From positions 28,396-92,395 of the IMG/VR virus record IMGVR_UViG_3300008107_000341: a DNA stretch of 64,000 nucleotides; one strand, given 5' to 3'. This document shows, piece by piece, positions 1-64,000 of this stretch (position 1 is the first letter of the stretch; the number at the start of each line of letters is the position of its first letter). This DNA is from a virus. The translations under genes were made by a program, and so were the position numbers. A model generated the notes under the pieces. It was not told where the DNA came from. It made no database searches and was given only the letters and a program-made list of their open reading frames with translations.

Positions 1-1389
1 TACGTTGGATCTTGGTATAGCAAAAAGAATGAGAAAGTAATTAGAAATGGATCAGGAACAATCACTTCTATCCAGAAAACAAAATATGATGGATATTCAG
101 TGGGAACTATTTTACCAATCTTGAAAGAAAGCACAGCTGCTGGTTATGGAACTTTAACCGCTGGAAGTCTTACTGCTAGATTCCCAGGATATTTACTTTG
201 TGATGGATCTTCGTATAATGTAGCAGATTATCCAGTATTGTGGGAAGTAATTGGTAATACATATGGTGGAACTGGATCATATAATACTACAACAAAAGCA
301 TATAGTGGAACATTCAATGTTCCTGATTATAGAAATGTTAGAATGTGTGGAACTGGATTGATAGATGGTAACAAAGGATCTTCGGCATTCTTGCCAGTTG
401 ATGGTGGTAGTGTCTTTAGTGTTGGATCAACGGGGGGATTTTGGTTTGTTGATAGTGTTGGTGTTGCTGGTCCTCTTCCATACGAACAAGTCGAAGCATC
501 TTCAAACACTGCTACTACAGGAACTACCAGCCCATTCTTTACTTTGGGAACAGTAAAAACTACTGGTGCTAACTTAGTTACAGCAGAAGTAAGTTTTACT
601 ACAATAGGAACTATTACTGCTCAGGTCGGACCAGTTTCTAGTGTCACTACTTCTGCTCCTTCGCATAGTCATACATATCTCAGTGCTGTGGTTGATGGTG
701 ATAGAGGAGATCCACTAATTCCTTGGGGAGCTAGAGCATTATTTGGAACTACTGCTGGTCCCATTGATACTGGAAATGATTACGCGGGAGAATTTCCAGA
801 TGAATCTGAAGCAACCAATGCTCCTGGTGTTTGGCGACAGTTCCTCACTGGAAGATTTCCAAATTTGGCAGCTGAATTGACTGCTGCTGGAACTTCTATT
901 GGTGAATTGACAGGTCAGTTGACACGAGAAGGTGACACAAGAATTCAATACGAAAATCTATGGCCCAGTAATCTCACTGGATTAGATACAAGCAAATTAA
1001 TTACTCTGAATACTACTGGAAATCGTGAAGTTGCTGGTGTTATTGATACAAATGCGACGACTTTTAGAATAGATGATTTTGTTTCTACATCTGGTTCGAC
1101 GGAAACACACTCTCATTATATTACAACATCCATAGTTACCAATCCATTAACTGATTATTCTTATGGAAATTCTTCTGGTTCTGGAACCAAGAATGGTTTG
1201 GGTGATGCTGCAAATACTTTAAGTATTTCTTTCAATGCATCTGAAACAGGAATAGGCGTTAATGAAGGAACTTTTACAATGAATTCTACCATAAAAAATC
1301 CAGTTCCAGAAGTTGCTTTATCTCCAAATAGAACAGTTCCTATTTTAGCACCATTCCACAAAGTTAGATATATAATTAAAGCATACTGA
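1..1389 (+). CDS. Tail fibre protein with phage tail-collar domain (5' partial)
   Basis: The reading frame is open from the first base, so the true start lies upstream; the GTG at 100 is internal. A tail-collar domain (PF07484 type) is visible at about residues 50-115 of the visible part, with PGYLLCDGS, YPVLWEVIGNTYGG and FNVPDYRN. His-rich turns (SHSHTY, THSHYI) and Gly/Thr/Ser-rich beta sequence follow, as in distal fibre parts that meet the host surface. It ends 7 bp before an oxygenase gene. The role in host recognition is inferred from the family. Its C-terminal fragment nature prevents assignment to a specific T4 fibre gene. Confidence 0.85.
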   Translation, partial: YVGSWYSKKNEKVIRNGSGTITSIQKTKYDGYSVGTILPILKESTAAGYGTLTAGSLTARFPGYLLCDGSSYNVADYPVLWEVIGNTYGGTGSYNTTTKAYSGTFNVPDYRNVRMCGTGLIDGNKGSSAFLPVDGGSVFSVGSTGGFWFVDSVGVAGPLPYEQVEASSNTATTGTTSPFFTLGTVKTTGANLVTAEVSFTTIGTITAQVGPVSSVTTSAPSHSHTYLSAVVDGDRGDPLIPWGARALFGTTAGPIDTGNDYAGEFPDESEATNAPGVWRQFLTGRFPNLAAELTAAGTSIGELTGQLTREGDTRIQYENLWPSNLTGLDTSKLITLNTTGNREVAGVIDTNATTFRIDDFVSTSGSTETHSHYITTSIVTNPLTDYSYGNSSGSGTKNGLGDAANTLSISFNASETGIGVNEGTFTMNSTIKNPVPEVALSPNRTVPILAPFHKVRYIIKAY

Positions 1390-1396
1390 TTAATTT

Positions 1397-2056
1397 ATGA
1401 CAATACAACCATATAGACCACTTGAGTTGATGCGAAATGATGCATTTACTAAATCTTCCTTTGATGATTTCATTGGAGTGTGGGAAGATTTTGTTCCGAC
1501 ATCATTTTGTGAAGAACTTATTCAGTATTTCGAAGATACGAGATCTTTGAATAGTAGTATTGCTCCAGGTGATTTGGAATCTGACTATCAAGAATTTGTT
1601 AGAGGTGAAGATCAGTATCAAGGAGCATTACATAGGAAAGATGTTTCTATGTTATTGAACTACCATCAACAAGAATTGTCTTATAAAGTGCATCAATTTT
1701 TAACATCTTGTGTATTGCATTACATTGTTGAGTATGATCAACTTAGGAAAGTTCCTATGTTTTCCACTGATATAAAATTTCAAAAAACTTCCCCTGGCGG
1801 CGGGTATCATTTATGGCACTATGAAAATTCTGCAGCATCACATGCTCAGAGAGAATTAACATGGATGATTTATTTAAATGATATTCCAGATGGAGAAGGA
1901 GAGACAGAATTTTTATATCAAAGAAGAAGAATTAAACCAAAGCAAGGAACTGTTGTTATATGGCCTGCTGGTATGACTCATGTTCATAAAGGAAATACAG
2001 TTCTAACAACAGATAAATACATATTAACAGGATGGTATATTAAATCAGGAAAATAA
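1397..2056 (+). CDS. 2OG-Fe(II) oxygenase (prolyl-hydroxylase-like)
   Basis: The 219-aa protein has the double-stranded beta-helix signature of 2-oxoglutarate/Fe(II) dioxygenases. The first iron pair is H141-Y-E143 (WHYEN, Glu in place of the usual Asp), the distal His is H195 or H197 in MTHVHKGN, and K207 in TDKYILTGW sits where the 2OG-binding basic residue is expected. TEFLYQRRRIKPKQGTVVIWP is the typical strand pair before the distal His. It lies between the collar-domain fibre gene and further oxygenases, so hydroxylation of a virion or host protein is plausible, but the substrate is unknown. Confidence 0.85.
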   Translation: MTIQPYRPLELMRNDAFTKSSFDDFIGVWEDFVPTSFCEELIQYFEDTRSLNSSIAPGDLESDYQEFVRGEDQYQGALHRKDVSMLLNYHQQELSYKVHQFLTSCVLHYIVEYDQLRKVPMFSTDIKFQKTSPGGGYHLWHYENSAASHAQRELTWMIYLNDIPDGEGETEFLYQRRRIKPKQGTVVIWPAGMTHVHKGNTVLTTDKYILTGWYIKSGK

Positions 2057-2059
2057 ATC

Positions 2060-2959
2060 ATGCCATATCAACCAATTTTTAGAACAGCTATAGTTGAGGC
2101 TGATTTCTTAAATAAAATTCTGATTACAACACCAACATTTGTTGAGGCGGGAGAAAAGATTCCTCTCAATAGAGTAAATATATCAGAAGAAATTTGTGAA
2201 AGATTTTTAAATGAACAAGTAGATTCATATTGGCACTCTGAAAAAGATAAATTAGAATATTTTGTTGCATATAATGATGGAACTTACTATTGTCAAAGAA
2301 AAAGAGTAAGGTATGATTTCGAAACAAAAACAAATTATTGGTCAACATATAATTTTAATGGAGCCTCTAAAGATCAAATAGAAGCATTAACAAATAAAAT
2401 TCTTGATCTTACCGCTGCTCTTAGGGAATATAAAATTGCTGAGTATGAGGGTGTTCTTGAAAAGATTGATCAAGAGTTTATTTTCTTTGATCAAAGATGG
2501 TTGAAGAAATTCAGAGAAAAACAAATGATGTTATCTGCTTCTGATTGGAGAGTTCTTCCTGATGTTGAGGATTCATATCCAGGCGAAAAGGATATGTGGA
2601 TAAAGTGGCGTTCTACGATGAGATCGGAGACTGTAAAGAAACCTCAGGAATTTGAAACGAATTTAGAATTTTTAAAATATTTGTATGACCATAAGTGGCC
2701 AATAGATCCAAAAAGATATAAAGAAAAATATCCAGATTCTGATGTTGAATACCTTTCTACTGAAGATCAATGGGTTAGTTATGATAGTGAAGCATCTACT
2801 GATTTTGTTGATTCTAGACTTGTCAATATTCTCAGTTCCAGTGGTGTTTATAGAGAAAAAATTGTTGATATTAAACGATCTGTATTCGAACTTATTAAAG
2901 ATCTTAGACTGGAAGACTTCACAGAAATTAATTACGATCAATATAATATTATAGAATGA
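2060..2959 (+). CDS. Tail-assembly-chaperone-like protein
   Basis: This 299-aa protein has a helical middle (about 105-150). At about 155-195 it carries the pattern R-x(4)-LSASDWRVLPD-x(9)-W-x(2)-W-R-x(2)-M-R, which resembles the short tail-fibre/tail-assembly chaperone domain found in many phages (leading Arg, then SDW-x-x-LPD, then W and R near the end). The C-terminal 100 residues are unlike anything I recognise. It begins 3 bp after one oxygenase gene and its last codons overlap the next, so it belongs to the same transcript. A role in fibre assembly is inferred from that motif and from the adjacent fibre gene. Confidence 0.5.
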   Translation: MPYQPIFRTAIVEADFLNKILITTPTFVEAGEKIPLNRVNISEEICERFLNEQVDSYWHSEKDKLEYFVAYNDGTYYCQRKRVRYDFETKTNYWSTYNFNGASKDQIEALTNKILDLTAALREYKIAEYEGVLEKIDQEFIFFDQRWLKKFREKQMMLSASDWRVLPDVEDSYPGEKDMWIKWRSTMRSETVKKPQEFETNLEFLKYLYDHKWPIDPKRYKEKYPDSDVEYLSTEDQWVSYDSEASTDFVDSRLVNILSSSGVYREKIVDIKRSVFELIKDLRLEDFTEINYDQYNIIE

Positions 2960-3435
2960 TACATGAAATTGATTTACTAAATGATGATCAACTTCAATAT
3001 ATTAATGATTATTTTAACTATCTGACATTTAAAGATGGAAAAATTAGCAATCCTGGTATTTTGAAAGTATGTGAAACTGTTTTTGATGGTCCAGGTATTG
3101 CAGAACTTAATGATTATTGTCAGCAAATTATTTTAAATACAAATTTACCATTTTTGGTATCTAGAATATCACAAATTTATTTTGTAAAATATAGCGTTGG
3201 TGGTCAATATAAAGATCACTATGATTCTAATCCTTGTGGTGGAGTTAGACCAGATTACAGTATGACTTGTTTTTTGAGTGATGATTATGATGGTGGTGAA
3301 TTAGTTATAGAAAATGAAAAATCTGTAAAATTGAAAAGGGGCAAAGCAGTAGTATATCCAGGCAATTTACTTCATAGAGTAAATAAAGTAATGTCTGGAA
3401 GACGAGATGTTTTTATATGTTGGATTGAAATATGA
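2956..3435 (+). CDS. 2OG-Fe(II) oxygenase (PKHD-type)
   Basis: The 159-aa protein shows a textbook dioxygenase core: H88-Y-D90 in YKDHYDSNP, distal H140 in GNLLHRVNKV and R150 in the SGRRDVFICW strand for 2OG binding. DDYDGGELVIEN is the usual sequence between the iron ligands in PKHD hydroxylases. It overlaps the upstream gene by 4 bp (ATGA) and the downstream oxygenase gene by 4 bp, indicating translational coupling. It acts in the cytoplasm on an unknown protein or small molecule. Confidence 0.9.
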   Translation: MIHEIDLLNDDQLQYINDYFNYLTFKDGKISNPGILKVCETVFDGPGIAELNDYCQQIILNTNLPFLVSRISQIYFVKYSVGGQYKDHYDSNPCGGVRPDYSMTCFLSDDYDGGELVIENEKSVKLKRGKAVVYPGNLLHRVNKVMSGRRDVFICWIEI

Positions 3436-3950
3436 CTGAAATACTGTGTTATGATAATTTTTTTGAACAAAATGAATTCAAAAAAATACTTGAATATGTG
3501 GGCAGACCTTGTTGGGGATTTGGTCATGGAACATTTGATGAATCACATCCTCAATATAAGAATAGCATTCCTTTTTGGGGTATGAATTTAGATGGAGAAG
3601 AGTATTTTACTAATTTTCTTCTAAATAAGATACAGGATAAAACTCAAACGAGATTTAAACTGCTGACAGTGTATGCTAATGGGCATACTTTTGGAACAAA
3701 AGGATCGTTTCACCAAGATTGGTATGACTATAGTGGGAGAACATTTCTTTTATATGCAAATACTGATTGGAATGTAGAATGGGGTGGAAACACGGTTTTT
3801 GATTTGGGAAACGAAGAATATCAATTCTCTGTTCCTAAACCAAATACTGCTCTTTTATTCCCTGGTGTTATACCACATTATGCAGATGCCACTACCAGAT
3901 TGTATACTGGTTTAAGAATAACAATAGCTTGGAAGTTACTTTTGGAGTAA
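3432..3950 (+). CDS. 2OG-Fe(II) oxygenase
   Basis: This is the third oxygenase of the cluster, at 172 aa. The iron-binding triad is H94-Q-D96 in SFHQDWYDY and H149 in FPGVIPHYADA, with R156 or R162 as the 2OG-contacting Arg. WGGNTVFDLGN resembles the W-G-G-x-T/L strand of protein hydroxylases. It is translationally coupled to the gene before it (ATGA overlap) and ends one base before the next start. It differs enough from its two neighbours that recent tandem duplication is unlikely. Confidence 0.87.
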   Translation: MTEILCYDNFFEQNEFKKILEYVGRPCWGFGHGTFDESHPQYKNSIPFWGMNLDGEEYFTNFLLNKIQDKTQTRFKLLTVYANGHTFGTKGSFHQDWYDYSGRTFLLYANTDWNVEWGGNTVFDLGNEEYQFSVPKPNTALLFPGVIPHYADATTRLYTGLRITIAWKLLLE

Positions 3951-3951
3951 A

Positions 3952-4293
3952 ATGAAACAGGATTACGAAGTATTATACTTTCAAAATTTCATAGAAGAAT
4001 CTGTAAAATCTTTAGGTAAACCTGCAATTTACCTCAGATCTTATGGGTGGAACAACAGCACAGACATTCAGAAAATCAATGATTCAATGGATGTTTATAG
4101 ATCCATGCTTCCAGTTGACATGTTTAATGCACTTCATGATTCTGAATTTGTTTTTCTTTTACTAGAAGATATGGAGGAAGCAATTCAATTTTGTGAAGAT
4201 ACATTTCCAAAAGATCAAGCAAGTTGTGAGAAAGAATTTTATATTCATTGCTCGATAATCAACGAGCAGGGTCAAACGATATATTCAAATTAA
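3952..4293 (+). CDS. Hypothetical protein in oxygenase cluster
   Basis: The product is a 113-aa acidic protein that I do not recognise. It has no signal peptide or membrane segment. The middle is predicted helical (SMDVYRSMLPVDMFNALHD, LLLEDMEEAIQFCEDTF), and the C-terminus ends in a beta-like stretch (EFYIHCSIINEQGQTIYSN). Only 1 bp separates it from each neighbour, so it belongs to the oxygenase operon. Confidence 0.75.
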   Translation: MKQDYEVLYFQNFIEESVKSLGKPAIYLRSYGWNNSTDIQKINDSMDVYRSMLPVDMFNALHDSEFVFLLLEDMEEAIQFCEDTFPKDQASCEKEFYIHCSIINEQGQTIYSN

Positions 4294-4294
4294 T

Positions 4295-5173
4295 ATGTTT
4301 TCAGCAGAATTCACTACTTTTCACAAGTATAATTTGAGAACAAAAGAGAAAGTATCTACGGTTTCTATTATGCCGTATGATTACACTTCTTTGTATGACC
4401 CTCAGTATCTACCAGAATTGTCTGAAAAATCTTTTGATGTATTGAAGTCTTATTGTGCATATAGATTTCTTCATACAGCCTATCCTTTGTATGATGATGC
4501 AAAATTAGTTAAAATTGAACACTGTGATGATAATATATTAAAATATGAAATAGTAAATTCTTTTCCTTACCATTTAATTTATACTGATACTAGAAATTGG
4601 AATCATTTTGTTTCTAGTATTCAGTGTGAAGAAATGAGATCATGTAAAAAATACATTGACAGAATGACTGACATAACTGATATTGGTGTCACTTATTTAA
4701 CATCGGTAGAATATGATGAAAATTGTAATTTTTCTTATGTGAATATATTTGATTCTGATTACAATTTAGTCGGATACGATGATAATATATCACTTCATTC
4801 GATGAATAATTATTGCAAATCTTTTGGTGGAACTAACTTGAAACCAGTGGGAGTGATTGGTTTTTCTCCATCTGGTAATATAAAATTTAATCTTAAACTT
4901 AATTACTATGATGGTGTCTATAGGTATGAAAAACTGTCACCCCTTCCTTCTAAAATAGAAAATACTAGTAAGTCTTCGCAAAGAGAACAACAAATCAGTC
5001 AAATGGTTGCACATGGATTATTGGAACCAGAAGATCTTGATTTTATAGATTCTATTTCTACGGATGAAACACGCTGCGATTTCGAATATTTCCTGAACGA
5101 AGATGGTTCTATAAAAGAAATTTATGTATACAACTGCGTTGTATATGAATTTAAAAACCTTTTGGGGGCTTGA
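4295..5173 (+). CDS. Hypothetical protein, last gene of the oxygenase/fibre operon
   Basis: This 292-aa protein is rich in Tyr, Asp and Asn and has no recognised domain. Two similar beta-rich segments (FNLKLNYYDGVYRYEKL and FEYFLNEDGSIKEIYVYN) suggest beta-strand repeats. The sequence QMVAHGLLEPEDLDFIDSI is a short helical insertion. It is the last gene before a new promoter whose -35 box overlaps its final codons, which marks the end of a transcription unit. Confidence 0.7.
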   Translation: MFSAEFTTFHKYNLRTKEKVSTVSIMPYDYTSLYDPQYLPELSEKSFDVLKSYCAYRFLHTAYPLYDDAKLVKIEHCDDNILKYEIVNSFPYHLIYTDTRNWNHFVSSIQCEEMRSCKKYIDRMTDITDIGVTYLTSVEYDENCNFSYVNIFDSDYNLVGYDDNISLHSMNNYCKSFGGTNLKPVGVIGFSPSGNIKFNLKLNYYDGVYRYEKLSPLPSKIENTSKSSQREQQISQMVAHGLLEPEDLDFIDSISTDETRCDFEYFLNEDGSIKEIYVYNCVVYEFKNLLGA

Positions 5174-5199
5174 CAAGCGGTTGACATCCGTGCTACAGT
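5170..5199 (+). promoter_or_regulatory. Sigma70-type promoter
   Basis: TTGACA (5170-5175), an 18-bp spacer and TACAGT (5194-5199). A second TTGACA at 5181 is too close to the -10. The -35 box overlaps the end of the upstream gene, and the first downstream start codon is at 5224. The A+T-rich late-type sequence upstream changes to more balanced codon use downstream of this point. Confidence 0.65.
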
Positions 5200-5223
5200 A
5201 GCAGAGCACTGAACAAGACACCC

Positions 5224-5457
5224 ATGAAAGGCATCATCGATTACGGTGACGACGGCGTAGTTCCGATGATTGATTCGGATGACGTTGAGAATGTCGTAGA
5301 AACCATTCTTGAGTATGTAGAGAATCGCTTTGAACTTCTTCACAAAGAAGGAGGTCGTGATCGTGACATCTTTGCTCACGTTGAAGAGTTCCAAGAGTGG
5401 GGAGCTGCTGAGCAAGGCGACGAAATTTCTTACTTTACTTGCCCTACTTTTGGTTGA
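5224..5457 (+). CDS. Small acidic hypothetical protein
   Basis: This 77-aa, strongly acidic protein (many Asp/Glu, including DYGDDGVVPMIDSDDVENVV) is the first gene behind the 5170 promoter. Residues 20-60 are probably helical, and no motif is recognised. It ends just before the PD-(D/E)XK-like gene. Its position at the head of a restriction-modification-like operon would suit a small controller or inhibitor, but nothing in the sequence shows this. Confidence 0.7.
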   Translation: MKGIIDYGDDGVVPMIDSDDVENVVETILEYVENRFELLHKEGGRDRDIFAHVEEFQEWGAAEQGDEISYFTCPTFG

Positions 5458-5462
5458 TTATC

Positions 5463-5948
5463 ATGCTTTGGAACATTGACGCTCAAAAAGTTGCTGACGG
5501 TTACGGTATTAGTCTGGATGATTTTATTGACACCGTAAACGGTAGCGGCACATCACCAATTACAGAAGTAGCAGTTGCTAACATTCTTGGTGGTCAACGT
5601 GTCGTTGGTAAACAACTTCCTTACGATGTGATTGCCAAGGAACGTATTAATCAATTGGTAGAAGTTCGTAATATTTGCAAGACACAATATGTTTATTTTT
5701 CGCCCTCTACCGCTACTGGTAAAGGTCGTTTTTACGATGAAAATGACTACCAAAAGAAATTGAGTTCGATTGATTCTTATGTCTTCTGTGATCTTCGTGC
5801 TCGCTTCACTGAACCTCCTAAGTTCTATGAAATTCCAGTTGACAAAGTAGTAGAATTGACGGATAATGGAACAATCAAAGATGGTAAAGTAACGGTCAAG
5901 CAATTCTTTGATCTCTTCCCCTACGAACAATACGCTCTCAAACCCTGA
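5463..5948 (+). CDS. PD-(D/E)XK-like nuclease candidate next to DNA methyltransferase
   Basis: I chose ATG 5463 (MLWNIDAQK) over an in-frame ATG at 5439 that overlaps the upstream gene. The 161-aa protein shows an arrangement seen in small PD-(D/E)XK nucleases: E35 in a helix (ITEVAVANIL), D55 in QLPYDVIAK, then a hydrophobic strand with E67-V-R69 (LVEVRN), Arg replacing the usual Lys. A Gly/Lys-rich turn (ATGKGRFYDE) and strands SYVFCDLRA and FYEIPVDKV follow, as in restriction-like folds. The stop codon is followed directly by the methyltransferase start. A restriction partner is the favoured reading; a degenerate or unrelated fold remains possible. Confidence 0.5.
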   Translation: MLWNIDAQKVADGYGISLDDFIDTVNGSGTSPITEVAVANILGGQRVVGKQLPYDVIAKERINQLVEVRNICKTQYVYFSPSTATGKGRFYDENDYQKKLSSIDSYVFCDLRARFTEPPKFYEIPVDKVVELTDNGTIKDGKVTVKQFFDLFPYEQYALKP

Positions 5949-5949
5949 T

Positions 5950-6891
5950 ATGAAAACAAACATCATTCACGTTGGAGACAACATCACCAATCTGAAGAAT
6001 CTTCCTGATTCTTCTGTGGATTTGTGTGTCACTTCGCCACCTTATTATAACCTGCGTGACTATCAGAATGCAGGTCAAATTGGTGTGGAAAATACTGTGA
6101 GTGAGTATGTAGAGAATCTTTGCAAAGTATTTGATGAGATCTATCGTGTATTGAAACCGACTGGATCGTGTTGGGTCAATATTGCTGATACATACGATAA
6201 GAAGCGTTTGCTTCAGGTTCCTAGTCGTTTTGAGATTGCCATGTGTGATCGTGGATGGCAGCTCAGAAATGAAATTATTTGGAACAAACCTAATCCACAA
6301 CCAATCTCTTCGAAGGATCGTTTCTGGTCTAATCATGAGAAGTTCTTTTGGTTTGTGAAGGATGTGAAAAAATACTATTTTGATCGAGATCCTATTCTTG
6401 TGCCACAAGCAGAGATTAGTATTCGACGCATGTTCTCTAAGAACAATGTAGATAAGCGTAAGGATGCTAATGCATCTGAAAAGGAAGGATTTGCGATTTC
6501 ATCCGTGAGTCAGGATAAGCATTATGCCCGTATGCGAGAAGAGATGGGTATCTCCAAAGATTTTGATTATGAGGCATTGATTGCTGCTGGCAAGTGCCCC
6601 ATGCGACCAGAATTCAGCGTCTGGGAGGTCGCTAGCACCACCTACAAGGGCGCTCACTTCGCTGTCTACCCTCCCGATCTGATCGCCAAACCTGTTCTCT
6701 CGTGCTGCCCCTTAGACGGCGTTGTGGTCGATCCTTTTATGGGGTCTGGAACCACGGGTGAAGTGGCAAAAGCAAATCAGCGTAAGTATATTGGGTTTGA
6801 ACTGAATCCAGAATATGCTAAACTGGCGGAGCAACGTATCGCGTCGGTCTCGGGGGCTTCTCTGGGGAAATTCCTTGACACGGTTGCCTGA
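5950..6891 (+). CDS. Site-specific DNA methyltransferase (beta class, N4-cytosine or N6-adenine)
   Basis: The start is placed at ATG 5950, one base after the upstream stop; an upstream in-frame ATG overlaps that gene. The 313-aa protein has the catalytic motif first (TSPPYYNLRDY, residues 28-38) and the SAM-binding motif near the C-terminus (DPFMGSGTTGEVA, about 260-272, followed by YIGFELNPEY). This is the beta-class order of motifs. SPPY favours N4-cytosine methylation, although such enzymes can be N6-adenine specific. The variable target-recognition region is about 150-225. It may protect phage DNA or be the modification half of a restriction-modification pair with the preceding gene. Confidence 0.93.
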   Translation: MKTNIIHVGDNITNLKNLPDSSVDLCVTSPPYYNLRDYQNAGQIGVENTVSEYVENLCKVFDEIYRVLKPTGSCWVNIADTYDKKRLLQVPSRFEIAMCDRGWQLRNEIIWNKPNPQPISSKDRFWSNHEKFFWFVKDVKKYYFDRDPILVPQAEISIRRMFSKNNVDKRKDANASEKEGFAISSVSQDKHYARMREEMGISKDFDYEALIAAGKCPMRPEFSVWEVASTTYKGAHFAVYPPDLIAKPVLSCCPLDGVVVDPFMGSGTTGEVAKANQRKYIGFELNPEYAKLAEQRIASVSGASLGKFLDTVA

Positions 6892-6903
6892 AACCTATAT
6901 AAT
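6875..6903 (+). promoter_or_regulatory. Consensus sigma70 promoter inside 3' end of methyltransferase gene
   Basis: TTGACA (6875-6880), exactly 17 bp, TATAAT (6898-6903): a perfect consensus match. The -35 lies in the last codons of the methyltransferase gene. Transcription would start near 6910, just before the small basic ORF at 6924. Confidence 0.85.
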
Positions 6904-6923
6904 GGTGGAAACGCGACGGATCG

Positions 6924-7049
6924 ATGACCACGCCCAACTGGCAGCACCACTCTAAGAAAGAGCAGAAGCGCACCCTGAAACCACAGGCGATGCGTCAAGC
7001 AAAAGCTCGCAAGCAAGCACTTAAGCGTCAACTGGAGGTAATCAAATGA
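6924..7049 (+). CDS. Small basic protein (41 aa)
   Basis: ATG 6924 opens a 41-aa frame rich in Lys, Arg and Gln (KKEQKRTLKPQAMRQAKARK) with a predicted continuous helix. It ends in an ATGA overlap with the next gene. A GGA-containing stretch upstream (ACGCGACGGATCG) may be its ribosome-binding site. Its charge suggests nucleic-acid contact, which is inference only. It is the first gene after a consensus promoter. Confidence 0.6.
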   Translation: MTTPNWQHHSKKEQKRTLKPQAMRQAKARKQALKRQLEVIK

Positions 7050-7231
7050 CTCATTATGATCAACTGATTGATTCTATCATTGATGAAATTTATTATGTGT
7101 GGACAGAATGCTCCAGTTGGAATGAAGATGATCAAGAAACTGCAAAAGAAGCAGCACACCGTATTCTTCAACACGTAGAAGAGTTTCAATCTGTTCGCAC
7201 TAAACTTGGACAATGGAGAGCAAGTGACTAA
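7046..7231 (+). CDS. Hypothetical protein, 61 aa
   Basis: This small, probably all-helical protein (YDQLIDSIIDEIYYVW, TAKEAAHRILQHVEEF) has no recognised family. It is coupled to both neighbours: ATGA overlap with the small basic gene upstream, and one-base overlap (TAATG) with the gene downstream. The motif HVEEFQ recurs in the 77-aa protein at 5224 (HVEEFQEW), hinting that the two small genes are related. Confidence 0.7.
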   Translation: MTHYDQLIDSIIDEIYYVWTECSSWNEDDQETAKEAAHRILQHVEEFQSVRTKLGQWRASD

Positions 7232-7437
7232 TGGCATTATCTAAACAAGTAGAAGAATCACTAGACGAAGCACAATCATCATTGCGTAATGCACTTGCAT
7301 ATGCAGCACGAAATGAACGTGCTGTAGTTAATCAAGGTATTGCAGATTTGATGTGTAGCATTGAAAAACTAAAATCTGTAGACCAACTGTTTGATACCCT
7401 TGATAAGTGGAAAGATGAGTCTTCTAAAAATCAATAA
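7231..7437 (+). CDS. Hypothetical helical protein, 68 aa
   Basis: The protein is helical and charged, with coiled-coil-like heptads (VEESLDEAQSSLRNALAYAA and MCSIEKLKSVDQLFDTLDKW). It has no recognised domain. It overlaps the next gene by about 20 bp if that gene starts at 7415, and is part of the operon from the 6875 promoter. Confidence 0.7.
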   Translation: MALSKQVEESLDEAQSSLRNALAYAARNERAVVNQGIADLMCSIEKLKSVDQLFDTLDKWKDESSKNQ

Positions 7438-7624
7438 ATCATCTCTGGTCGAAGAACCAGTAAAAACGACACCAGAAAATGTTAGGGAAGCAAACGAAGG
7501 ATTGTTTCATGCTAAAATGACACTTCCTGCTGCAGCAAAGCATTGTGGTATGACTAAAAAAGAGATGAAACTTACATTTTTTGAATATTTGAAGTATCAT
7601 CCTCCTACTTATGAACTATCGTGA
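7415..7624 (+). CDS. Small helix-turn-helix-like protein
   Basis: The start at ATG 7415 (MSLLKINKSS) is preferred to ATG 7391, which overlaps the upstream gene more. In the 69-aa product, residues 27-60 (EGLFHAKMTLPAAAKHCGMT followed by KKEMKLTFFEYL) read like a helix-turn-helix in which AAKHCGMTKKEM is the turn and recognition helix. Small proteins of this look recur in T4-like cyanophages. DNA binding is inferred from the pattern only. It overlaps the carbamoyltransferase C-domain gene by 14 bp. Confidence 0.65.
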   Translation: MSLLKINKSSLVEEPVKTTPENVREANEGLFHAKMTLPAAAKHCGMTKKEMKLTFFEYLKYHPPTYELS

Positions 7625-8147
7625 AGTAGCAGAACTAATAGCAAATCAAAATATCGTTGCTATTTTTCAAGGAAAGTGTGAAGCTGGTCCTAGAGCATTA
7701 GGAAATAGATCTATTTTATATGATCCCAGAGATCCTAATGCTCAGAAAAGAATCAATAGAATAAAAAAGAGAGAATGGTATCGACCTTTTGCCGCTACCG
7801 TTCTCTTTGAGTATGCACATGAATGGTTTGAAATGTATTCTTTACAGGATTCCAAATTCATGATGTATGCTACAAAAGCAAAACAACATGTTATTGATCT
7901 TATTCCAGGAGTTCTACATGTAGACAATACTTGTAGAATACAAACGATCACAGAAGAAGAAAATTATCATTATTATCACATTATACAGCAATTTTATAAT
8001 ATAACCAATATTCCATTATTATTTAATACTTCTTTTAATTTAGCTGGAGAAGTGATAGTATATACTGAAGAAGACGCTATTTCTACTCTTGAAAGATCAG
8101 AAATAGATTATGTCTATTTTCCAGAAAAGTCATTATGTATATCTTAG
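7611..8147 (+). CDS. Carbamoyltransferase C-terminal domain protein (NodU/CmcH family)
   Basis: The 178-aa protein matches the C-terminal (YrdC-like) domain of O-carbamoyltransferases. GKCEAGPRALGNRSILYDPR (21-40) is the family hallmark, followed by IKKREWYRPFAATVL and, near the end, PLLFNTSFNLAGEVIVYTEEDAI. In cellular enzymes this domain makes carbamoyl-adenylate and is fused behind the N-terminal transferase domain. Here it is a separate gene placed before the N-terminal half and overlapping it by 13 bp. Together the two products could form a split enzyme that carbamoylates a sugar, nucleotide or other hydroxyl group; the acceptor is unknown. Confidence 0.93.
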   Translation: MNYREVAELIANQNIVAIFQGKCEAGPRALGNRSILYDPRDPNAQKRINRIKKREWYRPFAATVLFEYAHEWFEMYSLQDSKFMMYATKAKQHVIDLIPGVLHVDNTCRIQTITEEENYHYYHIIQQFYNITNIPLLFNTSFNLAGEVIVYTEEDAISTLERSEIDYVYFPEKSLCIS

Positions 8148-9124
8148 CAGTAAATATATCACATCATGCGTCAGTTTGTTTATTGCATGATGGTGATATT
8201 ATTTTCTTCTTAGAAGAAGAACGTGTTTCTAAGATAAAACACCATCCTGTTGGGGTATCACATAATTTAAAATGCTTAGAACTAATTCCTGTGAAGCATG
8301 TAGATTATTTGGTAATATGCTCAGCTTCAAAAGATAATTATATTCACAACTCTTCTGTGGTAAAACAGATATTAAATTTTCCACATTCAAATTACGTTGA
8401 ATATTCAGATCATCATCTATTTCATGCAGCAAGTGCTTTTTATAATTCTGGATTTGATGATGCTGTTTGTTTAGTTGTTGATGGTGGTGGATGGGAAATA
8501 AAAAAATTCTATTCAGAAATAGAAAGTTTATATAGTTGTTCATATAACAATTTTGAACCATTGTATAAGCATTATTCCACTAAAAATATAACAACCAATC
8601 ATTCTTATTTGTATAAAAACGCATATATGTCTGATAGTTTAGGATCTGGTAATTTATTTCGTAGATTTACAAAACTTTTAGGTCTCGGATATGAATCTGG
8701 TAAACTTATGGGTATGTCTACTTATGGTTCCAATGCATATGCAGATGATTGGTTTTATTATGATGATACTATTTGTTTGTGGAGAACAAACAATAGTATA
8801 ATCAATCAAAAATTTATTAAAAAATATAGTTCGTTTACATCGAAAGCAAATTTAGCACATAAGATTCAACTTGAAACAAAATATCATACTATAAAACTTT
8901 TAGAGAAAGCTTTTTTACATAATGATAAAGTTGTTTTGTCTGGTGGTTATTTTCAAAATTGCGTAAACAACTACGAATATGTAAAATATTTTCCATCTAA
9001 ACAATTTTTTATTGATCCGATTTGTCATGATGGTGGAACTTCCATTGGCGCAGCAAAATATTTGTGGCATCACTTGACAAATGACAAAACCTCTCGTAAA
9101 CTAAAAACTCTTTATTTGGGATGA
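8135..9124 (+). CDS. Carbamoyltransferase N-terminal domain protein (NodU/CmcH family)
   Basis: The 329-aa protein is the ASKHA-fold N-terminal domain of the same enzyme family. NISHHASVCLLHDGDI and LEEERVSKIKHHP open it, DHHLFHAASAFYNSGFDDA (92-110) supplies the metal-binding His residues H93, H94 and H97, VDGGG follows, and about residue 269 onward reads SGGYFQNCVNN and DPICHDGGTSIGAAKYLW, the conserved end of this domain. All motifs expected of an active domain are present. It overlaps the C-terminal-domain gene at its start and the next gene by 4 bp (ATGA). Confidence 0.93.
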   Translation: MYILAVNISHHASVCLLHDGDIIFFLEEERVSKIKHHPVGVSHNLKCLELIPVKHVDYLVICSASKDNYIHNSSVVKQILNFPHSNYVEYSDHHLFHAASAFYNSGFDDAVCLVVDGGGWEIKKFYSEIESLYSCSYNNFEPLYKHYSTKNITTNHSYLYKNAYMSDSLGSGNLFRRFTKLLGLGYESGKLMGMSTYGSNAYADDWFYYDDTICLWRTNNSIINQKFIKKYSSFTSKANLAHKIQLETKYHTIKLLEKAFLHNDKVVLSGGYFQNCVNNYEYVKYFPSKQFFIDPICHDGGTSIGAAKYLWHHLTNDKTSRKLKTLYLG

Positions 9125-9576
9125 TAGACTACGGTAACGAAAAACTCAATCAAATATTTCAAGATACATGGCCAAACTTAGGATGGGCAAAAAAAGACAT
9201 GGATATCAAATTTGCTGGTAATTACCCAGGACCACTATATGCACCTCACCCTGATATTAAGAAAATGACACACGAAGAAATGCTTGAAGAAGCAGAGCGT
9301 CGTGAGAAGAGCAATCGTGTTCTTCAACGATATAATGACTATTACAACATGGAATGTGCTGGTTTACCTCACGGAACGCCAATCACACCAGAGCATCAAC
9401 AAATTATTACTCTACAATCTATGATTGATGCTATTCGTTGTGAGTATCTTAATCGTGAATATAATGACATTGCCATTTCTGATATTGAAGATTTGATTCA
9501 ACGACTTGATGAGCAGGCAACAGCATTTCTTAAAAGAGTGAAAGAGTTTAAAGATAGTGCGGATGGTGTAGCATGA
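9121..9576 (+). CDS. Hypothetical protein, 151 aa
   Basis: The N-terminus is Pro/Tyr-rich (AGNYPGPLYAPHPDIKKM), and the remainder is helical (MLEEAERREKSNRVLQRYND, DIEDLIQRLDEQATAFLKR). No known family is recognised. It is the head of a run of small genes joined by ATGA overlaps on both sides. A structural or scaffold role is possible but unsupported. Confidence 0.75.
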   Translation: MIDYGNEKLNQIFQDTWPNLGWAKKDMDIKFAGNYPGPLYAPHPDIKKMTHEEMLEEAERREKSNRVLQRYNDYYNMECAGLPHGTPITPEHQQIITLQSMIDAIRCEYLNREYNDIAISDIEDLIQRLDEQATAFLKRVKEFKDSADGVA

Positions 9577-9755
9577 GTAGATTCACTAAAAATCCAGACG
9601 AGATTGTGCTGGAAGATATTAAAATGTTTCATTATGAAACGATGGAGGAAGGTCGTGCTGTGTGGATTGGCATCTATACTAACGACGGTAAAATCTACCA
9701 CATGAATATCGGTGGTGACAATCTTTATGTGAATTATTCCGATGAGACTTGTTAA
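9573..9755 (+). CDS. Hypothetical protein, 60 aa
   Basis: This short beta-rich protein (GRAVWIGIYTNDGKIYHMNI) has no recognised family. It is coupled by an ATGA overlap to the gene before it and overlaps the next start by 14 bp. Confidence 0.65.
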   Translation: MSRFTKNPDEIVLEDIKMFHYETMEEGRAVWIGIYTNDGKIYHMNIGGDNLYVNYSDETC

Positions 9756-9942
9756 ACAAACACAGTGGGAAGATTTCCTTGAGGGATATCACAACTTCAT
9801 GTATGCTTGGGATAGCTATGACACCCCAGAATTCTGGGAAGCATTGTGCTATGGATGGTATGACGAATATATCTATCCATACGATGATCCATTTGTTATA
9901 CACATCCCTTCACCACAGCGTAAACTGAGGTTAGCAGAATGA
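9742..9942 (+). CDS. Hypothetical protein, 66 aa
   Basis: The protein is rich in Trp and Tyr (YHNFMYAWDSYDTPEFWE, YGWYDEYIYPYDDP). No domain is recognised. It overlaps both neighbours (14 bp and 4 bp) in the coupled small-gene run. Confidence 0.65.
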   Translation: MRLVKQTQWEDFLEGYHNFMYAWDSYDTPEFWEALCYGWYDEYIYPYDDPFVIHIPSPQRKLRLAE

Positions 9943-10217
9943 AACTCTTTGATTACTACCACTACGAAGATTACGGGCACGAATGGTATTTCCAACTGCT
10001 TGGGTGGTATCCACATTTCGCATTGATGGATGTTGTTATTCAGTGGGATGAGTTTCCTGCCACTGAAATATTCCCAATGCTGCTGATTAGCTTCGGTAGT
10101 CGCTCACTCACAGGATTCTCATTCCGCTGGAAGTGGTTTGAGATTCGCTGTGATTTTCTCACATCTGCACCACGCAACTATGACAAATACCATCGTTATG
10201 GAGAATCATATCAATGA
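9939..10217 (+). CDS. Hypothetical aromatic-rich protein, 92 aa
   Basis: This compact aromatic-rich sequence (HEWYFQLLGWYPHFALMDVV, FSFRWKWFEIRCDF) looks like beta strands around a helix. No transmembrane segment is clear, although residues 44-55 (FPMLLISFG) are hydrophobic. ATGA overlaps join it to both neighbours. I do not recognise the family. Confidence 0.68.
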   Translation: MKLFDYYHYEDYGHEWYFQLLGWYPHFALMDVVIQWDEFPATEIFPMLLISFGSRSLTGFSFRWKWFEIRCDFLTSAPRNYDKYHRYGESYQ

Positions 10218-10750
10218 CTAACCCACTGATTGAAAAATACGAAGAAATCTACGGCGAGAAGAAAGAGGAAGTCGTAGAAGAAAAAAATCCGCCTCTATCT
10301 ATCAAAGAGATGAAAGAAAGATACACATCATCTGGCCTGCTTGGAGGTATGGGAGATGATATTCTCTCTTTTGGTGGTGCTAATAGTATTACATCCATCC
10401 CACCTAACACCAATCCAGGATTAACTATCAATGGTGGGTCAGAAATCATGGATAGTGGAGCATTTGTCATTCCTGCTGCTACTGTAAACAATGGTGCCAT
10501 AACTATGGATGGCAGCTATATCAGACCAAACGCATTGATTAGCAATGGCACAACTGTATCAGCACATACACCAAATACATTCATGTTGCCACAAAACACA
10601 CAGATGGATAAGCATCTGTGTAAGGTGATGGATGATTTAGCAAAAGGAAAAGCAGTGTTATCTGCTATCTCAGCAGACGTTGACACATCATTTACTGGAT
10701 TCGGCGGTCAGATAAGATATACTATTGAGATTGTTGGCAGGTATCCATGA
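10214..10750 (+). CDS. Hypothetical protein, 178 aa, with Gly/Asn-rich beta region
   Basis: A charged helical N-terminus (KYEEIYGEKKEEVVEE) is followed by a Gly/Asn/Thr-rich middle (SFGGANSITSIPPNTNPGLT, INGGSEIMDSGAF) that could form beta turns, then a helix and a final strand. The composition resembles a structural or scaffold-like protein more than an enzyme. It is coupled to both neighbours by ATGA overlaps. Confidence 0.7.
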   Translation: MTNPLIEKYEEIYGEKKEEVVEEKNPPLSIKEMKERYTSSGLLGGMGDDILSFGGANSITSIPPNTNPGLTINGGSEIMDSGAFVIPAATVNNGAITMDGSYIRPNALISNGTTVSAHTPNTFMLPQNTQMDKHLCKVMDDLAKGKAVLSAISADVDTSFTGFGGQIRYTIEIVGRYP

Positions 10751-10887
10751 ACCCGTCTGATAAGGATAAGTTATACATCACATTATTTTTACTAATGCTC
10801 TTCCTACTTGACATGGGCGTGGTTGCTGGTGTATTATTACATGGTAAAGCAAACTTCCCCGAACTCATCAATCATCTGCGATCATGA
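10747..10887 (+). CDS. Small membrane protein, 46 aa
   Basis: ATG 10747 overlaps the upstream stop (ATGA), and the frame ends in another ATGA overlap. The product has a charged N-terminus (MNPSDKDK), one hydrophobic segment at about residues 9-31 (YITLFLLMLFLLDMGVVAGV) and a short polar tail, so it is a single-pass inner-membrane protein. Function unknown; a lysis or host-envelope role is only a possibility. Confidence 0.65.
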   Translation: MNPSDKDKLYITLFLLMLFLLDMGVVAGVLLHGKANFPELINHLRS

Positions 10888-11099
10888 GGAAAGTCACTGT
10901 AAAACCCAAATCTAGCAAGGCAAAGAATCGTCTTGCTAACATCATGGAAGGCAATCCTGTTTGTATTGTAGAACAGGATACTGGTGGTGAGTTATTCTTA
11001 GCATCAGAGAATCGCAAATACTTTATGTGGGTTAGCACCCGCACTGGCACAAATCGTTTTGGTGACAAATCTGACGCACATTGGGAGGTGATTGAATGA
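10884..11099 (+). CDS. Small basic hypothetical protein, 71 aa
   Basis: A Lys/Arg-rich N-terminus (MRKVTVKPKSSKAKNRLAN) is followed by a short beta domain (VCIVEQDTGGELFLASENRK, YFMWVSTRTGTNRFGDKS). No family is recognised. Both ends overlap neighbours by 4 bp. Confidence 0.68.
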   Translation: MRKVTVKPKSSKAKNRLANIMEGNPVCIVEQDTGGELFLASENRKYFMWVSTRTGTNRFGDKSDAHWEVIE

Positions 11100-11269
11100 A
11101 CTACCTTTGTCTTGTTGATGGTGTTGTTGAGTTTGGTAGCACCAGTTTGAGTGACTTTGCTCACTATCAACTGGTGTATGCTGAAGAGCACCAAGGTGCT
11201 GATGTAGAGTATCTTACTCTCACTGATGAAGAGTATGCTAATCTGTTTCTTGTGGAGGATGAAGAATGA
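11096..11269 (+). CDS. Small acidic hypothetical protein, 57 aa
   Basis: The frame runs from ATG 11096, overlapping the upstream stop, to a TGA that overlaps the next ATG. The product (starting MNYLCLVDGVVEFGSTSL) is acidic, with a C-terminal LTDEEYANLFLVEDEE. The coupling on both sides and ordinary codon use argue that it is real. Function unknown. Confidence 0.65.
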   Translation: MNYLCLVDGVVEFGSTSLSDFAHYQLVYAEEHQGADVEYLTLTDEEYANLFLVEDEE

Positions 11270-11448
11270 AACCTAAGTTCCGTGTTATTTTAGAACAAGC
11301 AATCGAAGAAGGTGTGCGTCGTGGTTGGCATCAGGCACACAAACATGTAGAGAATCCTTTACCAAGTGCCGTTATGGAGCGCATTGACGATGCTGTAATG
11401 TCTGCAATCTACGAATACTTTACTTTTGACGAGGAAGACTACCAATGA
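11266..11448 (+). CDS. Hypothetical protein, 60 aa
   Basis: This short helical protein (ILEQAIEEGVRRGWHQAHKH, MERIDDAVMSAIYEYFTF) has no recognised family. ATGA overlaps join it to both neighbours. Confidence 0.68.
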   Translation: MKPKFRVILEQAIEEGVRRGWHQAHKHVENPLPSAVMERIDDAVMSAIYEYFTFDEEDYQ

Positions 11449-11642
11449 CCTACGATCAACTCTACAAGCACATTACTCATTATGTTGCTCAACCATTGGA
11501 TGATAAACGTAAAGCATGTTTGATTCTAGGTGCATTTATGGAGTTTATTCTTGACTGCCAAGAAGAAGGTGTTGATGCAAATACTATTGATGTGACTTAT
11601 TTTATTCACGAAAAACTTGATGAAATTGAGGCAGTAAAATGA
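11445..11642 (+). CDS. Hypothetical helical protein, 65 aa
   Basis: The product is helical and acidic (YDQLYKHITHYVAQPLDD, LGAFMEFILDCQEEGVD). Its opening MTYDQLYK resembles MTHYDQLID of the 7046 gene, but the rest does not match. It is coupled to both neighbours by 4-bp overlaps. Confidence 0.68.
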   Translation: MTYDQLYKHITHYVAQPLDDKRKACLILGAFMEFILDCQEEGVDANTIDVTYFIHEKLDEIEAVK

Positions 11643-11938
11643 GCGGCGGACACTTTGGAGATTGTGGTTACGATTACTACAAGGTAGCACAGTTTGCTGA
11701 TGAGTTGGAAGTAGAGATTGAGAATAATGGTAAGGCGAGGAATGAAGATCGCACTTATGGTTATGAATGGTATCCCAACCATGACCCTGATGTGATTGAT
11801 GTTTTACGAGAGCAAATCCCTAAACTGCGTAAGATGGCAACGATTATGAGAGACATTGATTATCTTTACAGTGGTGATATTGGTGATGACACTTTCCTGC
11901 TGCGTATGAAAGAAACGGAGGCTAAATATGACTTCTAA
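11639..11938 (+). CDS. Conserved phage protein of the MSGGHF type
   Basis: The 99-aa protein begins MSGGHFGDCGYDYYKVAQFA, an opening shared by a widespread family of small phage proteins of unknown function (SGGHF, then Y, then a helix with ADELE). Residues 45-85 hold a helical stretch (VIDVLREQIPKLRKMATIM). It overlaps the next start by 11 bp. Family membership is recalled from the N-terminal signature; no activity is known. Confidence 0.75.
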   Translation: MSGGHFGDCGYDYYKVAQFADELEVEIENNGKARNEDRTYGYEWYPNHDPDVIDVLREQIPKLRKMATIMRDIDYLYSGDIGDDTFLLRMKETEAKYDF

Positions 11939-12110
11939 AGTAAAGTTTGTTTATGTGACCCGCACGATTGACCCAAAGACACGCATTCATTACTTGGATG
12001 CGATTGACGAGAATGGTCAACACTGGATGGCAGAAATGTCACACAAAGAAGAGCCATGGTTGTGCTTCACTGATGTGTGGAAGAAAGATGTGCAGGTGCC
12101 TTATGATTGA
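11928..12110 (+). CDS. Hypothetical protein, 60 aa
   Basis: This small beta-rich protein (KVKFVYVTRTIDPKTRIHYL, GQHWMAEMSHKEEPWLCFTD) has no recognised family. It overlaps the gene before by 11 bp and the RlpA-like gene by 8 bp. Confidence 0.65.
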   Translation: MTSKVKFVYVTRTIDPKTRIHYLDAIDENGQHWMAEMSHKEEPWLCFTDVWKKDVQVPYD

Positions 12111-12417
12111 AACTTTGATTGCTGGTCTTACTTGTGGACTTGCTACATATTATGGAGTCGGAGATGGATTTCATGGACAAAAAACCGCTAATGGTGAACG
12201 GTTTGATGCTTATCGTTGGACTGCAGCTCATCCTTATCTGCCTATGGGTAGCAAAATACGGGTGACGAATCAAGACAATGGCAAACAAGTAATTGTTAGA
12301 GTAAATGATCGTGGCCCTTATTCTCATGCTGATTTGGATCTCTCTTATGCTGCTTTTGCTCACATTCAACCTGCGCGTAAAGGTAACGCTACCGTCTGCT
12401 GGAGAGTAGTAGGGTGA
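12103..12417 (+). CDS. RlpA-like double-psi beta-barrel protein (cell-wall acting)
   Basis: ATG 12103 is preferred to ATG 11968, which would overlap the previous gene entirely in another frame. The 104-aa product is almost exactly one RlpA domain: ATYYGVGDGFHGQKTANGERF (start), AAHPYLPMGSKIRVTN (41-56), NGKQVIVRVNDRGPY (59-73) and DLDLSYAAF (77-85). The catalytic Asp of this fold is D69 in VNDRGPY. Bacterial RlpA is a periplasmic lytic transglycosylase that cuts naked glycan. Here a short hydrophobic start (LIAGLTCGLA) could serve for export. A lysis or peptidoglycan-remodelling role is inferred. Confidence 0.9.
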   Translation: MIETLIAGLTCGLATYYGVGDGFHGQKTANGERFDAYRWTAAHPYLPMGSKIRVTNQDNGKQVIVRVNDRGPYSHADLDLSYAAFAHIQPARKGNATVCWRVVG

Positions 12418-12566
12418 CTGGAGTTGCAGCATGGGTCTTGACAATGTGCTTGGAGGGTAATATACTGTGTGTGCGTGGTCAGGTTCCTCCCACTAAATAT
12501 TACGAACCTGGCAAATCCTGTTACATTGAAGGAGTCTTTTACGAATCATGCCCAAAGCGAAACTGA
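12414..12566 (+). CDS. Possible small exported Cys-containing peptide (GTG start)
   Basis: A GTG at 12414 overlaps the RlpA stop and opens a 50-aa frame. It has a hydrophobic start (VTGVAAWVLTMCLEGNILCV) and a polar, Cys-containing tail (GKSCYIEGVFYESC). The frame contains the promoter at 12438 and overlaps the next gene by 19 bp. Protein-like composition and stop/start coupling support it. The non-ATG start and the internal promoter argue against it. Confidence 0.4.
   Translation: MTGVAAWVLTMCLEGNILCVRGQVPPTKYYEPGKSCYIEGVFYESCPKRN
12438..12466 (+). promoter_or_regulatory. Sigma70 promoter for the exported-protein operon
   Basis: TTGACA (12438-12443), 17-bp spacer, TATACT (12461-12466). Transcription from about 12473 would give a leader of about 75 nt with an AAGGAG Shine-Dalgarno sequence ahead of ATG 12548. 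Confidence 0.78.
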
Positions 12567-12922
12567 TTGCTATTCTTTCTCTCTTTATTGCTTCTCCTGC
12601 ATTCGCACAACAACAAATTTATCGCCCATTTCGTTATGAAACTCCTTGCCTCTTAGAGCAGGGTATTCAAACCTATCCTGATACATGTGTTGTGATTGAG
12701 ACTCGTGAAAAAGGTGGGGCACTTCGCACTCGTAATATCTTTTCTAATAAGCATGGTCTGACTATTAAAGGTCGCTTTGACAAAGAAAAAGGTTATATGA
12801 CTTGGGATAGTCACAACAAGTTTGAATATGAGTGGGAATATAAAGTTGGTGGCAATAATGATCTCGGTGCATGGACTTATGTGATGCCTGGTTTCCTTGT
12901 TCAAAACGTTAGCTGGGATTGA
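12548..12922 (+). CDS. Exported hypothetical protein with signal peptide
   Basis: The 124-aa protein has a classical Sec signal: positive start (MPKAK), hydrophobic core (LIAILSLFIA) and an Ala-x-Ala type cleavage site at SPAFA-QQ (about residue 20). The mature part is polar with two Cys (C34, C47) that could form a disulfide, and is probably beta-rich. It sits behind its own promoter, downstream of the RlpA-like gene, so a periplasmic or cell-wall role next to RlpA is plausible. No family is recognised. Confidence 0.75.
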   Translation: MPKAKLIAILSLFIASPAFAQQQIYRPFRYETPCLLEQGIQTYPDTCVVIETREKGGALRTRNIFSNKHGLTIKGRFDKEKGYMTWDSHNKFEYEWEYKVGGNNDLGAWTYVMPGFLVQNVSWD

Positions 12923-12923
12923 G

Positions 12924-13727
12924 ATGATTGATTTCAATGACATAAAAAAAATATTTTCTGAATCCGAATGGGATATCGCTTATCTTTCTGAAGAAAATTT
13001 AAAAAGATCTTCTAGTGCTCCAATAAAAGTTAAATTGCATGTATTTGGTCATGATATGACCAATGCTATTCATGCCACGTCACCAAATGGTATTATATTA
13101 GCAAAATATTCTACAGAATCAAATGATTATTCTTTATATACAGAATCTTATGACAAATTACTGAATCTTTTTAGTAAGGAAGATTTTGTTCCTGCTTATG
13201 TTAATTTTAAGGAAGCTGCAATACTATCTGGTTTTGGAGCAAGAGCTAAAAATTCATTAGTTTACAATAGAAAATTTGGTTTTCAATGTAAATTTTGTGT
13301 CTATATTTTTAGAGATAAAATAACAAATCATGAAATATTAAAACCACAACGGCAAACTTTAGATTTGTGTGAAGAGTGTGAGGATTGTATTATAAATTGC
13401 CCTGTGAACGCTATTCATGAAGATTGGGTTGATGCTGAAAAATGTGATAATTTTATTGGATATGGAAATGATCCAAATATTTCTTCTTTGAAATGGTTTT
13501 GGTATGAAAAAATGAATCCTAAAAATGTTTCTAAAGAACAAATATATCAATGGGATTCACATGCGAAATATGGAAAAAATATTCTTTGGGGGAATGGTCT
13601 AGATGGTTTCTATGAATTAACAATCGAAGGATTGATGAAAGATGGTAAATCGGTGAAGATACCTCATTGCAGAAAATGTCAAGAACAACCAAAATGTAGT
13701 AAAGCTCCCTTCATCAATGAACAATAA
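12924..13727 (+). CDS. 4Fe-4S protein, epoxyqueuosine reductase (QueG)-like
   Basis: ATG 12924 follows the upstream stop by one base; ATG 12897 would overlap it. The 267-aa product carries a bacterial-ferredoxin cluster motif C149-E-E-C152-E-D-C155-I-I-N-C159-P followed by VNAIH, as in QueG (C-x2-C-x2-C-x3-CP-T/N-G/A-AI). The region before it (EAAILSGFGARAKNSLVYN) resembles the QueG/reductive-dehalogenase core. Further Cys pairs (C122/C125, C249/C252/C258) could hold a second cluster. It is shorter than cellular QueG (about 350 aa), lacking clear HEAT-repeat sequence. A role in queuosine-type tRNA or DNA modification, or other electron transfer, is inferred. Confidence 0.65.
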   Translation: MIDFNDIKKIFSESEWDIAYLSEENLKRSSSAPIKVKLHVFGHDMTNAIHATSPNGIILAKYSTESNDYSLYTESYDKLLNLFSKEDFVPAYVNFKEAAILSGFGARAKNSLVYNRKFGFQCKFCVYIFRDKITNHEILKPQRQTLDLCEECEDCIINCPVNAIHEDWVDAEKCDNFIGYGNDPNISSLKWFWYEKMNPKNVSKEQIYQWDSHAKYGKNILWGNGLDGFYELTIEGLMKDGKSVKIPHCRKCQEQPKCSKAPFINEQ

Positions 13728-13731
13728 AAAT

Positions 13732-14007
13732 ATGACTGAAATCCATTTATTCGTGCAGGAAGGATGTAGACCCTGCTTGTATGCTGAAACACAACTGAAG
13801 AAGGTTGATGGTTGGGAGAATGTTGTCACCATCACCAACGCTAAAGAGGGCAAACAGTGGACTCAGTTTGCTACTGATTGTGGAGTAGTTGCAACACCAA
13901 CTCTAATTGCCTTGATTGATGGTGTAGTGGTTGCTAAGATTGAAGGGTCGAATAACATGACATCAGACTTTTGGAGGGCTACGGTAGAGAAGCATGGGAA
14001 TGTTTGA
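13732..14007 (+). CDS. Thioredoxin/glutaredoxin-like protein
   Basis: The start could be ATG 13717, overlapping the Fe-S gene, or ATG 13732 (MTEIHLF); I chose the latter because it lies just beyond the upstream stop. The 91-aa protein opens with beta strand IHLFVQEG, then the redox motif C12-R-P-C15 at a helix start, and later the cis-Pro loop GVVATPTLIAL, all typical of the thioredoxin fold. It could reduce the neighbouring Fe-S protein, ribonucleotide reductase or a host target. It overlaps the next gene by 14 bp. Confidence 0.82.
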   Translation: MTEIHLFVQEGCRPCLYAETQLKKVDGWENVVTITNAKEGKQWTQFATDCGVVATPTLIALIDGVVVAKIEGSNNMTSDFWRATVEKHGNV

Positions 14008-14389
14008 TTACTTTCGTTCGTCCTATGATTTGGGTGAGCAGTTTACAAATGTGGTGTGTCAAACCAAAGATATTGAGGATGGTATTGGTGGCACAATGAC
14101 AGACTATTGGTTAGATCCCAATGGTCTGTTATGGTATCCAAGCTATATTGGATGTCACACAATGGAAATCTATGAAGAAGGTCATCCAAAGTATAATCCA
14201 GATAGAAAGTTTTTAAACTTTGAATGGATTCCAACAGGCGTTCGTGGTAAGTATCAACCATGTATGCTTACAAAGTATATTGAAGTCTATCCTGCCAACT
14301 GGAAAGGCAAATGGGAAGATTGGCCTCGCTTGCGCTTGCACCTGAAATATGGTAAACTACAAGACCACACTGATGTGACAGGGCGATGA
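13994..14389 (+). CDS. Conserved phage protein of the MGMFDY type
   Basis: The 131-aa protein begins MGMFDYFRSSYDLGEQFTNVVC, a start shared by many small phage and prophage proteins of unknown function. A Trp/Tyr-rich middle (MTDYWLDPNGLLWYPSYIG) and a C-terminal beta part (MLTKYIEVYPANWKGKWEDW) follow. The family is recognised only by this opening. ATGA overlap with the next gene shows coupling. Confidence 0.75.
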   Translation: MGMFDYFRSSYDLGEQFTNVVCQTKDIEDGIGGTMTDYWLDPNGLLWYPSYIGCHTMEIYEEGHPKYNPDRKFLNFEWIPTGVRGKYQPCMLTKYIEVYPANWKGKWEDWPRLRLHLKYGKLQDHTDVTGR

Positions 14390-14688
14390 GCACAACAACT
14401 TTCACTTACAAAAGCGACGAACTGGTGTGCATGGGTGAACGCTACCCAGGCAAGACACTGACAATCTCAACAAAGTGTGACGACCTCAATGCACACGAGT
14501 TGCTTGACATTTTTAAATCTTTCATGTTAGGATGTGGTTATGCCGAAAAAAGTTTCTACGATGCCTGCTACGAAGTCTGCCAAGAACACCCGCGCTATCG
14601 CCAAAGCGGAAACGGATCAAAACTGGGGCAAACTGACAAAACAGAAGAAGGATACAAAGATCCCTACACCTACCCAACAGGAATGTAG
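14386..14688 (+). CDS. Hypothetical protein, 100 aa
   Basis: The product (MSTTTFTYKSDELVCMGERY at its start) has several Cys residues and a helical region (HELLDIFKSFMLGCGYAE, FYDACYEVCQEH). The last 50 codons overlap the next gene in another frame. No family is recognised. The C-terminal GQTDKTEEGYKDPYTYPTG looks disordered, so the reading could be shortened. Confidence 0.6.
   Translation: MSTTTFTYKSDELVCMGERYPGKTLTISTKCDDLNAHELLDIFKSFMLGCGYAEKSFYDACYEVCQEHPRYRQSGNGSKLGQTDKTEEGYKDPYTYPTGM
14504..14533 (+). promoter_or_regulatory. Possible promoter inside the 14386 gene
   Basis: TTGACA (14504-14509), 18-bp spacer, TAGGAT (14528-14533), directly upstream of ATG 14540. The -10 is only a partial match. 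If active, the transcript would start almost at the ATG 14540 codon, favouring translation from ATG 14561. Confidence 0.4.
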
Positions 14689-14920
14689 TCTTAAACTCAG
14701 CAATGACCCCGCTAAGTTTCCTCACACTGGTTTCCCTATTCGTCTAGAATACAAAGACGGCAACGACAAGAAAACCTGCTGGTTTCAATGCTACGACCAC
14801 TACATTAAACATATCACACGATACAAAGTAACTGACTATGAAGCAATCACGAATGATGTGGCGCTGGTGGGCAAAAGCACTGGGGCAAAAAGCAAGCAAC
14901 AAAGATCACGAAGCAGATAA
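14540..14920 (+). CDS. Hypothetical basic protein, overlapping two neighbours
   Basis: The frame from ATG 14540 (MPKKVSTMPATKSAKN) encodes 126 aa; ATG 14561 is an alternative start. The N-terminal 50 residues are Lys/Thr-rich and probably disordered. Residues 52-110 form a beta-type domain (FPIRLEYKDGNDKKTCWFQC, HYIKHITRYKVTDYE). It overlaps the upstream gene by about 150 bp and the downstream gene by about 80 bp in different frames, unusual even for a phage. The middle looks well coding; the ends are less certain. Confidence 0.6.
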   Translation: MPKKVSTMPATKSAKNTRAIAKAETDQNWGKLTKQKKDTKIPTPTQQECSLKLSNDPAKFPHTGFPIRLEYKDGNDKKTCWFQCYDHYIKHITRYKVTDYEAITNDVALVGKSTGAKSKQQRSRSR

Positions 14921-15164
14921 GGTTGCTATCATTCGCACTATTATCTTCGCTACATATCTTGTTACCAACTGCTTTATTGTAGCTGGTGTAATCAGGCACT
15001 GGAATGACAAACAAACTATTAACATTGAAATCTATGAAACTCCAAACTATTCCGAAGTCTTACACTCAGAAGGATGGAACAATCTGGGAGTGGCAAGAAA
15101 CACCAGAGTTGAGGGCGTATATCACTCAGCAACAATCAAAAATCGCAATGGTGAATTTGAATGA
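14838..15164 (+). CDS. Small membrane protein with WRWW start
   Basis: ATG 14838 or the ATGs at 14853/14856 (MMWRWWAKALGQK) open a 108-aa frame. Residues 25-52 include a hydrophobic segment (IIRTIIFATYLVTNCFIVAG) that is probably a transmembrane helix, followed by VIRHWND. Small proteins of this shape occur in T4-like cyanophages. The last 45 codons are overlapped by the 15034 frame, which looks at least as good, so the true C-terminus is uncertain. Confidence 0.6.
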   Translation: MKQSRMMWRWWAKALGQKASNKDHEADKVAIIRTIIFATYLVTNCFIVAGVIRHWNDKQTINIEIYETPNYSEVLHSEGWNNLGVARNTRVEGVYHSATIKNRNGEFE

Positions 15165-15186
15165 ACCTCCCAAACGAGCATCCTGA
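15034..15186 (+). CDS. Small conserved-looking protein (IPKSYTQKDGTIWEW)
   Basis: ATG 15034 opens a 50-aa frame containing TIPKSYTQKDGTIWEWQETP, a stretch that reads as strongly coding and resembles short proteins I associate with T4-like cyanophages. ATG 15004 is an alternative start. It overlaps the membrane-protein frame by 131 bp and the next gene by 26 bp. Either the two share DNA, or the upstream gene really ends earlier. Confidence 0.55.
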   Translation: MKLQTIPKSYTQKDGTIWEWQETPELRAYITQQQSKIAMVNLNEPPKRAS

Positions 15187-15397
15187 AATCGCAGAACATG
15201 AATGGATTGATGATACATTCCGTGTTGAAGAGACTCGCTGGAAAACTTACAGAAGTTTTTCCAAAGATGGTAAAGAACTCGTCACCTCATTACAGCGAGA
15301 CTCTTGTATTAATGCAACCAGATTTTACCTTAAAGGATGCCAAGAAGGTTGGGTTGCTACCCAAACATATGAGGGCACAGTAGGTGGAAAACTCTAA
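15161..15397 (+). CDS. Hypothetical protein, 78 aa
   Basis: The product has a compact beta-rich sequence (DDTFRVEETRWKTYRSF, LVTSLQRDSCINATRFYLKG) and a C-terminal VATQTYEGTVGG. No family is recognised. It overlaps its neighbours at both ends. Confidence 0.68.
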   Translation: MNLPNEHPEIAEHEWIDDTFRVEETRWKTYRSFSKDGKELVTSLQRDSCINATRFYLKGCQEGWVATQTYEGTVGGKL

Positions 15398-15551
15398 AGA
15401 TTACCCATACCATGAGCTAGACCCAACTACGCCATGGTATGAGTTTTTAATGTATTGTGAGATTTGTCATCAGTTGGGAGTTAAAGACCAACCTAAGTTG
15501 GGCAGATATCATGCATATCGTAGGTATTTAAAATACATGGGAATTATATAA
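15384..15551 (+). CDS. Small hypothetical protein, 55 aa (GTG start)
   Basis: GTG 15384 overlaps the upstream gene and opens a 55-aa frame with protein-like content (DPTTPWYEFLMYCEICHQL, GRYHAYRRYLKYMGII). A C-x2-C pair (C25, C28) is present but unpartnered. An AGGTG sequence just ahead of the GTG may help initiation. It is the last gene before a 76-bp A+T-rich gap, so it may end an operon. Confidence 0.55.
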   Translation: MENSKDYPYHELDPTTPWYEFLMYCEICHQLGVKDQPKLGRYHAYRRYLKYMGII

Positions 15552-15627
15552 TTGTTACAAAGTGTAAAGTAAATAAAAATAAAGTATTAAGAAATCCCCA
15601 TTTATCAGCAAATCCACATAAAATACT

Positions 15628-15810
15628 ATGGTAACCGCCAAAGAAACCATGACAGATCAAGAATGGAAAGAACTGACAGAAATGCGAGATTGTATTCGCA
15701 AATCGGGTTCAGTTACTGCATTCGACAGCAAATACATGGAACATTATACTTATCTTCTTGCTAAATCTCTTCAAGGAAAAGGTGATGGAGTAGTATACAA
15801 TGACCGATAA
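15628..15810 (+). CDS. Hypothetical protein, 60 aa
   Basis: This helical protein (MTDQEWKELTEMRDCIRKSG, YMEHYTYLLAKSLQ) has no recognised domain. It is first in a new small-gene run after an A+T-rich gap without a clear -35 element. It overlaps the next gene by 11 bp. Confidence 0.65.
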   Translation: MVTAKETMTDQEWKELTEMRDCIRKSGSVTAFDSKYMEHYTYLLAKSLQGKGDGVVYNDR

Positions 15811-15979
15811 AGAACGCTTGACATTTCTTGAAGATAAGGTTAAAATTCTTGAGCAAGAAAATATAGAAACTACCAACGCATTATATGAGCTGGAGAATCG
15901 TCTTCAGGCACAACTTGATGCGTTGATTAATTATACTATGATGAATAGAAATTGGGAAGAACCAAATGACGTATACTGA
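15800..15979 (+). CDS. Coiled-coil hypothetical protein, 59 aa
   Basis: ATG 15800 opens a frame with clear heptad character (ERLTFLEDKVKILEQENIE, ALYELENRLQAQLDALI), consistent with a short coiled coil. It ends within the next gene (14-bp overlap). Function unknown. Confidence 0.6.
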   Translation: MTDKERLTFLEDKVKILEQENIETTNALYELENRLQAQLDALINYTMMNRNWEEPNDVY

Positions 15980-16148
15980 AGATTCTCTCACAGTTACTGA
16001 GAATGAAGATGGCACACTTGGAATTGAGTGGGATTCAAATGACCCAAAATATATGTTCTTAAATGAAATGACGCAAGATGAGTTGCAAAAATATTTCACT
16101 AGGGCTCTGGAAGAATTCATTAAACAATATGAATCTACAGGATCTTAA
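15966..16148 (+). CDS. Hypothetical protein, 60 aa
   Basis: The N-terminus is beta-rich (DSLTVTENEDGTLGIEWDSN), followed by an acidic helical C-terminus (MTQDELQKYFTRALEEFIKQ). The pattern TxNEDGTxxIEWD appears in small phage proteins, but no function is known. It overlaps the genes on both sides. Confidence 0.65.
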   Translation: MTYTEDSLTVTENEDGTLGIEWDSNDPKYMFLNEMTQDELQKYFTRALEEFIKQYESTGS

Positions 16149-16443
16149 ATATATGGCACAATATAGTGATGAAGAACTGATGCAAATGGAATACGATGCC
16201 ATGAAGAAAGAAAGAGATTCTTGGCGTCGTAACTTTGAAGAATTAAAAATTAAATATCAAGAACTTCAAAATTTATTTGTAGAGACAGATGATGAACTTA
16301 ACGAGTATCGTGATAAGTTCGTTAATGAATCTATTCAGCATGAGTATTTGAAGAATGATTATGGATATTTGATATCGGATATGGAAGAGCTAAAGAGTAG
16401 AGTATCTGTTCTTGAAGCAATGCTAAAAAATTTAAATGCCTAA
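16129..16443 (+). CDS. Long coiled-coil protein, 104 aa
   Basis: ATG 16129 (MNLQDLKYM) is chosen over ATG 16078 because it overlaps the upstream gene only by 20 bp. Most of the product is one continuous predicted helix with Leu/Ile/Met heptads (NFEELKIKYQELQNLFVETD, DMEELKSRVSVLEAML), so it should form a dimeric or trimeric coiled coil. No family name can be given. It overlaps the start of the oxygenase gene by 8 bp. Confidence 0.7.
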   Translation: MNLQDLKYMAQYSDEELMQMEYDAMKKERDSWRRNFEELKIKYQELQNLFVETDDELNEYRDKFVNESIQHEYLKNDYGYLISDMEELKSRVSVLEAMLKNLNA

Positions 16444-17029
16444 TATAATAGAAAGATTTTGTTTCCGAGAGATTATAACTAAGTTTGCTGGTTGTGAATC
16501 AGTGAATGATAGTTGTGTCTCTTTTGTGTATGAAATGTTAAATGATAACAATGTTCGCAAGAACAAGTTATCAATTCGTGAGGGTGTGCAACTGAGAGAT
16601 ATGCACACAAATGAGACATGGTGTGAGTTGTTTGAGAAAAATGTATCTGCAATATATGATACCGCATCAGATTGGATAAAACATTCTTGGTCTATTGATG
16701 ATCTATCTGATGTTGCATTTGGTATAAACAATATGTGGATCAATTATAGCCCGCCAGGTGCATATAATGTGTTACATCATCATCCACATGCAAATATATC
16801 TGGTGTTTTCTACTTGAAAGCAGAAGAAAATTCAGGTGCAATAGTATTTCCACATCCATTTCCTCATGAGCTAAGTGCATCTAGATCACATAGAGTATAT
16901 CCAGAACCAAACACAGGATTACTATTTTACAGTGGATTGCAGCACTACGTTGATGTAAATCATTCAGATGCTGATAGAATATCCGTATCATTTAATATAA
17001 TGGTAACTGATCGCTCTCATCGTTTCTGA
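16436..17029 (+). CDS. 2OG-Fe(II) oxygenase (PF13759-like)
   Basis: This is the fourth oxygenase of the window, at 197 aa. The C-terminal core carries SPPGAYNVLHHHPHANISGVF (105-125, iron-binding His among H114-H118), FYLKAEENSGAIVFPHP, distal H170 in LQHYVDVNHSD and R181-x-S183 in the strand DRISVSFNI. SGVFYL and RISVSFN are typical of the 2OG-FeII_Oxy_5 group common in cyanophages. It closes the operon; a promoter and dyad follow about 25 bp after the stop. Confidence 0.87.
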   Translation: MPNIIERFCFREIITKFAGCESVNDSCVSFVYEMLNDNNVRKNKLSIREGVQLRDMHTNETWCELFEKNVSAIYDTASDWIKHSWSIDDLSDVAFGINNMWINYSPPGAYNVLHHHPHANISGVFYLKAEENSGAIVFPHPFPHELSASRSHRVYPEPNTGLLFYSGLQHYVDVNHSDADRISVSFNIMVTDRSHRF

Positions 17030-17053
17030 TAAGTAACACTAATCGATCACCTA

Positions 17054-17093
17054 TTGACTCCTGCCTCTGGATGCCCTATATTACCTAGGTAAT
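17054..17093 (+). promoter_or_regulatory. Early-type promoter with perfect dyad after the -10
   Basis: TTGACT (17054-17059), 17-bp spacer, TATATT (17077-17082). The -10 runs into the perfect 14-bp palindrome ATTACCTAGGTAAT (17080-17093), which covers the expected transcription start. Related dyads follow the -10 of other promoters in this window, so this is probably an operator. Confidence 0.8.
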
Positions 17094-17105
17094 CGAGAGA
17101 CACCG

Positions 17106-17231
17106 ATGCCTGACACCTACGGATTCGGCGGCGATGCTATCACCTTCCTTGGTTTGGTTGGTGTTGTATCTACGCTGATCATTGTTGTTACTTCTTTCCG
17201 ACGCTACTACAATTCTCCTCTTCGCAAATGA
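17106..17231 (+). CDS. Small membrane protein, 41 aa
   Basis: ATG 17106 is the first start after the 17054 promoter. The product has a short Gly-rich N-terminus (MPDTYGFGGDAI) and one transmembrane helix at about 12-29 (TFLGLVGVVSTLIIVVTS), then a basic tail (FRRYYNSPLRK) that should face the cytoplasm. It ends in an ATGA overlap. Unknown function. Confidence 0.68.
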   Translation: MPDTYGFGGDAITFLGLVGVVSTLIIVVTSFRRYYNSPLRK

Positions 17232-17368
17232 CTTACGTTGTTAAACTCTACGTTGGTGGTAAAGTCTTTGATGAAGAAGTTATTGCCACCAACCCACAAG
17301 ATGCGCGTGAAACTGCACTTGCTCGCAATCCAAAAGCTAAAATCGTTGGTGTTAATGTGAAGTTCTAA
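17228..17368 (+). CDS. Small beta-alpha protein, 46 aa
   Basis: The 46-aa product (MTYVVKLYVGGKVFDEEVIA, then TNPQDARETALARNPKAKIV) has strand-helix-strand character like a short ferredoxin-like or DUF-type phage peptide. It is coupled to both neighbours: ATGA with the gene before, TAATG with the gene after. No function can be given. Confidence 0.65.
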   Translation: MTYVVKLYVGGKVFDEEVIATNPQDARETALARNPKAKIVGVNVKF

Positions 17369-17454
17369 TGAACATTGTTGACCTTTCACTGCTTGCCACC
17401 TTTGTTCTTTTAGTGGGTGGCATTGTGTTTTTCTTCAAAGCAATTTACCGTTAA
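17368..17454 (+). CDS. Very small membrane peptide, 28 aa
   Basis: ATG 17368 overlaps the stop before it by one base. The 28-aa product (MNIVDLSLLATFVLLVGGIV then FFFKAIYR) is a single hydrophobic helix with a short basic tail. It has the size of the one-helix subunits of photosynthetic complexes, but I could not match it to PsbM, PsbN, PetN or PsaJ, so no such function is claimed. Confidence 0.55.
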   Translation: MNIVDLSLLATFVLLVGGIVFFFKAIYR

Positions 17455-17459
17455 TCATC

Positions 17460-17849
17460 ATGGCAACTCGCTCTCGCATTGGTATTCAACTCGCTGACGA
17501 ATCTGTGCTCTCAGTGTATCACCATTGGGATGGTTACCCTGAGTGGCTGGGTCGCATTCTTCGCACTCATTACAACACCAAAGAGAAAGCTGCTGAACTC
17601 ATTGATGGTGGCGACATGAGTGTTGCTTGGAATGATGATCATCAACCAGAGTATTATTCTGCTCGTGGTGAAGATTGCCCTCCTCGCCTTGATGAAAACA
17701 AATATGGTTATCTGTGTGGTAACAACTCTGGTGAAGAGTATGCTTACCTGTTTGTAAACAACGAGTGGGTGTGCTATAATCTTCACCTGTTTGAAGAAAA
17801 CACTATGCCTACTGTCGCTGAAATCCCTACTGGTGCCCTTGCTGTTTAA
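17460..17849 (+). CDS. Conserved phage protein of the MATRSRIGI type
   Basis: The 129-aa protein starts MATRSRIGIQLADE and continues VLSVYHHWDGYPEWLG, the signature of a widespread phage family of unknown function found in phages of diverse bacteria. It ends with a short Ala/Val tail. No catalytic role is established. It follows the three small membrane and beta-alpha genes of the 17054 operon. Confidence 0.85.
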   Translation: MATRSRIGIQLADESVLSVYHHWDGYPEWLGRILRTHYNTKEKAAELIDGGDMSVAWNDDHQPEYYSARGEDCPPRLDENKYGYLCGNNSGEEYAYLFVNNEWVCYNLHLFEENTMPTVAEIPTGALAV

Positions 17850-17864
17850 TTTTTGAGGTAAATT

Positions 17865-18278
17865 ATGACTCGTTACAAGGATCCTAACACTTCTGTTGCT
17901 ATTGTTTTTGGTTCTGGATTTTTAGTTGTGGTTACTCTACTGTTTTTCGGTGGCCCACAATATAATGTTTGGCAACAATCGCTAGCTGGTAAAGCAGAAC
18001 TTCAGAAAGCAGAATATACTCGTCAGGTAGCAGTGTTGGAAGCACAAGCAAAGAAAGATAGTGCTCAACAACTTGCTGAAGCAGAAGTGATTCGTGCTCA
18101 AGGTGTTGCCAAAGCAAACCAAATCATCGGTGATAGTCTGAAAGATAATCGTGAATATCTTCAGTATCTGTATATCACTGGTATTGAAGATGGCGCTAAG
18201 AATGGTAACGTGACCATCTATGTTCCGACTGAAGGTGGAATGCCTGTTCCTACTCTGTCATACGATAAGCAACGCTAA
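17865..18278 (+). CDS. Membrane-anchored coiled-coil protein with band-7/prohibitin-like C-terminus
   Basis: The N-terminus has one transmembrane segment (SVAIVFGSGFLVVVTLLFFG, about 9-28). A long Ala/Glu/Gln-rich helix follows (EYTRQVAVLEAQAKKDSAQQ, AEAEVIRAQGVAKANQIIGD), then SLKDNREYLQYLYITGIED. That helix and the NREYLQYLYI tail match the C-terminal part of SPFH/prohibitin proteins, but the SPFH domain itself is missing. It may sit in the inner membrane and oligomerise. An AGGTAA stretch precedes the start. The gene ends at the terminator/promoter cassette at 18286. Confidence 0.65.
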   Translation: MTRYKDPNTSVAIVFGSGFLVVVTLLFFGGPQYNVWQQSLAGKAELQKAEYTRQVAVLEAQAKKDSAQQLAEAEVIRAQGVAKANQIIGDSLKDNREYLQYLYITGIEDGAKNGNVTIYVPTEGGMPVPTLSYDKQR

Positions 18279-18279
18279 T
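18265..18279. repeat. 15-bp direct repeat, copy 1 (ATAAGCAACGCTAAT)
   Basis: This 15-bp sequence ends the band-7-like gene. An identical copy lies at 19686-19700, in non-coding DNA at the same distance from the next terminator/promoter cassette. It suggests that the cassette, with the tail of this gene, was duplicated. Confidence 0.8.
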
Positions 18280-18285
18280 CAATCA

Positions 18286-18319
18286 GGGGGTTGACCCCCT
18301 CCCCTTTTTCCCCTATACT
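18286..18319 (+). promoter_or_regulatory. Composite hairpin/promoter cassette
   Basis: GGGGG (18286-18290), TTGA, CCCCC (18295-18299) can form a hairpin whose loop is the first half of the -35 box TTGACC (18291-18296). A 17-bp spacer containing CCCCTTTTTCCCC leads to TATACT (18314-18319). The hairpin plus T-run could terminate the upstream transcript. The -10 is followed by ACTAAGGTAATCAA, the operator-like motif shared with 21320. Confidence 0.78.
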
Positions 18320-18337
18320 ACTAAGGTAATCAAAGGA

Positions 18338-18511
18338 ATGGCATTGAACTACTTCAACACCAACATTGTTGCTCGTCACGATGATATCATGACTCTGAAT
18401 GCTTGGCAGGTTGATTTCTTCAACATGATACTCAATTTTCCTTGGTTGAATGATGCCGAGCGTGACTTCTACGAGGATGAAATGGCATCCTATCTTTGCT
18501 ACGACGTTTGA
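18338..18511 (+). CDS. Small hypothetical protein, 57 aa
   Basis: ATG 18338 follows an AAAGGA ribosome-binding site directly behind the composite cassette. The 57-aa product is acidic and aromatic (NTNIVARHDDIMTLNAWQV, WLNDAERDFYEDEMASYL), probably helical. Unknown function. Its position as first gene of an early transcript suits a takeover protein, but that is inference. Confidence 0.68.
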   Translation: MALNYFNTNIVARHDDIMTLNAWQVDFFNMILNFPWLNDAERDFYEDEMASYLCYDV

Positions 18512-18542
18512 TTCTTTTCCAAAACACTTCGCTTTTTTTATT

Positions 18543-18716
18543 ATGACTAACCAACTGATGATTTCCATGCTCAAGCAAGCTAACACTGGCGAGGAAATGC
18601 TGAATGTTCTTGATGCTATCACTAGTGTTGATGAAGAAAAAGAAACTGTTGCGTTTGCTATGATGCCTAGTTCTGGTATGATTCTCAACCACAAGGGTGA
18701 AGAAGTAGTGTTCTGA
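18543..18716 (+). CDS. Small hypothetical protein, 57 aa
   Basis: ATG 18543 is chosen over upstream in-frame ATGs that would read through the previous gene in another frame. The product is a helix followed by a beta hairpin: MTNQLMISMLKQANTGEEML, NVLDAITSVDEEKETVAF, MILNHKGEEVVF. It is the second gene of the 18286 transcript and has no recognised family. Confidence 0.65.
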   Translation: MTNQLMISMLKQANTGEEMLNVLDAITSVDEEKETVAFAMMPSSGMILNHKGEEVVF

Positions 18717-18731
18717 TTTATTAACATGGGG

Positions 18732-18760
18732 TTGCCAGATCCCCTCAAAACTGGTATAAT
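18732..18760 (+). promoter_or_regulatory. Sigma70 promoter with small hairpin at -35
   Basis: TTGCCA (18732-18737), 17-bp spacer, TATAAT (18755-18760). GGGG (18728-18731) and CCCC (18741-18744) bracket the -35, a weaker version of the hairpin seen at other promoters here. Downstream is a structured leader, including the inverted pair GCTCAAA (18769-18775) and TTTGAGC (18787-18793). Confidence 0.75.
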
Positions 18761-18766
18761 ACTCTC

Positions 18767-18808
18767 ATGCTCAAAGCGAATTGCAATTTGAGCAACCACA
18801 TTATTTAA
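18767..18808 (+). CDS. Possible 13-aa leader peptide
   Basis: ATG 18767, a few bases after the likely transcription start, opens MLKANCNLSNHII and a stop. The frame covers the inverted repeat GCTCAAA/TTTGAGC. It could be a leader peptide or chance; support is weak because there is no upstream ribosome-binding site. Confidence 0.2.
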   Translation: MLKANCNLSNHII

Positions 18809-18817
18809 TTAAACACA

Positions 18818-19677
18818 ATGAAAAAAGTTAAATAGAAGGTTGGGCAGTTAAACTGTGGCCTCTTGCTATCTTCCGTTCTGCTGATGGCACTGAAGTATTG
18901 TTTGATGGTCGCCACACTCTTCGTGCTATGAAGAACATTGGAGTTTATTCTGCTCCTGTTGCTATCTATGAGCGTGCGGTGACAGGTAATCCTGTGCTGG
19001 ATTCTATGTCTGATGAAACTGCACTGGGTTTGATGGGTCTGTTTATCAACGCTACTGAGGGTGGATATGTAAACGCTGTTCAGTGTGATTTCACTCGCAT
19101 GATTTCTGCAGCGTGTGCTGATGAATCTATCCCTCTCACCAACAAGAATGTTCGTCTGCTGATGGATATTTGTGGCGTGAATATTCGTTATAACCATAAA
19201 CCAACTGTTACAGCTATCTATAACGCAATCACCAACCAAACAACTTCATCTGTGCGCGTGTTCAATACTACGAAAGAAGAAGTGAAGAAGTATATTACTG
19301 ACAACCCGTTCTTTGGTTATAACAACACTTCTGATGAAGATGGTGTAACTCTTCGCACGAAGATCATCGACCACCAGTTTAACTATCGCTACGCTGGTGA
19401 TATTCTTCGATGGTATTTCGAGTCTGAGAATGGTCTTCGTGTTGCTGTTTCCAGCAAGGCAGGAGATGAGAAGAAAATCGAAGACGAACGCGAAGAGATC
19501 TTGTCTTATATTGAAGAGATTTATCTCAACAATGCCAAGCATTATGCATCTCGTTTGCGTGAGAAATTTGGTTCTCTGATTAACCTTCCCGAACCTTCTC
19601 TCGATGACTTGAATGGTCTTGAACTTTGGGGAATTCCTCAAATTGAAGGAGAAAATGCATCAGTTCAGCTCTTCTGA
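18818..19677 (+). pseudogene. ParB/sulfiredoxin-like gene with disrupted 5' end
   Basis: ATG 18818 opens MKKVK and stops at 18833. A second frame, closed upstream by TAA 18829 and lacking any ATG/GTG near its beginning, runs from 18832 to 19677. Its start reads IEGWAVKLWPLAIFRSADGT, then EVLFDGRHTLRAMKNIGVYS and APVAIYE, matching the second half of the ParB N-terminal fold (DGRHTLRAMK is the hallmark). The first half of that fold is missing. An internal deletion that joined start and body out of frame explains both facts; TTG 18898 could start a 259-aa remnant. Downstream sequence remains open and codon-normal, so inactivation would be recent. Annotated as probable pseudogene. Confidence 0.55.
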
Positions 19678-19685
19678 TCTATAGC

Positions 19686-19700
19686 ATAAGCAACGCTAAT
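19686..19700. repeat. 15-bp direct repeat, copy 2 (ATAAGCAACGCTAAT)
   Basis: Identical to 18265-18279, where the same bases are the end of a gene. Here they are non-coding and directly precede the terminator at 19703. Confidence 0.8.
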
Positions 19701-19702
19701 GG

Positions 19703-19730
19703 GCAGGGGTCTTGACGATCCCTGCTTTTT
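19703..19730 (+). terminator. Rho-independent terminator overlapping the helicase promoter
   Basis: GCAGGG (19703-19708) pairs with CCCTGC (19720-19725), directly followed by TTTTT (19726-19730). The 11-base loop holds the TTGACG -35 box of the helicase promoter. Confidence 0.85.
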
Positions 19731-19740
19731 CCTGTATATT
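19712..19740 (+). promoter_or_regulatory. Promoter for the DEAH helicase gene, -35 inside terminator loop
   Basis: TTGACG (19712-19717) lies in the loop of the terminator; a 17-bp spacer containing the T-run leads to TATATT (19735-19740). Start of transcription would be near 19747, about 16 nt before ATG 19763. Confidence 0.82.
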
Positions 19741-19762
19741 ATATTTGTTGAAACGACACGGC

Positions 19763-21013
19763 ATGAAACTTCGCTCTCACCAACCTCGCACCATTGCCGC
19801 CATGCAGAAAGCATGTAAAGGCATTGTAATTCAACCTACGGGTGCTGGCAAGACTCTAGAGCAGATTCTGCACTTGCAGGGGCGTCTAGATGCCTCTCAG
19901 AGCGGTCTTACTGCAGTAATTGTTGCTCCGCGTCTGCTCCTGTGTAATCAATTGTCTGACGAATATCTGCAGGTAATTGACACCAAGAAGGTTCACATTT
20001 TGCACGTTCACTCTGGTGAAACGCACCACTTCAGCAGCACCAAATCTGATACGATTGCACTGTTCAACAATACTGCTCGTGCTGCTGGTGAGTCTTGCCT
20101 GATCTTCACCACCTATCATTCTCTGCATCGTATTGTTGATGCTGGTATTGATATTGATGTTGCTTACTTCGATGAAGCACACAATGCTACCAGCAAGCAA
20201 TTCTTTCCCAAGACTGCTATGGTATCTGAGATGGCAAACAACTGCTATTTCTTTACTGCAACGCCTCGTCATTCTAAGAATCCGAAAGGTCGTGGCATGA
20301 ACAACTCTCTGGTGTTTGGTGATGTGATTGAGATCACGCCTGCACAGGAACTGATTGAGTCTGGTAGCATCATTCCTCCCTCGATTCAGATTCACGAACA
20401 ACCTGCAGTTGCTCGCACTAAAGCTAACGCTCACGAGTGTGATGCCAACACTGTGCTGGAGATTGTAGACAATCTCGATGCTGAGTCTGGGCAGAAAGTT
20501 CTGATCGCTGCACCATCCTCCAAGATCATTTGGAACATGGTTGCTGCTACTGCACTGCTGCAGGATCTATCTGAGCGTGGTTACGATGTGATGCACATCA
20601 CTGCTAAGCACGGTGCCTACGTTAACAAAACCAAAGTGAACCGTGAGGTATTCTTTGACACGCTGACTGCATGGGGCAAAGACCCCAACCGTAAGTTTGT
20701 GGTGTTTCACTATAGCATTCTGTCTGAGGGTATCAATGTTCCTGGTCTGACGCATTGTGTGCTGCTTCGTAACCTCAACATTGTGGAGATGGCACAAACC
20801 ATTGGTCGTGTAATCCGCATGAATGTGGATGATGCGCGTGATATTGCGGAAGGCAAACTCACTGCTGGTGACCTGGGTAACTATCGCAAACCGTTTGGTT
20901 TCGTGACTGTGCCCATCTACGGTAACTATGGCGCACAGATTCAGAAGCGTCTGCAGAATGTTGTAGATGCTATCTTCGTCAAGGGTGTGCCGCCCACTTC
21001 CATTATTGCATGA
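19763..21013 (+). CDS. Superfamily 2 DEAH-box helicase (UvsW/restriction-helicase-like)
   Basis: ATG 19763 is chosen because the in-frame ATG at 19712 lies in the promoter. The 416-aa protein has the Q-like start LRSHQPRTIAAMQ, Walker A PTGAGKT (25-31), motif Ia VIVAPRLLLCNQL, motif II DEAH (137-140), motif III TATPRHSK (about 164), and the C-terminal lobe with VVFHYSILSEGINVPGLTHC and motif VI QTIGRVIRMN (about 340-350). All motifs for ATP-driven translocation are present. Family precedent is T4 UvsW, which unwinds recombination and replication intermediates, but relation to restriction-type helicases is equally close. It has its own strong promoter. Confidence 0.9.
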   Translation: MKLRSHQPRTIAAMQKACKGIVIQPTGAGKTLEQILHLQGRLDASQSGLTAVIVAPRLLLCNQLSDEYLQVIDTKKVHILHVHSGETHHFSSTKSDTIALFNNTARAAGESCLIFTTYHSLHRIVDAGIDIDVAYFDEAHNATSKQFFPKTAMVSEMANNCYFFTATPRHSKNPKGRGMNNSLVFGDVIEITPAQELIESGSIIPPSIQIHEQPAVARTKANAHECDANTVLEIVDNLDAESGQKVLIAAPSSKIIWNMVAATALLQDLSERGYDVMHITAKHGAYVNKTKVNREVFFDTLTAWGKDPNRKFVVFHYSILSEGINVPGLTHCVLLRNLNIVEMAQTIGRVIRMNVDDARDIAEGKLTAGDLGNYRKPFGFVTVPIYGNYGAQIQKRLQNVVDAIFVKGVPPTSIIA

Positions 21014-21020
21014 GTGTCAA

Positions 21021-21046
21021 GGGGCGGCAGCATGACCTGTTGCCCC
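21021..21046 (+). terminator. Strong hairpin after helicase gene
   Basis: GGGGCGGCAG (21021-21030) pairs over ten positions (two G-U) with CTGTTGCCCC (21037-21046), loop CATGAC. No U-run follows, so it may act as a terminator with help or as a transcript-stabilising end. Confidence 0.6.
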
Positions 21047-21080
21047 ATCCCTGCAGCCAGATCACCGAAAAAATCAAAAG

Positions 21081-21086
21081 TATAAT
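21081..21086 (+). promoter_or_regulatory. -10 element TATAAT upstream of the 21099 gene
   Basis: A consensus TATAAT (21081-21086) stands 12 bp before ATG 21099, with GGAG in between as the ribosome-binding site. No good -35 is seen at the right distance (CAGATC would fill the slot), so the promoter may depend on an activator or be weak. Confidence 0.5.
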
Positions 21087-21098
21087 ATAGGAGACACA

Positions 21099-21314
21099 AT
21101 GATCACCAAAGATGGATATGCAGCAGTGCCATGGGGCACCAGATACGTTATACTTTACAATGGAGAGCAGATTTCAGACGTTGCGACGGCGGAAGAGGCG
21201 GTAGCATACATTCGAAATGCTCAAAAAAGCACGAATCAAAAGCAGCCCCGATCGACCACCCCCAAGACCCATAAGAAAAGCAAATCGAAAGGGCGCTTGA
21301 CACTCGACCCCTGA
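21099..21314 (+). CDS. Small protein with basic disordered tail, 71 aa
   Basis: The N-terminal 45 residues form a short beta/helix unit (DGYAAVPWGTRYVILYNGEQ, VATAEEAVAYIRNAQ) in a pattern like small phage proteins with a YVILYNGE strand. The C-terminal 25 residues are Lys/Ser/Thr/Pro-rich (QPRSTTPKTHKKSKSKGRL). The GGAG ribosome-binding site is clear. The basic tail could bind nucleic acid; unknown function. Confidence 0.68.
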   Translation: MITKDGYAAVPWGTRYVILYNGEQISDVATAEEAVAYIRNAQKSTNQKQPRSTTPKTHKKSKSKGRLTLDP

Positions 21315-21325
21315 TCCCCTATACT
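21297..21325 (+). promoter_or_regulatory. Early-type promoter with operator-like motif
   Basis: TTGACA (21297-21302), 17-bp spacer, TATACT (21320-21325), overlapping the end of the 21099 gene. From 21320 the twenty bases TATACTACTAAGGTAATCAA are identical to those starting at 18314. Confidence 0.83.
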
Positions 21326-21350
21326 ACTAAGGTAATCAACGGAACACCCT

Positions 21351-21623
21351 ATGACTGACTATCTGCTCATCACCTTCGGTCCTGCTGAAGATGTAGAGCG
21401 TAACGGTTGGTATAACTGCAAAGAGCGTTTTAATTACAAAGGCGCTGCTATTCGCAAAGGTCTTGATTCTCTTTGCATTGGTGGTTGTTTTGGTTATGTT
21501 GTGATTGAAGAGGGTGAAGATTGGTGGGAAATTGTTGATGAGTCTGGCACTGAGAATGCTAGCATCACTGCTAATCGCTTCACTTTCACTGTTCAACCTG
21601 CTCCCAAACTGGTGATGGTCTGA
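21351..21623 (+). CDS. Hypothetical protein, 90 aa
   Basis: This is the first gene behind the 21297 promoter. The product is beta-rich with conserved-looking aromatic and acidic stretches (DYLLITFGPAEDVERNGWYN, YVVIEEGEDWWEIVDESGTE). No family is recognised. It overlaps the next start by one base. Confidence 0.7.
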   Translation: MTDYLLITFGPAEDVERNGWYNCKERFNYKGAAIRKGLDSLCIGGCFGYVVIEEGEDWWEIVDESGTENASITANRFTFTVQPAPKLVMV

Positions 21624-21784
21624 TGAGAACCACTTACATTTTCCTTGCCTTTATTGGCATTTTGATGTATAATGTTTTTCTGATTCAACGTGATCAAAAA
21701 ATGTTTGAAGCATACGATAAAGCGTGTGCTACACTACCTCAACCTCACCCTGATTGTCACTATGCAAAACAACAACCTCGATGA
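21623..21784 (+). CDS. Small membrane protein, 53 aa
   Basis: ATG 21623 overlaps the stop before it. Residues 3-22 form a transmembrane helix (TTYIFLAFIGILMYNVFLI), followed by a polar tail with two Cys (KACATLPQPHPDC). It overlaps the next gene by 23 bp. Unknown function. Confidence 0.65.
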   Translation: MRTTYIFLAFIGILMYNVFLIQRDQKMFEAYDKACATLPQPHPDCHYAKQQPR

Positions 21785-21908
21785 TGCTTTACTCGATATT
21801 GATGAATATCGTGAGAAAGAATTGATTGATTACTATGTGGAAGATCTAGAGCGTCTTGCTGCAGAAGCACAAGTGACTGTAGATTATTACATTGCAGAGT
21901 TTGTATGA
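21762..21908 (+). CDS. Small acidic helical protein, 48 aa
   Basis: ATG 21762 is preferred over ATG 21690, which would read across the membrane-protein gene in another frame. The product (MQNNNLDDALLDIDEYREKE, LIDYYVEDLERLAAEA) is helical and acidic. It ends in an ATGA overlap. Unknown function. Confidence 0.62.
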   Translation: MQNNNLDDALLDIDEYREKELIDYYVEDLERLAAEAQVTVDYYIAEFV

Positions 21909-22060
21909 ACACACTCTCGATTCCTAATCTTCTTTATGAAGAATTGATCATGCTACAGGATATCATGGTGATGCTCGACAAATCTGATTTTGCATCAAAT
22001 CTAGATCCTACAGAGCGTGAGATCTTCAATGACCTTTACACTAAGATCATTCAATCATAA
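21905..22060 (+). CDS. Small helical protein, 51 aa
   Basis: ATG 21905 overlaps the upstream stop (ATGA), and its TAA shares a base with the next ATG. The product is helical (IPNLLYEELIMLQDIMVMLD, DPTEREIFNDLYTKIIQ). Coupling on both sides supports it; function unknown. Confidence 0.63.
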   Translation: MNTLSIPNLLYEELIMLQDIMVMLDKSDFASNLDPTEREIFNDLYTKIIQS

Positions 22061-22278
22061 TGGATAAAGTATCACACTGCCCAGCATGTAATAGTTTATG
22101 GCATACGCTAGCTATACCTGAGCATTTACATGATCAGTATTCTCCACCATACTATTACAGCACAGTGATTGCTGTTCAATCATGGGAGACAGATCGCACA
22201 CATTACTATTTGTGTCCTGATTGCGGAACCAAATTTGACCTTTGCGGAACTGTTAAGAACGATGACGCCAACGCTTGA
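22060..22278 (+). CDS. Small zinc-ribbon protein, 72 aa
   Basis: Two Cys pairs, C7-P-A-C10 in SHCPACNSLWH and C52-P-D-C55 in YYLCPDCGTKFDLCG, are spaced as in a zinc ribbon, with Tyr/Pro-rich sequence between them. Such ribbons bind DNA, RNA or RNA polymerase, so a regulatory part is possible but not shown. It overlaps the next gene by 17 bp. Confidence 0.72.
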   Translation: MDKVSHCPACNSLWHTLAIPEHLHDQYSPPYYYSTVIAVQSWETDRTHYYLCPDCGTKFDLCGTVKNDDANA

Positions 22279-22579
22279 CATGAGCTGGCATCCCTGGTAT
22301 GATGCTCTCAGTTCAGACAAACCAATGATCGACAACAACAGCGGTATTCTCTACCAACGCAACTTCAAAGAGTTGGTATGGTATCAAGAGTATATCTATC
22401 AGAATGGTGATCTGATTGGTGAGATCTTTACTAACATCGATGGTGTTGGTTACAATCTCAAGAAAGCAACAAATGTAAAAAATCTGCATGGGCAGTCTAT
22501 TGTTGTGATGGAAACGATTGCACAGTTCAATACTGTTGCAGATGCCAAAGAGTTTGTTAATCAAGCAGGAGGTCTTTGA
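22262..22579 (+). CDS. Hypothetical protein, 105 aa
   Basis: ATG 22262 is chosen over ATG 22169 because of the lesser overlap; ATG 22280 is also possible. The product is mixed alpha/beta (NFKELVWYQEYIYQNGDLIG, VKNLHGQSIVVMETIAQFN) with a helical end (DAKEFVNQAGG). No family is recognised. A sigma70-like sequence (TTGACA 22275, 17 bp, TATGAT 22298) lies in its first codons and may be an internal promoter or chance. Confidence 0.68.
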   Translation: MTPTLDMSWHPWYDALSSDKPMIDNNSGILYQRNFKELVWYQEYIYQNGDLIGEIFTNIDGVGYNLKKATNVKNLHGQSIVVMETIAQFNTVADAKEFVNQAGGL

Positions 22580-22698
22580 TGACTAACAAGATTGTTGATT
22601 TATTGATCCTTGAATTGAAACTCTATATAGAGGGTCATACAGCAGCATCCATTTCAATTGAAAACTATCGCCGTGGTATTGCCACGCTCTACAAATGA
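22579..22698 (+). CDS. Small protein, 39 aa
   Basis: ATG 22579 overlaps the upstream stop by one base and the frame ends in an ATGA overlap. An AGGAGG Shine-Dalgarno sequence stands immediately upstream. The product (MTNKIVDLLILELKLYIEGH, TAASISIENYRRGIATLYK) looks like a helix-turn-helix-sized peptide, but the pattern is too short to claim. Confidence 0.6.
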   Translation: MTNKIVDLLILELKLYIEGHTAASISIENYRRGIATLYK

Positions 22699-22814
22699 TT
22701 ACTACTATCATGGCTGCATTTGCGTTTGGTTATTGTGTCACTGATATTATTCAAAACTATCGTGCCAACAAACGCATCGAACAATTTGTCAAAGATCTGG
22801 AGAAACCCGAATGA
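22695..22814 (+). CDS. Small membrane-associated protein, 39 aa
   Basis: ATG 22695 overlaps the stop before it. The N-terminal 18 residues are hydrophobic (ITTIMAAFAFGYCVTDII), and the rest is a charged helix (NYRANKRIEQFVKDLEK). It is coupled to the next gene by ATGA. Unknown function. Confidence 0.6.
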   Translation: MITTIMAAFAFGYCVTDIIQNYRANKRIEQFVKDLEKPE

Positions 22815-23014
22815 TCACTCTACAAACCATCAATCCCACCACCTATAAAGTGGTTCTTCAAACCGAAGATCTTACTGAAGAAGAGCGCACTAAACTGATC
22901 AGAAAGCGTGACTTCTTCCCTGCTGAGTTTGTTCACGCACTCATTGATCTTCTCCCACCTGATCAAACATTTGACACATACGATCACTATAACATGACTC
23001 TATATGTCAAATGA
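22811..23014 (+). CDS. Hypothetical protein, 67 aa
   Basis: The product reads as alpha/beta (TTYKVVLQTEDLTEEERTKL, FVHALIDLLPPDQTFDTYDH) with a final strand. It overlaps both neighbours. No family is recognised. Confidence 0.65.
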   Translation: MITLQTINPTTYKVVLQTEDLTEEERTKLIRKRDFFPAEFVHALIDLLPPDQTFDTYDHYNMTLYVK

Positions 23015-23225
23015 ACAGCAATACAATGAATTAATCGATTGGGCGGGGGATCGTATAGATCTCCTGCTCTCTCGTAGTAAAGCATGTAAAACATCACAAC
23101 GTAAAACAACACATAGACTGAACGCACAAGCATTAGAAGAAGAGTTCTTTGATTGGTTCGCTGCTAGACATTCAGACTCTACTCAAAATGTTCTCTTCAT
23201 ACCCTATCATGGAAAACTATCCTAG
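23004..23225 (+). CDS. Hypothetical protein, 73 aa
   Basis: The helical product has a basic middle (RSKACKTSQRKTTHRL) flanked by Trp/Phe-rich helices (YNELIDWAGDRIDLLLSR, EEEFFDWFAARH). It overlaps the oxygenase gene by 38 bp if that starts at 23188. Unknown function. Confidence 0.62.
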   Translation: MSNEQQYNELIDWAGDRIDLLLSRSKACKTSQRKTTHRLNAQALEEEFFDWFAARHSDSTQNVLFIPYHGKLS

Positions 23226-23844
23226 GTGCTCTACTGTAGGTGTCATTCAAACTCACCTACCACATACAATCATTGATACAATTAGAACTGAATGCCACGC
23301 CTACGATAATCAAATCAAACAAGCAAACACATTCAATAATAATACTAATTACCGTAAGACATTCATCAAAGCAATATCATCCTATGAATGGTTCGCTGGT
23401 ATGCTCTGGCATTATATCTCACGAGCTAATAGAGAGAACTTTCTATTTGATATCACCTGCCTAGAGAATGAAGGATTAAATCATCTCATCTATCCTCCTG
23501 GGCATTACTATCATTGGCATCAAGATCAAGCATTGACATCATGCCTTCGCCCAACAATACTACCATCAGTCTATAACTCTACAATACAAGAGTCTTTGAC
23601 TGTAGAACACCAATGGATAAGAAAAATTTCTTTCTCATTACAACTAACAGATAGTAATGACTATACAGGGGGCGATCTACAATTCCATAATAATAATTAC
23701 ACTAAGGAAGGAGTAATCACTGCACCTAGAGAGAAAGGATCATTGATTATATTTGATAGTAGATTATCACATAGGGTAACAAGAGTAAGAGAAGGAACAA
23801 GAGAAGCATTGGTAGGATGGGTATTAGGACCACGATGGAAATAG
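23188..23844 (+). CDS. 2OG-Fe(II) oxygenase
   Basis: This is the fifth oxygenase in the window. ATG 23188 is chosen; 23149 and 23209 are alternatives. The 218-aa product has the core IYPPGHYYHWHQDQAL with H111-x-D113, TGGDLQFHNNN, distal H195 in DSRLSHRVTRV and R205 in EGTREALVGWVLGP. It resembles PKHD-type hydroxylases. It is the last gene before the repeat-rich gap at 23845. Confidence 0.88.
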   Translation: MFSSYPIMENYPRCSTVGVIQTHLPHTIIDTIRTECHAYDNQIKQANTFNNNTNYRKTFIKAISSYEWFAGMLWHYISRANRENFLFDITCLENEGLNHLIYPPGHYYHWHQDQALTSCLRPTILPSVYNSTIQESLTVEHQWIRKISFSLQLTDSNDYTGGDLQFHNNNYTKEGVITAPREKGSLIIFDSRLSHRVTRVREGTREALVGWVLGPRWK

Positions 23845-23885
23845 TTTTCCACAGGGTTGTGGAAAAAGTATAGAGTTTTTCCACA
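23845..23885. repeat. Cluster of three TTTTCCACA boxes (DnaA-box-like)
   Basis: TTTTCCACA at 23845-23853 and 23877-23885 and its reverse complement TGTGGAAAA at 23858-23866. The first two form an inverted pair with 4 bp between them. TTTTCCACA is the known DnaA-box form of cyanobacteria, one base from the E. coli box TTATCCACA. They could also fold as an RNA hairpin. Confidence 0.75.
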
Positions 23886-24033
23886 GATTTAAATGTGTTA
23901 AAAAATAGTATTGGGTTTTCTATGTGCTTCGTAGAATGTGTCTACAAATAGTCTGATGATACTGTGAAAGGTCTCAGAATCTTCAGAGTTGTTGTAGTCT
24001 TAGCACGCGAGCTAACGAGTTGTCAAGCGTTTG

Positions 24034-24195
24034 TCACAAAACTCAAAAATCTCAAAAAACTCAAAAATCTCAAAAACGACAAAACTGAGATTTCTGAGAA
24101 TTCTGTATTTCCAAGGTTTTTTGAGTTTTTTCGAATTTTAAAAAACTTAATTTTTTAGTTTTTTGAGATTTTTGAGACTTTTGAGAATTTTAAAG
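24034..24195. repeat. A+T-rich TCAAAAA/TTTTTGA repeat with long inverted symmetry
   Basis: The left half repeats CTCAAAAA-type units about every 9-10 bp (CTCAAAAATCTCAAAAAACT); the right half, around 24110-24190, holds the opposite form (TTTTTTGAGATTTTTGAGAC). The arms can pair over about 30 bp with few mismatches. A frame reading KLKNLKKLKNLKN here is an artefact of the repeat. The stretch 23886-24240 has no credible gene. Confidence 0.75.
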
Positions 24196-24246
24196 TCTTA
24201 TAATTATAACTTATCATTATAATAAGGGTTACTAATCAATAAAGGG

Positions 24247-24286
24247 TTGACAAACCATCGAAAATACAGTATTATTACTAAGTAAT
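24247..24286 (+). promoter_or_regulatory. Early-type promoter with dyad after the -10
   Basis: TTGACA (24247-24252), 17-bp spacer, TATTAT (24270-24275), followed by the dyad ATTACT-A-AGTAAT (24274-24286), related to the palindrome at 17080. It precedes ATG 24303. Confidence 0.82.
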
Positions 24287-24302
24287 CAATCAAAGACATC
24301 GA

Positions 24303-24545
24303 ATGACTGTCAAAAACTACACTGATCTTCCTAGTTCTGCTATCAAAAACATCACTATTGATACTGTAAAGAACACTGTATCAGTAGAGTATACTACTGG
24401 TAACAAACAGTATACTTACAGCACCGAAGATGCTGAAGGTTTTGATCAGCAACTGCTGTCAGAATTCGACTCTGATGATATCTCAGTGGGTCGATTCATG
24501 AATCAGAGCGTCACAAATGGCACTCTGAATCTGCTTGTTGACTGA
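24303..24545 (+). CDS. KTSC-like domain protein
   Basis: The 80-aa product has the layout of KTSC proteins: LPSSAIKNITIDTVKNTVSV (S-S-A-I then a strand), EYTTGNKQYTYSTED (strand turn with G-x-x-Y-x-Y) and a C-terminal helix with FMNQSV. In some phages and bacteria KTSC is fused to RNA polymerase- or lysyl-tRNA synthetase-related proteins; no activity is established. It has its own promoter beside the candidate origin. Confidence 0.7.
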   Translation: MTVKNYTDLPSSAIKNITIDTVKNTVSVEYTTGNKQYTYSTEDAEGFDQQLLSEFDSDDISVGRFMNQSVTNGTLNLLVD

Positions 24546-24555
24546 CCCTACCACA

Positions 24556-24563
24556 GATAAATA
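24556..24563 (+). promoter_or_regulatory. Possible T4-type late promoter (GATAAATA)
   Basis: GATAAATA differs in one base from the T4-like late box TATAAATA and lies in the 105-bp gap ahead of ATG 24651. Evidence is limited to this one element. Confidence 0.35.
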
Positions 24564-24650
24564 CGTTTGTCAAGGGGTAAAGACACCAATTTGGTTGTCA
24601 ATATCCCTTCCAGACGATTCTAGACACCTCTCAGAGAACATTTCAAACCG

Positions 24651-24815
24651 ATGGCTAAATCCAAAGCAGGAAACTACAAGGATAATTTCTATAACGAATT
24701 CGATGAATTCGAAGAGCATGAAGTAGAACAAAAGTATGGTGTGAAAGTGAAGAATATTGGTCGCACTCCAAAGAAACAGAAAAAGCTTAAATTTGATGGT
24801 GATTTTGAATGGTAA
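24651..24815 (+). CDS. Small charged protein, 54 aa
   Basis: ATG 24651 opens a 54-aa frame with a strongly acidic first half (NEFDEFEEHEVEQKYG) and a Lys-rich second half (RTPKKQKKLKFDG). It is probably disordered in part. It sits between the two TTTTCCACA clusters and ends 13 bp before the second. Its location next to a putative origin is suggestive, but no function is shown. Confidence 0.62.
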   Translation: MAKSKAGNYKDNFYNEFDEFEEHEVEQKYGVKVKNIGRTPKKQKKLKFDGDFEW

Positions 24816-24828
24816 TCTAATAAAATAG

Positions 24829-24892
24829 TTTTCCACAGATATACTAAAACCTGTGGAAAACTTTCAATAGTTTTCCACAACCCTGTGGAAAA
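24829..24892. repeat. Cluster of four TTTTCCACA boxes in two inverted pairs
   Basis: TTTTCCACA at 24829-24837 and 24871-24879; TGTGGAAAA at 24852-24860 and 24884-24892. The first pair forms AGTTTTCCACAG...CTGTGGAAAACT (12-bp arms, 12-bp loop), the second AGTTTTCCACA-ACCC-TGTGGAAAACT (11-bp arms). They could be DnaA binding sites or paired transcript-end hairpins. Confidence 0.75.
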
Positions 24893-24902
24893 CTCTCATA
24901 AG

Positions 24903-24945
24903 CCCCCCTAATCAGACCCATAAGCAAAGGTGATGGTTAGGGGGG
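24903..24945 (+). terminator. Hairpin abutting the next promoter
   Basis: CCCCCCTAA (24903-24911) pairs exactly with TTAGGGGGG (24937-24945), loop 25 nt. TTGACTTTT follows directly, so its right arm touches the -35 box at 24946. No long U-run, so terminator strength is uncertain. Confidence 0.65.
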
Positions 24946-24974
24946 TTGACTTTTGCCCCGATCTGACCCATACT
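24946..24974 (+). promoter_or_regulatory. Early-type promoter adjoining hairpin
   Basis: TTGACT (24946-24951), 17-bp spacer, CATACT (24969-24974), then ACCTAAGTCAACAG, a variant of the downstream motif. It precedes ATG 24999. Confidence 0.75.
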
Positions 24975-24998
24975 ACCTAAGTCAACAGCAAACGACCC

Positions 24999-25310
24999 AT
25001 GCGCCTCATCGAACGCCAAATGAACGCTGCTATCACCAACAGCAAAGATTGGCAGAAAGACAATACCATGGTGAGCAACGCTGATGGTGTTTCTTTCGTG
25101 TTTCTTCATGGTAACTGTATCGCCCAGATTGGTGATACGTTTGTGCGACTGTTTGATGGTGGTTGGCAAACTAACACCACCAAATCTCGCCTGAATGCTA
25201 TCCTGACTGCACACGGCAACGGTGAGCGTGTTTTCCAGAAGAATTTCAATTGGTTTGTTAGCACTGCTGCAGGCGATGTTGAGTTCGAATCTGGTATGCT
25301 TCTCGCCTGA
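24999..25310 (+). CDS. Conserved cyanophage/phage protein (IERQM...FDGGWQTNTTKSRLNA)
   Basis: The 103-aa product carries MRLIERQMNAAITNSKDWQK, VFLHGNCIAQIGD and LFDGGWQTNTTKSRLNAIL, a signature I associate with a small family frequent in phages of marine bacteria and cyanobacteria. The last part (VFQKNFNWFV) also fits. Function unknown; its own promoter and single-gene unit suggest early expression. Confidence 0.75.
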   Translation: MRLIERQMNAAITNSKDWQKDNTMVSNADGVSFVFLHGNCIAQIGDTFVRLFDGGWQTNTTKSRLNAILTAHGNGERVFQKNFNWFVSTAAGDVEFESGMLLA

Positions 25311-25350
25311 ACTTTACACTACATACTAACTGAAACCCATGGAGGATTAC

Positions 25351-25479
25351 ATGACCATTTCTGAAATGTATCAAGAGATTGTTGATCAAGAGGTGGCAGA
25401 CATTTTCCTTGATAGTGATAGTTTGATCGTTGACGATTATGCTCTCGAAGATGTAATCGAAGAGGTCTACGATTTGTAA
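25351..25479 (+). CDS. Small acidic protein, 42 aa
   Basis: ATG 25351 follows GGAGG by 5 bases, an ideal Shine-Dalgarno, so it is preferred to in-frame ATG 25339. The product (MTISEMYQEIVDQEVADIFL, LIVDDYALEDVIEEVYDL) is acidic and helical. It is co-transcribed with the gene before and ends before a new promoter unit. Small acidic proteins can be DNA mimics, but this is speculation. Confidence 0.6.
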   Translation: MTISEMYQEIVDQEVADIFLDSDSLIVDDYALEDVIEEVYDL

Positions 25480-25499
25480 TACAAACTGATCAGCCGCCC

Positions 25500-25557
25500 G
25501 ACCAGTTGGGGAACTGTCACACCACTGGTCGCCGCGGCCACCCCCTGCCCTTATACT
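25500..25557 (+). promoter_or_regulatory. Hairpin plus -10 element (TATACT)
   Basis: GACCAGT (25500-25506) pairs with ACTGGTC (25524-25530); TATACT is at 25552-25557, 17 bp after the weak slot TCGCCG. AAGTCAAACG follows the -10, a version of the shared downstream motif. It precedes ATG 25583. This is where the sequence becomes G+C-rich. Confidence 0.6.
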
Positions 25558-25582
25558 ATAGAAGTCAAACGCACCGAGACCT

Positions 25583-25711
25583 ATGTGGGATGAGATCCAA
25601 GACATGCCTGGTGAGATCTTCGATATCGAAGATTGGGGGCACCCCCTAGCAGAGTGCTGGCACGATATGGAGCTGAATGTGCCAGATGAAGAGGTGGCAC
25701 AGGAGGGGTGA
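25583..25711 (+). CDS. Small acidic protein, 42 aa
   Basis: ATG 25583 opens a 42-aa acidic frame (MWDEIQDMPGEIFDIEDWGH, AECWHDMELNVPDEEVAQ). It stands alone behind its own promoter unit, and its stop codon lies in the hairpin loop of the next unit. Acidity and position suit a host-interaction protein, but the function is unknown. Confidence 0.6.
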   Translation: MWDEIQDMPGEIFDIEDWGHPLAECWHDMELNVPDEEVAQEG

Positions 25712-25738
25712 CCCTCCCCCCTCTCCTGCCTCTATACT
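25702..25738 (+). promoter_or_regulatory. Hairpin/promoter cassette
   Basis: GGAGGG (25702-25707) pairs with CCCTCC (25712-25717) over loop GTGA, which overlaps the weak -35 GTGACC. TATACT at 25733-25738 and then GATCAAGTCAACC. The twenty bases CTATACTGATCAAGTCAACC starting at 25732 recur exactly at 25981. Confidence 0.7.
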
Positions 25739-25763
25739 GATCAAGTCAACCACACACGAGACC

Positions 25764-25931
25764 ATGACCCGCTTCGAAGTTTACGTGCCCTCTGCCCCTT
25801 ACGAGTCCGAGAGCACCTGGGATCTCGATCGTGCCTGGGATCTGTGCCTCTCGCTGAGCGAGGAGTTCGGATACGCTCAGGTTCGCCAGGATGGTATCAT
25901 CCTGGGAGACTACACCAACGGGGGTGTGTGA
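25764..25931 (+). CDS. Small protein, 55 aa
   Basis: ATG 25764 is placed after the promoter unit (an in-frame ATG at 25677 lies in the previous gene). The product (MTRFEVYVPSAPYESESTWD, LDRAWDLCLSLSEEFGYAQV) looks like a strand-helix-strand fold ending in VRQDGIILGDYTNGG. Single-gene unit. Family unknown. Confidence 0.65.
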   Translation: MTRFEVYVPSAPYESESTWDLDRAWDLCLSLSEEFGYAQVRQDGIILGDYTNGGV

Positions 25932-25951
25932 CACTCTAGAAACTGGCACAA

Positions 25952-25987
25952 GGGGTCACCACAGACCCCACCCTGACCCTCTATACT
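25952..25987 (+). promoter_or_regulatory. Hairpin plus promoter for the ArdA-like gene
   Basis: GGGGTC (25952-25957) pairs with GACCCC (25964-25969). TATACT is at 25982-25987 with no clear -35, followed by GATCAAGTCAACC. Same downstream motif as 25732. Confidence 0.65.
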
Positions 25988-26011
25988 GATCAAGTCAACC
26001 AAACAAAGCAA

Positions 26012-26440
26012 ATGACCGTGACTCTGACCTCCAACTATCGTGACATGCTCGCTGCTGCCACTGTTGAGAAGATCGATGAATTGCTCGATGAGAACTATGC
26101 TCTCGATGACATGCTCGAATTCATCGATGAGCGTAATGAGAACGATTTTGTAGCATACTATGAAGAGTATTGCCGTTGTGGTGAAGCAATCGGTTACGAT
26201 GCTGTAGATGCTCTCATCGATGAGATGGGGTGCGTTTCTGACATCGAAGGGTGTGATGATCGCTTCCGTGGTTGGTATGAATCGACCGCTGATTTCGCTG
26301 AAGAGTTTTATACTGATACCTACGATGTTCCCTCTGCATTGGTGATCGATTGGGAGGCAACTTACGATAGCACCCTCCGCTACGATTACACTGCCTGTGA
26401 GAAAGGTTATCGTCAGGTGGCGATCTTCTCTGATTACTGA
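26012..26440 (+). CDS. ArdA-like antirestriction protein
   Basis: The 142-aa acidic protein matches the C-terminal half of ArdA antirestriction proteins: a helical N-terminus, then DIEGCDDRFRGWYESTADFA (78-96), EEFYTDTYDVPSALVIDWEA (97-116) and YDYTACEKGYRQVAIF (124-139). In ArdA the equivalents are a Y-x-G/W-Y turn, the dFAee helix, the I-P strand and the Y-D-y-e-a stretch. ArdA mimics B-form DNA and blocks type I restriction enzymes. It is shorter than typical ArdA (about 165 aa) and lacks a clear N-terminal domain. It has its own promoter unit, as expected of an early anti-defence gene. Confidence 0.68.
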   Translation: MTVTLTSNYRDMLAAATVEKIDELLDENYALDDMLEFIDERNENDFVAYYEEYCRCGEAIGYDAVDALIDEMGCVSDIEGCDDRFRGWYESTADFAEEFYTDTYDVPSALVIDWEATYDSTLRYDYTACEKGYRQVAIFSDY

Positions 26441-26448
26441 GTGACAGT

Positions 26449-26499
26449 CTGAGAGGTGGCACACGCTGCCTCTCAGCACCCCATCCTAGCCCCTATACT
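26449..26499 (+). promoter_or_regulatory. Hairpin and -10 for the KTSC gene
   Basis: CTGAGAGG (26449-26456) pairs with CCTCTCAG (26469-26476). TATACT at 26494-26499, followed by GATCTCAGTTCAAAC, the second form of the downstream motif, which recurs at 27096. No good -35. Confidence 0.6.
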
Positions 26500-26522
26500 G
26501 ATCTCAGTTCAAACGACACACG

Positions 26523-26723
26523 ATGTTCAAGGCATTCACCCTCGGATCTACCGCCATCAGCAAGATGACCGCCGATCCTATCACGGGCACCGTTCGCGTT
26601 CGCTTTCGTGGGGGCACTAAGTTCTACCGCTTCGAGAACGTCTCCCGTCGCGCCATCGTGGCGATGCTGCTGCGCCCTCCCGTGAGCATGGGCCAGTGGG
26701 TAAACCGTCACTGCCTCGCCTGA
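26523..26723 (+). CDS. KTSC-domain protein, second copy
   Basis: The 66-aa product reads FTLGSTAISKMTADPITGTV, RVRFRGGTKFYRFENVSRRA, the S-x-x-I, V-R-F-x-G-G-x-x-Y-x-F pattern of KTSC, and ends with a helix (VSMGQWVNRH). It is far more G+C-rich and Arg-rich than the KTSC gene at 24303, so the two have different origins. Confidence 0.72.
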   Translation: MFKAFTLGSTAISKMTADPITGTVRVRFRGGTKFYRFENVSRRAIVAMLLRPPVSMGQWVNRHCLA

Positions 26724-26741
26724 TCAGGTCGCCTGACCCTG

Positions 26742-26747
26742 TAGACT
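26742..26747 (+). promoter_or_regulatory. -10 element TAGACT
   Basis: TAGACT at 26742-26747 followed by AATCACATCAGC and ATG 26769. Only a 4-bp hairpin (GGTC/GACC, 26727-26738) precedes it and no -35 is evident. Confidence 0.45.
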
Positions 26748-26768
26748 AATCACATCAGCAAACAACCC

Positions 26769-26930
26769 ATGAGAATCGAAGTTCGTTACCAGACTCCCTA
26801 CAATGCTTGTGAGTGGCGCTCGCAGTGGTTTAAGGATCTGGCAGAGGCAGAGCGTATGGTAGAATTCTATCGCTCCTGTGGGTCACCCTCTCACATCGCC
26901 CCTTCCTCCCTCGCTCAGTTCGATCGCTGA
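26769..26930 (+). CDS. Small protein, 53 aa
   Basis: ATG 26769 starts a 53-aa frame (MRIEVRYQTPYNACEWRSQW, FKDLAEAERMVEFYRSCG) with strand-helix pattern and two Cys. It is followed closely by the gene at 26938. Unknown function. Confidence 0.6.
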   Translation: MRIEVRYQTPYNACEWRSQWFKDLAEAERMVEFYRSCGSPSHIAPSSLAQFDR

Positions 26931-26937
26931 TTCTACC

Positions 26938-27078
26938 ATGCCGAACCTCATCCGCCTTTCCCTGGTCGCCGCCATCTGCCTGATGTTCGCCAACACCCTA
27001 GGATCGGTGTTCGCCCTAGCCCAGACCCTAGACCGTGTGACAGCCGAGAAGGTGGCACAGATCGCCGCCATCGACTGA
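26938..27078 (+). CDS. Small membrane or exported protein, 46 aa
   Basis: ATG 26938 is used instead of an upstream ATG that lies in the previous gene. The product (MPNLIRLSLVAAICLMFANT, LGSVFALAQTLDRVTAEKVA) has a positively charged start and a 22-residue hydrophobic core. A cleavage site at VFALAQ would make it secreted; otherwise it is a one-pass membrane protein. Confidence 0.6.
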   Translation: MPNLIRLSLVAAICLMFANTLGSVFALAQTLDRVTAEKVAQIAAID

Positions 27079-27089
27079 CCCCGACCCTG

Positions 27090-27111
27090 TAGACTGATCT
27101 CAGTTCAAACA
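27090..27111 (+). promoter_or_regulatory. -10 element TAGACT with conserved downstream motif
   Basis: TAGACT at 27090-27095 followed by GATCTCAGTTCAAAC, the same 15 bases as after 26499, and then ATG 27118. No -35. Confidence 0.5.
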
Positions 27112-27117
27112 AAGCAA

Positions 27118-27291
27118 ATGACCAACCCCAAGATCGACCTCGCCGCCATCATGGCAGACTACACCACCCGCTACAATGAGATGCAGGCACGGTCTGCCGC
27201 CAACCGCCAGGCATTCGCTGAGGGTCGCCCCTTCCCCTTCCCCGCCCCCGAGTGCCAGTCTGACACCTGGAACATCAGCGACCGCCACTGA
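27118..27291 (+). CDS. Small protein, 57 aa
   Basis: ATG 27118 starts MTNPKIDLAAIMADYTTRYN then EMQARSAANRQAF, probably a helix, followed by a Pro-rich tail (EGRPFPFPAPECQSDTW). G+C-rich codons. Unknown function. Confidence 0.6.
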   Translation: MTNPKIDLAAIMADYTTRYNEMQARSAANRQAFAEGRPFPFPAPECQSDTWNISDRH

Positions 27292-27304
27292 GCGGCGCTG
27301 CCTG

Positions 27305-27310
27305 TAGAAT
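27305..27310 (+). promoter_or_regulatory. Extended -10 element TGTAGAAT
   Basis: TAGAAT at 27305-27310, preceded by TG, then TCTCAGTTCAACC, again the downstream motif. It precedes ATG 27338/27350. Confidence 0.45.
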
Positions 27311-27337
27311 TCTCTCAGTTCAACCGACAGACGACCG

Positions 27338-27532
27338 ATGATCCTCAGCATGGCATCCGACCTTCAGACCCGCCGCATCGTGTGGGCAGGTCGCAAGACA
27401 GAGACCGCACAGCAGACCATGGGGCAAGATCTGCCCCTGACCGTAGAGAGTGAGTGGATCGCGGGCGCTTACTCTGACCGCTGGCATGATGAGGCGATCG
27501 CCGCCCTGCCCCTGTTCACCCACGCCGACTGA
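27338..27532 (+). CDS. Small protein, 64 aa
   Basis: The product (ASDLQTRRIVWAGRKTETAQ, VESEWIAGAYSDRWHDEAIA) is mostly helical. An internal ATG at 27350 is an alternative start. It stands 3 bp ahead of the HicA-like gene and on the same transcript. It has no similarity to HicB that I can see, so partnership as an antitoxin is not supported. Confidence 0.6.
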   Translation: MILSMASDLQTRRIVWAGRKTETAQQTMGQDLPLTVESEWIAGAYSDRWHDEAIAALPLFTHAD

Positions 27533-27535
27533 CCC

Positions 27536-27730
27536 ATGAAAAAAATCGAGCGCGAGCGCCTGATGATCATGACCCGTGAGGGATGGGCAGAGAAGCGACG
27601 CACGGGAGGGCACATCGTATGGCAGCACCCCCGCTATGGCACAACCACCACCAGCGCCACGCCCAGCGACATTAACTCACTGCGACAGATCGAGCGCCAG
27701 CTGCGACGCATCGCCGCCGCTGCTGCCTGA
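27536..27730 (+). CDS. HicA-like (YcfA/dsRBD fold) small protein
   Basis: The 64-aa product has the layout of HicA mRNA-interferase toxins: MKKIERERLMIMTREGWAEK (the Ke-R-L helix), RTGGHIVWQHPRYG with the catalytic-type His (G-G-H), then DINSLRQIERQLRRIA at the end. HicA cuts mRNA in bacteria and is normally paired with a HicB antitoxin gene, which I do not see downstream. It precedes a perfect terminator. The assignment rests on this short pattern. Confidence 0.58.
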   Translation: MKKIERERLMIMTREGWAEKRRTGGHIVWQHPRYGTTTTSATPSDINSLRQIERQLRRIAAAAA

Positions 27731-27747
27731 CCCGCCATCCTAGCACA

Positions 27748-27772
27748 CTGCCCCCTAGGGGGCAGTTATTTT
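27748..27772 (+). terminator. Perfect palindromic terminator
   Basis: CTGCCCCCTAGGGGGCAG (27748-27765) is a perfect 18-bp palindrome followed by TTATTTT. A second small hairpin, ATAACG-ATAC-CGTTAT (27773-27788), follows. This marks the end of the G+C-rich region. Confidence 0.85.
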
Positions 27773-27890
27773 ATAACGATACCGTTATGGCGGCGCGGCC
27801 GAGCGAAAAGTCATAGATACTATTAACCTACAAAACTTTGAAAACGCTCGATCGATTACACGTTCATAAAAAAAATTTTTCCCTAACAAA

Positions 27891-27998
27891 ATGACTCAAA
27901 AAACCTCAATGAGCACAAAGACCACAACAGCAGAGGAATTCGGATATATTTGGATGACTTTGAAGGAACTCGTAAGGATCTTGACAAATCGCACATAG
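27891..27998 (+). CDS. Possible small protein, 35 aa
   Basis: ATG 27891 opens MTQKTSMSTKTTTAEEFGYI then WMTLKELVRILTNRT. The composition is protein-like (a helix after a Thr-rich start), but there is no clear Shine-Dalgarno and the promoter for the next gene lies in its last codons. Evidence is weak. Confidence 0.35.
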   Translation: MTQKTSMSTKTTTAEEFGYIWMTLKELVRILTNRT

Positions 27999-28010
27999 AT
28001 ACACTATAAT
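27981..28010 (+). promoter_or_regulatory. Sigma70 promoter with long leader
   Basis: TTGACA (27981-27986), 18-bp spacer, TATAAT (28005-28010). The first credible starts are at 28140 and 28223, giving a leader of about 120-200 nt that holds GACTT...AAGTC and TAGAT...ATCTA pairs. A structured leader or small RNA is possible. Confidence 0.75.
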
Positions 28011-28139
28011 CTGTAAGACTTTTAGTGTTTGAACAAATAAGTCATGTTGAAATAGATCTCAGAAATATGTGTATCTACGCCACTAGTGACCTTGGAAGAC
28101 GTTTAAGAATTTCATTTTATACGATCGAACACTTTCAGT

Positions 28140-28226
28140 ATGCCTGCCAGCGATGCCATCAATGGCTACCCACTGAAAGAATTCGTAGATTCTGAACTAT
28201 ATAAAAAAGATTCCATAAAATTATGA
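28140..28226 (+). CDS. Possible small protein, 28 aa, coupled to AbrB-like gene
   Basis: ATG 28140 opens MPASDAINGYPLKEFVDSEL then YKKDSIKL; its TGA overlaps the next ATG (ATGA). It could be a leader peptide controlling the AbrB-like gene or a real small protein. The overlap is the main support. Confidence 0.4.
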   Translation: MPASDAINGYPLKEFVDSELYKKDSIKL

Positions 28227-28429
28227 GTAAAGTATATCAATCAACAGTAGAATACAACGAAGATTTCAACGAATACTACCTAACGATTCCCGACGAGCTT
28301 TTAGATAATCTCGGATGGGAAGAAGGGGATGTATTAGAGTGGCATACAAATAAAGATGGCACTGTATTACTCGAAAGAGTAGATGAATATTTTGATGGAG
28401 AGAATGAGAGTGATGACGAACAATCCTAA
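28223..28429 (+). CDS. AbrB/MazE/SpoVT-type DNA-binding domain protein
   Basis: The 68-aa product has the swapped-hairpin layout of this family: a strand (YQSTVEYNEDFNEYYLTIPD), then ELLDNLGWEEGDVLEWH and a final strand (GTVLLERV). I-P-x-E-L-L-x-x-L-G-W-x-x-G-D is the hallmark. Such proteins are transcription regulators or antitoxins. The acidic tail (DGENESDDEQS) is unusual. It lies behind a promoter about 210 bp upstream. Confidence 0.8.
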   Translation: MSKVYQSTVEYNEDFNEYYLTIPDELLDNLGWEEGDVLEWHTNKDGTVLLERVDEYFDGENESDDEQS

Positions 28430-28718
28430 GAAAATACAATACAAGGTAGTTGATAAAAGCGGAAACGTTGTAAGTGACGAAACGTTTGAAGATTACGAAA
28501 AACTAGCAGATCATATGCTAGACATAGCAGACAAATATTATCAAGGTCTTTACACCGTAGATGATAGCGTTAATATTTCAACGTTTGATGAGTCTGGAGA
28601 ATTAATTTATGAAGACACTGCAAGCTTTGGAAGCAATGTAGTAACAAACGAAGAGATGGAAGATGAATTCAGAACAGAATCAAAGCGAAGAAATTCAGGT
28701 CAAGGATTTGGCAGTTAA
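28413..28718 (+). CDS. Hypothetical protein, 101 aa
   Basis: ATG 28413 is chosen over ATG 28383. The acidic product has strands (IQYKVVDKSGNVVSDETFED) and a helix (YEKLADHMLDIADKYYQGLY). A similar overall shape is seen in small cyanophage proteins. Overlaps on both sides show it is part of the AbrB operon. Function unknown. Confidence 0.68.
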   Translation: MTNNPKKIQYKVVDKSGNVVSDETFEDYEKLADHMLDIADKYYQGLYTVDDSVNISTFDESGELIYEDTASFGSNVVTNEEMEDEFRTESKRRNSGQGFGS

Positions 28719-28902
28719 ACTACTTGGTCTGATTGATGCATTAAGTGCAAGAATCAGCAAGTTAGAAGAAAAAATGCCAGAAACTTTTGATATTTTTTAT
28801 CGCCCACCTGGCGCTGAGAGTCATCAAAAGTTACACTTGTCATTAGACGAGTTATATGGTAAAATAAATAGTATTGAGACGCGACTTAACGATGCCAGGT
28901 AG
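28663..28902 (+). CDS. Coiled-coil protein, 79 aa
   Basis: The N-terminal half is a predicted coiled coil (VKDLAVKLLGLIDALSARIS, KLEEKMPETFDIFY), and the C-terminus a short helix (LDELYGKINSIETRLNDAR). It overlaps the genes on either side. It precedes the PAAR gene and could be a small tail-related accessory protein, but this is inference. Confidence 0.65.
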   Translation: MNSEQNQSEEIQVKDLAVKLLGLIDALSARISKLEEKMPETFDIFYRPPGAESHQKLHLSLDELYGKINSIETRLNDAR

Positions 28903-29227
28903 AGTTGTTGCAACTTTCACAGGTTCTGACAGTGGTGGTATTTGCCCATGTGTAACACCACCACAGACACTCTCACCACCTGCGCCAGATAGGAGAGTCT
29001 TTGTGAATAAGATTCCTGTTATGGCGGCTGGTGATGTTCTGTCACCTTCCCCTGGGCAAGACTGCAGTAGTGAACCATCACCATGCACCTCACCAAGAAC
29101 CGTAGTGTCAGCTGGCAGAGTTTTCGTGAATAAGAAGCCAATTGCTCACATTGGAGACATTCTCAATCAATCAACGAACATAAAGATCGTTGGAGTTCCA
29201 TCACAAGTATTTGCAGGAGAATCATAG
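28892..29227 (+). CDS. PAAR-domain spike-tip protein
   Basis: ATG 28892 (MPGRVVATFTGSDSGG) is used. The 111-aa product has two PAAR-like repeats: PAPDRRVFVNKIPVMAAGDV then SAGRVFVNKKPIAHIGDILN, with Pro and His residues (CPCVTPP, SPCTSP) consistent with the metal-held beta tip. PAAR proteins sharpen the membrane-piercing spike of T4-like baseplates and type VI secretion systems. Its place just ahead of the late baseplate genes fits. Confidence 0.88.
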   Translation: MPGRVVATFTGSDSGGICPCVTPPQTLSPPAPDRRVFVNKIPVMAAGDVLSPSPGQDCSSEPSPCTSPRTVVSAGRVFVNKKPIAHIGDILNQSTNIKIVGVPSQVFAGES

Positions 29228-29229
29228 TT

Positions 29230-29376
29230 ATGGCAAAAGCAAAAATCGGTCTGGTCAAAACGAATTACGTGCCAGGCAAACCTAAAATGACCAGTCAAGG
29301 TCGTTCGAAGAACACAAATCTTGCTGCGACTAGTCGAAATGGTCGCAAAAAGCGTTATCGCGGGCAAGGAAACTGA
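29230..29376 (+). CDS. Small basic conserved protein, 48 aa
   Basis: ATG 29230 opens MAKAKIGLVKTNYVPGKPKM then TSQGRSKNTNLAATSRNGRK and KRYRGQGN, a very basic protein of a type I have seen in T4-like cyanophage gene sets near the PAAR/baseplate region. A terminator follows directly. It may bind DNA or RNA by charge; function unknown. Confidence 0.72.
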   Translation: MAKAKIGLVKTNYVPGKPKMTSQGRSKNTNLAATSRNGRKKRYRGQGN

Positions 29377-29380
29377 GATC

Positions 29381-29404
29381 AAGCGCCTTTTTGGCGCTTT
29401 TTTT
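29381..29404 (+). terminator. Rho-independent terminator
   Basis: AAGCGCC (29381-29387), loop TTTTT, GGCGCTT (29393-29399), then a T-run to 29404. Textbook shape, 4 bp after the stop of the 29230 gene. Confidence 0.9.
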
Positions 29405-29498
29405 GTGAAAAAAATCAAAAATTTGCGATAATTCTCGGTAATTTCGGGATAGCAACCCCGTAAAAAGTTCTGTTTTAATCAATTTTGAGGAAAAACAG

Positions 29499-29690
29499 AT
29501 GGCAAAATACCAAGTAGACAGAGATATCTCGTATATGAGAGAACATTGGGGCACTACGAAGCTCATTACAGACTATGGGGCGCTGACTCCGACAGATACT
29601 AAGAAGAAAAACGACCCACCTACAGATAGAATGTCTAGACCTTGTGGCGGCAAGGGAGGATTTGATGATTATGTAGAGAGATGGCACTGA
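29499..29690 (+). CDS. Small polar protein, 63 aa
   Basis: ATG 29499 follows a GAGGA-type ribosome-binding site. The product (MAKYQVDRDISYMREHWGTT) has a short helical start, then a Lys/Pro/Thr-rich middle (PTDTKKKNDPPTDRMSRP) and GGKGGFDDYVERWH. It is probably partly disordered. It lies between a terminator and the late promoters of gp25. Unknown function. Confidence 0.62.
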   Translation: MAKYQVDRDISYMREHWGTTKLITDYGALTPTDTKKKNDPPTDRMSRPCGGKGGFDDYVERWH

Positions 29691-29707
29691 AGCTCCGTCA
29701 ATCTGGG

Positions 29708-29727
29708 TATAAATAATGGTATAAATA
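29708..29727 (+). promoter_or_regulatory. Two tandem T4-type late promoters
   Basis: TATAAATA at 29708-29715 and 29720-29727, just ahead of gp25 (ATG 29738). TATAAATA is the T4 late promoter box recognised by the phage sigma factor gp55. Confidence 0.88.
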
Positions 29728-29737
29728 TGGTATTTTT

Positions 29738-30133
29738 ATGCCGATCAGCAGGTCTTTTAAAGATATTAGTATAACGTTTGACAAGAATTTCGTGACCGAT
29801 GATCTTGCGGTCACGAAAGATTTTAATGCTATCAAACAATCGGTTAAAAATTTGGTTACTACTGTTCCTGGAGAGCGATTTTTTAACCCAAATATCGGAA
29901 GCAGAATCACAGATCTGTTATTTGAACCATTAGATTTTATTAATGCAAATTTAGTTAAGTCTGAAATTACTTATACCATCAATGCATTTGAACCAAGAGT
30001 AAAATTAATTGATGTAACCGTTGATCAAAACATGGATGATAATGGTTATGATGTTCAAGTAGAATTTGAGGTTATTGGTTTACCAGAAAAAACTCAAGAA
30101 TTAACATTTTTTCTAGAAAGAACTAGAGCATAG
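29738..30133 (+). CDS. gp25: Baseplate wedge subunit gp25
   Basis: The 131-aa product is the gp25 wedge protein and lysozyme-like fold of T4. It contains KQSVKNLVTTVPGERFFNPN followed by IGSRITDLLFEPLD, the family core (L-x-T-x-P-G-E-R-x-F, then a G and LLFEP). Six gp25 molecules join the baseplate wedges to the hub and start the sheath. It is followed 5 bp later by gp6, the T4 order. Confidence 0.95.
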   Translation: MPISRSFKDISITFDKNFVTDDLAVTKDFNAIKQSVKNLVTTVPGERFFNPNIGSRITDLLFEPLDFINANLVKSEITYTINAFEPRVKLIDVTVDQNMDDNGYDVQVEFEVIGLPEKTQELTFFLERTRA

Positions 30134-30138
30134 AATCA

Positions 30139-31944
30139 ATGGCATACAATCAACTAACAAACTTAGATTATTTTGATATAAAAAATGCTCTTAGAGACTA
30201 TCTAAAAGCGAACTCTGACTTTAGTGATTATGATTTTGAGGGTTCTACTCTCGGTATGCTATTGGATGTTCTGGCATACAACACGTATTACACGGCATTT
30301 AATGCCAATATGGTTGTCAATGAAGCATTTTTAGATTCTGCAACTGTAAGAGATAATGTAGTATCGTTAGCTAAGCAATTAGGATACACTCCTCGCTCAG
30401 CGGTTGCAGCACAAGCTGCTGTTGATTTACGTTTATCATTGACTTCTAGCACTACATTACCAGAAACAGTATTTTTAAAGAGAGGTAATGCCTTTGTTTC
30501 TAATGTAAATGATTCATTGTATCAGTTTGTTATTGTTGATGATGTTCAAGCACAGGTTTTACCTAGCAACGAAGTCTATTTTCCTGGATTGAAAATTTAC
30601 CAGGGATCTTTTGTTAGTAACAAATATACAGTATCGTCAACTGATCAGTTTACCGTAATACTACAAAACGCTGGAATAGACATTACCAGTATTAGAGTTA
30701 ATGTATATCAATCATCAACATCTTCTACTTTCGAAAAATTCTATCAGTCTGATAATATTTTAAATGTAAATCCAGATTCTGCTTCATATTTTGTCAATGA
30801 AGTAGAAGATGAGAATTACAAACTTAGCTTTGGTGATGGAGTTTTTGGTAAGAAACTCACTCCAGGGCAAGTTGTTGAAGTTAGTTATATTGTTACTAGT
30901 GGAGCAGAAACAAATGGAACTAGTAATTTTACATTTAATGGTATAGTAACGGATGTTTCTGGCAATACTACATTTTTATATAATGTAAGTAATTTTACAT
31001 TATTAACAAGAGCATTTGGTGGTGCTGCTATTGAAAGCATTGACAGTATTAAGAGAAATGCTCCTGCAATGTATGGAACACAAAATCGCGCAGTAACTGC
31101 TACTGATTATACTGCTATCATTCGTAGGGCATATCCAGCAGCTGCAGATGTTATTACATATGGTGGAGAAGAAGCAGATCCTCCAGAATATGGCAAAGTT
31201 AAAATTTCTGTCAAACCTAGAAATTTAACATATCTTTCATCATACACAAAAAATTTAATTCTCACTGAGATTAAGAAGTTTTCCGTTGCATCAGTTGTTC
31301 CTGAGTTAGTTGATGCCTCTGTTATTTTTGTTGAACTCTATAGCAGAATATTTTATGATCAAACTATCACAAATCAAACATCAGATGCGATCAAAGGAAA
31401 AGTAATTGAAAATTTATCAAAATATATTGAAAGTAGTGACACGGAAAAGTTTGGTGGTAAGTTTAGATACAGTAAATTCATTAGCACCATTGATAGTTCA
31501 GATCGCTCTATTAGATCTAATCTCACTGATATTGTAATGAGAAAGGATTTTTATCCTTCATTAAATAATAATGCATACTATGAACTTTGTTTTAGTAATC
31601 CATTTGATGACGATATTGATACCCAGACTTTGACTTCTACTGGATTTGTTGTTCAGCAATATCCAAATTATGTTGTATACCTTGAAGATCGTGGCGAGAA
31701 AATAGTTCTCTATCGATTAGATTCTCAAACTGGAGATAAAATTGTATTGAATGAGAGTCAAGGATTGATTAATTATGCTAAAGGTGAATTAAGAATTTAT
31801 AATTTAAATATTATTAAAGGAACTTTCTCCGATAATAAAATTGAAGTAAGACTAAAACCACAATATAATGACATCATCGCAAAAAGAGAAATATTTTTGG
31901 ATGTTGACATCGATAAAAGTTCATTCACCCTTATTCAAGAGTAG
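30139..31944 (+). CDS. gp6: Baseplate wedge subunit gp6
   Basis: The 601-aa product begins with LTNLDYFDIKNALRDYLKAN and FEGSTLGMLLDVLAYNTYYT, AFNANMVVNEAFLDSATVRD, the strongly conserved start of T4-like gp6 (the N-terminal helical part that builds the wedge core). The C-terminal beta domain is present (LVVQQYPNYVVYLEDRG type sequence). gp6 dimers circle the inner baseplate. Its length is near T4 gp6 (660 aa). The gene sits between gp25 and the giant wedge gene. Confidence 0.95.
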   Translation: MAYNQLTNLDYFDIKNALRDYLKANSDFSDYDFEGSTLGMLLDVLAYNTYYTAFNANMVVNEAFLDSATVRDNVVSLAKQLGYTPRSAVAAQAAVDLRLSLTSSTTLPETVFLKRGNAFVSNVNDSLYQFVIVDDVQAQVLPSNEVYFPGLKIYQGSFVSNKYTVSSTDQFTVILQNAGIDITSIRVNVYQSSTSSTFEKFYQSDNILNVNPDSASYFVNEVEDENYKLSFGDGVFGKKLTPGQVVEVSYIVTSGAETNGTSNFTFNGIVTDVSGNTTFLYNVSNFTLLTRAFGGAAIESIDSIKRNAPAMYGTQNRAVTATDYTAIIRRAYPAAADVITYGGEEADPPEYGKVKISVKPRNLTYLSSYTKNLILTEIKKFSVASVVPELVDASVIFVELYSRIFYDQTITNQTSDAIKGKVIENLSKYIESSDTEKFGGKFRYSKFISTIDSSDRSIRSNLTDIVMRKDFYPSLNNNAYYELCFSNPFDDDIDTQTLTSTGFVVQQYPNYVVYLEDRGEKIVLYRLDSQTGDKIVLNESQGLINYAKGELRIYNLNIIKGTFSDNKIEVRLKPQYNDIIAKREIFLDVDIDKSSFTLIQE

Positions 31945-31949
31945 GATAA

Positions 31950-34900
31950 ATGGCATCTAAGGTAAGAAATCTATCATCCCTGGTAGACAAGCAACTACCA
32001 GAATTTATTTCGTCAGAATATCCTAAATTTTCTGCGTTTTTGCAAAAATATTATGAGCACCTTGAATTAACGGGTGAGCCGATAGATTTAATCTCAAATC
32101 TATCGAAGTATCGTGATATCGATACTTATGAGAAAAATTTACTGAAAGAAAATACATCACTTACTCAAAATCTAAGTGATTCTGCTACTACGATCAACGT
32201 AGAAAGCACTGTCGGATTTCCATCCGAAAATGGATATGTATTAATTGGTGATGAAGCTATATTTTACAAGTCAAAAACCAATACTTCATTTCTAAATTGC
32301 TATAGAAATGTAACTCATACAACTAAACTAGGTGATTTATATACAAAATCTGATATTACTACAGTTGATTACTCTGATATTGGATCAGGTAAGCAACATC
32401 TTACTGGAGATCTAGTCTTAAATATCAGTAATCTGGTATTATATGCTTTAGTTAGAAATTTTGAGCAAGAGTATCTTGGAGCATTTCCAGAAAAATCTTT
32501 AAAGAATGCCGTTGATAAGTCAGTTTTAATTAAGAACATTAAAAAGTTCTATGCAGCAAAAGGAACTGATCAATCTATTCGTTTTATATTTAACTCGATT
32601 GTTGCAAAAGAACCTAACGATATTCCAACAGTATACTACCCAAAAGATAGCACATACAAGTCGTCTAATGGTCAATGGATTGATAAGTTTGCGTTAAAGG
32701 TAAGAGTAATCTCTGGTGATATCAGTAAAATTATTGGCGAAAAAATTATTCAAGAAGAAAACCCATTTGACTTGAATGTAAGATCTGCTTTTTCATATGT
32801 AGACAATATTATTGATATTGGTGATAATTTTCATGAAGTAATTTTGTCTAGAAATGATATTGTTGGAGAATTTGCTGTTTCCACAGAAACATACCTCACA
32901 AAAAACTTATTATCAACGGATTCGACCAACAAGAGAATTAATGTTTATTCTACTTTAGGATGGAAACAGCAGTCTGGTCAACTTATAATTGGAAATGAAT
33001 TAATTACATACAAGCAAAAAAATGTTTCTCAATTTGTTATTGACTCTAGAGGTGTATTACCATCAACTTACACAGTAAATGAACCTGTATATAATTATTC
33101 TAATGTTTACTGTGATTATATTGACGGTTCTGGCACAAAACAAAGAGTTAAGCTATTAGTATTAGGAATATTATATTCATTAACTCCATCAGAGTCTTTA
33201 CCTTATTCCAAAGAAGATGATATTGTTCAAATATCAGATTCTGGGTTTGAAACTAGAGACACTATTATTTTTGATAAATTTTCAAATGATACAAGATGGA
33301 TTATCAATGAAACTAACACTATTCCATCATCAGATCATGCAAATATTTCTTCTCAATTATCTGAGATTATTTCTGATGTAACTGCAGTATATGAAGATAA
33401 TCAATATTATTATATTGCTACATCTGGATATCCTTCTCACAAAATTGGAAAGGCAAATTGGGGTGTTACATTTTTAGATCAGAAAAAATTAAAACTAATC
33501 AAGAAAGTTCCATCGGCAACCACAGAAATTTATCCAACACCTTCTAATGAAGTTGGAATTTTTGTCAATGGAACAACTGCTAGATCTTTCAAAGACACTG
33601 ATGAAAATTTGATTGTTTTTGGAGAAATTCAAAAAATAAATTTAACTAATCCAGGAAGCGGATATAAAAAACCTCCATACGTTTTGGTTCAAGATGGAGC
33701 AGGATCTTTAGTAGCATCTGCAGAAGCAATATTAAATGGGGAAGTTATCGATCGCATTGAAGTCGTAGAATCTGGTAGTGGATTTTTCCCACCAGTTCCA
33801 GTAATTACAATTACTTCTGGAAGAGGAGCTGTAATTACACCTGTTGTTACTGGCGATAAAATAACTAGTTTGAAAATTATTAATCCAGGTGAATATTACT
33901 CTTCTCCACCTCAAGTGGTTATTAAAGATTCTACTGGAAAAGGTAGATTTGCTAGATTTGAAGCTGTTGTTAGTGATGATGGGCAAATAATAGATTTCAA
34001 AAAATTAGACGAAGGAAAATTCTACACTCAGAGCACTACGACAGTAGAAATAATTCCATCTGGGAGTGGTGCCACTGCAATATCCAGTGTTAGATCTTGG
34101 AGAAGAAATTTATACAACAAACATTTCAATAATTTAGATAATGATAACGGATTTTACTTTTTAAATAATGATATATCTTTAGAGTATGGTTATAGCTACT
34201 TAGCAAATCCGAAATCATTAAGAATTGCTTTATCTGATAATTTAGATCAATCTGGTAATATAACAAACACATTATCACATTCTCCTATTTTAGGATATGC
34301 ATTTGATGGCAATCCAATATATGGTCCATATGCATATTCTGATCCATCTGATCCTACAACATCTATAACTAGGATGACTTCTAGTTATTCTTTAAATAAT
34401 AGAAGACCCAGCGGACCATCAATAGTAACATATCCTTTAGGTTCTTTTGTTGAGGATTATCAATATAATCACAGATCTGGTTCTCTAGATGAAAATAATG
34501 GAAGATTTTGCGTCACCCCTGATTACCCAGAAGGAACATACGCTTATTTCTTGACAGTAGACTCAACAGGGCAACCAGCTTTCCCATATATTTTGGGAAA
34601 TAATTTTTATTCTCTTCCAGTAGATTCAAATTATTCCAAAAAAATATCACAAGATGATATTCCTACTAATATTATAAGATTAAAAACTCAAAAAACTCCT
34701 AATGATGGAAAAGGAGCACAATCTTATATTAATACAATTTCTAGTGGTTCGATTTCTTCTGCTTTAATAGAATATTCTCCCTCCACATTTTCAACAGGTA
34801 GTTTAATTGAAGTTAATTCATCTGGAACTGATGGTAAAGATTTATTAGCACAAGTTAGTTCTGTAAACGGAAAAAATGTAACTTCTATCCAATCACAGCA

Positions 34901-37900
34901 AACAAAAGCAATAAAATTTACTACAGAAAATCCCGCATATTTTTTTGCAGATAGTATTATTACACAAAGAAATACTAATGCAACTGGAAGATGTTTGGGG
35001 AATGTATTTGATGGCAAAACTATAGTATTATATAATGTAAATGGATCATTCAATGATGTTGATGATTTATATTCTTCAACTGTAGTCTATAATTTGTTAT
35101 TAGACAAAGAATCTGATTATACAAGAGGAGAAACTTTAAGTTTAACTAATGGCAAGCAATCTATAATTATCCGAACAGAGAATTCTTCATTTGTCGTAGC
35201 ACAAAATTTATTTGAAGACGGGGAACCTATTATATTCACAAATAGTTTTTCTGGAATAATTGCAAATCAAATATACTACATTACACAATCAACCGCAACC
35301 ACATTTAAAGTATCAACTAGTATTGGTGGAACTGCTGTTGTAGTCACAAGTAATAATTCTCCTGGAGCAGTTGCTATTAGCAGAAAGGCAACAGGATTAA
35401 TTTTAGAAACAACAACTAATAGAAATTTAGTTAAAGTGCAATTATTGCAGGGAAATTTTGCAATTGATTCTGAGTATTTCTTAAGAAGCACTTCATTAAA
35501 TGATACTATTGGTAGTAAAATATCACAAAGATTTATATTAAGTGACGAAATTATTCCATTATCTTTAAATGATAAAGTTGCTATTGTATCCACTTCACAA
35601 AATCATGGTGTTGGAATAGGTGACAGAGTTAATGTGTCAGTGGATCCCAATGACAATACTACTGAGACTACATTATACACCAGAGCAAGAATTTATCAAA
35701 AAGTAAAACTGAATACCATTAAGTTTACAAAATATATCAATGATACTGGTATTGGAAAGTTATTTACTTTAAATAACGGAAGTTATAAAAATAATAATGG
35801 AAATATAGTTGGCGATTACTCTAGTGGAGGAAATGCTACTTTTACACAAGTAGAGTTAATTTTTGCAGATATTACAAAATGTAGAGATTCCGAAGGAAGA
35901 ATTGTAGGTGATTCTAATTTAGCTGTTATAGGAAGACCAGGAAATCCAAACAATGCAAGAGCAACGATAAGCGTAACCAATGGAGTAGTTACTAATGTAG
36001 TAATTACTTCTAAAGGTATCGGATACAAACGAGGTGATTTTTTAACGGTTTCTCCATCATCTTTGAATAGAAGTCAATCTTCAACTTCAACTAGATTTTA
36101 TTTTGCAGAAGTTCAACATGTAGGTTTTGCTCAGCAAGAAACTAGGTTATTTTTGAATGATGTAACTTCTATTTCACAAAATGATTATTTACAAATAACT
36201 GATGAAATTGTAAAGGTAACAAATATTAATACAGCAAATTCTTATGTAGATGTTCAAAGATCTCAATTAAACACTGTTGCTGTAGATCATTACAATACTC
36301 AACCTGTATCTAGCTATAGGGAGAGATATAATTTACCTGTAAATTACCATATTGGCAATACAAATTCTGATGCGTATGTATTAAATTACGATGACGAAAA
36401 TCAAGAATTAACTTTAGTTTATGAAATTTCAAATACTCTTGTTAGTATAAATCCATTAGTTTCTGGATCTTCATTTTTTGACAACAGTTCTCCCAAAAAG
36501 TTAATTGTAGTTGAAGAAAATATCCAAAATCCAGAATACAAATTCGAATTTTCTTATGATAATACTACATGGTTGACCAATCCAAAATTAAAATTACAAG
36601 AATATTACAAATATAAATTCGATACTTCTCATTACACATTACGTGGTAGTTTCTTGGAATTTTCTCCTAGTAAAAACTACAATATAATAACTACAGAATC
36701 TAAGAGAAATGATATCTTACCTGGCAATGCGGGGTCATTTATTACACTAAAAATTGGGTATGGATCAGATATAGAAAGCAATAATTATTCTACCAGAGTT
36801 CCTATAAATTATAGTTTGTATTTTTATTTTGATAAGAATTCAAGAATATCTTCGGATGATTCATTTTTGAGAATTATTCCAGATCCACTACAAGGAAGTA
36901 AAACAATTTCATATGTAACAAATACTAGTTTTGTGTATGAGATGGATTCATATCCTCAATATGATGGTTCTGGGATTATGAAATATACTACTTCAGCTGG
37001 TCTAGCAGTTGGTAGTATTGCAACCGTTGGTATTATCAACCAAGGATTGAATTACAAAGAATTACCTACAGTTACTGGTGTTAGACCATCAGTAGAAAAT
37101 GAATGCATAGCAGAAGTTGTTTGGAATTCTACCGCTAAAAACATCACATCTGTAATAATTTCTAATCCAGGAATAAATTATGTAAAACCAAAAGCAGTAT
37201 TGATTTCATCTACTGGAGAAAACGCAGAATTTAATATTATTAAAAATCCTGATGGATCTATAAGAGGAATTACAGTAACAAATCGAGGAAATGGATATCT
37301 TTCAAAACCAGAAATTAAGATAGTAGAATCAAATGTAAAAATTTATTTTGAATCATCCAATATTGGAGTTCCGAATAGTATAAGGATTTTATATAACGGA
37401 AAAAATTATGGTAATGATAGAAGTATTCGTAAAAAATATTCATCTCCTCTTATTCTAAAACTCAAGCAAATTAGTGCTGGATCTTTTGCTGATGGAGAAA
37501 GAATTGAGCAGTATGATGGCAATACTTTAGTTGCTAGTGGTTATGTTGCTTCCAAAGGATATAAAAATAACACAAACATTTTAAGATTAGAAAGAGTCTC
37601 TGGGCAGTTTAAAAATAATTTGCAAATTACTGGAAAAAATAATTATGCAACTGCAGTTGTTTCTAGTTCTTTTGCTTCATTATTTGATTCTGATATAAAA
37701 TCATATTATGATAATTTGGGATATTATGCATCTGATCAAGGGCAATTGAGTTCGAATAATCAAAAGATAACAGATTCCTATTTTTATCAAGATTATTCTT
37801 ATGTAATTAAATCAAAAACTCCAATAGATGTTTGGAGAAATTTAATTAAACAAACTGTTCATCCAGCTGGATTTCAGTTATTTGGAGAAGTTTCTGTTGA

Positions 37901-40900
37901 AAGCTCTACTGATGTAAAATTACCACAATCACAACCAAAACAAGAAAAGTCTTCCATAATACAATTATGGGATCCTGTAAAAAATAAAATTTCAGTAGAA
38001 AATAGTTACAGAACAATTACCCAATCTTCTATAAGATTAGGAGACATCAACTTATTACCAGGAAAAGGTTCTATATTCTCTCCATCATATGATACTGGAG
38101 AAACTTCTTCATATGAATTTAAATTGGTTCCAGAATTTAATGGATATTTTGATAATAATGGAAATTTAGCAGGAAATAAAACATTTACCGCAGTTTTACT
38201 TGGATCAAATACTCCTTACTCAATAATTAATAAAAATAATGTTTTTATTACTATTGATGGTGTATTACAAGAACCAGGAAAATCATTTGATATAGTAGCT
38301 GGTCAAATAGTATTTTCACAACCACCATTAGGATATAGAAATGGATATACTAGATCGGCAAATATTGTTAGTGTAAATAATGGTTATATTTACGCAGAAA
38401 CTGCAAATGCATTTTCTTTAAATGAACCTATAATATTTTCTGATAATTTCTCTACCGTATCAAAATCACAACTTTATTATGTTGTAGAAGTTAGTGGATT
38501 AGGATTTAAAATTGCATTGGGAACTACTGGGACTCCTCAAGCAACTCCAATAAATCTAACAAATGTTTCTTCTATTTCTGTAGTAGCAACTAGTCAAATT
38601 AATCCTGGAGATCCTATTACATCTAATCAATATAGAGAAGGTGTTGATACAGCATCACAAAAATTTGTTGGTAGAATTATTAGATTTAAAGATACTTCTT
38701 TAAATTCCCAATATTTCAAAAAAATTGCAAATATATCATCGCAATTTAATGGACAATCTACAGCATTTGATTTAAGATATGAAGATAATACTCCCGTATC
38801 ATTGTCTTCAAATGAAAATTTGATTGTTTCTATAGATGGTGTAGTTCAAAGATCTGGTGTTTCTCCTTTACTTCCATTAGACAGATCATACTATATTAGA
38901 AGAACAGTTACACCAAATCAAATTGTATTCATAGAACCACCAAGATCAGGACAATCTTTCCATGGAATATCTGTAGGTTCCTATGAAAGACTAAAAGTAG
39001 ATTACAGTAGAGTAAATGACATCCGAAGAGGACCTTTCTTATTACGTTCAGCTGTCACAAACAAAACAGTAACTATAGACAATGATAATAATGTTTTAGT
39101 ATTTGTAGATGGAGTATTACAAAAGAGAAATAAAACATATATTATTAGAGGAGCTAATATAACATTTGTAGAACCTTTGAAAAAAGGTCAGGTTATTAAT
39201 GTAATCTATCAATATGGCAGAGATTATATTAGATCATTAACTACTTTTAATTACGAAACTACACCTTTTTATAATAGATATGAAATTATATTAGATGGAG
39301 AATATCAAAATATATCAGATGGTGGAAGATTAAAGTCAAATACTGCTAGAGGAATAGTAGTAAAGAGTTATTTTAATGGATTGAATACTGTTTTATTAGT
39401 AGATTCTTATAATCAGCAGTTTATAGTTGATGAAAATATTGCATACAAAAATCCAATAGATTCTTTTTATGATTTTACTATAAATTCTTCTGATATTATT
39501 TCTATAAGTTCATTCGAAGAAAATGAAGATAGACAAGATATTTTAAGAAAATCTACCATAGGTTGGTTAAATGGCACACAAAAACATCCATCAACTGATT
39601 TTATAGAAATAGGTGATTCTATTAAAATTGATGGTGAATCTGAATTCAGAACTATTTTAACAACTCCTTATGATGCAATAAAAACAGATTATAGAAATAC
39701 AGATAATCTTTCATACTTTGCAAAAATTGGAACATCAAATTATGATGGAGTTTCTAGAGGAGAAGGATTAGATATTGTAGCAGAAATCGAAAATGGTAAA
39801 GTTGTTTCTCTACTATGGAATAAAATTGAATGGGATGAATACGTCACACAAAGAATTTTACCATCACCACCTGGATATGGTTATGAAACAGCTCCTCAAT
39901 TAGTTTTTGTAGCACAACCACAAAAAGATGAGGGTGGATCAATTGTAGCAGAAGCTCAAGGTGGTGGTGCTAAAGCATATGCAGTTGTAAATAATGGAGA
40001 AATTATTGATATTGTTCTATATGATCAGGGTAGTGGATATATTGCCCCACCAAGAGTATATGTAACTAGAAATTATCAGGTATTAAGAAAAGGAAGAAAT
40101 ATTGAGACAAGTTTAGTAGTTCTAGACATGTCTCCAAATGTAATTGATGCTAGAACTCTTTATATAACTTCAGGTGATATTGTAGGAAGACCACAACCTC
40201 CAATTTTAACAATATCTTCATTTATTCTTTTAACGCCACTAGAAGCATCTAGAGATATTACAGCAATTATACAAAAACAAGTAGATGTTGCTGCATCAAA
40301 TCAAAGAATCTTGCAGCATACATCTACGATTGATTTGAGTATTAGTATAGCATCTATTTCAGCAAGAACTGATATATACACTTCTTCTATTGAAACTCCT
40401 TTATCTAATGTTGTTATTGGATCCCAAAATAATGTAAGTTTTTCAAATACACTAACAGAATTACAATCTGGTATTAGAACTTTCTTAAAAGTTAATTATT
40501 TACTAGCATACAAATCTATTCATGCTACTGGAGCATATCTAGATGCTTCAATGGATCTTGATGATACTATTGCATATGTAACAACTACAGAGAAATTTAA
40601 ATCATTTGGCAAATTATTGATAGGGGATGAAATAGTATCATATACTTTAAAACAAAATGATCGTTTCTTATATCTAACTAGAGGATTAGACGGCACTACC
40701 ATAAAAAATCATCCAGCTGGTGAATTTTTGAGACAATATGGAGATGATGTATCTATTATTAGTGCTGGAGTATCATCTGCAGAATCTATCGCTCAAATTC
40801 AAGTAGTGGGCGGTGGAGTATCTCAAGTATCATTTGGCATTGAAGAAATAATTCAAATTGAATTGGATCCTATAGATGTTTTTACTGACATTGAAATTGT

Positions 40901-41705
40901 AGATATAATTCAGTCAACAAAAGTATGCGATTCGGTATTATCCGTAAATATTTCTCAAACTAGTTTTATTGATATTGGTCTAGATATTTCAATAATAGAA
41001 TCTAAAATTACCAAACAAATTACATTAATACAATCAACTGGATTATCAAATATACAAGTAAATACCATTACGCAAATTTCTCCTTCGGTAGAAAGATTCT
41101 ATAAAACTGGATTTATTGATTATTACATCGAATCTATCTTATTTACGGATCCTATTATTCAAAGAAATTTGAATGCTGTTGTATTAAATAATCCTAAAAA
41201 TGAGGTTACCAGAAGATCGGGAAGTATTATTGCAGTAAATAATGCAGTGTCTAATGATGAAAATCTCACATCTTATAGTGTAGGTACTGTTGGCAATAAT
41301 CTAGGGATGTTAAATGATTGGTATAGCAATGATAATGGATATACAAATGTATCTGGATTAACATTTAATGAAATAGAAATTAATTATAATCAATTCACAA
41401 TAAAAGATTTTGAAGAACCAAATCTATCTTCTATATCCTCATCAAGATCGGTATGGAATCTGGCATATCCATCAATACAAAATCCAGTTACAATCTCTTC
41501 CACGAATGGAAATATTAACTCTACTGTAACTGCACAAAAAACAACAAATTTTGCTGCTAGTGGATATTTTTATCACAGTGATGGGTCTAATTATGGTATT
41601 GTTCAATATACAGGAAAAACTTTAACATCATTTACAGGTTGTTCTGTTTATTCTGGATCAACAACTATCACTAATACTTCTCAGATTATACCATATTCTA
41701 TCTAA
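31950..41705 (+). CDS. Giant baseplate-wedge-region protein (gp7 position) with YHYH domain
   Basis: At 3251 aa this is several times larger than T4 gp7 (1032 aa) but occupies its place between gp6 and gp8. The first 230 residues (VRNLSSLVDKQLPEFISSEY, PKFSAFLQKYYEHLELTGEP, and a helical KAVDKSVLIKNIKKFYAAKG-like part) look like a wedge-anchoring domain. Residues 782-885 are a YHYH domain: GYAFDGNPIYGPYAYSDPSD and later LDENNGRFCVTPDYPEGTYA, YFLTVDSTG. Several Gly-rich beta modules of the type NPGSGYKKPPYVLVQDG recur along the chain. It is likely a peripheral structural or adhesin-bearing baseplate component. No frameshift is visible in 9.7 kb. Confidence 0.85.
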   Translation: MASKVRNLSSLVDKQLPEFISSEYPKFSAFLQKYYEHLELTGEPIDLISNLSKYRDIDTYEKNLLKENTSLTQNLSDSATTINVESTVGFPSENGYVLIGDEAIFYKSKTNTSFLNCYRNVTHTTKLGDLYTKSDITTVDYSDIGSGKQHLTGDLVLNISNLVLYALVRNFEQEYLGAFPEKSLKNAVDKSVLIKNIKKFYAAKGTDQSIRFIFNSIVAKEPNDIPTVYYPKDSTYKSSNGQWIDKFALKVRVISGDISKIIGEKIIQEENPFDLNVRSAFSYVDNIIDIGDNFHEVILSRNDIVGEFAVSTETYLTKNLLSTDSTNKRINVYSTLGWKQQSGQLIIGNELITYKQKNVSQFVIDSRGVLPSTYTVNEPVYNYSNVYCDYIDGSGTKQRVKLLVLGILYSLTPSESLPYSKEDDIVQISDSGFETRDTIIFDKFSNDTRWIINETNTIPSSDHANISSQLSEIISDVTAVYEDNQYYYIATSGYPSHKIGKANWGVTFLDQKKLKLIKKVPSATTEIYPTPSNEVGIFVNGTTARSFKDTDENLIVFGEIQKINLTNPGSGYKKPPYVLVQDGAGSLVASAEAILNGEVIDRIEVVESGSGFFPPVPVITITSGRGAVITPVVTGDKITSLKIINPGEYYSSPPQVVIKDSTGKGRFARFEAVVSDDGQIIDFKKLDEGKFYTQSTTTVEIIPSGSGATAISSVRSWRRNLYNKHFNNLDNDNGFYFLNNDISLEYGYSYLANPKSLRIALSDNLDQSGNITNTLSHSPILGYAFDGNPIYGPYAYSDPSDPTTSITRMTSSYSLNNRRPSGPSIVTYPLGSFVEDYQYNHRSGSLDENNGRFCVTPDYPEGTYAYFLTVDSTGQPAFPYILGNNFYSLPVDSNYSKKISQDDIPTNIIRLKTQKTPNDGKGAQSYINTISSGSISSALIEYSPSTFSTGSLIEVNSSGTDGKDLLAQVSSVNGKNVTSIQSQQTKAIKFTTENPAYFFADSIITQRNTNATGRCLGNVFDGKTIVLYNVNGSFNDVDDLYSSTVVYNLLLDKESDYTRGETLSLTNGKQSIIIRTENSSFVVAQNLFEDGEPIIFTNSFSGIIANQIYYITQSTATTFKVSTSIGGTAVVVTSNNSPGAVAISRKATGLILETTTNRNLVKVQLLQGNFAIDSEYFLRSTSLNDTIGSKISQRFILSDEIIPLSLNDKVAIVSTSQNHGVGIGDRVNVSVDPNDNTTETTLYTRARIYQKVKLNTIKFTKYINDTGIGKLFTLNNGSYKNNNGNIVGDYSSGGNATFTQVELIFADITKCRDSEGRIVGDSNLAVIGRPGNPNNARATISVTNGVVTNVVITSKGIGYKRGDFLTVSPSSLNRSQSSTSTRFYFAEVQHVGFAQQETRLFLNDVTSISQNDYLQITDEIVKVTNINTANSYVDVQRSQLNTVAVDHYNTQPVSSYRERYNLPVNYHIGNTNSDAYVLNYDDENQELTLVYEISNTLVSINPLVSGSSFFDNSSPKKLIVVEENIQNPEYKFEFSYDNTTWLTNPKLKLQEYYKYKFDTSHYTLRGSFLEFSPSKNYNIITTESKRNDILPGNAGSFITLKIGYGSDIESNNYSTRVPINYSLYFYFDKNSRISSDDSFLRIIPDPLQGSKTISYVTNTSFVYEMDSYPQYDGSGIMKYTTSAGLAVGSIATVGIINQGLNYKELPTVTGVRPSVENECIAEVVWNSTAKNITSVIISNPGINYVKPKAVLISSTGENAEFNIIKNPDGSIRGITVTNRGNGYLSKPEIKIVESNVKIYFESSNIGVPNSIRILYNGKNYGNDRSIRKKYSSPLILKLKQISAGSFADGERIEQYDGNTLVASGYVASKGYKNNTNILRLERVSGQFKNNLQITGKNNYATAVVSSSFASLFDSDIKSYYDNLGYYASDQGQLSSNNQKITDSYFYQDYSYVIKSKTPIDVWRNLIKQTVHPAGFQLFGEVSVESSTDVKLPQSQPKQEKSSIIQLWDPVKNKISVENSYRTITQSSIRLGDINLLPGKGSIFSPSYDTGETSSYEFKLVPEFNGYFDNNGNLAGNKTFTAVLLGSNTPYSIINKNNVFITIDGVLQEPGKSFDIVAGQIVFSQPPLGYRNGYTRSANIVSVNNGYIYAETANAFSLNEPIIFSDNFSTVSKSQLYYVVEVSGLGFKIALGTTGTPQATPINLTNVSSISVVATSQINPGDPITSNQYREGVDTASQKFVGRIIRFKDTSLNSQYFKKIANISSQFNGQSTAFDLRYEDNTPVSLSSNENLIVSIDGVVQRSGVSPLLPLDRSYYIRRTVTPNQIVFIEPPRSGQSFHGISVGSYERLKVDYSRVNDIRRGPFLLRSAVTNKTVTIDNDNNVLVFVDGVLQKRNKTYIIRGANITFVEPLKKGQVINVIYQYGRDYIRSLTTFNYETTPFYNRYEIILDGEYQNISDGGRLKSNTARGIVVKSYFNGLNTVLLVDSYNQQFIVDENIAYKNPIDSFYDFTINSSDIISISSFEENEDRQDILRKSTIGWLNGTQKHPSTDFIEIGDSIKIDGESEFRTILTTPYDAIKTDYRNTDNLSYFAKIGTSNYDGVSRGEGLDIVAEIENGKVVSLLWNKIEWDEYVTQRILPSPPGYGYETAPQLVFVAQPQKDEGGSIVAEAQGGGAKAYAVVNNGEIIDIVLYDQGSGYIAPPRVYVTRNYQVLRKGRNIETSLVVLDMSPNVIDARTLYITSGDIVGRPQPPILTISSFILLTPLEASRDITAIIQKQVDVAASNQRILQHTSTIDLSISIASISARTDIYTSSIETPLSNVVIGSQNNVSFSNTLTELQSGIRTFLKVNYLLAYKSIHATGAYLDASMDLDDTIAYVTTTEKFKSFGKLLIGDEIVSYTLKQNDRFLYLTRGLDGTTIKNHPAGEFLRQYGDDVSIISAGVSSAESIAQIQVVGGGVSQVSFGIEEIIQIELDPIDVFTDIEIVDIIQSTKVCDSVLSVNISQTSFIDIGLDISIIESKITKQITLIQSTGLSNIQVNTITQISPSVERFYKTGFIDYYIESILFTDPIIQRNLNAVVLNNPKNEVTRRSGSIIAVNNAVSNDENLTSYSVGTVGNNLGMLNDWYSNDNGYTNVSGLTFNEIEINYNQFTIKDFEEPNLSSISSSRSVWNLAYPSIQNPVTISSTNGNINSTVTAQKTTNFAASGYFYHSDGSNYGIVQYTGKTLTSFTGCSVYSGSTTITNTSQIIPYSI

Positions 41706-41709
41706 ACCA

Positions 41710-41723
41710 TATAAATATAAATA
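41710..41723 (+). promoter_or_regulatory. Two overlapping T4-type late promoters
   Basis: TATAAATA at 41710-41717 and again at 41716-41723, sharing two bases. They lie about 25 bp ahead of gp8 (ATG 41748). Confidence 0.88.
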
Positions 41724-41747
41724 AAATACCGTTCGGAGAACTATTAA

Positions 41748-43295
41748 ATGGCTGCTATCATTTCTGAAAAGTTCAGAATTTTCAACGCCAAGCAATTTCT
41801 GGAATCTCTTTCAGAAGGCAGTGGCGATACTGATTCAAATCGCTCAAGGATGTATTTCTTTGTTGGTAGACCTCAAGATTGGAAAGCTTATGTTGAAGTT
41901 TATGGCGTAAGTTCAACTGCTTTCTCTGTTGGGGAGGAAGTTTATGTTGGTGCTAACTTAGCTGCTGCTACTTTTAGAGGCACAGTTTCGGAAGTTTATC
42001 CAAATAGTTTACTACTAACAACGATTGGTCCTACAGTTTCAGCAACTCCTGGTGCTGGATCAACACTAACTGGCAACACCTCTGGTGCAACTGCTAAAGT
42101 TGGCGTTTACAGATATGCTACCGAAGAAATTCCAACTGCTCCTCTTGATAACCAAGAAGAGAAGTTTGAAATGTATGATGATATGATCGCTATGAAGCGC
42201 ATCACATCTTCATATGCTAGACACGTCATTAGACGTTATAATTGGGATTTAACTGTAAATCCCAAGTTTGACATGTGGAAACCTGACTATTCTGCATTAA
42301 AACTAACTGCAACTGGAGAATCATCTCTTGGTGCTGGCAAATACTCTGTAATGAACTCTTCATATGAAGTTTTTGTCTGTTTATACAATGGAACAAATCC
42401 ATCAAACTTAAACGGTCAAAATGCTACTTATCCACCAGCTACTGCACCTGTATCTGGTCAAGGAACATACTCTAATGGCATTTTCAAAGAACCAAGTGGA
42501 ACTGCTGGTTATGTTTGGAAGTATATGTATACTATTCCAACCGATGATGTAATCAAGTTCCTATCGACTGATTTTATGCCAATTGTTTTGGATTCAACTG
42601 TTCAATCTGGTGCTGTCGATGGTGCTATTTCAGTAGCTTTATTAACAGATGCAGGAGCAAATCTACCAACCAGTGCTACTTTATATGCAGCAATTCTTGG
42701 TGATGGATCTGGCGGTAAAGTAAAAATTACAACCAATGGTTCTGGTGCAATTACTGCTGTTGATATAGAAGCAGCTGGAAGCGGTTATACTTATGGAAAT
42801 GTTCTCCTAAAGAATGGTTATCTATTCACCAACTCTACACTTGCAACTGCAGCCACTGTAAGTGCAACAGCTAAAGGTCAAATTGAGGTAATTATTCCAC
42901 CTCAAGGTGGTCATGGTGCTGATCCAGTTCTAGAAATGAACTCGAAGCGTGTTATGTTAAATATCCGTTTAACATATTCAGAAGGTTCGGGAGATTTCCC
43001 TGTTGATAACGATTTCCGTAGAATTGGAATTCTTCAGGATCCTCTACAATATGGGTCAACAAATTATCTGACTGCCGATAATGCAACTGCTCTGTATGCC
43101 GTAAAATTAACTGGTGTTACTGGCAATTTTGTAGTTGACGATAATAGCACTCTACTTGGTTCCACATTTAATAGTGGGCTATCAACTCCAGAGGTTAAGA
43201 ATAACTCAGGTGAAGCAATTTATGTTGAAAACAGAAGATTAATCACAAGAGCTCCTGACCAAATCGAGGATATTAAGTTAGTTATTGAATTCTGA
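41748..43295 (+). CDS. gp8: Baseplate wedge subunit gp8
   Basis: The 515-aa product shows the T4-like gp8 features: the start ISEKFRIFNAKQFLESLSEG, then SRMYFFVGRPQDWK, and downstream conserved spans DNQEEKFEMYDDMIAMKRIT and YVWKYMYTIPTDDVIKFL. A Gly-rich beta insertion (about 285-350, with GSGGKVKITTNGSGAITAVD) enlarges it beyond T4 gp8 (334 aa). gp8 dimers link gp7 and gp10/gp6 in the wedge. It has its own late promoter pair. Confidence 0.9.
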   Translation: MAAIISEKFRIFNAKQFLESLSEGSGDTDSNRSRMYFFVGRPQDWKAYVEVYGVSSTAFSVGEEVYVGANLAAATFRGTVSEVYPNSLLLTTIGPTVSATPGAGSTLTGNTSGATAKVGVYRYATEEIPTAPLDNQEEKFEMYDDMIAMKRITSSYARHVIRRYNWDLTVNPKFDMWKPDYSALKLTATGESSLGAGKYSVMNSSYEVFVCLYNGTNPSNLNGQNATYPPATAPVSGQGTYSNGIFKEPSGTAGYVWKYMYTIPTDDVIKFLSTDFMPIVLDSTVQSGAVDGAISVALLTDAGANLPTSATLYAAILGDGSGGKVKITTNGSGAITAVDIEAAGSGYTYGNVLLKNGYLFTNSTLATAATVSATAKGQIEVIIPPQGGHGADPVLEMNSKRVMLNIRLTYSEGSGDFPVDNDFRRIGILQDPLQYGSTNYLTADNATALYAVKLTGVTGNFVVDDNSTLLGSTFNSGLSTPEVKNNSGEAIYVENRRLITRAPDQIEDIKLVIEF

Positions 43296-43339
43296 TTATA
43301 TTATATTTTTAAAAGTAAAACACCTATTCCTGAGCTAAA

Positions 43340-46300
43340 ATGCCCCAGAAGATTAATCTCAACGCGCCCCCATATTATGATGATTTTGATTCTAGTAAGG
43401 GATATTATAAAGTTCTATTCAGACCTGGATATTCCATTCAGACTAGGGAACTGACTACTTTGCAGTCAGTTCTACAAAATCAAATTGAAAATTTAGGCAG
43501 AAGTAGATTTAAACAGGGGCAGCAAGTAATTCCTGGAGAAGTATCTTTCAACAACAAATTAAATTATATTAAACTAGCATCGGTTTCCGAAGTAGCTGTT
43601 AATATTAATGGAAATATTGTATTTCAAAAATATGATATTTCTCAACTTGTTGGAGTTACTCTCCAGGGATTGTCTTCTGGAGTTACTGCTAGCGTCATTT
43701 CTTATGCTTTTGGAAATGATTTAGAATCAGATATTTTATTTGTAAAATATACAAATAGTGGAAACGCAAGTAACGAATCTACTTTTAGACAAGGTGAAAC
43801 ACTAGAGGCATTAAATATTACCGATACTCCTACTTTAGTGGTTGGAACTGACGGTAGTGTTCTGCCAACGACTATTGATGTACAAAATTATGATACTGGA
43901 GTAATTACCACTATTGATAGCCCAGCAATGGGTTTTGCTTCTGCGGTAAAAGTTCAGGAAGGCGTATATTTTGTTAATGGATATTTTGTAAATAATCATG
44001 AACAAATTATTGTTGTTGATAAGTATTATGATAAACCATCCGTAAAAGTAGGTTTTAAAATTTCCGAAGATCTTGTTACGCCAGAACAAGACATTTCTTT
44101 ATATGATAACGCAAGAGGATTTTCTAATTTCTCTGCTCCTGGTGCTCACAGATTAAAAATCGACTTATCTTTAGTCGTTAAAGAATATGATGCTTTAGCG
44201 GATGAAGATTATGTTTCTTTAGTAACTATTAAAAATGGAGAAGTTCAGCAATTAACCAAAACTGCTGATTACAATGTTTTAGAAGAAACATTAGCTAGAA
44301 GAACTTTTGACGAATCTGGAAATTATGTAGTAGATGAATTTCCATTAGATTTAAGAGAATATTACCAAAAAAACAACAATAGAGGTGTTTATCCTTTAAA
44401 TTCAGATACTAGTTTAGTTAATGGAATTTCCCAAAGTGAAGCTAACACACTAATGGTGGCAGGTGTTGGATCTGGTAAGGCATATATTAAAGGTTATGAA
44501 GTAATCAATAAAGATGTAAAATATTTAAACGTATCCAAAGCAAGAGATACTCTAACAAGAGAAGATACTAGAATAAAAACATTATCTCCTTCATTTTTCA
44601 ATGTAAGAAATGTTTATGGATCAGTTCCATTAAATGCAGAGGGTCAAGAATTAACTGCTTATCCAAATATTTACTTGAACTCGGTATTTAATGATGGTTC
44701 TATAGGTTACAACAATGAAGAACTGACAGCAGAAGCCAAACAGACCTTAAACAGAAGAGGAAAGGTTTTTGGTTTAAATGATGGAATTATTACTTTATAT
44801 TGCCAAAATCCAAGTAATTTTTCTAGCTACACATATCCAACACCCTCTACATTTGGCGTTTCTTTACAAAAATTATGGTACGTCGTAAATAGAGGAACTA
44901 CTGCAGCAACAACGACAGTAAGAAGCATTGATCTTCTTTCGTATGCAATTGTATCTAGACCGTCTGATTTAGGTTCATCCACAGATACATTCTTAGAATT
45001 AACCGTTGTTGGAAATAAAGAAGATATTTTATACTTCTTGAGAGAATACGATGAAGATGATTCAGATAAGAGAAGAAAATTATTTGTTTCCGAGAATGAT
45101 GCTAAAGGATTCTATTTCCAATCAGGATCTCAAACTATATTTCCATATTCACAAATCTTAGATTACAACAATTTAATAACTCCCATTGTTGGTGTTTGCA
45201 AACCAAAAGATTTTTCTCTTCTAGAAAGAGGATCTGGGTTCAATGTAGATATTGATAAAGTTGTATCTAAGGGTAGGTTAGCAAACGGAACTCCTTCATA
45301 CAATTCAGTATTCAGATTATCATATTTCAATCCTTCATTTTTTACTAGAATTATTTTAGATCAAAATATTAATTCTAGCACATTTGAACCAGGAAAATAT
45401 ATTGTTGGATCTACTAGTGGTGCTTATGGTGTTGTAGAAGGTTCAAGCACATCAAAATATACTACTGGCAGTGTTTTATTCGTAAAAACTCTATCAGGAA
45501 CATTTTTATCTGGGGAAACAATTACTGATGAAGGCGGAAATTCTAGAAGAATTGCTAGAGAAGGAACTATTTCGCACTTTGTTGTTGTGAAAAGAGGATC
45601 TGGATATCCTTTCAACACAACTGTGAGGATTAACGGAGTTGATTATAATAATTCATCTATAACAGTTGGTATACAAGGTAATATACCATATAAGATTGAT
45701 ATTGTAAATAGAAATTTAGTTTCTCAAGTATATTCTACTACACCAGTAATCACATTTAATACTGGAAGCACTAATCCTACAGCAGAAACTTTAGTAAAAG
45801 CTGTCTTATATAGAAACACTGTTTATACTTATACACCACAAAATGTAAAATCAATGCATTGCTCTTTTGGAGCTGGCAATGCTTACAATTTTACTGCCGA
45901 TGTTGAATCATTCTCGACCTCATATATTACTAGTAAGTCTTTGACAGACTTCACTTTTTCTGGATCTATAGGATCGAAATATTTAGAATGTAATGGATTT
46001 TCTGGAGATCCATCTAATGAATTAATGCAAGGTGATATTGTTCAATTTACGGATTCAAACAACAATCCTATTAGATCTGTTGTTCAAAGTGTAGATAAAC
46101 CAGAAGGATTAACAAAGTCTAGAGTTTATTTGGATAATGTTTTACGTGGAAATGTAGTTAATAGCAATTGCGTAAAAATTAAACCAAATGTAGAAAATAT
46201 ATCTACCTCTACTCTCGTAATTCCTTTAGGAGCAAAATATATTAGCTCAACAGTCGATTCATCAGAAGATTCTAAAATTAAGTATCATTTTAGAAGAGAT

Positions 46301-49300
46301 TTTGTAACAACTGCTTCCACTAGTGGTGGCAATGTTACTTTTGCCGCACAACTTCCATATGGAACACAAAGATTTGCAGGATTCACTCCAGAAAATTTCT
46401 TACTTACTGTATTAGATAAAAAATCATCTACTACATTCCAATCTGGAGATTTGATTTATCTTTCATCTGATCAAGTTGTAATTGAAAATACCACAAGCAG
46501 CACAACAGGATTAACTGCTGGCAGTGTTCAAATCACATTAGATCCTGATATTTTTGGAACTACTACAAATTTTCCAATTTTAAAATTAACTGCTACACTA
46601 GAAGTTTCGAAAGCAAGACCAAGATTAAAAACTGTTTATAGAAATAAGCGTATTCTTATTGTATCACCTGGAGATAGAATAGTTCCTCTACGAGGAGTTG
46701 ATTATGATTCTGATTCAACTGATATTTTATCGTATTCGGATGCATTTAAAATCAAATACGTTTATGAGGGAACCACTCAAGTTCCACCCGTAGTTTCTGC
46801 ATCTGGAGATTTAGTAACTGGAACTGATGTTACAGAAAGATTCTCGTTTGATGATGGTCAAAGAGACACTTTCTATGATGTTTCTAGACTAGTATTAAAG
46901 CCTGGATTTGAACCTCCATCAGGTCAGTTAATTGTAGCATTTGATTATTTTGAACATTCCCAAGGAGATTTCTGTACAGTAGACTCTTATCTACACGAAG
47001 CAGGAGTCAATTTAGATGAAATTCCCGACTTTAATTCTATTGTTCATGGTAAATTATCTTTAAGAGATGTATTTGATTTTAGACCAAAAGTAGATTCGAA
47101 TGCTATTATTAGTGGTTATCAAGATACTTCAATTCTTTCTGTAGAAGACTACAATAGTTTCTTTGGATCTGGCGGTATTACTTCCAGCACACCAGCATCA
47201 GATCCCAATCTTGCTTACACTATATCATTTAATCTCAAACAGTATCTAGATAGAATTGATGGGGTTTTTGTAAATAAAAAAGGAGAATTTTTTGTTAAAG
47301 AAGGCAATGCTTCATTAAATCCAACAAAACCAGCAGATGTTGATGATTCACTAGCTTTATATTATCTTTATGTTCCTGCGTATACCATTCAGGCAAATGA
47401 TGTAAAAGTCATCACAGTGGATAACAAACGTTATACGATGAGAGATATTGGTAAGTTAGAACAAAGAATAGAAAGACTTGAAAGATATACTATGTTAAGT
47501 GTCCTGGAGCAACAAGCAGTGAATATGCAAGTTAGGGATGATATTGGAATTGAAAGATTTAAATGTGGCTTCGTAGTAGATGGTTTCGAGAACCATAGTG
47601 TAGGAAATCTTTCATCTATAGATTATTTGTGTTCTATAGATCCACAGCAATCTGTATTAAGACCTAGATCTATAGAAAATTCACTGAGACTGAAAGAAGT
47701 TAATACTAGAGACGAACAAAGATTTTTAGATGGATATCAAAAATCAGGATCTGTAATAACTTTACCATTTACAGAAGTTAGGGCGGTTGAAAATCGTTTC
47801 GCAACTAGAAAAATTAACATCAATCCATTTGTAGTTGTTCAATATTCTGGAGATGCTTCTCTATATCCGAACGTTGATCAGTGGTTTGATCAAAAAGAAT
47901 CGCCAATTATTTTAAATAATGATAGTAAAGTTTTCTCTGTATTTTATGCTAAAAATGATTCTAGAGAAGGTTTCAATAGCATTCACAACAATTTTATAAT
48001 TAACTGGGTAGGAACCGATAGAGTATTCTACAATGTTTCTCCATTGAACGAAATAACTACACTAGAAACTACAGGAACAACTAGAGACGCATCGACTGCA
48101 AGTTCTTCTAATATAAGCCCACAAAATAATCAATTAGCGCAAGGAATTTCTTCTAAAACAGTAGGAAATGTTTCAGTCTCATCTTCGCTGCAATCTTTCT
48201 GTAGATCTGTTCCAGTTTTCTTTAAATTAACTAGATTAAAACCAAGCACAAGATTTTATGCTTTTATTGATGGTAGATCTATAGATCGATGGATAATTCA
48301 AGATTTCAAATTCACAGGAATTGCAGGTAATTCATTAGGAACATTTAATAGTGGTATTACTACTGATGCAAATGGAAATGCGAGTGGAATGATTCTAATT
48401 CCTTCTGGGTTGCCACCTCAATCTGGATCATCTTGGTTAGGGGATGTTACTACAGTTCAATATGATACTGAAACAGGATCTCCATTGTCAATAGTTTCGG
48501 GTGTAAAGACTATTAAATTCTCATCTGATATAAATGGCAGTGTTGATAGCACCGTAGAATCTTTTGCTGAAGTTAAATATTATGCTACAGGATCTTTCCC
48601 TGTTCAACCATCTTCTGTAGTATCTACTTCTCCAGCGATATTAAAATCGCCAGAAGGTATCCAATATATCGAAAATACAAAAGCTCAAGCAAAACCAAAT
48701 CCACTATCACAAACGTTTACCGTTGAAGGATATCCTGGTGGAGTATTTGTTACTGGGTTAGATCTTTATTTCAATAAAAAAAGTTCCACTATACCAGTTA
48801 AAGCATATTTAACTAATATAGAAAGTGGAAAACCAGGAAAATATATTGTTCCAGGAAGTGAATCTGTATTAAATCCCGACACATATTTAAAAGTATATAC
48901 TAATGGAACTATTAATATTTCTCGCAATGAAACAGTAACGGGAACTTCTTCAAATGCATCTGGCCCTATTAAAGCAGTTTATGATAGAAATAATACTTTA
49001 GTTCCTGCATCAATTAATGGAGAGTTTACATTAACAAATGATCAAACATATACTTTAGTATTATCAAATCATAACGGAAGATCTTTTATTCAAAATGAAA
49101 CTTTGAATTTATCTTCTTTATCCACCTACAATAATGCTCAAAATACAAACTTATCTCTTACGATTGCTAGAGATTCAGGAAGACTTACTGGTTTAACAAT
49201 TACTAATTGTGGAACTGGTTACGAATCTGCTACTCTTACTATTGAAAGCCCTCAATTAATTGGTGGTGTTAATGCCACAGCAACTTGTAAGGTTTCAAAC

Positions 49301-51487
49301 GGATCAATATATGATACAGATTTAACTGTATTTGGTGCTGGATATACTGATGCACCAGCAGTAATAATTAATTTCACAGGAACCTCTGCTTCTGGAGCTT
49401 CAATTGAAGCTTTATTAGAAATAGATACTCCCGCTGTTAGAATGGGCGTTGCTGTTGATCCTGGAACTGTTTCGGTAGTTGATTCTACTACTCCTACTAA
49501 ATTTGCTTTTGAATATCCAGTGTATTTACAAAATAACACAGAATATGCTTTTGTGATTGAATCGGATTCCACCGATTACGAGATATGGGTTTCTAGATTA
49601 GGTGAAACAGAAAAATCTACTAGTTCTGTGGTAACAACACAGCCACTATTAGGATCTGTATTTAAATCTCAAAACGTTGATTCTTGGACAGAAGATTTAT
49701 TTGAAGATATTAAATTTACACTTTATAGAGCAGAATTTAATACTGAACGACCAGGAATTATTGAGTTAACAAATGAAATGCTTGGATATACTGAACTAGA
49801 TTTAAATCCAATCCAAACAGATTCTTTATCCGACACAACTGCTACATCAAAACTATTCAAAAATAATAATAGTATAGTTAAAGTAACACACAAAGATAAT
49901 GGATTTGAGTTTGGAGGTAATTCATATGTAGCATTTAAGAGATGTAATGATGTTGGTGGTCTTACTTCGGAACTATTGAATAACACATTATTCAATGTTT
50001 ATAATGGTGGTGTAGATTTCTACACTATCACTTCTCCAACAAAAGCATCATCAAATGCTGTTGGTGGTGGAGAAAATACTCTTGCTTTATATAATAAAAA
50101 ATATGAAAAATTATATGCACAAATAGCATATTTAAATTTCAGTGACACAAGTATTAATGCAGAAGTAAAAACAACAAATATTATTCCTGTAGATTCAACT
50201 GTTACTAATTACACAAATTATTCTCAATCTTCTTTCGAAAAAACTTTCTTAAATCAAGAACATTATTTTAACAATCAAAAAGTGGTTGCATCTAGAATTA
50301 ATGAGTTGAAGAACTCAAATTCTATTTCTGATAGATCTTTAACTTATAAATTAACTTTAGAATCTGATGTATCTTACCTATCTCCTGTAATTGATCTTCG
50401 TTCTTCTTCGGTCAAATTGATTAATAATAAAGTAGAAAAATCTTTAGGAAAAGAAGATAGATTTGGAAGAAGAGATCAAATTATTAGTTTCTATCCAGTT
50501 TATAATTTTATTGTAGCTGGAGCAAATGTTGGTGCTATTAATGCAGGTGATGCAGGTAATCCAAAAATTATTACTGGATTCACTTCACAGGCAAGAGGAG
50601 TTATTGTTAAATTTGATGTTTCTGCTAGCAGATTATATGTAAAGATGTTGACAGATATTTTATTCTCCCCTAGCGAAACTTTAGAATTTGCTTCCCAACC
50701 AACATTAAGCGGAATTACAGTTGGTTCATCGGGAGTCACAGAACAATCATTTAATTTTAATTACAACTCTACTGTGATTGCAATTGATAAAACGGATGTG
50801 ACTAAAACATATGATAACGTTATTAGTGGAAAAGTAGTTCAGTGGGATGCAGAGAAGAAAATACTTACTGTATCAAACAACAAAAATCCAATTAATGACA
50901 ATTATACTGCTGCTGCAACTCCAGGGTCTGCTTATGCACGAGTTCCTTTCTCAAGTGCTTCTCAACAGCAAAGAGACATCTTTAGAGTGGGAGATTTAAT
51001 TTCTTACGAAAATCAAGCATCTGATACGAAGTCATTTTTAGAAGTCAAATCTATTTCATATACTGATGGTGTATTGTTTGTTCCTGAGTTTAATAGAAAT
51101 AGTTCTTCTGTAGCAAAATATGCTACTAAAGAAATTTCTATAGAGAATGCAGGAACAGGATTGGATGTTAAATTAACGGCAAATATTTTTGAAGAAGATG
51201 ATATTCAGGTTTTATATAAGATTAAAACAGTAAGTTCTCAATTTAATTTTGATGATCTTGGATGGGAATATTTTAATGGAACTGGTAAACCAGACGTGAG
51301 AGTTATTCCATCGTCTGAAAATAGTATTGCTGGTTATATTGAAGATCAAAGATCATATAAGGAATACAAATTTAGTGTCGCAAATCTTCCCGAATTCTCT
51401 TCTTTTGCAATTAAAATTGTTATGAAAAGTTCCAATCCAGTATTTGTTCCAAAAATTCAAGATTGTAGAGTTGTTGCATCATTCTAA
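43340..51487 (+). CDS. Giant DUF4815-type baseplate/tail structural protein
   Basis: The 2715-aa product begins with PQKINLNAPPYYDDFDSSKG, YYKVLFRPGYSIQTRELTTL and QSVLQNQIENLGRSRFKQG, the signature of DUF4815 found at the start of structural proteins in T4-like phages of cyanobacteria. The rest is a beta-rich chain with conserved-looking helices near residues 1370-1420 (IGKLEQRIERLERYTMLS) and Gly-rich repeats near 1950-2050. It overlaps the next gene by one base. It is expected in the baseplate or attached tail structures, roughly the T4 gp9/gp10 place. Confidence 0.8.
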   Translation: MPQKINLNAPPYYDDFDSSKGYYKVLFRPGYSIQTRELTTLQSVLQNQIENLGRSRFKQGQQVIPGEVSFNNKLNYIKLASVSEVAVNINGNIVFQKYDISQLVGVTLQGLSSGVTASVISYAFGNDLESDILFVKYTNSGNASNESTFRQGETLEALNITDTPTLVVGTDGSVLPTTIDVQNYDTGVITTIDSPAMGFASAVKVQEGVYFVNGYFVNNHEQIIVVDKYYDKPSVKVGFKISEDLVTPEQDISLYDNARGFSNFSAPGAHRLKIDLSLVVKEYDALADEDYVSLVTIKNGEVQQLTKTADYNVLEETLARRTFDESGNYVVDEFPLDLREYYQKNNNRGVYPLNSDTSLVNGISQSEANTLMVAGVGSGKAYIKGYEVINKDVKYLNVSKARDTLTREDTRIKTLSPSFFNVRNVYGSVPLNAEGQELTAYPNIYLNSVFNDGSIGYNNEELTAEAKQTLNRRGKVFGLNDGIITLYCQNPSNFSSYTYPTPSTFGVSLQKLWYVVNRGTTAATTTVRSIDLLSYAIVSRPSDLGSSTDTFLELTVVGNKEDILYFLREYDEDDSDKRRKLFVSENDAKGFYFQSGSQTIFPYSQILDYNNLITPIVGVCKPKDFSLLERGSGFNVDIDKVVSKGRLANGTPSYNSVFRLSYFNPSFFTRIILDQNINSSTFEPGKYIVGSTSGAYGVVEGSSTSKYTTGSVLFVKTLSGTFLSGETITDEGGNSRRIAREGTISHFVVVKRGSGYPFNTTVRINGVDYNNSSITVGIQGNIPYKIDIVNRNLVSQVYSTTPVITFNTGSTNPTAETLVKAVLYRNTVYTYTPQNVKSMHCSFGAGNAYNFTADVESFSTSYITSKSLTDFTFSGSIGSKYLECNGFSGDPSNELMQGDIVQFTDSNNNPIRSVVQSVDKPEGLTKSRVYLDNVLRGNVVNSNCVKIKPNVENISTSTLVIPLGAKYISSTVDSSEDSKIKYHFRRDFVTTASTSGGNVTFAAQLPYGTQRFAGFTPENFLLTVLDKKSSTTFQSGDLIYLSSDQVVIENTTSSTTGLTAGSVQITLDPDIFGTTTNFPILKLTATLEVSKARPRLKTVYRNKRILIVSPGDRIVPLRGVDYDSDSTDILSYSDAFKIKYVYEGTTQVPPVVSASGDLVTGTDVTERFSFDDGQRDTFYDVSRLVLKPGFEPPSGQLIVAFDYFEHSQGDFCTVDSYLHEAGVNLDEIPDFNSIVHGKLSLRDVFDFRPKVDSNAIISGYQDTSILSVEDYNSFFGSGGITSSTPASDPNLAYTISFNLKQYLDRIDGVFVNKKGEFFVKEGNASLNPTKPADVDDSLALYYLYVPAYTIQANDVKVITVDNKRYTMRDIGKLEQRIERLERYTMLSVLEQQAVNMQVRDDIGIERFKCGFVVDGFENHSVGNLSSIDYLCSIDPQQSVLRPRSIENSLRLKEVNTRDEQRFLDGYQKSGSVITLPFTEVRAVENRFATRKININPFVVVQYSGDASLYPNVDQWFDQKESPIILNNDSKVFSVFYAKNDSREGFNSIHNNFIINWVGTDRVFYNVSPLNEITTLETTGTTRDASTASSSNISPQNNQLAQGISSKTVGNVSVSSSLQSFCRSVPVFFKLTRLKPSTRFYAFIDGRSIDRWIIQDFKFTGIAGNSLGTFNSGITTDANGNASGMILIPSGLPPQSGSSWLGDVTTVQYDTETGSPLSIVSGVKTIKFSSDINGSVDSTVESFAEVKYYATGSFPVQPSSVVSTSPAILKSPEGIQYIENTKAQAKPNPLSQTFTVEGYPGGVFVTGLDLYFNKKSSTIPVKAYLTNIESGKPGKYIVPGSESVLNPDTYLKVYTNGTINISRNETVTGTSSNASGPIKAVYDRNNTLVPASINGEFTLTNDQTYTLVLSNHNGRSFIQNETLNLSSLSTYNNAQNTNLSLTIARDSGRLTGLTITNCGTGYESATLTIESPQLIGGVNATATCKVSNGSIYDTDLTVFGAGYTDAPAVIINFTGTSASGASIEALLEIDTPAVRMGVAVDPGTVSVVDSTTPTKFAFEYPVYLQNNTEYAFVIESDSTDYEIWVSRLGETEKSTSSVVTTQPLLGSVFKSQNVDSWTEDLFEDIKFTLYRAEFNTERPGIIELTNEMLGYTELDLNPIQTDSLSDTTATSKLFKNNNSIVKVTHKDNGFEFGGNSYVAFKRCNDVGGLTSELLNNTLFNVYNGGVDFYTITSPTKASSNAVGGGENTLALYNKKYEKLYAQIAYLNFSDTSINAEVKTTNIIPVDSTVTNYTNYSQSSFEKTFLNQEHYFNNQKVVASRINELKNSNSISDRSLTYKLTLESDVSYLSPVIDLRSSSVKLINNKVEKSLGKEDRFGRRDQIISFYPVYNFIVAGANVGAINAGDAGNPKIITGFTSQARGVIVKFDVSASRLYVKMLTDILFSPSETLEFASQPTLSGITVGSSGVTEQSFNFNYNSTVIAIDKTDVTKTYDNVISGKVVQWDAEKKILTVSNNKNPINDNYTAAATPGSAYARVPFSSASQQQRDIFRVGDLISYENQASDTKSFLEVKSISYTDGVLFVPEFNRNSSSVAKYATKEISIENAGTGLDVKLTANIFEEDDIQVLYKIKTVSSQFNFDDLGWEYFNGTGKPDVRVIPSSENSIAGYIEDQRSYKEYKFSVANLPEFSSFAIKIVMKSSNPVFVPKIQDCRVVASF

Positions 51488-51711
51488 TGGATTATATTAA
51501 AGTTCTCGATCATGACTATCTTGTAAGAGACAACGATACTGGTGCCATTATAAATACTGATAAAAGTGTATTTGAAGATGCTAAAAAACTGCGTAATGGC
51601 AGTGCGTCTATTAAAAAACTTCAAACTGATGTTGAAGATTTAAAGAATGAGTTATCAGATATTAAAAATCTTCTAAGAGAATTTATAAGAAATGCCAACA
51701 CCAATCCTTAG
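51487..51711 (+). CDS. Small coiled-coil protein between structural genes, 74 aa
   Basis: The product ([20 protein letters not shown]) has a short beta start, then a coiled coil ([30 protein letters not shown]). One-base overlap with the gene before, and it overlaps the next start by 20 bp. It may be a small tail component or chaperone; no family name can be given. Confidence 0.75.
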
Positions 51712-54700
51712 AAATGTAGCGAAAACCGATACTTTAGAAATACAGAGGCAGAAGATAAATCTACTGGCTTCTGATTTATTCAGCGTGCAAACTAGCGTTG
51801 GCGAAGGCGCTTTTAGTATGAGTGATGGTAGTATTCAGCAACCATCTTTGTTTTTTACTAATGCTACGGATGTTGGTATCTTTAGAGGATCTAGCGGAAA
51901 ACAATTATATATTGCAGCCGAAGGCAATGCAGTTGCAAAATTTGATAAAAATAATTTAACTTCTTTACGAGATTTTAAAACATTAGTTTCGGCAGTTCCA
52001 ATTGGAGCTAATGGAATTACAATTACAAGCCCAGGATCAGAATATAGTGGAGGAACTTTTTCTTCTGTTCCTCTTACTGGAGGATCTGGAACTGGAATAA
52101 AAGCTTCTCTTATTGTAAGACCTATAACAGGAACTATCACAAATGGTGGATCTGGATATGTTGGTGGATCTTATGTAAGCGTTCCTTTGACGGGGGGAAG
52201 TGGAACTGGAGCTACAGCAGATATTACAGTTTCTCCTTTCTCTGGTTCTATTCAAAATGGTGGATCTGGCGGAAATATCGGGGGGAATGCTTCTCAAATA
52301 TTTACAAATGTATCGTTAACTGGTGGTTCTGGTTCTGGAATGAGAGCCGATATTACTGTTACTACTGCCGGACAAATTGTAGCTGTTACAGGAGTAACTA
52401 TAGTTAATCAGGGATCTGGATATCAAACTGGTAATGTTCTGTCAGCTGTTTCTAATACAATTGGTGGAGTTACAGGATTTCAATATGTAATTAATGGTGT
52501 TGGTAACGTCACTCAAGTTCAGATTTTATTAGCAAACACTGGATATCAAGTTGGAAATGTTTTATCTGCTAGTAATACAAATTTAGGTGGTTCTGGATCA
52601 GGATTTCAATTTACAATAACTGGAGTTGGAGCAGTAGTTGATGCTTCTGTTACTGATGGCGGTGACGGATATATTATAGGAGATCAACTTTCAGTAAATG
52701 CTGTTGAATTAACACCAGCAGAAACTTGGTATGTTAGGATGTGGATGACACAATTATTTGTGTTTTCTGGAACACTTCCAACAACAGGATTTAATGTTGG
52801 AGATACATTAACATATGCTGGAGAAGGAAGAACTGTTGTAAAAAGGTTTTTAAATGCTCAAAATAGAGTAGAAGCAGTTGCTGTTAGAGCTGGTGCAGAA
52901 GATGGAAATACTATTCAATTTTTCCCAAATTTATCTGCTAGTGATGGAAATGGCAATAGTGCAGTTGTCGGATCTTCTACTTCTGCATTAAATTATTATT
53001 TTTCTTTGAATCAAAACGGTCCTTTTGAAAATATAAAAGATTTTACTTTCCAAAAAAACAAAAGATATATTTTCAATCAGACTAATTCTTCTAACAATAC
53101 ACACCCAATACGATTTAGCACAACTGCAGATGGTATTCATACCGTATTGAGTGGTCAAGGGGCACAAAGAGATTTTGGTGATTTATACGAGGGAAGTGAA
53201 GTAAATTACGAATATACTCCTTTTGATGTTTCCATCACCCCAAATGATAATACTCCAACTACTTTATACTATTATTGTAGTAATGGTTTTGGAGATCCCG
53301 AGAACCAACATATCAATGAAGGAGGGTTTGATGGTAGAGAAGGAAAAATAACTATAAGTGGAGCAGCAACAGTAGGTGGTGGTGGTTTAGTTCTTACTGT
53401 CGGTGCTGTTAATACTGCTTCTAATATTATCCTCAAAAAGAATGGAGAATCTACATTAGGAGCTACAACAGCTTCTTCATTAACTTTAACTGGAGGATTA
53501 TCAGTTGGATCTTCAACTACTTTAAGTGGCAATTTAACTATTGGATCAAATAAATTTACAGTCAATTCGTCAACTGGAAATACTAATATTGCGGGATCTT
53601 TAACTGTTCAAGATGATCTTTCTTTCTTGGCAGATGCAGCATTTGGAGGAACTTTATTTATAGACTCTGCAAATAATAGAGTTTCTGTTAATATAGATCC
53701 TGCAGTTACACCATTAACAGAAGCGTTTGAAGTTTTTGGAGACACAAAAACAAGTGGAAATGTTGTTTTATCCACTGCTTCTGGAAAAATTGTAAAAATT
53801 GGAGATATTACTCAACTTGGAGGAACTTCACGATTACAAGTTGACGGTTCGGTTTACTCCACGCAAGGATTTTTTGCAAAATCATTATCTGATGTAAAAA
53901 ATCCTACTATTAGTTTTAGGTCTTACGAAAGATTTGGATTGTCGCATAATGCTTCTAGTTCTACTTTATCTGTAACTACGGGAAGTGGAGAAGTATTGAG
54001 ATTTGGAAATTCTGTTACAACATCATTAAGAAATTTAAATTTTGATAGAGTCGATGTTACAGCAACTACATTAGTAGGAGGGGAAGGATATACAAATGGT
54101 TCTTATAGTGGATTACAACCATCTGGAGGAACTGGATCGGGATTAACTTTATCTTTAATTGTTGCATTTACTGTCAATATTACTAATGCTGGATCTGGAT
54201 ATACTCCAAATACTTACGAAAACGTTCCACTTACTGGTGGTTCTGGATCAGGAGCAAGTGCAACCATTATCATTAATTCTACTGGTGTAGTAAGTGATGT
54301 AATAGTTACTAATGCTGGAACTGGATATACAGCAGGTAATACATTATCTTTCAATTATACAAATTTAATTGCAAATAACGGTGGAGTAATAGTAACTTCT
54401 ACGGCACCGTCTCAAGTAGCATCATTAACTATAAATCAATTAGGTGCAGTAACAAAAATTACAATTACAGATAGTGGTATTGGATATGCAGCTGGAGATA
54501 TTTTAACTTTATCACCTCCAGGATCTCCAACAACACCAGCAACATTAACAATCAATACCACAGTTTCTACAAATACTATTAGTATAAATTCATCTACTGG
54601 CAATATTTTAGCACAATCTTTAAGCACTCTAGGTTCTGGAATTTTAATAGATAACAAACTTTCTATAGATTCAAATACAATATCATCTACACAAAACGAA

Positions 54701-55843
54701 GATATTAATATTTCACCTGGAGCTGCATCGAGAATTCTTTCGGTTTCTGGAACAGGTGGGGTGAAATTACCTGTTGGTAATTCCACCAATAGACCATCTG
54801 CATCAACTGCTGGTATTATTCGTTACAACACACAGACTTCTCAATATGAAGGTTCGAATGGAGTTAACTTCATTTCTCTTGGCGGTGTAAGAGATGTTGA
54901 TGGAAATACTTATATTATTGCTGAGGAGACTGTAGGTGCTAATGATAATATTCTATATTTCTTCAATGATAATTATAACTCGGCAAGATTAAACCGAACA
55001 GAGTTAGAACTTACAACTGCAAATAAAATTTCTTCTAGAGATACTGATGGTAAATTTGCATGGAAGGCAAATACAGCATATCTTTTAAATGCATATGTAT
55101 ATTATGGAGATAATATATACAAAGTAACGACTGCAGGAACAACTTCAACTATAGCACCAACTCACACATCTGGTTCTGCTACGAATGGAACTACAGTTCT
55201 TGAATATTATGGAGATTCTTATGGAAGTCTAGAAATAAGAGCAGATGAATTAAAAGTTGGTGTTAGATTTAACATTAATGATAAGTTAAAATTATATTCA
55301 TATAATACAAATGATTTTATTCTAGAAAATCAAATTAATAATTTCCAGTTTGCTTTTGGAAATGTTTTAGGAGTTCCCGATACATTCTTAACAATAGATA
55401 CAGCTGGAACTTTAAAAATTAATAAAAATTACGACACTGCTGGATCCACAAATAATCACATTCTATTAGATAAGACTCTCAAATATATTGAGCTAGATGA
55501 TATTGCTTTAGCAACCGCCGATTCTTCACTAATTAAAGGAACCACCAACAGCGCAGCAACATCAGTATACAACACAACTACACATAAAGGTGCTAAAGTT
55601 GTGGTAGTTGCTGATAATATTACAACTGGTGATAGACATATCGTTGAATATAATGTTATTCATAAAAACTCAAATATATACGTTAATGAGTATGGCAACT
55701 TAGATACAGGAACAGAACAATTTACCGCTTTATTTGATTTTGATGGTTCTGATAATGTTCGTGTTACTTATACATTAACTTCTGGTGTTTCTTCTGGAGA
55801 CAACGTTGTGATTACTACTACCAAAACTCAAATTAAGAAGTAA
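51692..55843 (+). CDS. Fibre/adhesin-like structural protein with Gly-rich beta repeats
   Basis: The 1383-aa product has a short N-terminal helix ([19 protein letters not shown]), then Gly/Ser-rich beta repeats such as [18 protein letters not shown] at about 105-330 and again at about 800-910, a middle cupredoxin-like part ([35 protein letters not shown]), and late in the chain a module W-K-A-N-T-A-Y[14 protein letters not shown] (about 1125-1175) that recurs twice in the next-but-one gene. It ends in a beta domain. The composition is that of a trimeric fibre or decoration. Position among tail genes supports this; the host ligand is unknown. Confidence 0.75.
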
Positions 55844-55849
55844 TAAAAG

Positions 55850-56356
55850 ATGGCAACTACTATAAAAACCTTTAATTCGGAAGGTGGGTTTGGTGTAAAT
55901 CAAGTCACACTAGTTACAGATAAATTAGATATTCAGAATGTCAATACATTCAATTTAAAAAATTCTAATTATACTGATGCCTCACGAACAGATTATATTT
56001 TAAGGGGATTAAATACATCTGTTCTAACTTTAGATGGAACTTTTCCAATAACGTTAGCATCAAACACTATTAACTTTATTACTGGATATATTGTTGCAGT
56101 TAATCCAACTGGAGTTGGTCATTATTCAGTAAAGATTGAATCTGCAGTAACATGTAATTCGTCGGGAGATGTTCAAGTTTTATCCGAAATTTTTACAACA
56201 GTAAAAGATAGCGTACCTACTGGTCAGACTTGGACAGTTGCTAGTTACGATTCTGGCACAGCAAATCAATTTAGTTACACTACAACAAGAGGCGGAACAA
56301 CCGATACTATTAAATGGATTGCAAACACCCAAGTAGTATCAGTTTCTTGGTCATAA
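55850..56356 (+). CDS. Small structural protein, 168 aa
   Basis: This Thr/Asn/Ser-rich beta protein (TIKTFNSEGGFGVNQVTLVT, SYDSGTANQFSYTTTRGGTT) has a short hydrophobic part but no signal. Tail or fibre decoration is inferred from position between two fibre-like genes and from composition. No motif is recognised. It begins 6 bp after the gene before it. Confidence 0.7.
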   Translation: MATTIKTFNSEGGFGVNQVTLVTDKLDIQNVNTFNLKNSNYTDASRTDYILRGLNTSVLTLDGTFPITLASNTINFITGYIVAVNPTGVGHYSVKIESAVTCNSSGDVQVLSEIFTTVKDSVPTGQTWTVASYDSGTANQFSYTTTRGGTTDTIKWIANTQVVSVSWS

Positions 56357-56407
56357 TAACTAAATAATACAGAAGAAAAAACAGAACTCTAGAGGCATTA
56401 CGAGAAA

Positions 56408-59400
56408 ATGAGTTTAGAATTTAATGCTGATAAGCAGATAATCAAATCAACAAATCCTCAACTTATTGGTAGTGATGATCTCACTATTAGAGCTGGTTCT
56501 GGATCGGATGAAAAGGAAGTTTTTAGAGTTCAATTAGATGATACTACGAAGTTACCTCGTATTGGTATCAACCGAACTGGTCAAAAAATCGAAAAGATTT
56601 TAATTGATCAAGGATTTAATGGTAGTGGATATACTACCCAACCATCTGTTATTATTGGTCCTCCAGATCTTACTAATGGTATTCAGGCACAAGCATCTGC
56701 AATCATCTCTGCTGGTTCTGTAGTAGCAATTGTTGTTGATAATGTAGGTTCTGGATATCTTTCAGCGCCATCAGTAAGTATTCTCGGAGGCAATGGAAAT
56801 GGTGCTGCTGCTACTGCATATCTAGATACTGTAGATTACGAACTAGATGTTAATGGTGCTATTAGAACATCTACTTCAATTATTTCAGATACTGCAAGAA
56901 TCCTAAACCTAGATATTGATAATTTTGTAACTCCAGATGCAAAATTTCGTGCTCCATCCTTAAAAACGTATGCTAACAACACAGGAATATTGTGGGCACC
57001 ATCTACATCTATAAGTATCAATGAAGTTTGGTATTACGGTAATAATATTTACCAAGCATTAAACACAGGTCTCAGTGGAAGCACTCCACCAACTCATATT
57101 GATGGAACCCAAACAAATGGAACTGTAAGTTTCAAACATATTGGATATAGAGTATCTAGCCCTCTATTGAAAGGATATAACCAGGATATGAGTTATCCTC
57201 GTTCTATCACGCCTCCTTTTGGTGATGACTCAGATAAAGTTGCTACCACTGAATACGTTCTAAACCTCGCTACGAATGACGTTGGCGGCCGTGTTTATGT
57301 TTCTGCAGAGATTGGCAATGATTCGAATAATGGTAGATCTGCAGCTGCTCCCGTAAGAACGATTAAGAGAGCATGTCAGATTGCTTCACAGACAAAAGGT
57401 GTCAAAGAAACAGTTGTTGTTTCTGGTGGTGAGTATGTAGAAGATAACCCAATTTCTATTCCGCCAGATTGTTCAGTTGTTGGCGACTCACTTCGTATTG
57501 TTATTGTTCGCCCAAACAATCCGAACAAGCACATGTTCAAGTTTGCGGACAAGAATTATATTTCTGGTCTAACATTCAGAGATAAAATTGATAGTAATGG
57601 AGATCCTATTGCTACTTGGAAATATGCTTGTGTCTTTGACGACAAGCAAAGAATTTATTATGATCCAGCATCTGGTGGAGATTTTAAAAGAGATTTTCCA
57701 ATTGGTCATCAAATTTTCGGTCCTGCAAAAATTAGAGTTACTTTCCAAACAAACACTGGAGGAACTGCTATTGCTGAAAACGAATATGTAACTGGTGTAA
57801 ACACTGGTGCGGTTGGTGTTGTAACGGCAAGAACGTTTTCTAGTGGAACAGTTAGTGGAACTATAGATATTAAAGTTCTTAGTGGTTCTTTCCAAACTGG
57901 TGAAACATTTACATATCCAGGTGATGGTGCCAGATCATGGCAAGCGAATACAACTTATACTCTGAATACTATTATCTACAATGGTAATAATGTTTATTCC
58001 GTAACTACTGCAGGAACTTCTGCTTCAACTTCTCCAACTCATACAACTGGAGCAGAATCTAATGGAACTGCGACTTTAACTTGGATTCGTAATGTATATA
58101 ACTTGATTGCTATTCAGGTAGAGTCAATTAGAGCAGAGGGAGAAGTTGTAGAGCATGTTACCGATACTACAACTACTCTACCTATCACCAGAGTTGATGG
58201 TTCTCTCCAAGCAGATCCAACAGTTGGTGGTATTGTTCTTTATACAAACCCATTGGTAGGAAGAACAAACTTCCACAACTTCAAAGAAAACCAAGAGATT
58301 GAAATTTCTGGTTTACCAACTTCAAACCCAGATCTTTCTTCTCTAAACGGTAAGCAAAGAGTCTTCAAAATTATTAGAGATGCTGACGGAAGATCCAGAC
58401 GTATTGTTCTTTACAAGCAACTAGCGGCATTTAGTGATGTTAACTACATTCCATCGAATGCATCAGTAAAATCTGCAAACAACTACATTACTCTATCCCT
58501 ATTAAACTCACCAAACAAATTCCCACTTCCTTCATTTGTTTTAAGACGTTACCAGGATGCTTGCAACTTAATTAGAAATAATATTGATTTCATCAAGGAT
58601 GAAACATATCTACAAATCCAGGATGAATTTAGCCCCAACTTCTCAATTTCGTCAATTCAAACAACAACTGGAACTGGTGCTGATGCTGGTTATGTAATCT
58701 TCAGAATTACTACCACTGGCAATCATGGATTCTATCTAAATGATACTGTATCCATTTTTAAGAATGGATTGAATAATAATATTAATGGAACATTTACTGT
58801 AAGCAATAAAGTAAGTAATACAGTATTTGAAGTTAAGTGGTTAGGTGTTATTGGAACACTTGGTTTAACTTCTGGCACCATTTACACCACAAGTTCAACT
58901 CCTGCTCTATCAGCAAGTGCTTACGTTCAAAGAGCATTCACTATTCCAAACGAAGCAAAGTGCCGTAGAGATATTGGGCATATTGTTAATGCCATCATCA
59001 TGGATCTTGAGTATGGTGGCAACTATAACGTTATCGAAGCCGCCAAGACTTATAGAAATGGAACTCAAATTGGTTATGTCAGCAACGAGATTGCAGAAAC
59101 AGTAAGATCAGTAGAGATTGCTCGTAATCTTTGCATTCTTGCAATGCGTCGTTGGAGAACTGGAAACGGTCAAATAGCAGATCCACTATATACACCAGTA
59201 TATTCTAATGTAGCGCGTTATTACGACACATCAGTAGTTCAGGATACATCTAACCCTGCATGTAATGATGTTGCAAATGCTATTACAACACTTGCATACA
59301 CTTTCACTGATACATTATCAAACAATGCTGATGGTAGAAACCTAGATGCCGCTATTCAGATTGCACGTAATACTGACTTCATTGCATCTGAAGCACTTGG

Positions 59401-62400
59401 ATATGCTAAGGCACTATATCCTTCTCTTGGTTTAACAGCAGACCAAGAAAGAAAGTGTAAGAGAGATATTCGCTACGTTCTTGCTGGTCTAAGAAGAGAC
59501 TTGATTCTAGGCGGAAATGCTGGTATTGTTACTGCTGCCGAATCATATTTTACAGGAACTGAACTTACTGGTATCCCAACAGGAGAGTTGGCAGCAACTC
59601 GTTACGCATTCACTAAAGTAAAAGAGCTAGCACAACTAGCAATGCGTAACTGGAAAACAGGAACGAATGGAACTGGAGCAACATACACTCCGACTTACGA
59701 AACATCCATTTCTCTGTTCATTGACAACACTTTAATTGTTGACCCTGCTTCATCTAAGTGTGCCAATATCGTCACAGCAATTGACACTGAAATGACATTG
59801 CTTGATGGTATTCTTGCTGGAACTACCGTTGCTGGAACTACTACTAAAACATATGGCACGCTTTATTCACCAACTATTACATATCCAGATGGTGTTCTTT
59901 ATGATGCAGACAATAACTATATTACTCCAAGAGGAGTGTGGGATGATCTGCCAGCAATTGAAGCATCGCCATATATTCAAAACGCTTCTGTTATTTCGTT
60001 CTTAGGGGGTGGCGGTTGTGAAATCGATGGAGATAAGGTAACTCAACCAAACTCACCTTTCCCAGGTCTAGAACTTAATGGTGCAGCATCATATCCAAAC
60101 CAAGGTAAATCCATGGTTGCTGCTCAGTTCACCATCGTTTCATTTGGTGGAACAGGATATAGGGTAGTCAACGATGGTTACTGTCAGTTGGTTTCTGTGT
60201 TCGTTCTATTCTGTGCTGATGGTGTTTATGCTGATAGTGGTGGTTATGCTTCTGTTACCAACGCTGCTACCAACTTTGGTATCTATGCTCTAAGAGCTCG
60301 TGGATATAGAAAAGATCCATACACATTTGATATTGGAACTATTACTAATATCACCACATCTGTTACTGGTAAAACAGAAATTTCCGTCAGTGGTTTGGGT
60401 AGAAGACCATTTGAACATTATGTTGTAAAGATTGATGGATATAGAAACACAAATACCAACATAGAATATTTCATTGATTCGGTAAGAAACGTAACTGTTG
60501 GTCCACCTTTCAGTGCTACTATTGTCTTAAACGATGGCGCAGACTTCACCAAACTTTCTACTGGTGTTCCTGTTGGAATTTCTAACTCAGAATTTGTAGG
60601 TAAGACTATTAAGTTACATAGACCTTCTATTGTTAACTCATCTGGTCACACTTGGGAATTTGCTGGATCTGGAACAAACTACAATGCTCTACCAGAAAAT
60701 GGTGGTATCAAAATTGAAGCATACGAACAAGTATCTGAATACTATGGTCGTGTTTATACATCAGGAACCGACGAACTTGGTGACTTCAAGGTAGGTTACT
60801 TCGCACGTATTGAAAACAGAACTGGTGCAATTACCTTTACTGGAACAGTTACCATCTCGGAAGTTGAATTCCTCAAACTGAAGGGCGGTGACGTTGTTGT
60901 TACTGGATTCGATGCTTCTAATACTTTAGGTGGTGCTTTTACTACTGACTCTAAACTACCGACTCAAAAGGCAGTTAAGGATTATATCTCAAATAATCTT
61001 GGCCCATACATCAACAAGCCATACTCCACAAATGCCGTTCCTAGGGCGCTTGTAGAACTCACAGACAGTGGTAAGATCTCTATTGACCAGATCCCTGCCC
61101 TAAGACCTTTCAACGTCTTCACAGTGGCAAATCAGGCGGCTCGTCTAGCATTAGAAGGAGCACTTGCTGGTGACATTGCCATTCAAGCAGATACATCAGT
61201 ATCTTACATTCTTAATAATGATTTAACTAGCTTGTATCTTGGATTCGCAGTAGATACCGCTTTAGTATTCAACACAGGAAATATCTTTACTGGTTCTGGA
61301 TCTGGTGGTCAAATTCAAGCAACAGAATACAGAGAAGGTGTAGTTTGGAAGATTAACATCACGAATCCTGGATCTGGATACACAGTTCCACCCAATATCG
61401 TCATTTCTGGTGGAAATCCTCAAGGTGGTGCGGTATCAGCAACTGCTACTTGCACCATTGCTAATGGTCAAGTTGTTTCTGTAACCATCACAGAAAATAA
61501 CGGTTATATTGGTGGTAAAGGATACACCACGCAACCTTCAGTCGTATTCACTGGTCCAGGTGGTGCTGGTGTTACTGCTACTGCTTCTGCTCTCATTGAA
61601 AACAGGTTGTATGGTGATATCGTCAACAACATCAAGATTGTTGATACCGATACAGTAACATCTAATAATTCACCAACAGGCACAGTAGTTGATATTTCTC
61701 GTGTTGTTAATACTTCATCAAAGATTAATGGTAACTGGGTATCTCTATCTTCTAACCAGATTTCTGCAGATGCCATTACTTCTGGTATTATCGCTACTAC
61801 TCGTCTGGCACAAAACTCAACGGAAGCAAACTCTTTTACATTCCTAAGAGGAGATCAATCTTATGCTCCTGTTCTTCAATCACTCAAAGGAACAGAGACA
61901 AGATACTTTGCTAAGTTGACAAATGCTGTTTCATCTGGTTCGAGCACATTTGTGTTTGAAACAAACGCAAACATTCTCAAGGGGCATGGTATTGTTAATG
62001 ACGTTAACGGCATTCCACTAGGAACATTAGTTAACTCTGTAATTACTGCTGCTGGATTCACTACAGTTCAGTTAAACAACCCAGTAACTCAAAATATTTC
62101 CTCTGGAACAGTAATTCAGTTTACTCGCCCAGCATCTCCACTTATTATTGATACTTCTTACACCATTGGAAACTTTGTAGATAGTATTGTTGTTGCAAAT
62201 GGGGGGAGTGGATTTACGAATGGAACGTATTATGATGTTTCTTTAAGTGGTGGAACTGGAACTGGATTAAAAGCAAATATTACTGTTGCTGGTAATGCTG
62301 TAACAACTGTGGCGGTAACAAGTGGTGGAGTTAATTACACTGGTGATTTTAGTGTTACTTCTGCTCCTTCTGTGATTGGTTCTGGTTCTGGATTAGTTCT

Positions 62401-64000
62401 TCTGGCTAAAACCGCTACAACCAACAAAAACTATGCTAATGCTGCTATTGATGTTAAGAGAGTTGATGATTTAACTATTTCTTCTGATCCATATGGTTCA
62501 GTTGGTGTAGCTAGATTCCAAAAGTCACAGTTCACTTTAAACGCTGCTGGCAATGGATCAGTAACTCTCAAGACTGGTGCAGATAGCGGATTGGATGCAG
62601 ACTTACTTGATGGTGCCCAGGGTGCTTACTATCTAAATGCAAGCAACTTAAATTCAGGAACATTATCTGTTGACCGTCTTGCTGGAACATATAATATTTC
62701 TATCTCTGGTCAGTCAGGTAATACCTTACGTCTGATTACTTCTACAAACAACCCAACTTCATCCCCTTCCCCCAACTCATTTGCCGAAGGTATTATTGCT
62801 GACACGAGAAATAATATATCAGATAGCTTAGATGATGGTGGAACTAAACATCTAGTTCTTACACTCAGAAATGGTTCTTCGGGATTTGACGCTACTTATG
62901 GTGGAGTAAGACAACTTGCTTTTACCGACAATAATAATATGTGGCTCCGTGGTTCTGGAACGGGAGTTACTACATTTGGTTCTTGGGCAAAAGTGTGGAC
63001 AGATCTTAATGATGGTCCTGGAACGGGATTGGATGCTGATAAACTCGATAACCGTCAAGGTTCATTCTACCAAAATGCTTATAACTTAAACTCTGGCATT
63101 ATCAGCGATAACCGTTTACCATCTTACCAGACACAAAAGAGTTTTAATAGTGGAGTAAAAGTTCTTACTACAACTAATAATCCATATTATGATATTTACG
63201 TCACTGGTTTCGTATTAACTGCATCGCCATTCCTTGCTGGTCAGACTGTTAACCTCTATGATGTTAATTCACAGGGAACTGGAACGATTCTGATCACTAA
63301 CGTCGCCACATATAACGATGCTGACGACGCACTAGATTACAGCATCATCAGTGGTGTTCTAACAACTGGAACATTCACTGGCGCTCAAACGATCGGAACT
63401 GCTTCCAATAGAGTTGCATTCCAAGATTATACTCTCAGAAATCAGGGAACATTCGAAACTGCTTCACTTGAGAGTTTAACTGGAACTGCTCTGCTCAAGC
63501 TTGGTAGAAAGGATGGCACTGCATCATCCCCTGCTATCTATTTTAGCAGCAGCTCTTCAGCAGCATCCAACTACAACGTTGCTCTGGTTGCTTCTGGTGG
63601 TAGCAACACAGATGGTAGCGGTAACCTCAACATCGTTGCTGGTTCTGTTGATGCAGTTACAATCAATAACAATAAGATTTGGAACGCTGGTAACCTAACT
63701 CCAGCAACTAACAATGTTGCAAATACCGTTGTTCTCCGTGATGCTTCTGGTAACTTTGCCGCTGGCACAATCACTGCTAGTGTCACTGGTGCTGCTTCTC
63801 TCAACGTATTGAAGGCAGGCGATACAATGACAGGTCAGTTGAAGATTGCCTTCAACAGTGGTCTTGGGGTTAGTGAAACAGGTGGGTCTGGAGCAAGGTT
63901 GACTATTACATCTGCTGGAACTGGTGCTATCATTTATCAAAATGATAACTCCGCAATTATTTTTCAAACTGATACTGCAGCTGAACAAGGCAGATTTAGA
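56408..64000 (+). CDS. Giant tail fibre protein (3' partial)
   Basis: ATG 56408 opens a frame that stays open to the last base (2531 codons), so the gene runs beyond the window. It contains beta repeats (GFNGSGYTTQPSVIIGPPDL), two copies of a W-x-A-N/P-x-T/S...Y-x-G-N-N-x-Y module at about 195-250 and 510-560, a right-handed beta-helix-type part from about 295 (VYVSAEIGNDSNNGRSAAAP, VRTIKRACQIASQT), and two fibre repeats with D-A-D-L/K-L-D-G/N (about 2058 and 2206: DSGLDADLLDGAQGAYYLN, GTGLDADKLDNRQGSFYQN). The last two are classic for T4-like cyanophage fibres. It is the probable host-recognition fibre; its distal end is not seen. Confidence 0.85.
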   Translation, partial: MSLEFNADKQIIKSTNPQLIGSDDLTIRAGSGSDEKEVFRVQLDDTTKLPRIGINRTGQKIEKILIDQGFNGSGYTTQPSVIIGPPDLTNGIQAQASAIISAGSVVAIVVDNVGSGYLSAPSVSILGGNGNGAAATAYLDTVDYELDVNGAIRTSTSIISDTARILNLDIDNFVTPDAKFRAPSLKTYANNTGILWAPSTSISINEVWYYGNNIYQALNTGLSGSTPPTHIDGTQTNGTVSFKHIGYRVSSPLLKGYNQDMSYPRSITPPFGDDSDKVATTEYVLNLATNDVGGRVYVSAEIGNDSNNGRSAAAPVRTIKRACQIASQTKGVKETVVVSGGEYVEDNPISIPPDCSVVGDSLRIVIVRPNNPNKHMFKFADKNYISGLTFRDKIDSNGDPIATWKYACVFDDKQRIYYDPASGGDFKRDFPIGHQIFGPAKIRVTFQTNTGGTAIAENEYVTGVNTGAVGVVTARTFSSGTVSGTIDIKVLSGSFQTGETFTYPGDGARSWQANTTYTLNTIIYNGNNVYSVTTAGTSASTSPTHTTGAESNGTATLTWIRNVYNLIAIQVESIRAEGEVVEHVTDTTTTLPITRVDGSLQADPTVGGIVLYTNPLVGRTNFHNFKENQEIEISGLPTSNPDLSSLNGKQRVFKIIRDADGRSRRIVLYKQLAAFSDVNYIPSNASVKSANNYITLSLLNSPNKFPLPSFVLRRYQDACNLIRNNIDFIKDETYLQIQDEFSPNFSISSIQTTTGTGADAGYVIFRITTTGNHGFYLNDTVSIFKNGLNNNINGTFTVSNKVSNTVFEVKWLGVIGTLGLTSGTIYTTSSTPALSASAYVQRAFTIPNEAKCRRDIGHIVNAIIMDLEYGGNYNVIEAAKTYRNGTQIGYVSNEIAETVRSVEIARNLCILAMRRWRTGNGQIADPLYTPVYSNVARYYDTSVVQDTSNPACNDVANAITTLAYTFTDTLSNNADGRNLDAAIQIARNTDFIASEALGYAKALYPSLGLTADQERKCKRDIRYVLAGLRRDLILGGNAGIVTAAESYFTGTELTGIPTGELAATRYAFTKVKELAQLAMRNWKTGTNGTGATYTPTYETSISLFIDNTLIVDPASSKCANIVTAIDTEMTLLDGILAGTTVAGTTTKTYGTLYSPTITYPDGVLYDADNNYITPRGVWDDLPAIEASPYIQNASVISFLGGGGCEIDGDKVTQPNSPFPGLELNGAASYPNQGKSMVAAQFTIVSFGGTGYRVVNDGYCQLVSVFVLFCADGVYADSGGYASVTNAATNFGIYALRARGYRKDPYTFDIGTITNITTSVTGKTEISVSGLGRRPFEHYVVKIDGYRNTNTNIEYFIDSVRNVTVGPPFSATIVLNDGADFTKLSTGVPVGISNSEFVGKTIKLHRPSIVNSSGHTWEFAGSGTNYNALPENGGIKIEAYEQVSEYYGRVYTSGTDELGDFKVGYFARIENRTGAITFTGTVTISEVEFLKLKGGDVVVTGFDASNTLGGAFTTDSKLPTQKAVKDYISNNLGPYINKPYSTNAVPRALVELTDSGKISIDQIPALRPFNVFTVANQAARLALEGALAGDIAIQADTSVSYILNNDLTSLYLGFAVDTALVFNTGNIFTGSGSGGQIQATEYREGVVWKINITNPGSGYTVPPNIVISGGNPQGGAVSATATCTIANGQVVSVTITENNGYIGGKGYTTQPSVVFTGPGGAGVTATASALIENRLYGDIVNNIKIVDTDTVTSNNSPTGTVVDISRVVNTSSKINGNWVSLSSNQISADAITSGIIATTRLAQNSTEANSFTFLRGDQSYAPVLQSLKGTETRYFAKLTNAVSSGSSTFVFETNANILKGHGIVNDVNGIPLGTLVNSVITAAGFTTVQLNNPVTQNISSGTVIQFTRPASPLIIDTSYTIGNFVDSIVVANGGSGFTNGTYYDVSLSGGTGTGLKANITVAGNAVTTVAVTSGGVNYTGDFSVTSAPSVIGSGSGLVLLAKTATTNKNYANAAIDVKRVDDLTISSDPYGSVGVARFQKSQFTLNAAGNGSVTLKTGADSGLDADLLDGAQGAYYLNASNLNSGTLSVDRLAGTYNISISGQSGNTLRLITSTNNPTSSPSPNSFAEGIIADTRNNISDSLDDGGTKHLVLTLRNGSSGFDATYGGVRQLAFTDNNNMWLRGSGTGVTTFGSWAKVWTDLNDGPGTGLDADKLDNRQGSFYQNAYNLNSGIISDNRLPSYQTQKSFNSGVKVLTTTNNPYYDIYVTGFVLTASPFLAGQTVNLYDVNSQGTGTILITNVATYNDADDALDYSIISGVLTTGTFTGAQTIGTASNRVAFQDYTLRNQGTFETASLESLTGTALLKLGRKDGTASSPAIYFSSSSSAASNYNVALVASGGSNTDGSGNLNIVAGSVDAVTINNNKIWNAGNLTPATNNVANTVVLRDASGNFAAGTITASVTGAASLNVLKAGDTMTGQLKIAFNSGLGVSETGGSGARLTITSAGTGAIIYQNDNSAIIFQTDTAAEQGRFR

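Follow-up and report, generated by a model that had tools for sequence, protein, structure and literature searches.

Kyanoviridae promoter cassettes with a probable intrinsic terminator nested in the promoter core

Elements that join a terminator to a promoter have been described in T4-like phages under the names promoter early stem-loop (PeSL) and composite conserved promoter-terminator motif (Arbiol et al., 2010; Comeau et al., 2014, both cited in PMC4503421). In these elements a terminator stem-loop is linked to an early sigma70-like promoter in hyperplastic regions, where it separates small non-essential ORFs. There are many copies per genome, with the same cassette before different genes, and the PeSL is reported to mediate recombination and the shuffling of modules. 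In the clear cases measured, the stem-loop lies entirely ahead of the promoter; from the middle of its loop to the centre of the -35 box are 29-30 bp in RB49 and 43-45 bp in T4. A second point of comparison is the moron of lambdoid phages, an ORF flanked by a promoter and a terminator (PMC1524935).

The DNA considered here is a 64-kb stretch (the window) from an S-PM2-like cyanomyovirus of the Kyanoviridae. Between 17.0 and 27.3 kb, no fewer than 13 cassettes are built alike, with an upstream box, a gap of about 30 bp, a -10 box and, 24-33 nt further on, a start codon. Two upstream boxes alternate, the A-box (GTGmCAGTy..TGkCAC) and the B-box (ATAAGCAACrCTAAT). The cassettes are as follows, in window coordinates.

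Cassette 1, 17029..17105, + strand: B-type, no hairpin; B-box 17029-17043, -35 TTGACT 17054-17059, -10 TATATT 17077-17082, leader to ATG 17106.
Cassette 2, 18265..18337, + strand: B-type, nested hairpin; B-box 18265-18279, hairpin 18285-18300, -10 TATACT 18314-18319.
Cassette 3, 18728..18760, + strand: GGGG..TTGCCA..CCCC (18728-18744) around -35 18732-18737, -10 TATAAT 18755-18760, no T-run.
Cassette 4, 19686..19762, + strand: helicase promoter with putative nested intrinsic terminator; B-box 19686-19700, stem-loop 19701-19727, -10 TATATT 19735-19740, helicase ATG 19763.
Cassette 5, 21271..21350, + strand: B-type, no hairpin; B-box-like 21271-21285, TTGACA 21297-21302, -10 TATACT 21320-21325.
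Cassette 6, 24222..24302, + strand: B-type; B-box-like 24222-24236, TTGACA 24247-24252, weak GGTTGACAAACC hairpin, -10 TATTAT 24270-24275.
Cassette 7, 24899..24998, + strand: before the Kyano_Gp96 gene; long stem 24901-24947 ending at -35 TTGACT 24946-24951, -10 CATACT 24969-24974.
Cassette 8, 25500..25582, + strand: A-type; A-box variant 25500-25520, 31-nt gap, -10 TATACT 25552-25557.
Cassette 9, 25679..25765, + strand: A-type, T-less nested hairpin; A-box 25679-25700, hairpin 25700-25728, -10 TATACT 25733-25738.
Cassette 10, 25928..26011, + strand: A-type, T-less nested hairpin; A-box 25928-25949, hairpin 25952-25969 GGGGTC-ACCACA-GACCCC, -10 TATACT 25982-25987.
Cassette 11, 26441..26522, + strand: A-type; A-box 26441-26462, hairpin 26449-26476 overlapping the box, -10 TATACT 26494-26499.
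Cassette 12, 26691..26768, + strand: A-type; degenerate A-box ending 26711, -10 TAGACT 26742-26747.
Cassette 13, 27037..27117, + strand: A-type; A-box 27037-27058 within the upstream ORF, -10 TAGACT 27090-27095.
Cassette 14, 27252..27337, + strand: A-type; A-box variant 27252-27273, -10 TAGAAT 27305-27310.

The neighbourhood includes Kyano_Gp96 and helicase genes, and most of its ORFs have no Pfam match. The ORF after cassette 10 has relatives in S-PM2 and S-SZBM1 that are annotated as anti-restriction protein. This is the PeSL type of setting, a hyperplastic region of small ORFans in a T4-like phage, and the window cassettes place an early sigma70-like promoter right before a small ORF. A preliminary description of the window had pointed to no named phage element of this sort, whereas the PeSL is a named element of this general kind. 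An Rfam covariance-model search of 15-29 kb gave no match at E up to 1.

The A-box and the B-box mark two separate promoter types, each with a putative binding factor. B-type cassettes have a TTGAC -35, whereas the -35 is weak in the A-type, where the A-box ends 28-32 bp before the -10 in nearly all cases. The cassettes from 25552 to 27305 have no recognisable TTGACA, and their common parts are the upstream 22-bp box and the -10. The A-box was also considered as an RNA stem, but its arms do not covary (Fisher p 0.18, in the wrong direction), which makes a DNA site likelier. It was rejected as a host regulatory site, since the stringent A-box plus -10 pattern has no Synechococcus or Prochlorococcus match among the genome contigs searched. 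One Flavobacteriales MAG did give matches; these look like cyanophage sequence binned there by mistake, at least on the contig that was examined. Both Syn9 and a P-TIM40-like contig carry the A-box. Doron et al., in the ISME J of 2016, reportedly found in Syn9 and P-TIM40 a novel early-gene regulatory element, with middle genes under host-like promoters. Those two classes may correspond to the A-box promoters and the B-box/TTGAC promoters.

It is clear that the eight hairpins named in the preliminary description exist, as do the promoter boxes. In the GGGGG-TTGA-CCCCC hairpin of cassette 2, at 18286-18299, the -35 box (TTGACC, 18291-18296) does fall in the loop, with a T5 run 4 nt past the stem. 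The stem-loop of cassette 4 holds TTGACG in its loop and is directly followed by TTT, GGGG and CCCC do bracket TTGCCA at 18728, and the right arm of the stem at 24903-24945 abuts TTGACT at 24946. Other particulars need amending. The loop of the hairpin at 25702-25717 contains the TGA stop codon of the upstream ORF, as had been noted, but the cassette there is one of those with no recognisable TTGACA. The hairpins at 25500, 25952 and 26449 do precede a -10 box, but the one at 25500 is largely an A-type upstream box itself. Only two window hairpins, 18286 and 19703, have a T-run after the stem. Judged by sequence, the label "full terminator" appears right for 19703 and plausible for 18286, and it is unsupported for the remaining window hairpins. 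Since most lack a T-run, the proposed insulation of single-gene units is supported in at most two window cassettes.

Folded singly, only 19703 (z -3.7), 24903 (z -3.0) and 26449 (z -2.7) are more stable than dinucleotide shuffles. Those at 25702 and 25952 are borderline, and 18286 (z -0.3), 18728 (z -0.1) and 25500 fold no better than the shuffles. Single-hairpin folding was therefore rejected as proof of the window hairpins, most of which are not significant. The preliminary description had named random occurrence of such loops as a refutation. A TTGAC-like box falls in a loop three times in 17.0-27.4 kb, against 0.33 expected and a maximum of 2 in 40 simulations. Taken together, the window hairpins form a pattern beyond chance, and the comparative counts across relatives are far stronger than this within-window test.

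The strongest case is the helicase cassette. Among nonredundant helicase upstream regions, 34 of 42 have a terminator-like hairpin with a T-run, compared with 1.35 (maximum 5) in dinucleotide shuffles. In a stricter set the hairpin occurs in 23 of 29 (1.5 shuffled), with a T-run in 23/23 (0.3 shuffled). Where the -10 was identified, the loop centre lies -24 to -18.5 from it, that is on the -35, in 26/26 relatives. The result extends to further named isolates outside the original sample, of which 10 of 14 have a terminator. One is tandem (B23) and nine are centred on the -35 (S-CAM22, ACG-2014d, S-CAM8, S-TIM4, P-RSM3, S-WAM2, S-SCSM1, S-8S55 and ACG-2014f). Several of the further isolates have TTGAC in the loop, and the S-CAM22 / ACG-2014d element reads AGACCCC-TTGACA-GGGGTCT-T7. 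No nested hairpin was found at the helicase of S-PM2, Syn9, S-RIM32 or S-CAM9.

The phenomenon is not confined to the helicase. Boxed A-type cassettes have a -35-centred hairpin in 60 of 306 cases (13.1 shuffled, maximum 26), with a T-run in 15 (1.1 shuffled), and the B-type have one in 15 of 27 (1.5 shuffled), with a T-run in 8 (0.35 shuffled). About 80% of A-box promoters lack a strong nested hairpin, so the hairpin is an optional module. The suggested search of related phages for loops containing TTGAC produced 47 nonredundant TTGAC/TTGC-loop candidates, 15 before the helicase and 32 before other ORFs or with none found. A handful of these, with AT-rich stems, may have arisen by chance. One 20-bp palindrome cassette recurs ahead of different genes. 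Covariation in the TTGAC-loop cassettes scores 0.82 against 0.19, with 7/7 pairs changed on both sides (0/500 shuffles), a pairing figure that is inflated because the rows were selected for forming hairpins. Only rows of one geometry were counted, because MAFFT structural alignment across shifted stems mis-pairs rows. The shuffle tests (the helicase, boxed-cassette and ArdA-like/Gp96 counts) are free of this selection bias. The idea that terminator and promoter share bases is therefore borne out by conservation and stem covariation, but what they share is not in general the -35. Of 72 centred hairpins, 30 have TTG[AC] at the loop and 42 have no -35 there at all. What holds generally is that the hairpin occupies the gap from the upstream box to the -10.

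The likely explanation is that these are compact promoter cassettes in which, at the helicase and, across the family, at many other genes, an intrinsic terminator is nested in the promoter core. The gap between box and -10 often holds a GC-rich hairpin with its loop on the -35 position, and such a hairpin, with a T-run after it in the -35/-10 spacer, would constitute an intrinsic terminator inside the promoter. RNA polymerase completing the upstream early transcript would halt within the spacer, some 10 bp short of the -10. Once free, this DNA would bind polymerase, and the next transcript would begin some 20 nt farther downstream. Like ordinary intrinsic (Rho-independent) terminators, 19703 and its orthologues have a GC stem with a T-run after it. 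In contrast to operon terminators, however, bases of the loop and spacer double as the -35 and spacer of the next promoter. Lambdoid morons are likewise single small ORFs with their own signals, but the cyanophage has one element for both sides rather than a separate terminator and promoter. As for the PeSL, its terminator features are found in sequence at the helicase and many nested cassettes and not at the T-less hairpins. The cyanophage loop coincides with the -35 (offset -1.5 to +2), unlike the tandem order of the RB49 and T4 PeSLs. Nesting, as opposed to an upstream stem-loop, therefore makes this a new variant of the known PeSL and not an unnamed kind. The nested arrangement, kept in many phages of marine cyanobacteria, packs the two signals more closely than RB49 and T4, the coliphages used for comparison, where they lie side by side.

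Why should the two signals overlap? A PeSL may simply have been squeezed smaller by scarce intergenic space, with no functional coupling, and we give this somewhat better than even chances. It concerns why and not what, and is compatible with the nested terminator. For most window cassettes 5-53 nt separate the stop codon from the -10, and the one stretch without conservation is that from box to -10. Nesting has probably arisen because intergenic gaps are so short that only this stretch is unconstrained enough to hold a terminator. The many loops without any -35 fit as well. What fits less easily is the very tight position of the helicase loop, within about 6 bp in all 26, and the retention of TTGAC in the loop while stems change, although the promoter needs a -35 there anyway.

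It is rather doubtful that the hairpins are instead DNA-level palindromes (an operator or an extruded hairpin) that stand in for the -35 or gate it. This would apply mainly to the T-less class, which is enriched and conserved at ArdA-like promoters (25 of 43, 4.0 shuffled; T-run in 2/25) and at Gp96 promoters (27 of 54, 4.3 shuffled; T-run in 1/27). Among the latter, orthologues of cassette 7 often have a centred G/C hairpin. T-less hairpins are centred exactly at the -35 position, and many such promoters lack TTGACA. Against this, the T-run of all 23 helicase hairpins is on the downstream side only, as an RNA terminator requires, stems vary freely with pairing kept and no conserved half-site, and tetraloops such as TTCG occur among the nested hairpins. 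With no T-run at most window, ArdA-like and Gp96 hairpins, termination there is doubtful, and they may be weaker terminators or 3'-end stabilisers. T-less hairpins are G-left/C-right by 44:2, and the C-rich spacer occurs also without a hairpin. Part of the signal may therefore be selection on the spacer itself.

A coupled relay is improbable. Polymerase terminating in the spacer, already on the next promoter, would re-initiate there, and a promoter-bound polymerase or box-bound factor would gate upstream termination. Finally, it is most improbable that G- and C-rich spacers give hairpins around TTGAC without selection, because even though 18286, 18728 and 25500 taken alone match shuffles, hairpins exceed dinucleotide shuffles 4- to 15-fold in several data sets, with attached T-runs and compensatory changes.

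If the nested terminator is real, an abundant ocean virus family makes one stretch of ~30 bases serve as both stop and start signal, kept by compensatory change. If the relay were also true, termination and initiation would be coupled along a string of one-gene units. The nested cassettes offer a natural system for asking whether RNA polymerase couples termination to re-initiation, and each is a candidate minimal part that may insulate and start a gene at once.

The closest named relatives of the window (positions 28396-92395 of a 92,395-bp IMG/VR record) are Synechococcus myoviruses, S-PM2 first. At all loci compared, its proteins are identical to those of the 192.7-kb contig IMGVR_UViG_3300008108_000011. 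The cassettes occupy a run of small ORFs lying between structural blocks. Aligning them on the -10 told two promoter types apart, each with its own upstream box.

Boxes and genes discussed here (window positions)
17029-17043: B-box
18265-18279: B-box
19686-19700: B-box
19763: DEAD/ResIII helicase gene, small-ORF stretch
24920-24934: B-box
24999: Kyano_Gp96 protein gene, small-ORF stretch
25500-25520: A-box
25679-25700: A-box
25928-25949: A-box
26012: ArdA-like ORF, annotated as anti-restriction protein in S-PM2 and S-SZBM1 relatives
26441-26462: A-box
27037-27058: A-box
27252-27273: A-box

A MazE-antitoxin-like ORF (PF04014) lies at 28223-28429. Inverted repeats AGTTTTCCACA/TGTGGAAAACT at 23844-23890 and 24829-24895, possibly minus-strand terminators or a replication element, lie either side of a region where CTCAAAAA repeats abound (24020-24200); TGTGGAAAA repeats in comparison loci L085 and L152 resemble these.

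Between 17.0 and 24.97 kb most promoters consist of TTGAC, 17-18 bp and a -10, with the B-box ATAAGCAACrCTAAT exactly 11 bp ahead of TTGAC. At least 23 IMG/VR contigs carry this box, which could serve either as an UP-like element or as a site for a protein. By the same alignment, a good -35 is absent from the cassettes at 25.5-27.3 kb. In its place stands the A-box, GTGmCAGTyN5rnTGkC(C)AC, an imperfect palindrome of 22-24 bp. A first pass covered 257 A-box cassettes that had a -10 in range, drawn from S-PM2, Syn9, S-RIM32, S-RSM4 and IMG/VR contigs; nearly every box ended 28-32 bp before the -10, and hundreds of cyanophage promoters carry it at this fixed spacing. The gap that follows shows just two trends, a weak TTG and enrichment for C in the spacer. 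The two arms do not covary among the A-box cassettes compared, so a DNA site bound by protein is likelier than an RNA stem. Its stringent pattern had no match in Synechococcus or Prochlorococcus genome contigs. Contig L286 (NHFO01000063.1) of the Flavobacteriales MAG TMED113 has four A-box promoters, matches cyanophage P-TIM40 and looks like a mis-binned cyanophage contig; a second contig of that MAG, L287, also has A-box matches. The A-box may correspond to the novel regulatory element that Doron et al. 2016 reportedly described for early genes of Syn9 and P-TIM40.

As a general rule the hairpin occupies the gap from box to -10, with its centre at the -35 position. With the loop on that position and -8 kcal/mol or better, such hairpins occur in 60 of 306 nonredundant A-box cassettes (13.1, maximum 26, in dinucleotide shuffles) and 15 of 27 B-box cassettes (1.5). 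Those with a T-run number 15 (1.1 in shuffles) and 8 (0.35), respectively. The preliminary description made the loop itself the -35. This holds for a large minority, since 30 of 72 centred hairpins have TTG[AC] at their loop, but not as a general rule. The hairpins it named (18286, 18728, 19703, 24903, 25500, 25702, 25952 and 26449) and their promoter boxes are all present, and chance is a poor explanation: 17.0-27.4 kb holds three loops with TTGAC or TTGCC against 0.33 expected. Its view of them as terminators fits less widely. A T-run follows just two of them, 18286 and 19703, and when each hairpin is folded by itself only 19703, 24903 and 26449 beat shuffles significantly.

The T-run class is best seen at the helicase. 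A terminator-like hairpin with T-run precedes this gene in 34 of 42 nonredundant relatives (1.35, maximum 5, in shuffles); in a stricter de-duplicated set the hairpin is found in 23 of 29, all 23 with a T-run. The loop centre falls at -24 to -18.5 from the -10 in 26/26 helicase cassettes where that box was identified. Among 14 named isolates outside these sets ten have the terminator, nested within the promoter in nine. In S-CAM22, ACG-2014d and S-CAM8 the -35 TTGAC sits in the loop of AGACCCC..GGGGTCT-TTTTTT, and S-TIM4 and Prochlorococcus phage P-RSM3 have other stems in the same place. Pairing is kept while stem sequences vary among lineages. Across 11 cassettes (TTGAC-loop or same-geometry) the covariation score is 0.82, with double changes in all seven stem pairs, whereas shuffles give 0.19 (0/500) and sliding the partner gives 0.22 at most; because these rows had been chosen as hairpins, this shows compensatory variety, not an unbiased rate.

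Related phages were also searched for such loops before other genes. A strict search of the fetched loci required at least six Watson-Crick pairs, a loop with TTGAC/TTGC, a T-run and a -10. It gave 47 nonredundant candidates, of which 15 lie ahead of the helicase and the other 32 precede a different ORF or have no ORF found; a few with AT-rich stems may be chance. The 20-bp palindrome AGACCCCTTGACAGGGGTCT stands unchanged ahead of several unrelated ORFs, and contig L304 has three copies, their stems differing yet internally paired. An exact-pattern scan of IMG/VR found the palindrome in 43 contigs.

The majority of window hairpins belong to a T-less class. Hairpins precede the ArdA-like ORF in 25 of 43 cases (4.0 in shuffles) and the Gp96 ORF in 27 of 54 (4.3), with a T-run in only two and one, respectively. 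Nearly all T-less hairpins are G-left/C-right (44:2). Their possible roles include weak or factor-aided termination, protection of 3' ends and action as DNA elements.

Is the element new? The preliminary description knew no name for it, but PMC4503421, citing Arbiol 2010 and Comeau 2014, already names composite promoter-terminator motifs of T4-like phages PeSLs (promoter early stem-loops). Their geometry was measured directly in about 50 kb each of RB49 and T4. In clear cases the stem-loop is wholly upstream of the promoter: its loop centre precedes the -35 centre by 29-30 bp in RB49 and by 43-45 bp in T4, and none of the 28 listed cases comes within 4 bp of that centre. In contrast, the cyanophage hairpin is nested, with its loop centre at -1.5 to +2. 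PeSL density in the S-PM2 ORFan region was judged low (PMC4503421). Nested cassettes occur in S-PM2 at 5129, 11400, 20708, 21799, 22069, 23758, 24098 and 24583, some outside that region; the hairpin at 22069 is GGGAGCAGG-TTGACG-CCTGCTCCC. The kind of element is known; its nested form is apparently a new variant.

Packing in the window is tight, with often 5-53 nt from stop codon to -10 and 24-33 nt from -10 to start. Lack of room is the likeliest reason for nesting. In the T-run class the T-run is on the downstream side of the hairpin; polymerase ending the upstream transcript would release in the promoter spacer, and the same stretch would serve as the next promoter. Termination and initiation might also be functionally coupled. 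Dual use of the same bases, proposed for all cassettes, is supported by sequence within the T-run class.

Follow-up and report, generated by a model that had tools for sequence, protein, structure and literature searches.

What keeps a sharply G+C-rich block of small, mostly unnamed genes in a phage genome of otherwise low G+C content, and how are these genes read and exchanged? We analysed a window of 64,000 nucleotides (positions 28,396 to 92,395 of the 92,395-base IMG/VR record IMGVR_UViG_3300008107_000341) from an S-PM2-like T4-type cyanophage, whose hosts are Synechococcus-type cyanobacteria; positions are counted from the first letter of the window and all features given below lie on the + strand. 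The reading that we consider probable is a cassette array of a T4-like cyanophage, made of recombining units with composite sigma70-type promoters, which host polymerase would read early, whose products would serve takeover or counter-defence and whose high G+C would be lasting.

A G+C-rich island of small genes

Sliding-window analysis confirmed the G+C-rich block proposed in the preliminary description: G+C was 0.569 (56.9%) at positions 25490-27770 versus 0.363 (36.3%) for the remainder of the record, and the 2,281-bp windows highest in G+C all overlapped this island (mean of all windows 0.367, sd 0.045). The right edge is abrupt and coincides with a terminator-like hairpin that closes the island (27747-27766; fold -16.1 kcal/mol, z -3.4). 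Comparison of loci revealed a conserved non-coding boundary element there (27762-27909), composed of a palindrome ATAACG-N4-CGTTAT, a G+C-rich block, CTAACCTACAA and an A-tract, and found at the downstream end of the island in each of the 20 loci where this check was possible; its S-PM2 counterpart lies at 25079-25122. On the left the transition is gradual, with 47% G+C in gene C (Kyano_Gp96, 24999-25310; PF23790, E-value 1e-41), the left neighbour of the island, and 37% in gene D. The island falls upstream of gp25 within a known hot spot of Synechococcus phages, the “small genes between gp46 and gp25” (PMC3037559). In the excerpt of that source considered here, genome position and kind of small unnamed genes are the same as in the island and gene content is reported; the present analysis adds the composition, the promoter common to the units, the operator and the boundary element.

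The nine island genes encode proteins of 42-142 aa, as first described. Gene E (25583-25711, 42 aa) has homologues in 52 loci and a head motif MWDEIQDMPGEIFDI (alignment by eye), and gene F (25764-25931, 55 aa) matches PHROG 17176 (E-value 2e-8). They are followed by the ArdA-like gene G (26012-26440, 142 aa), the KTSC-like gene H (26523-26723, 66 aa), gene I (26769-26930, 53 aa; 94% identical in loci L010 and L015), gene J (26938-27078, 46 aa; homologues in 8 loci), whose product has a hydrophobic N-terminus, gene K (27118-27291, 57 aa; 94-96% identical in loci L035 and L076), gene L (27338-27532, 64 aa; homologues in 20 loci) and the HicA-like gene M (27536-27730, 64 aa). The ArdA gene has the lowest G+C of the island genes (47%, GC3 0.50), the others ranging from 54 to 64% (GC3 0.57-0.84). 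A search of the island proteins against NCBIfam gave no match, and an Rfam search of 23000-30000 no useful one.

Homology searches upheld two of the three assignments made earlier by eye, ArdA-like and HicA-like, and the third in part. Gene G matches the anti-restriction PHROG 36653 (E-value 5e-42); it has no PF07275 match itself, and 25 of 27 family members match that profile at E-values up to 5 (best 4.6e-5). Its predicted model (pLDDT 74) gave no significant match with Foldseek, and the ArdA structure 2w82 came up only in a second comparison (Z 3.6 over 110 residues, rank 2). A PDB sequence search using the ArdA profile gave no match, and an ArdA scan of 84,980 species, its reach restricted by the peptide patterns used, confirmed no relative. 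For gene M, HicA chains are the top Foldseek matches of the AF2 model (pLDDT 91; 6g26 and 5yrz, TM 0.65-0.71, probability 0.98-1.00), Pfam HicA matches slightly below its cut-off (E-value 1.1e-4), and the HicA active-site histidine (H26) is invariant in six homologues; no match to a HicB antitoxin partner was found among the island proteins searched. The KTSC assignment of gene H is supported by PHROG 7365 (E-value 2.9e-18), not by Pfam KTSC (E-value 0.035, 14.3 bits, cut-off 25). The ArdA-like and HicA-like assignments are thus supported at the level of homology, their anti-defence role being putative, and an anti-defence function of the unnamed island genes is plausible.

A composite promoter and its palindrome

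The -10 element first ascribed to nearly every gene is present for seven of the nine (E, F, ArdA, H, I, K and L) and missing for J and M, which are second genes starting 7 nt after I and 3 nt after L respectively, so that the proposed single-gene units mostly hold. Each promoter consists of a 28-bp palindrome, a C-rich or hairpin spacer lacking a -35 consensus, a TATACT or TAGACT -10, a fixed downstream segment GATCTCAGTTCAAACGA and the ATG. The -10 elements were located from the seed alignment for unit E (TATACT, 25552-25557), from the seed alignment and the promoter model for units F (25733-25738) and ArdA (25982-25987), and from the promoter model for units I (TAGACT, 26742-26747) and L (TAGAAT, 27305-27310); in units H (26494-26499) and K (27090-27095) the whole promoter scores 35.3 and 35.9 bits. 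In the ArdA unit, a hairpin GGGGTC-N6-GACCCC (25952-25969; fold -13 kcal/mol, z -1.8) covers the -35 position. The promoter of gene C has a -35 box, TTGACT, but lacks an operator site.

In 52 non-redundant loci of relatives, the promoter model (at least 8 bits) yielded 222 matches on the + (gene) strand, none on the - strand and 5 in shuffled sequence. An open reading frame lies downstream of 224 of 236 promoters (median 64 aa), mostly 27-33 nt past the -10. The full composite model was used because a strict 20-base operator pattern was clearly above control only in some phages; it matched all 11 phage records and none of 61 host-family genomes, and seven of its eight matches in a near-identical 192.7-kb sister genome were island units. 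The promoter shared by the units seems to be new, no earlier description of it or of its operator having been found in the literature covered (which excluded the S-PM2 genome and Syn9 transcriptome papers). No TATAAATA late promoter was found in the island, the first pair directly preceding gp25; this and the sigma70-like -10 suggest that the units are early.

The palindrome, which we call the operator, has a consensus of about TGTGmCAsTT-N4-AAsTGkCACA and begins 55-57 nt upstream of the -10, its centre lying about 42 nt upstream and hence at roughly -54 from the transcription start. Weight-matrix scores are 21.8 for unit E (25496-25523), 24.6 for F (25676-25703, overlapping the end of gene E), 28.0 for ArdA (25925-25952), 28.8 for H (26438-26465), 21.6 and 24.7 on the two strands for I (26687-26714), 29.6 for K (27034-27061) and 19.2 for L (27249-27276). 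The last three sites lie within the coding ends of H, J and K, and even there the distance to the -10 is constant. Self-complementarity of the matrix was 5.2 (maximum of 500 null matrices, 3.7), and 94% of promoters exceeded the 95th percentile of an in-gene control for operator score. Outside its island, S-PM2 carries independent operator sites 79-90 nt before many starts, including those of psbA, gp32, a helicase and cobS.

Two other roles for the palindrome were weighed. If the spacers served chiefly to pair a terminator with a promoter, in the manner of the promoter early stem loop (PeSL) gene shuffling described for T4-like phages (PMC4503421), it would be an RNA hairpin ending the transcript of the preceding gene, and hairpins do occur upstream of 40% of promoters versus 14.6% in shuffles. 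However, symmetric operator columns show no base-pair covariation, and we therefore do not attribute the palindrome to an RNA hairpin; the palindrome also often lies within the last part of the preceding coding sequence, with no U-tract after it, which makes this account distinctly unlikely. We regard as very unlikely that it is a recombination site at which cassettes are exchanged: swapped units are bordered by it and have it in common, but its distance to the -10 is fixed, it also precedes the S-PM2 genes outside the array, and it is not where the left ends of homology blocks peak, which is at the -10; no integrase match was found among the island proteins. As to known regulators, a CRP-type site was ruled out by half-site spacing, and NtcA (GTA-N8-TAC), Pho box and sigma54 by inspection of the sequence.

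T4 middle promoters have a sigma70 -10 without a -35 and depend on the activator MotA. The island promoters resemble them in the lack of a -35 consensus and in an upstream activator-type site at a fixed distance, but here the site is a 28-bp palindrome located further upstream, not a MotA box, and the activator is putative. Host RNA polymerase would read the units early in infection, aided by a putative dimeric DNA-binding protein on the operator. More tentatively, and with confidence falling just short of even, we propose that the palindrome marks a phage regulon turned on by such a protein and reaching psbA, gp32, the helicase and cobS in S-PM2, the promoters forming a new cyanophage class that also serves as an exchange platform for takeover genes. 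Repeated intergenic elements also serve as promoters for many genes of halovirus HF2, in the portion of that source considered (PMC8707807), although virus, host and motif are unrelated.

Exchange of units among related phages

Swapping of genes as units among sister phages, predicted from the window, was borne out. Gene order is nearly freely rearranged across relatives, with 55 families and 11 different genes as right neighbour of ArdA, and genes I and K are 94-96% identical where gp6 is 47-70% identical. The block is not fully conserved in distant relatives: position and promoters are kept, content and order vary. Homology blocks have a median length of 223 nt, and 26% of their left ends fall at -20 to +10 of a -10 versus 6% expected, an excess that may partly reflect faster intergenic divergence. 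Since promoter DNA is common to the units, which hold one gene or sometimes two, we infer that they are gained, lost and reordered by recombination in or near it. The units do not fit an integron-like cassette array, as they carry their own promoters and no integrase match was found among the island proteins.

As in PeSL shuffling (PMC4503421), small early-type genes and their promoters are swapped as units between related phages, and an early-type promoter precedes seven of the nine island genes. The array departs from that scheme in its host-like G+C and in its promoters, which add a palindromic operator of 28 bp and a downstream segment that is conserved as well; stem-loops, which in PeSLs lie near each promoter, accompany only 40% of the promoters here (14.6% in shuffles). 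PeSLs were deemed too sparse to account for the S-PM2 ‘ORFanage’ (PMC4503421); the dense array described here occupies a different location in the S-PM2 genome.

Origin of the G+C content

The composition jump noted at the outset is real, but its attribution to transfer from a higher-G+C source found no support in the form first given. Recent transfer as a block from such a source, for instance the host, would fit the abrupt jump and the codon usage of the island, which correlates with that of a Cyanobium genome (r 0.89) and not with phage core genes (r -0.24). However, the divergent S-PM2 (gp6 54% identical) carries this island too, at an unchanged position and with 54-58% G+C, including homologues of ArdA, H, K, L and M. 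For ArdA and K, the two families searched (run with no positive control), no homologue was found in 251 Cyanobiaceae genomes, the promoter cassette was found in none of the 61 host-family genomes, and content varies gene by gene, not blockwise. Recent transfer is therefore not the best reading and appears highly improbable; given the match to Cyanobium codon usage, a long-lived phage gene pool of host-like composition fits better. High G+C might instead be a by-product of frequent hot-spot recombination through G+C-biased repair, not codon tuning, as it coincides with the shuffled units and extends to the C-rich spacers between genes. We hold this to be unlikely as the explanation, the widely kept ArdA gene staying at 47% G+C and the S-PM2 genes outside the island having the operator but not the composition. 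The G+C content would be a lasting property of the gene pool, maintained by host-codon tuning or by recombination, and the unit products, including the ArdA-like and HicA-like proteins, may act in host takeover or counter-defence.

The shared promoter offers a systematic route to the takeover and counter-defence genes of Synechococcus phages: it leads to no fewer than five genes missing from the annotation of the type phage S-PM2 and, in the sample, to 55 small-protein families. The operator makes it testable which protein turns on the island genes. Host-like codon usage combined with a distribution observed only in phages is relevant to the question of how a deviant composition can persist for long in small phage genes.

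Genomic place and boundaries of the island

DNA matches and gp25-gp6 synteny place the window, contained in a 92,395-base viral record, among the T4-like cyanophages. The island (window 25490-27770) recurs on a 192.7-kb contig on which all genes from A to gp6 are 100% identical. Among named phages its best match is S-PM2, whose G+C-rich island (54-58% G+C) upstream of gp25 encodes homologues of ArdA, H (KTSC-like), K, L and M (HicA-like). The position was already known: Sullivan et al. (2010; PMC3037559) name four hot spots of Synechococcus-phage genes, one of them the “small genes between gp46 and gp25”. We scanned viral contigs and retrieved 80 ArdA loci, so that the survey covers ArdA-bearing loci; in most, ArdA lies within or before a G+C-rich stretch. 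To the left, A-T-rich tandem and inverted repeats with a 9-base unit CTCAAAAAT (window 24031-24191) could form a long hairpin, and repeated inverted repeats TTTTCCACAG...CTGTGGAAAA lie just upstream of the neighbouring gene C (window 24827-24893).

Directly after the closing hairpin, we delineated a non-coding boundary element (window 27762-27909) comprising a palindrome, a G+C-rich block, CTAACCTACAA and an A-tract. There is one copy in the window's record and one in S-PM2 (25079-25122), and in all 20 distinct cases that had sufficient flanking sequence the element sits at the drop in G+C (median 62% before, 38% after). It had no match in Rfam; candidate roles are packaging, replication, or marking a transcription boundary. 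Late promoters of the form TATAAATA first occur just before gp25.

Composite promoters with a putative palindromic operator

The preliminary description gave nearly every gene its own -10 element, which holds for seven of the nine island genes (E to M), J and M being second genes after I and L. We built a promoter HMM from eight window promoters and refined it iteratively over 505 kb of sequence from 52 non-redundant loci, where a threshold of at least 8 bits yielded 222 matches on the gene strand, none on the opposite strand and 5 in shuffles. Its alignment gave the consensus CTGACCCCCTATACTGATCTCAGTTCAAACGAC, with no -35 consensus. Adding S-PM2 and two further phages extended the set to 236 promoters, of which 224 precede an ORF of at least 30 aa whose start is mostly separated from the -10 by 27-33 nt; G+C is 57% locally vs 41% in the background. 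Upstream hairpins with arms of at least 6 accompany 40% of promoters (14.6% in shuffles).

Anchoring the alignment at the -10 revealed a further conserved stretch at -56 to -29, a putative operator whose weight matrix is self-complementary (score 5.2 vs a maximum of 3.7 in 500 null runs) and which scores above the 95th percentile of an in-gene control in 94% of promoters. We looked for covariation between paired operator columns and found none, which argues for a site that would be bound by a dimeric protein rather than an RNA stem. Its distance to the -10 is constant, even where it lies inside the preceding gene's coding end (H, J, K).

In the window's record, the top seven plus-strand operator sites are the seven units. 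Genome-wide reach was judged mainly in S-PM2, where sites lie 79-90 nt ahead of many starts, annotated or newly seen, and also ahead of psbA (166 nt) and gp32 (114 nt). The matrix derives from ArdA-type loci, among them the first 50 kb of S-PM2, and uses only sites with a full promoter, so that it is independent of most S-PM2 sites beyond the island. A 96-position composite model matched all 11 phage records tested and 0 of 61 Cyanobiaceae genomes.

In S-PM2 (NC_006820), unannotated plus-strand ORFs start behind the shared promoter at 21570, 21830, 22097, 23012, 23263, 23503 and 23789; two genes annotated on the minus strand, p067 and p070, which overlap some of them, are probably spurious. 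The “Pho box” CCTATACTGATCTCAGTTC given for S-PM2d250 (PMC10976474) matches S-PM2 at 22067-22085, where an island promoter has its -10 region, and was not seen upstream of the S-PM2 ORF annotated as a putative ATPase at 164777.

Unit exchange and gene content

The 224 ORFs behind these promoters fall into 55 families, and which families are adjacent varies between phages, ArdA having 11 different right neighbours. K is 94-96% identical in two loci (L035, L076) and I 94% in two others (L010, L015), vs only 47-70% for gp6 in these loci. The median length of homology blocks is 223 nt, and block ends cluster at promoters. Swapping of genes as units among sister phages, raised in the preliminary description, is thus borne out; recombination of units via shared promoter DNA predicts this block pattern, and faster divergence between genes could contribute to the block ends.

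The HicA-like assignment of M stood, with a HicA fold and an invariant histidine; no HicB partner was seen among the island proteins searched. That of G as ArdA-like is less firm, resting on a PHROG match, Pfam only through homologues, and weak fold evidence. The short peptide E (window 25583-25711) has a head of 14 almost invariant residues, MW(D/Q/S)EIQD(M/A)PGEIFD, and very variable tails across 52 loci; named matches of its family are all from Synechococcus phages. The remaining genes match unnamed families or nothing. The island genes may have a counter-defence role.

Composition and origin

As first described, the genes are small and the block is G+C-rich, being the record's maximum (0.569 vs 0.363 in the rest of the record). 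The ArdA gene reaches only 47% G+C, the remaining island genes 54-64% with a GC3 of 0.57-0.84; structural genes have a GC3 of 0.15. In the codon comparison that had been suggested, small-gene usage correlated at 0.89 with a Cyanobium sample vs -0.24 with phage core genes. The composition had been read as transfer from a higher-G+C source. Recent import is unlikely, because no ArdA or K homologue was found in 251 genomes of the host family (Cyanobiaceae) and the island of the divergent S-PM2 is equally G+C-rich. Selection on codons and biased recombination are candidate causes that would keep the composition host-like, and the island fits a long-lived phage gene pool of such composition.
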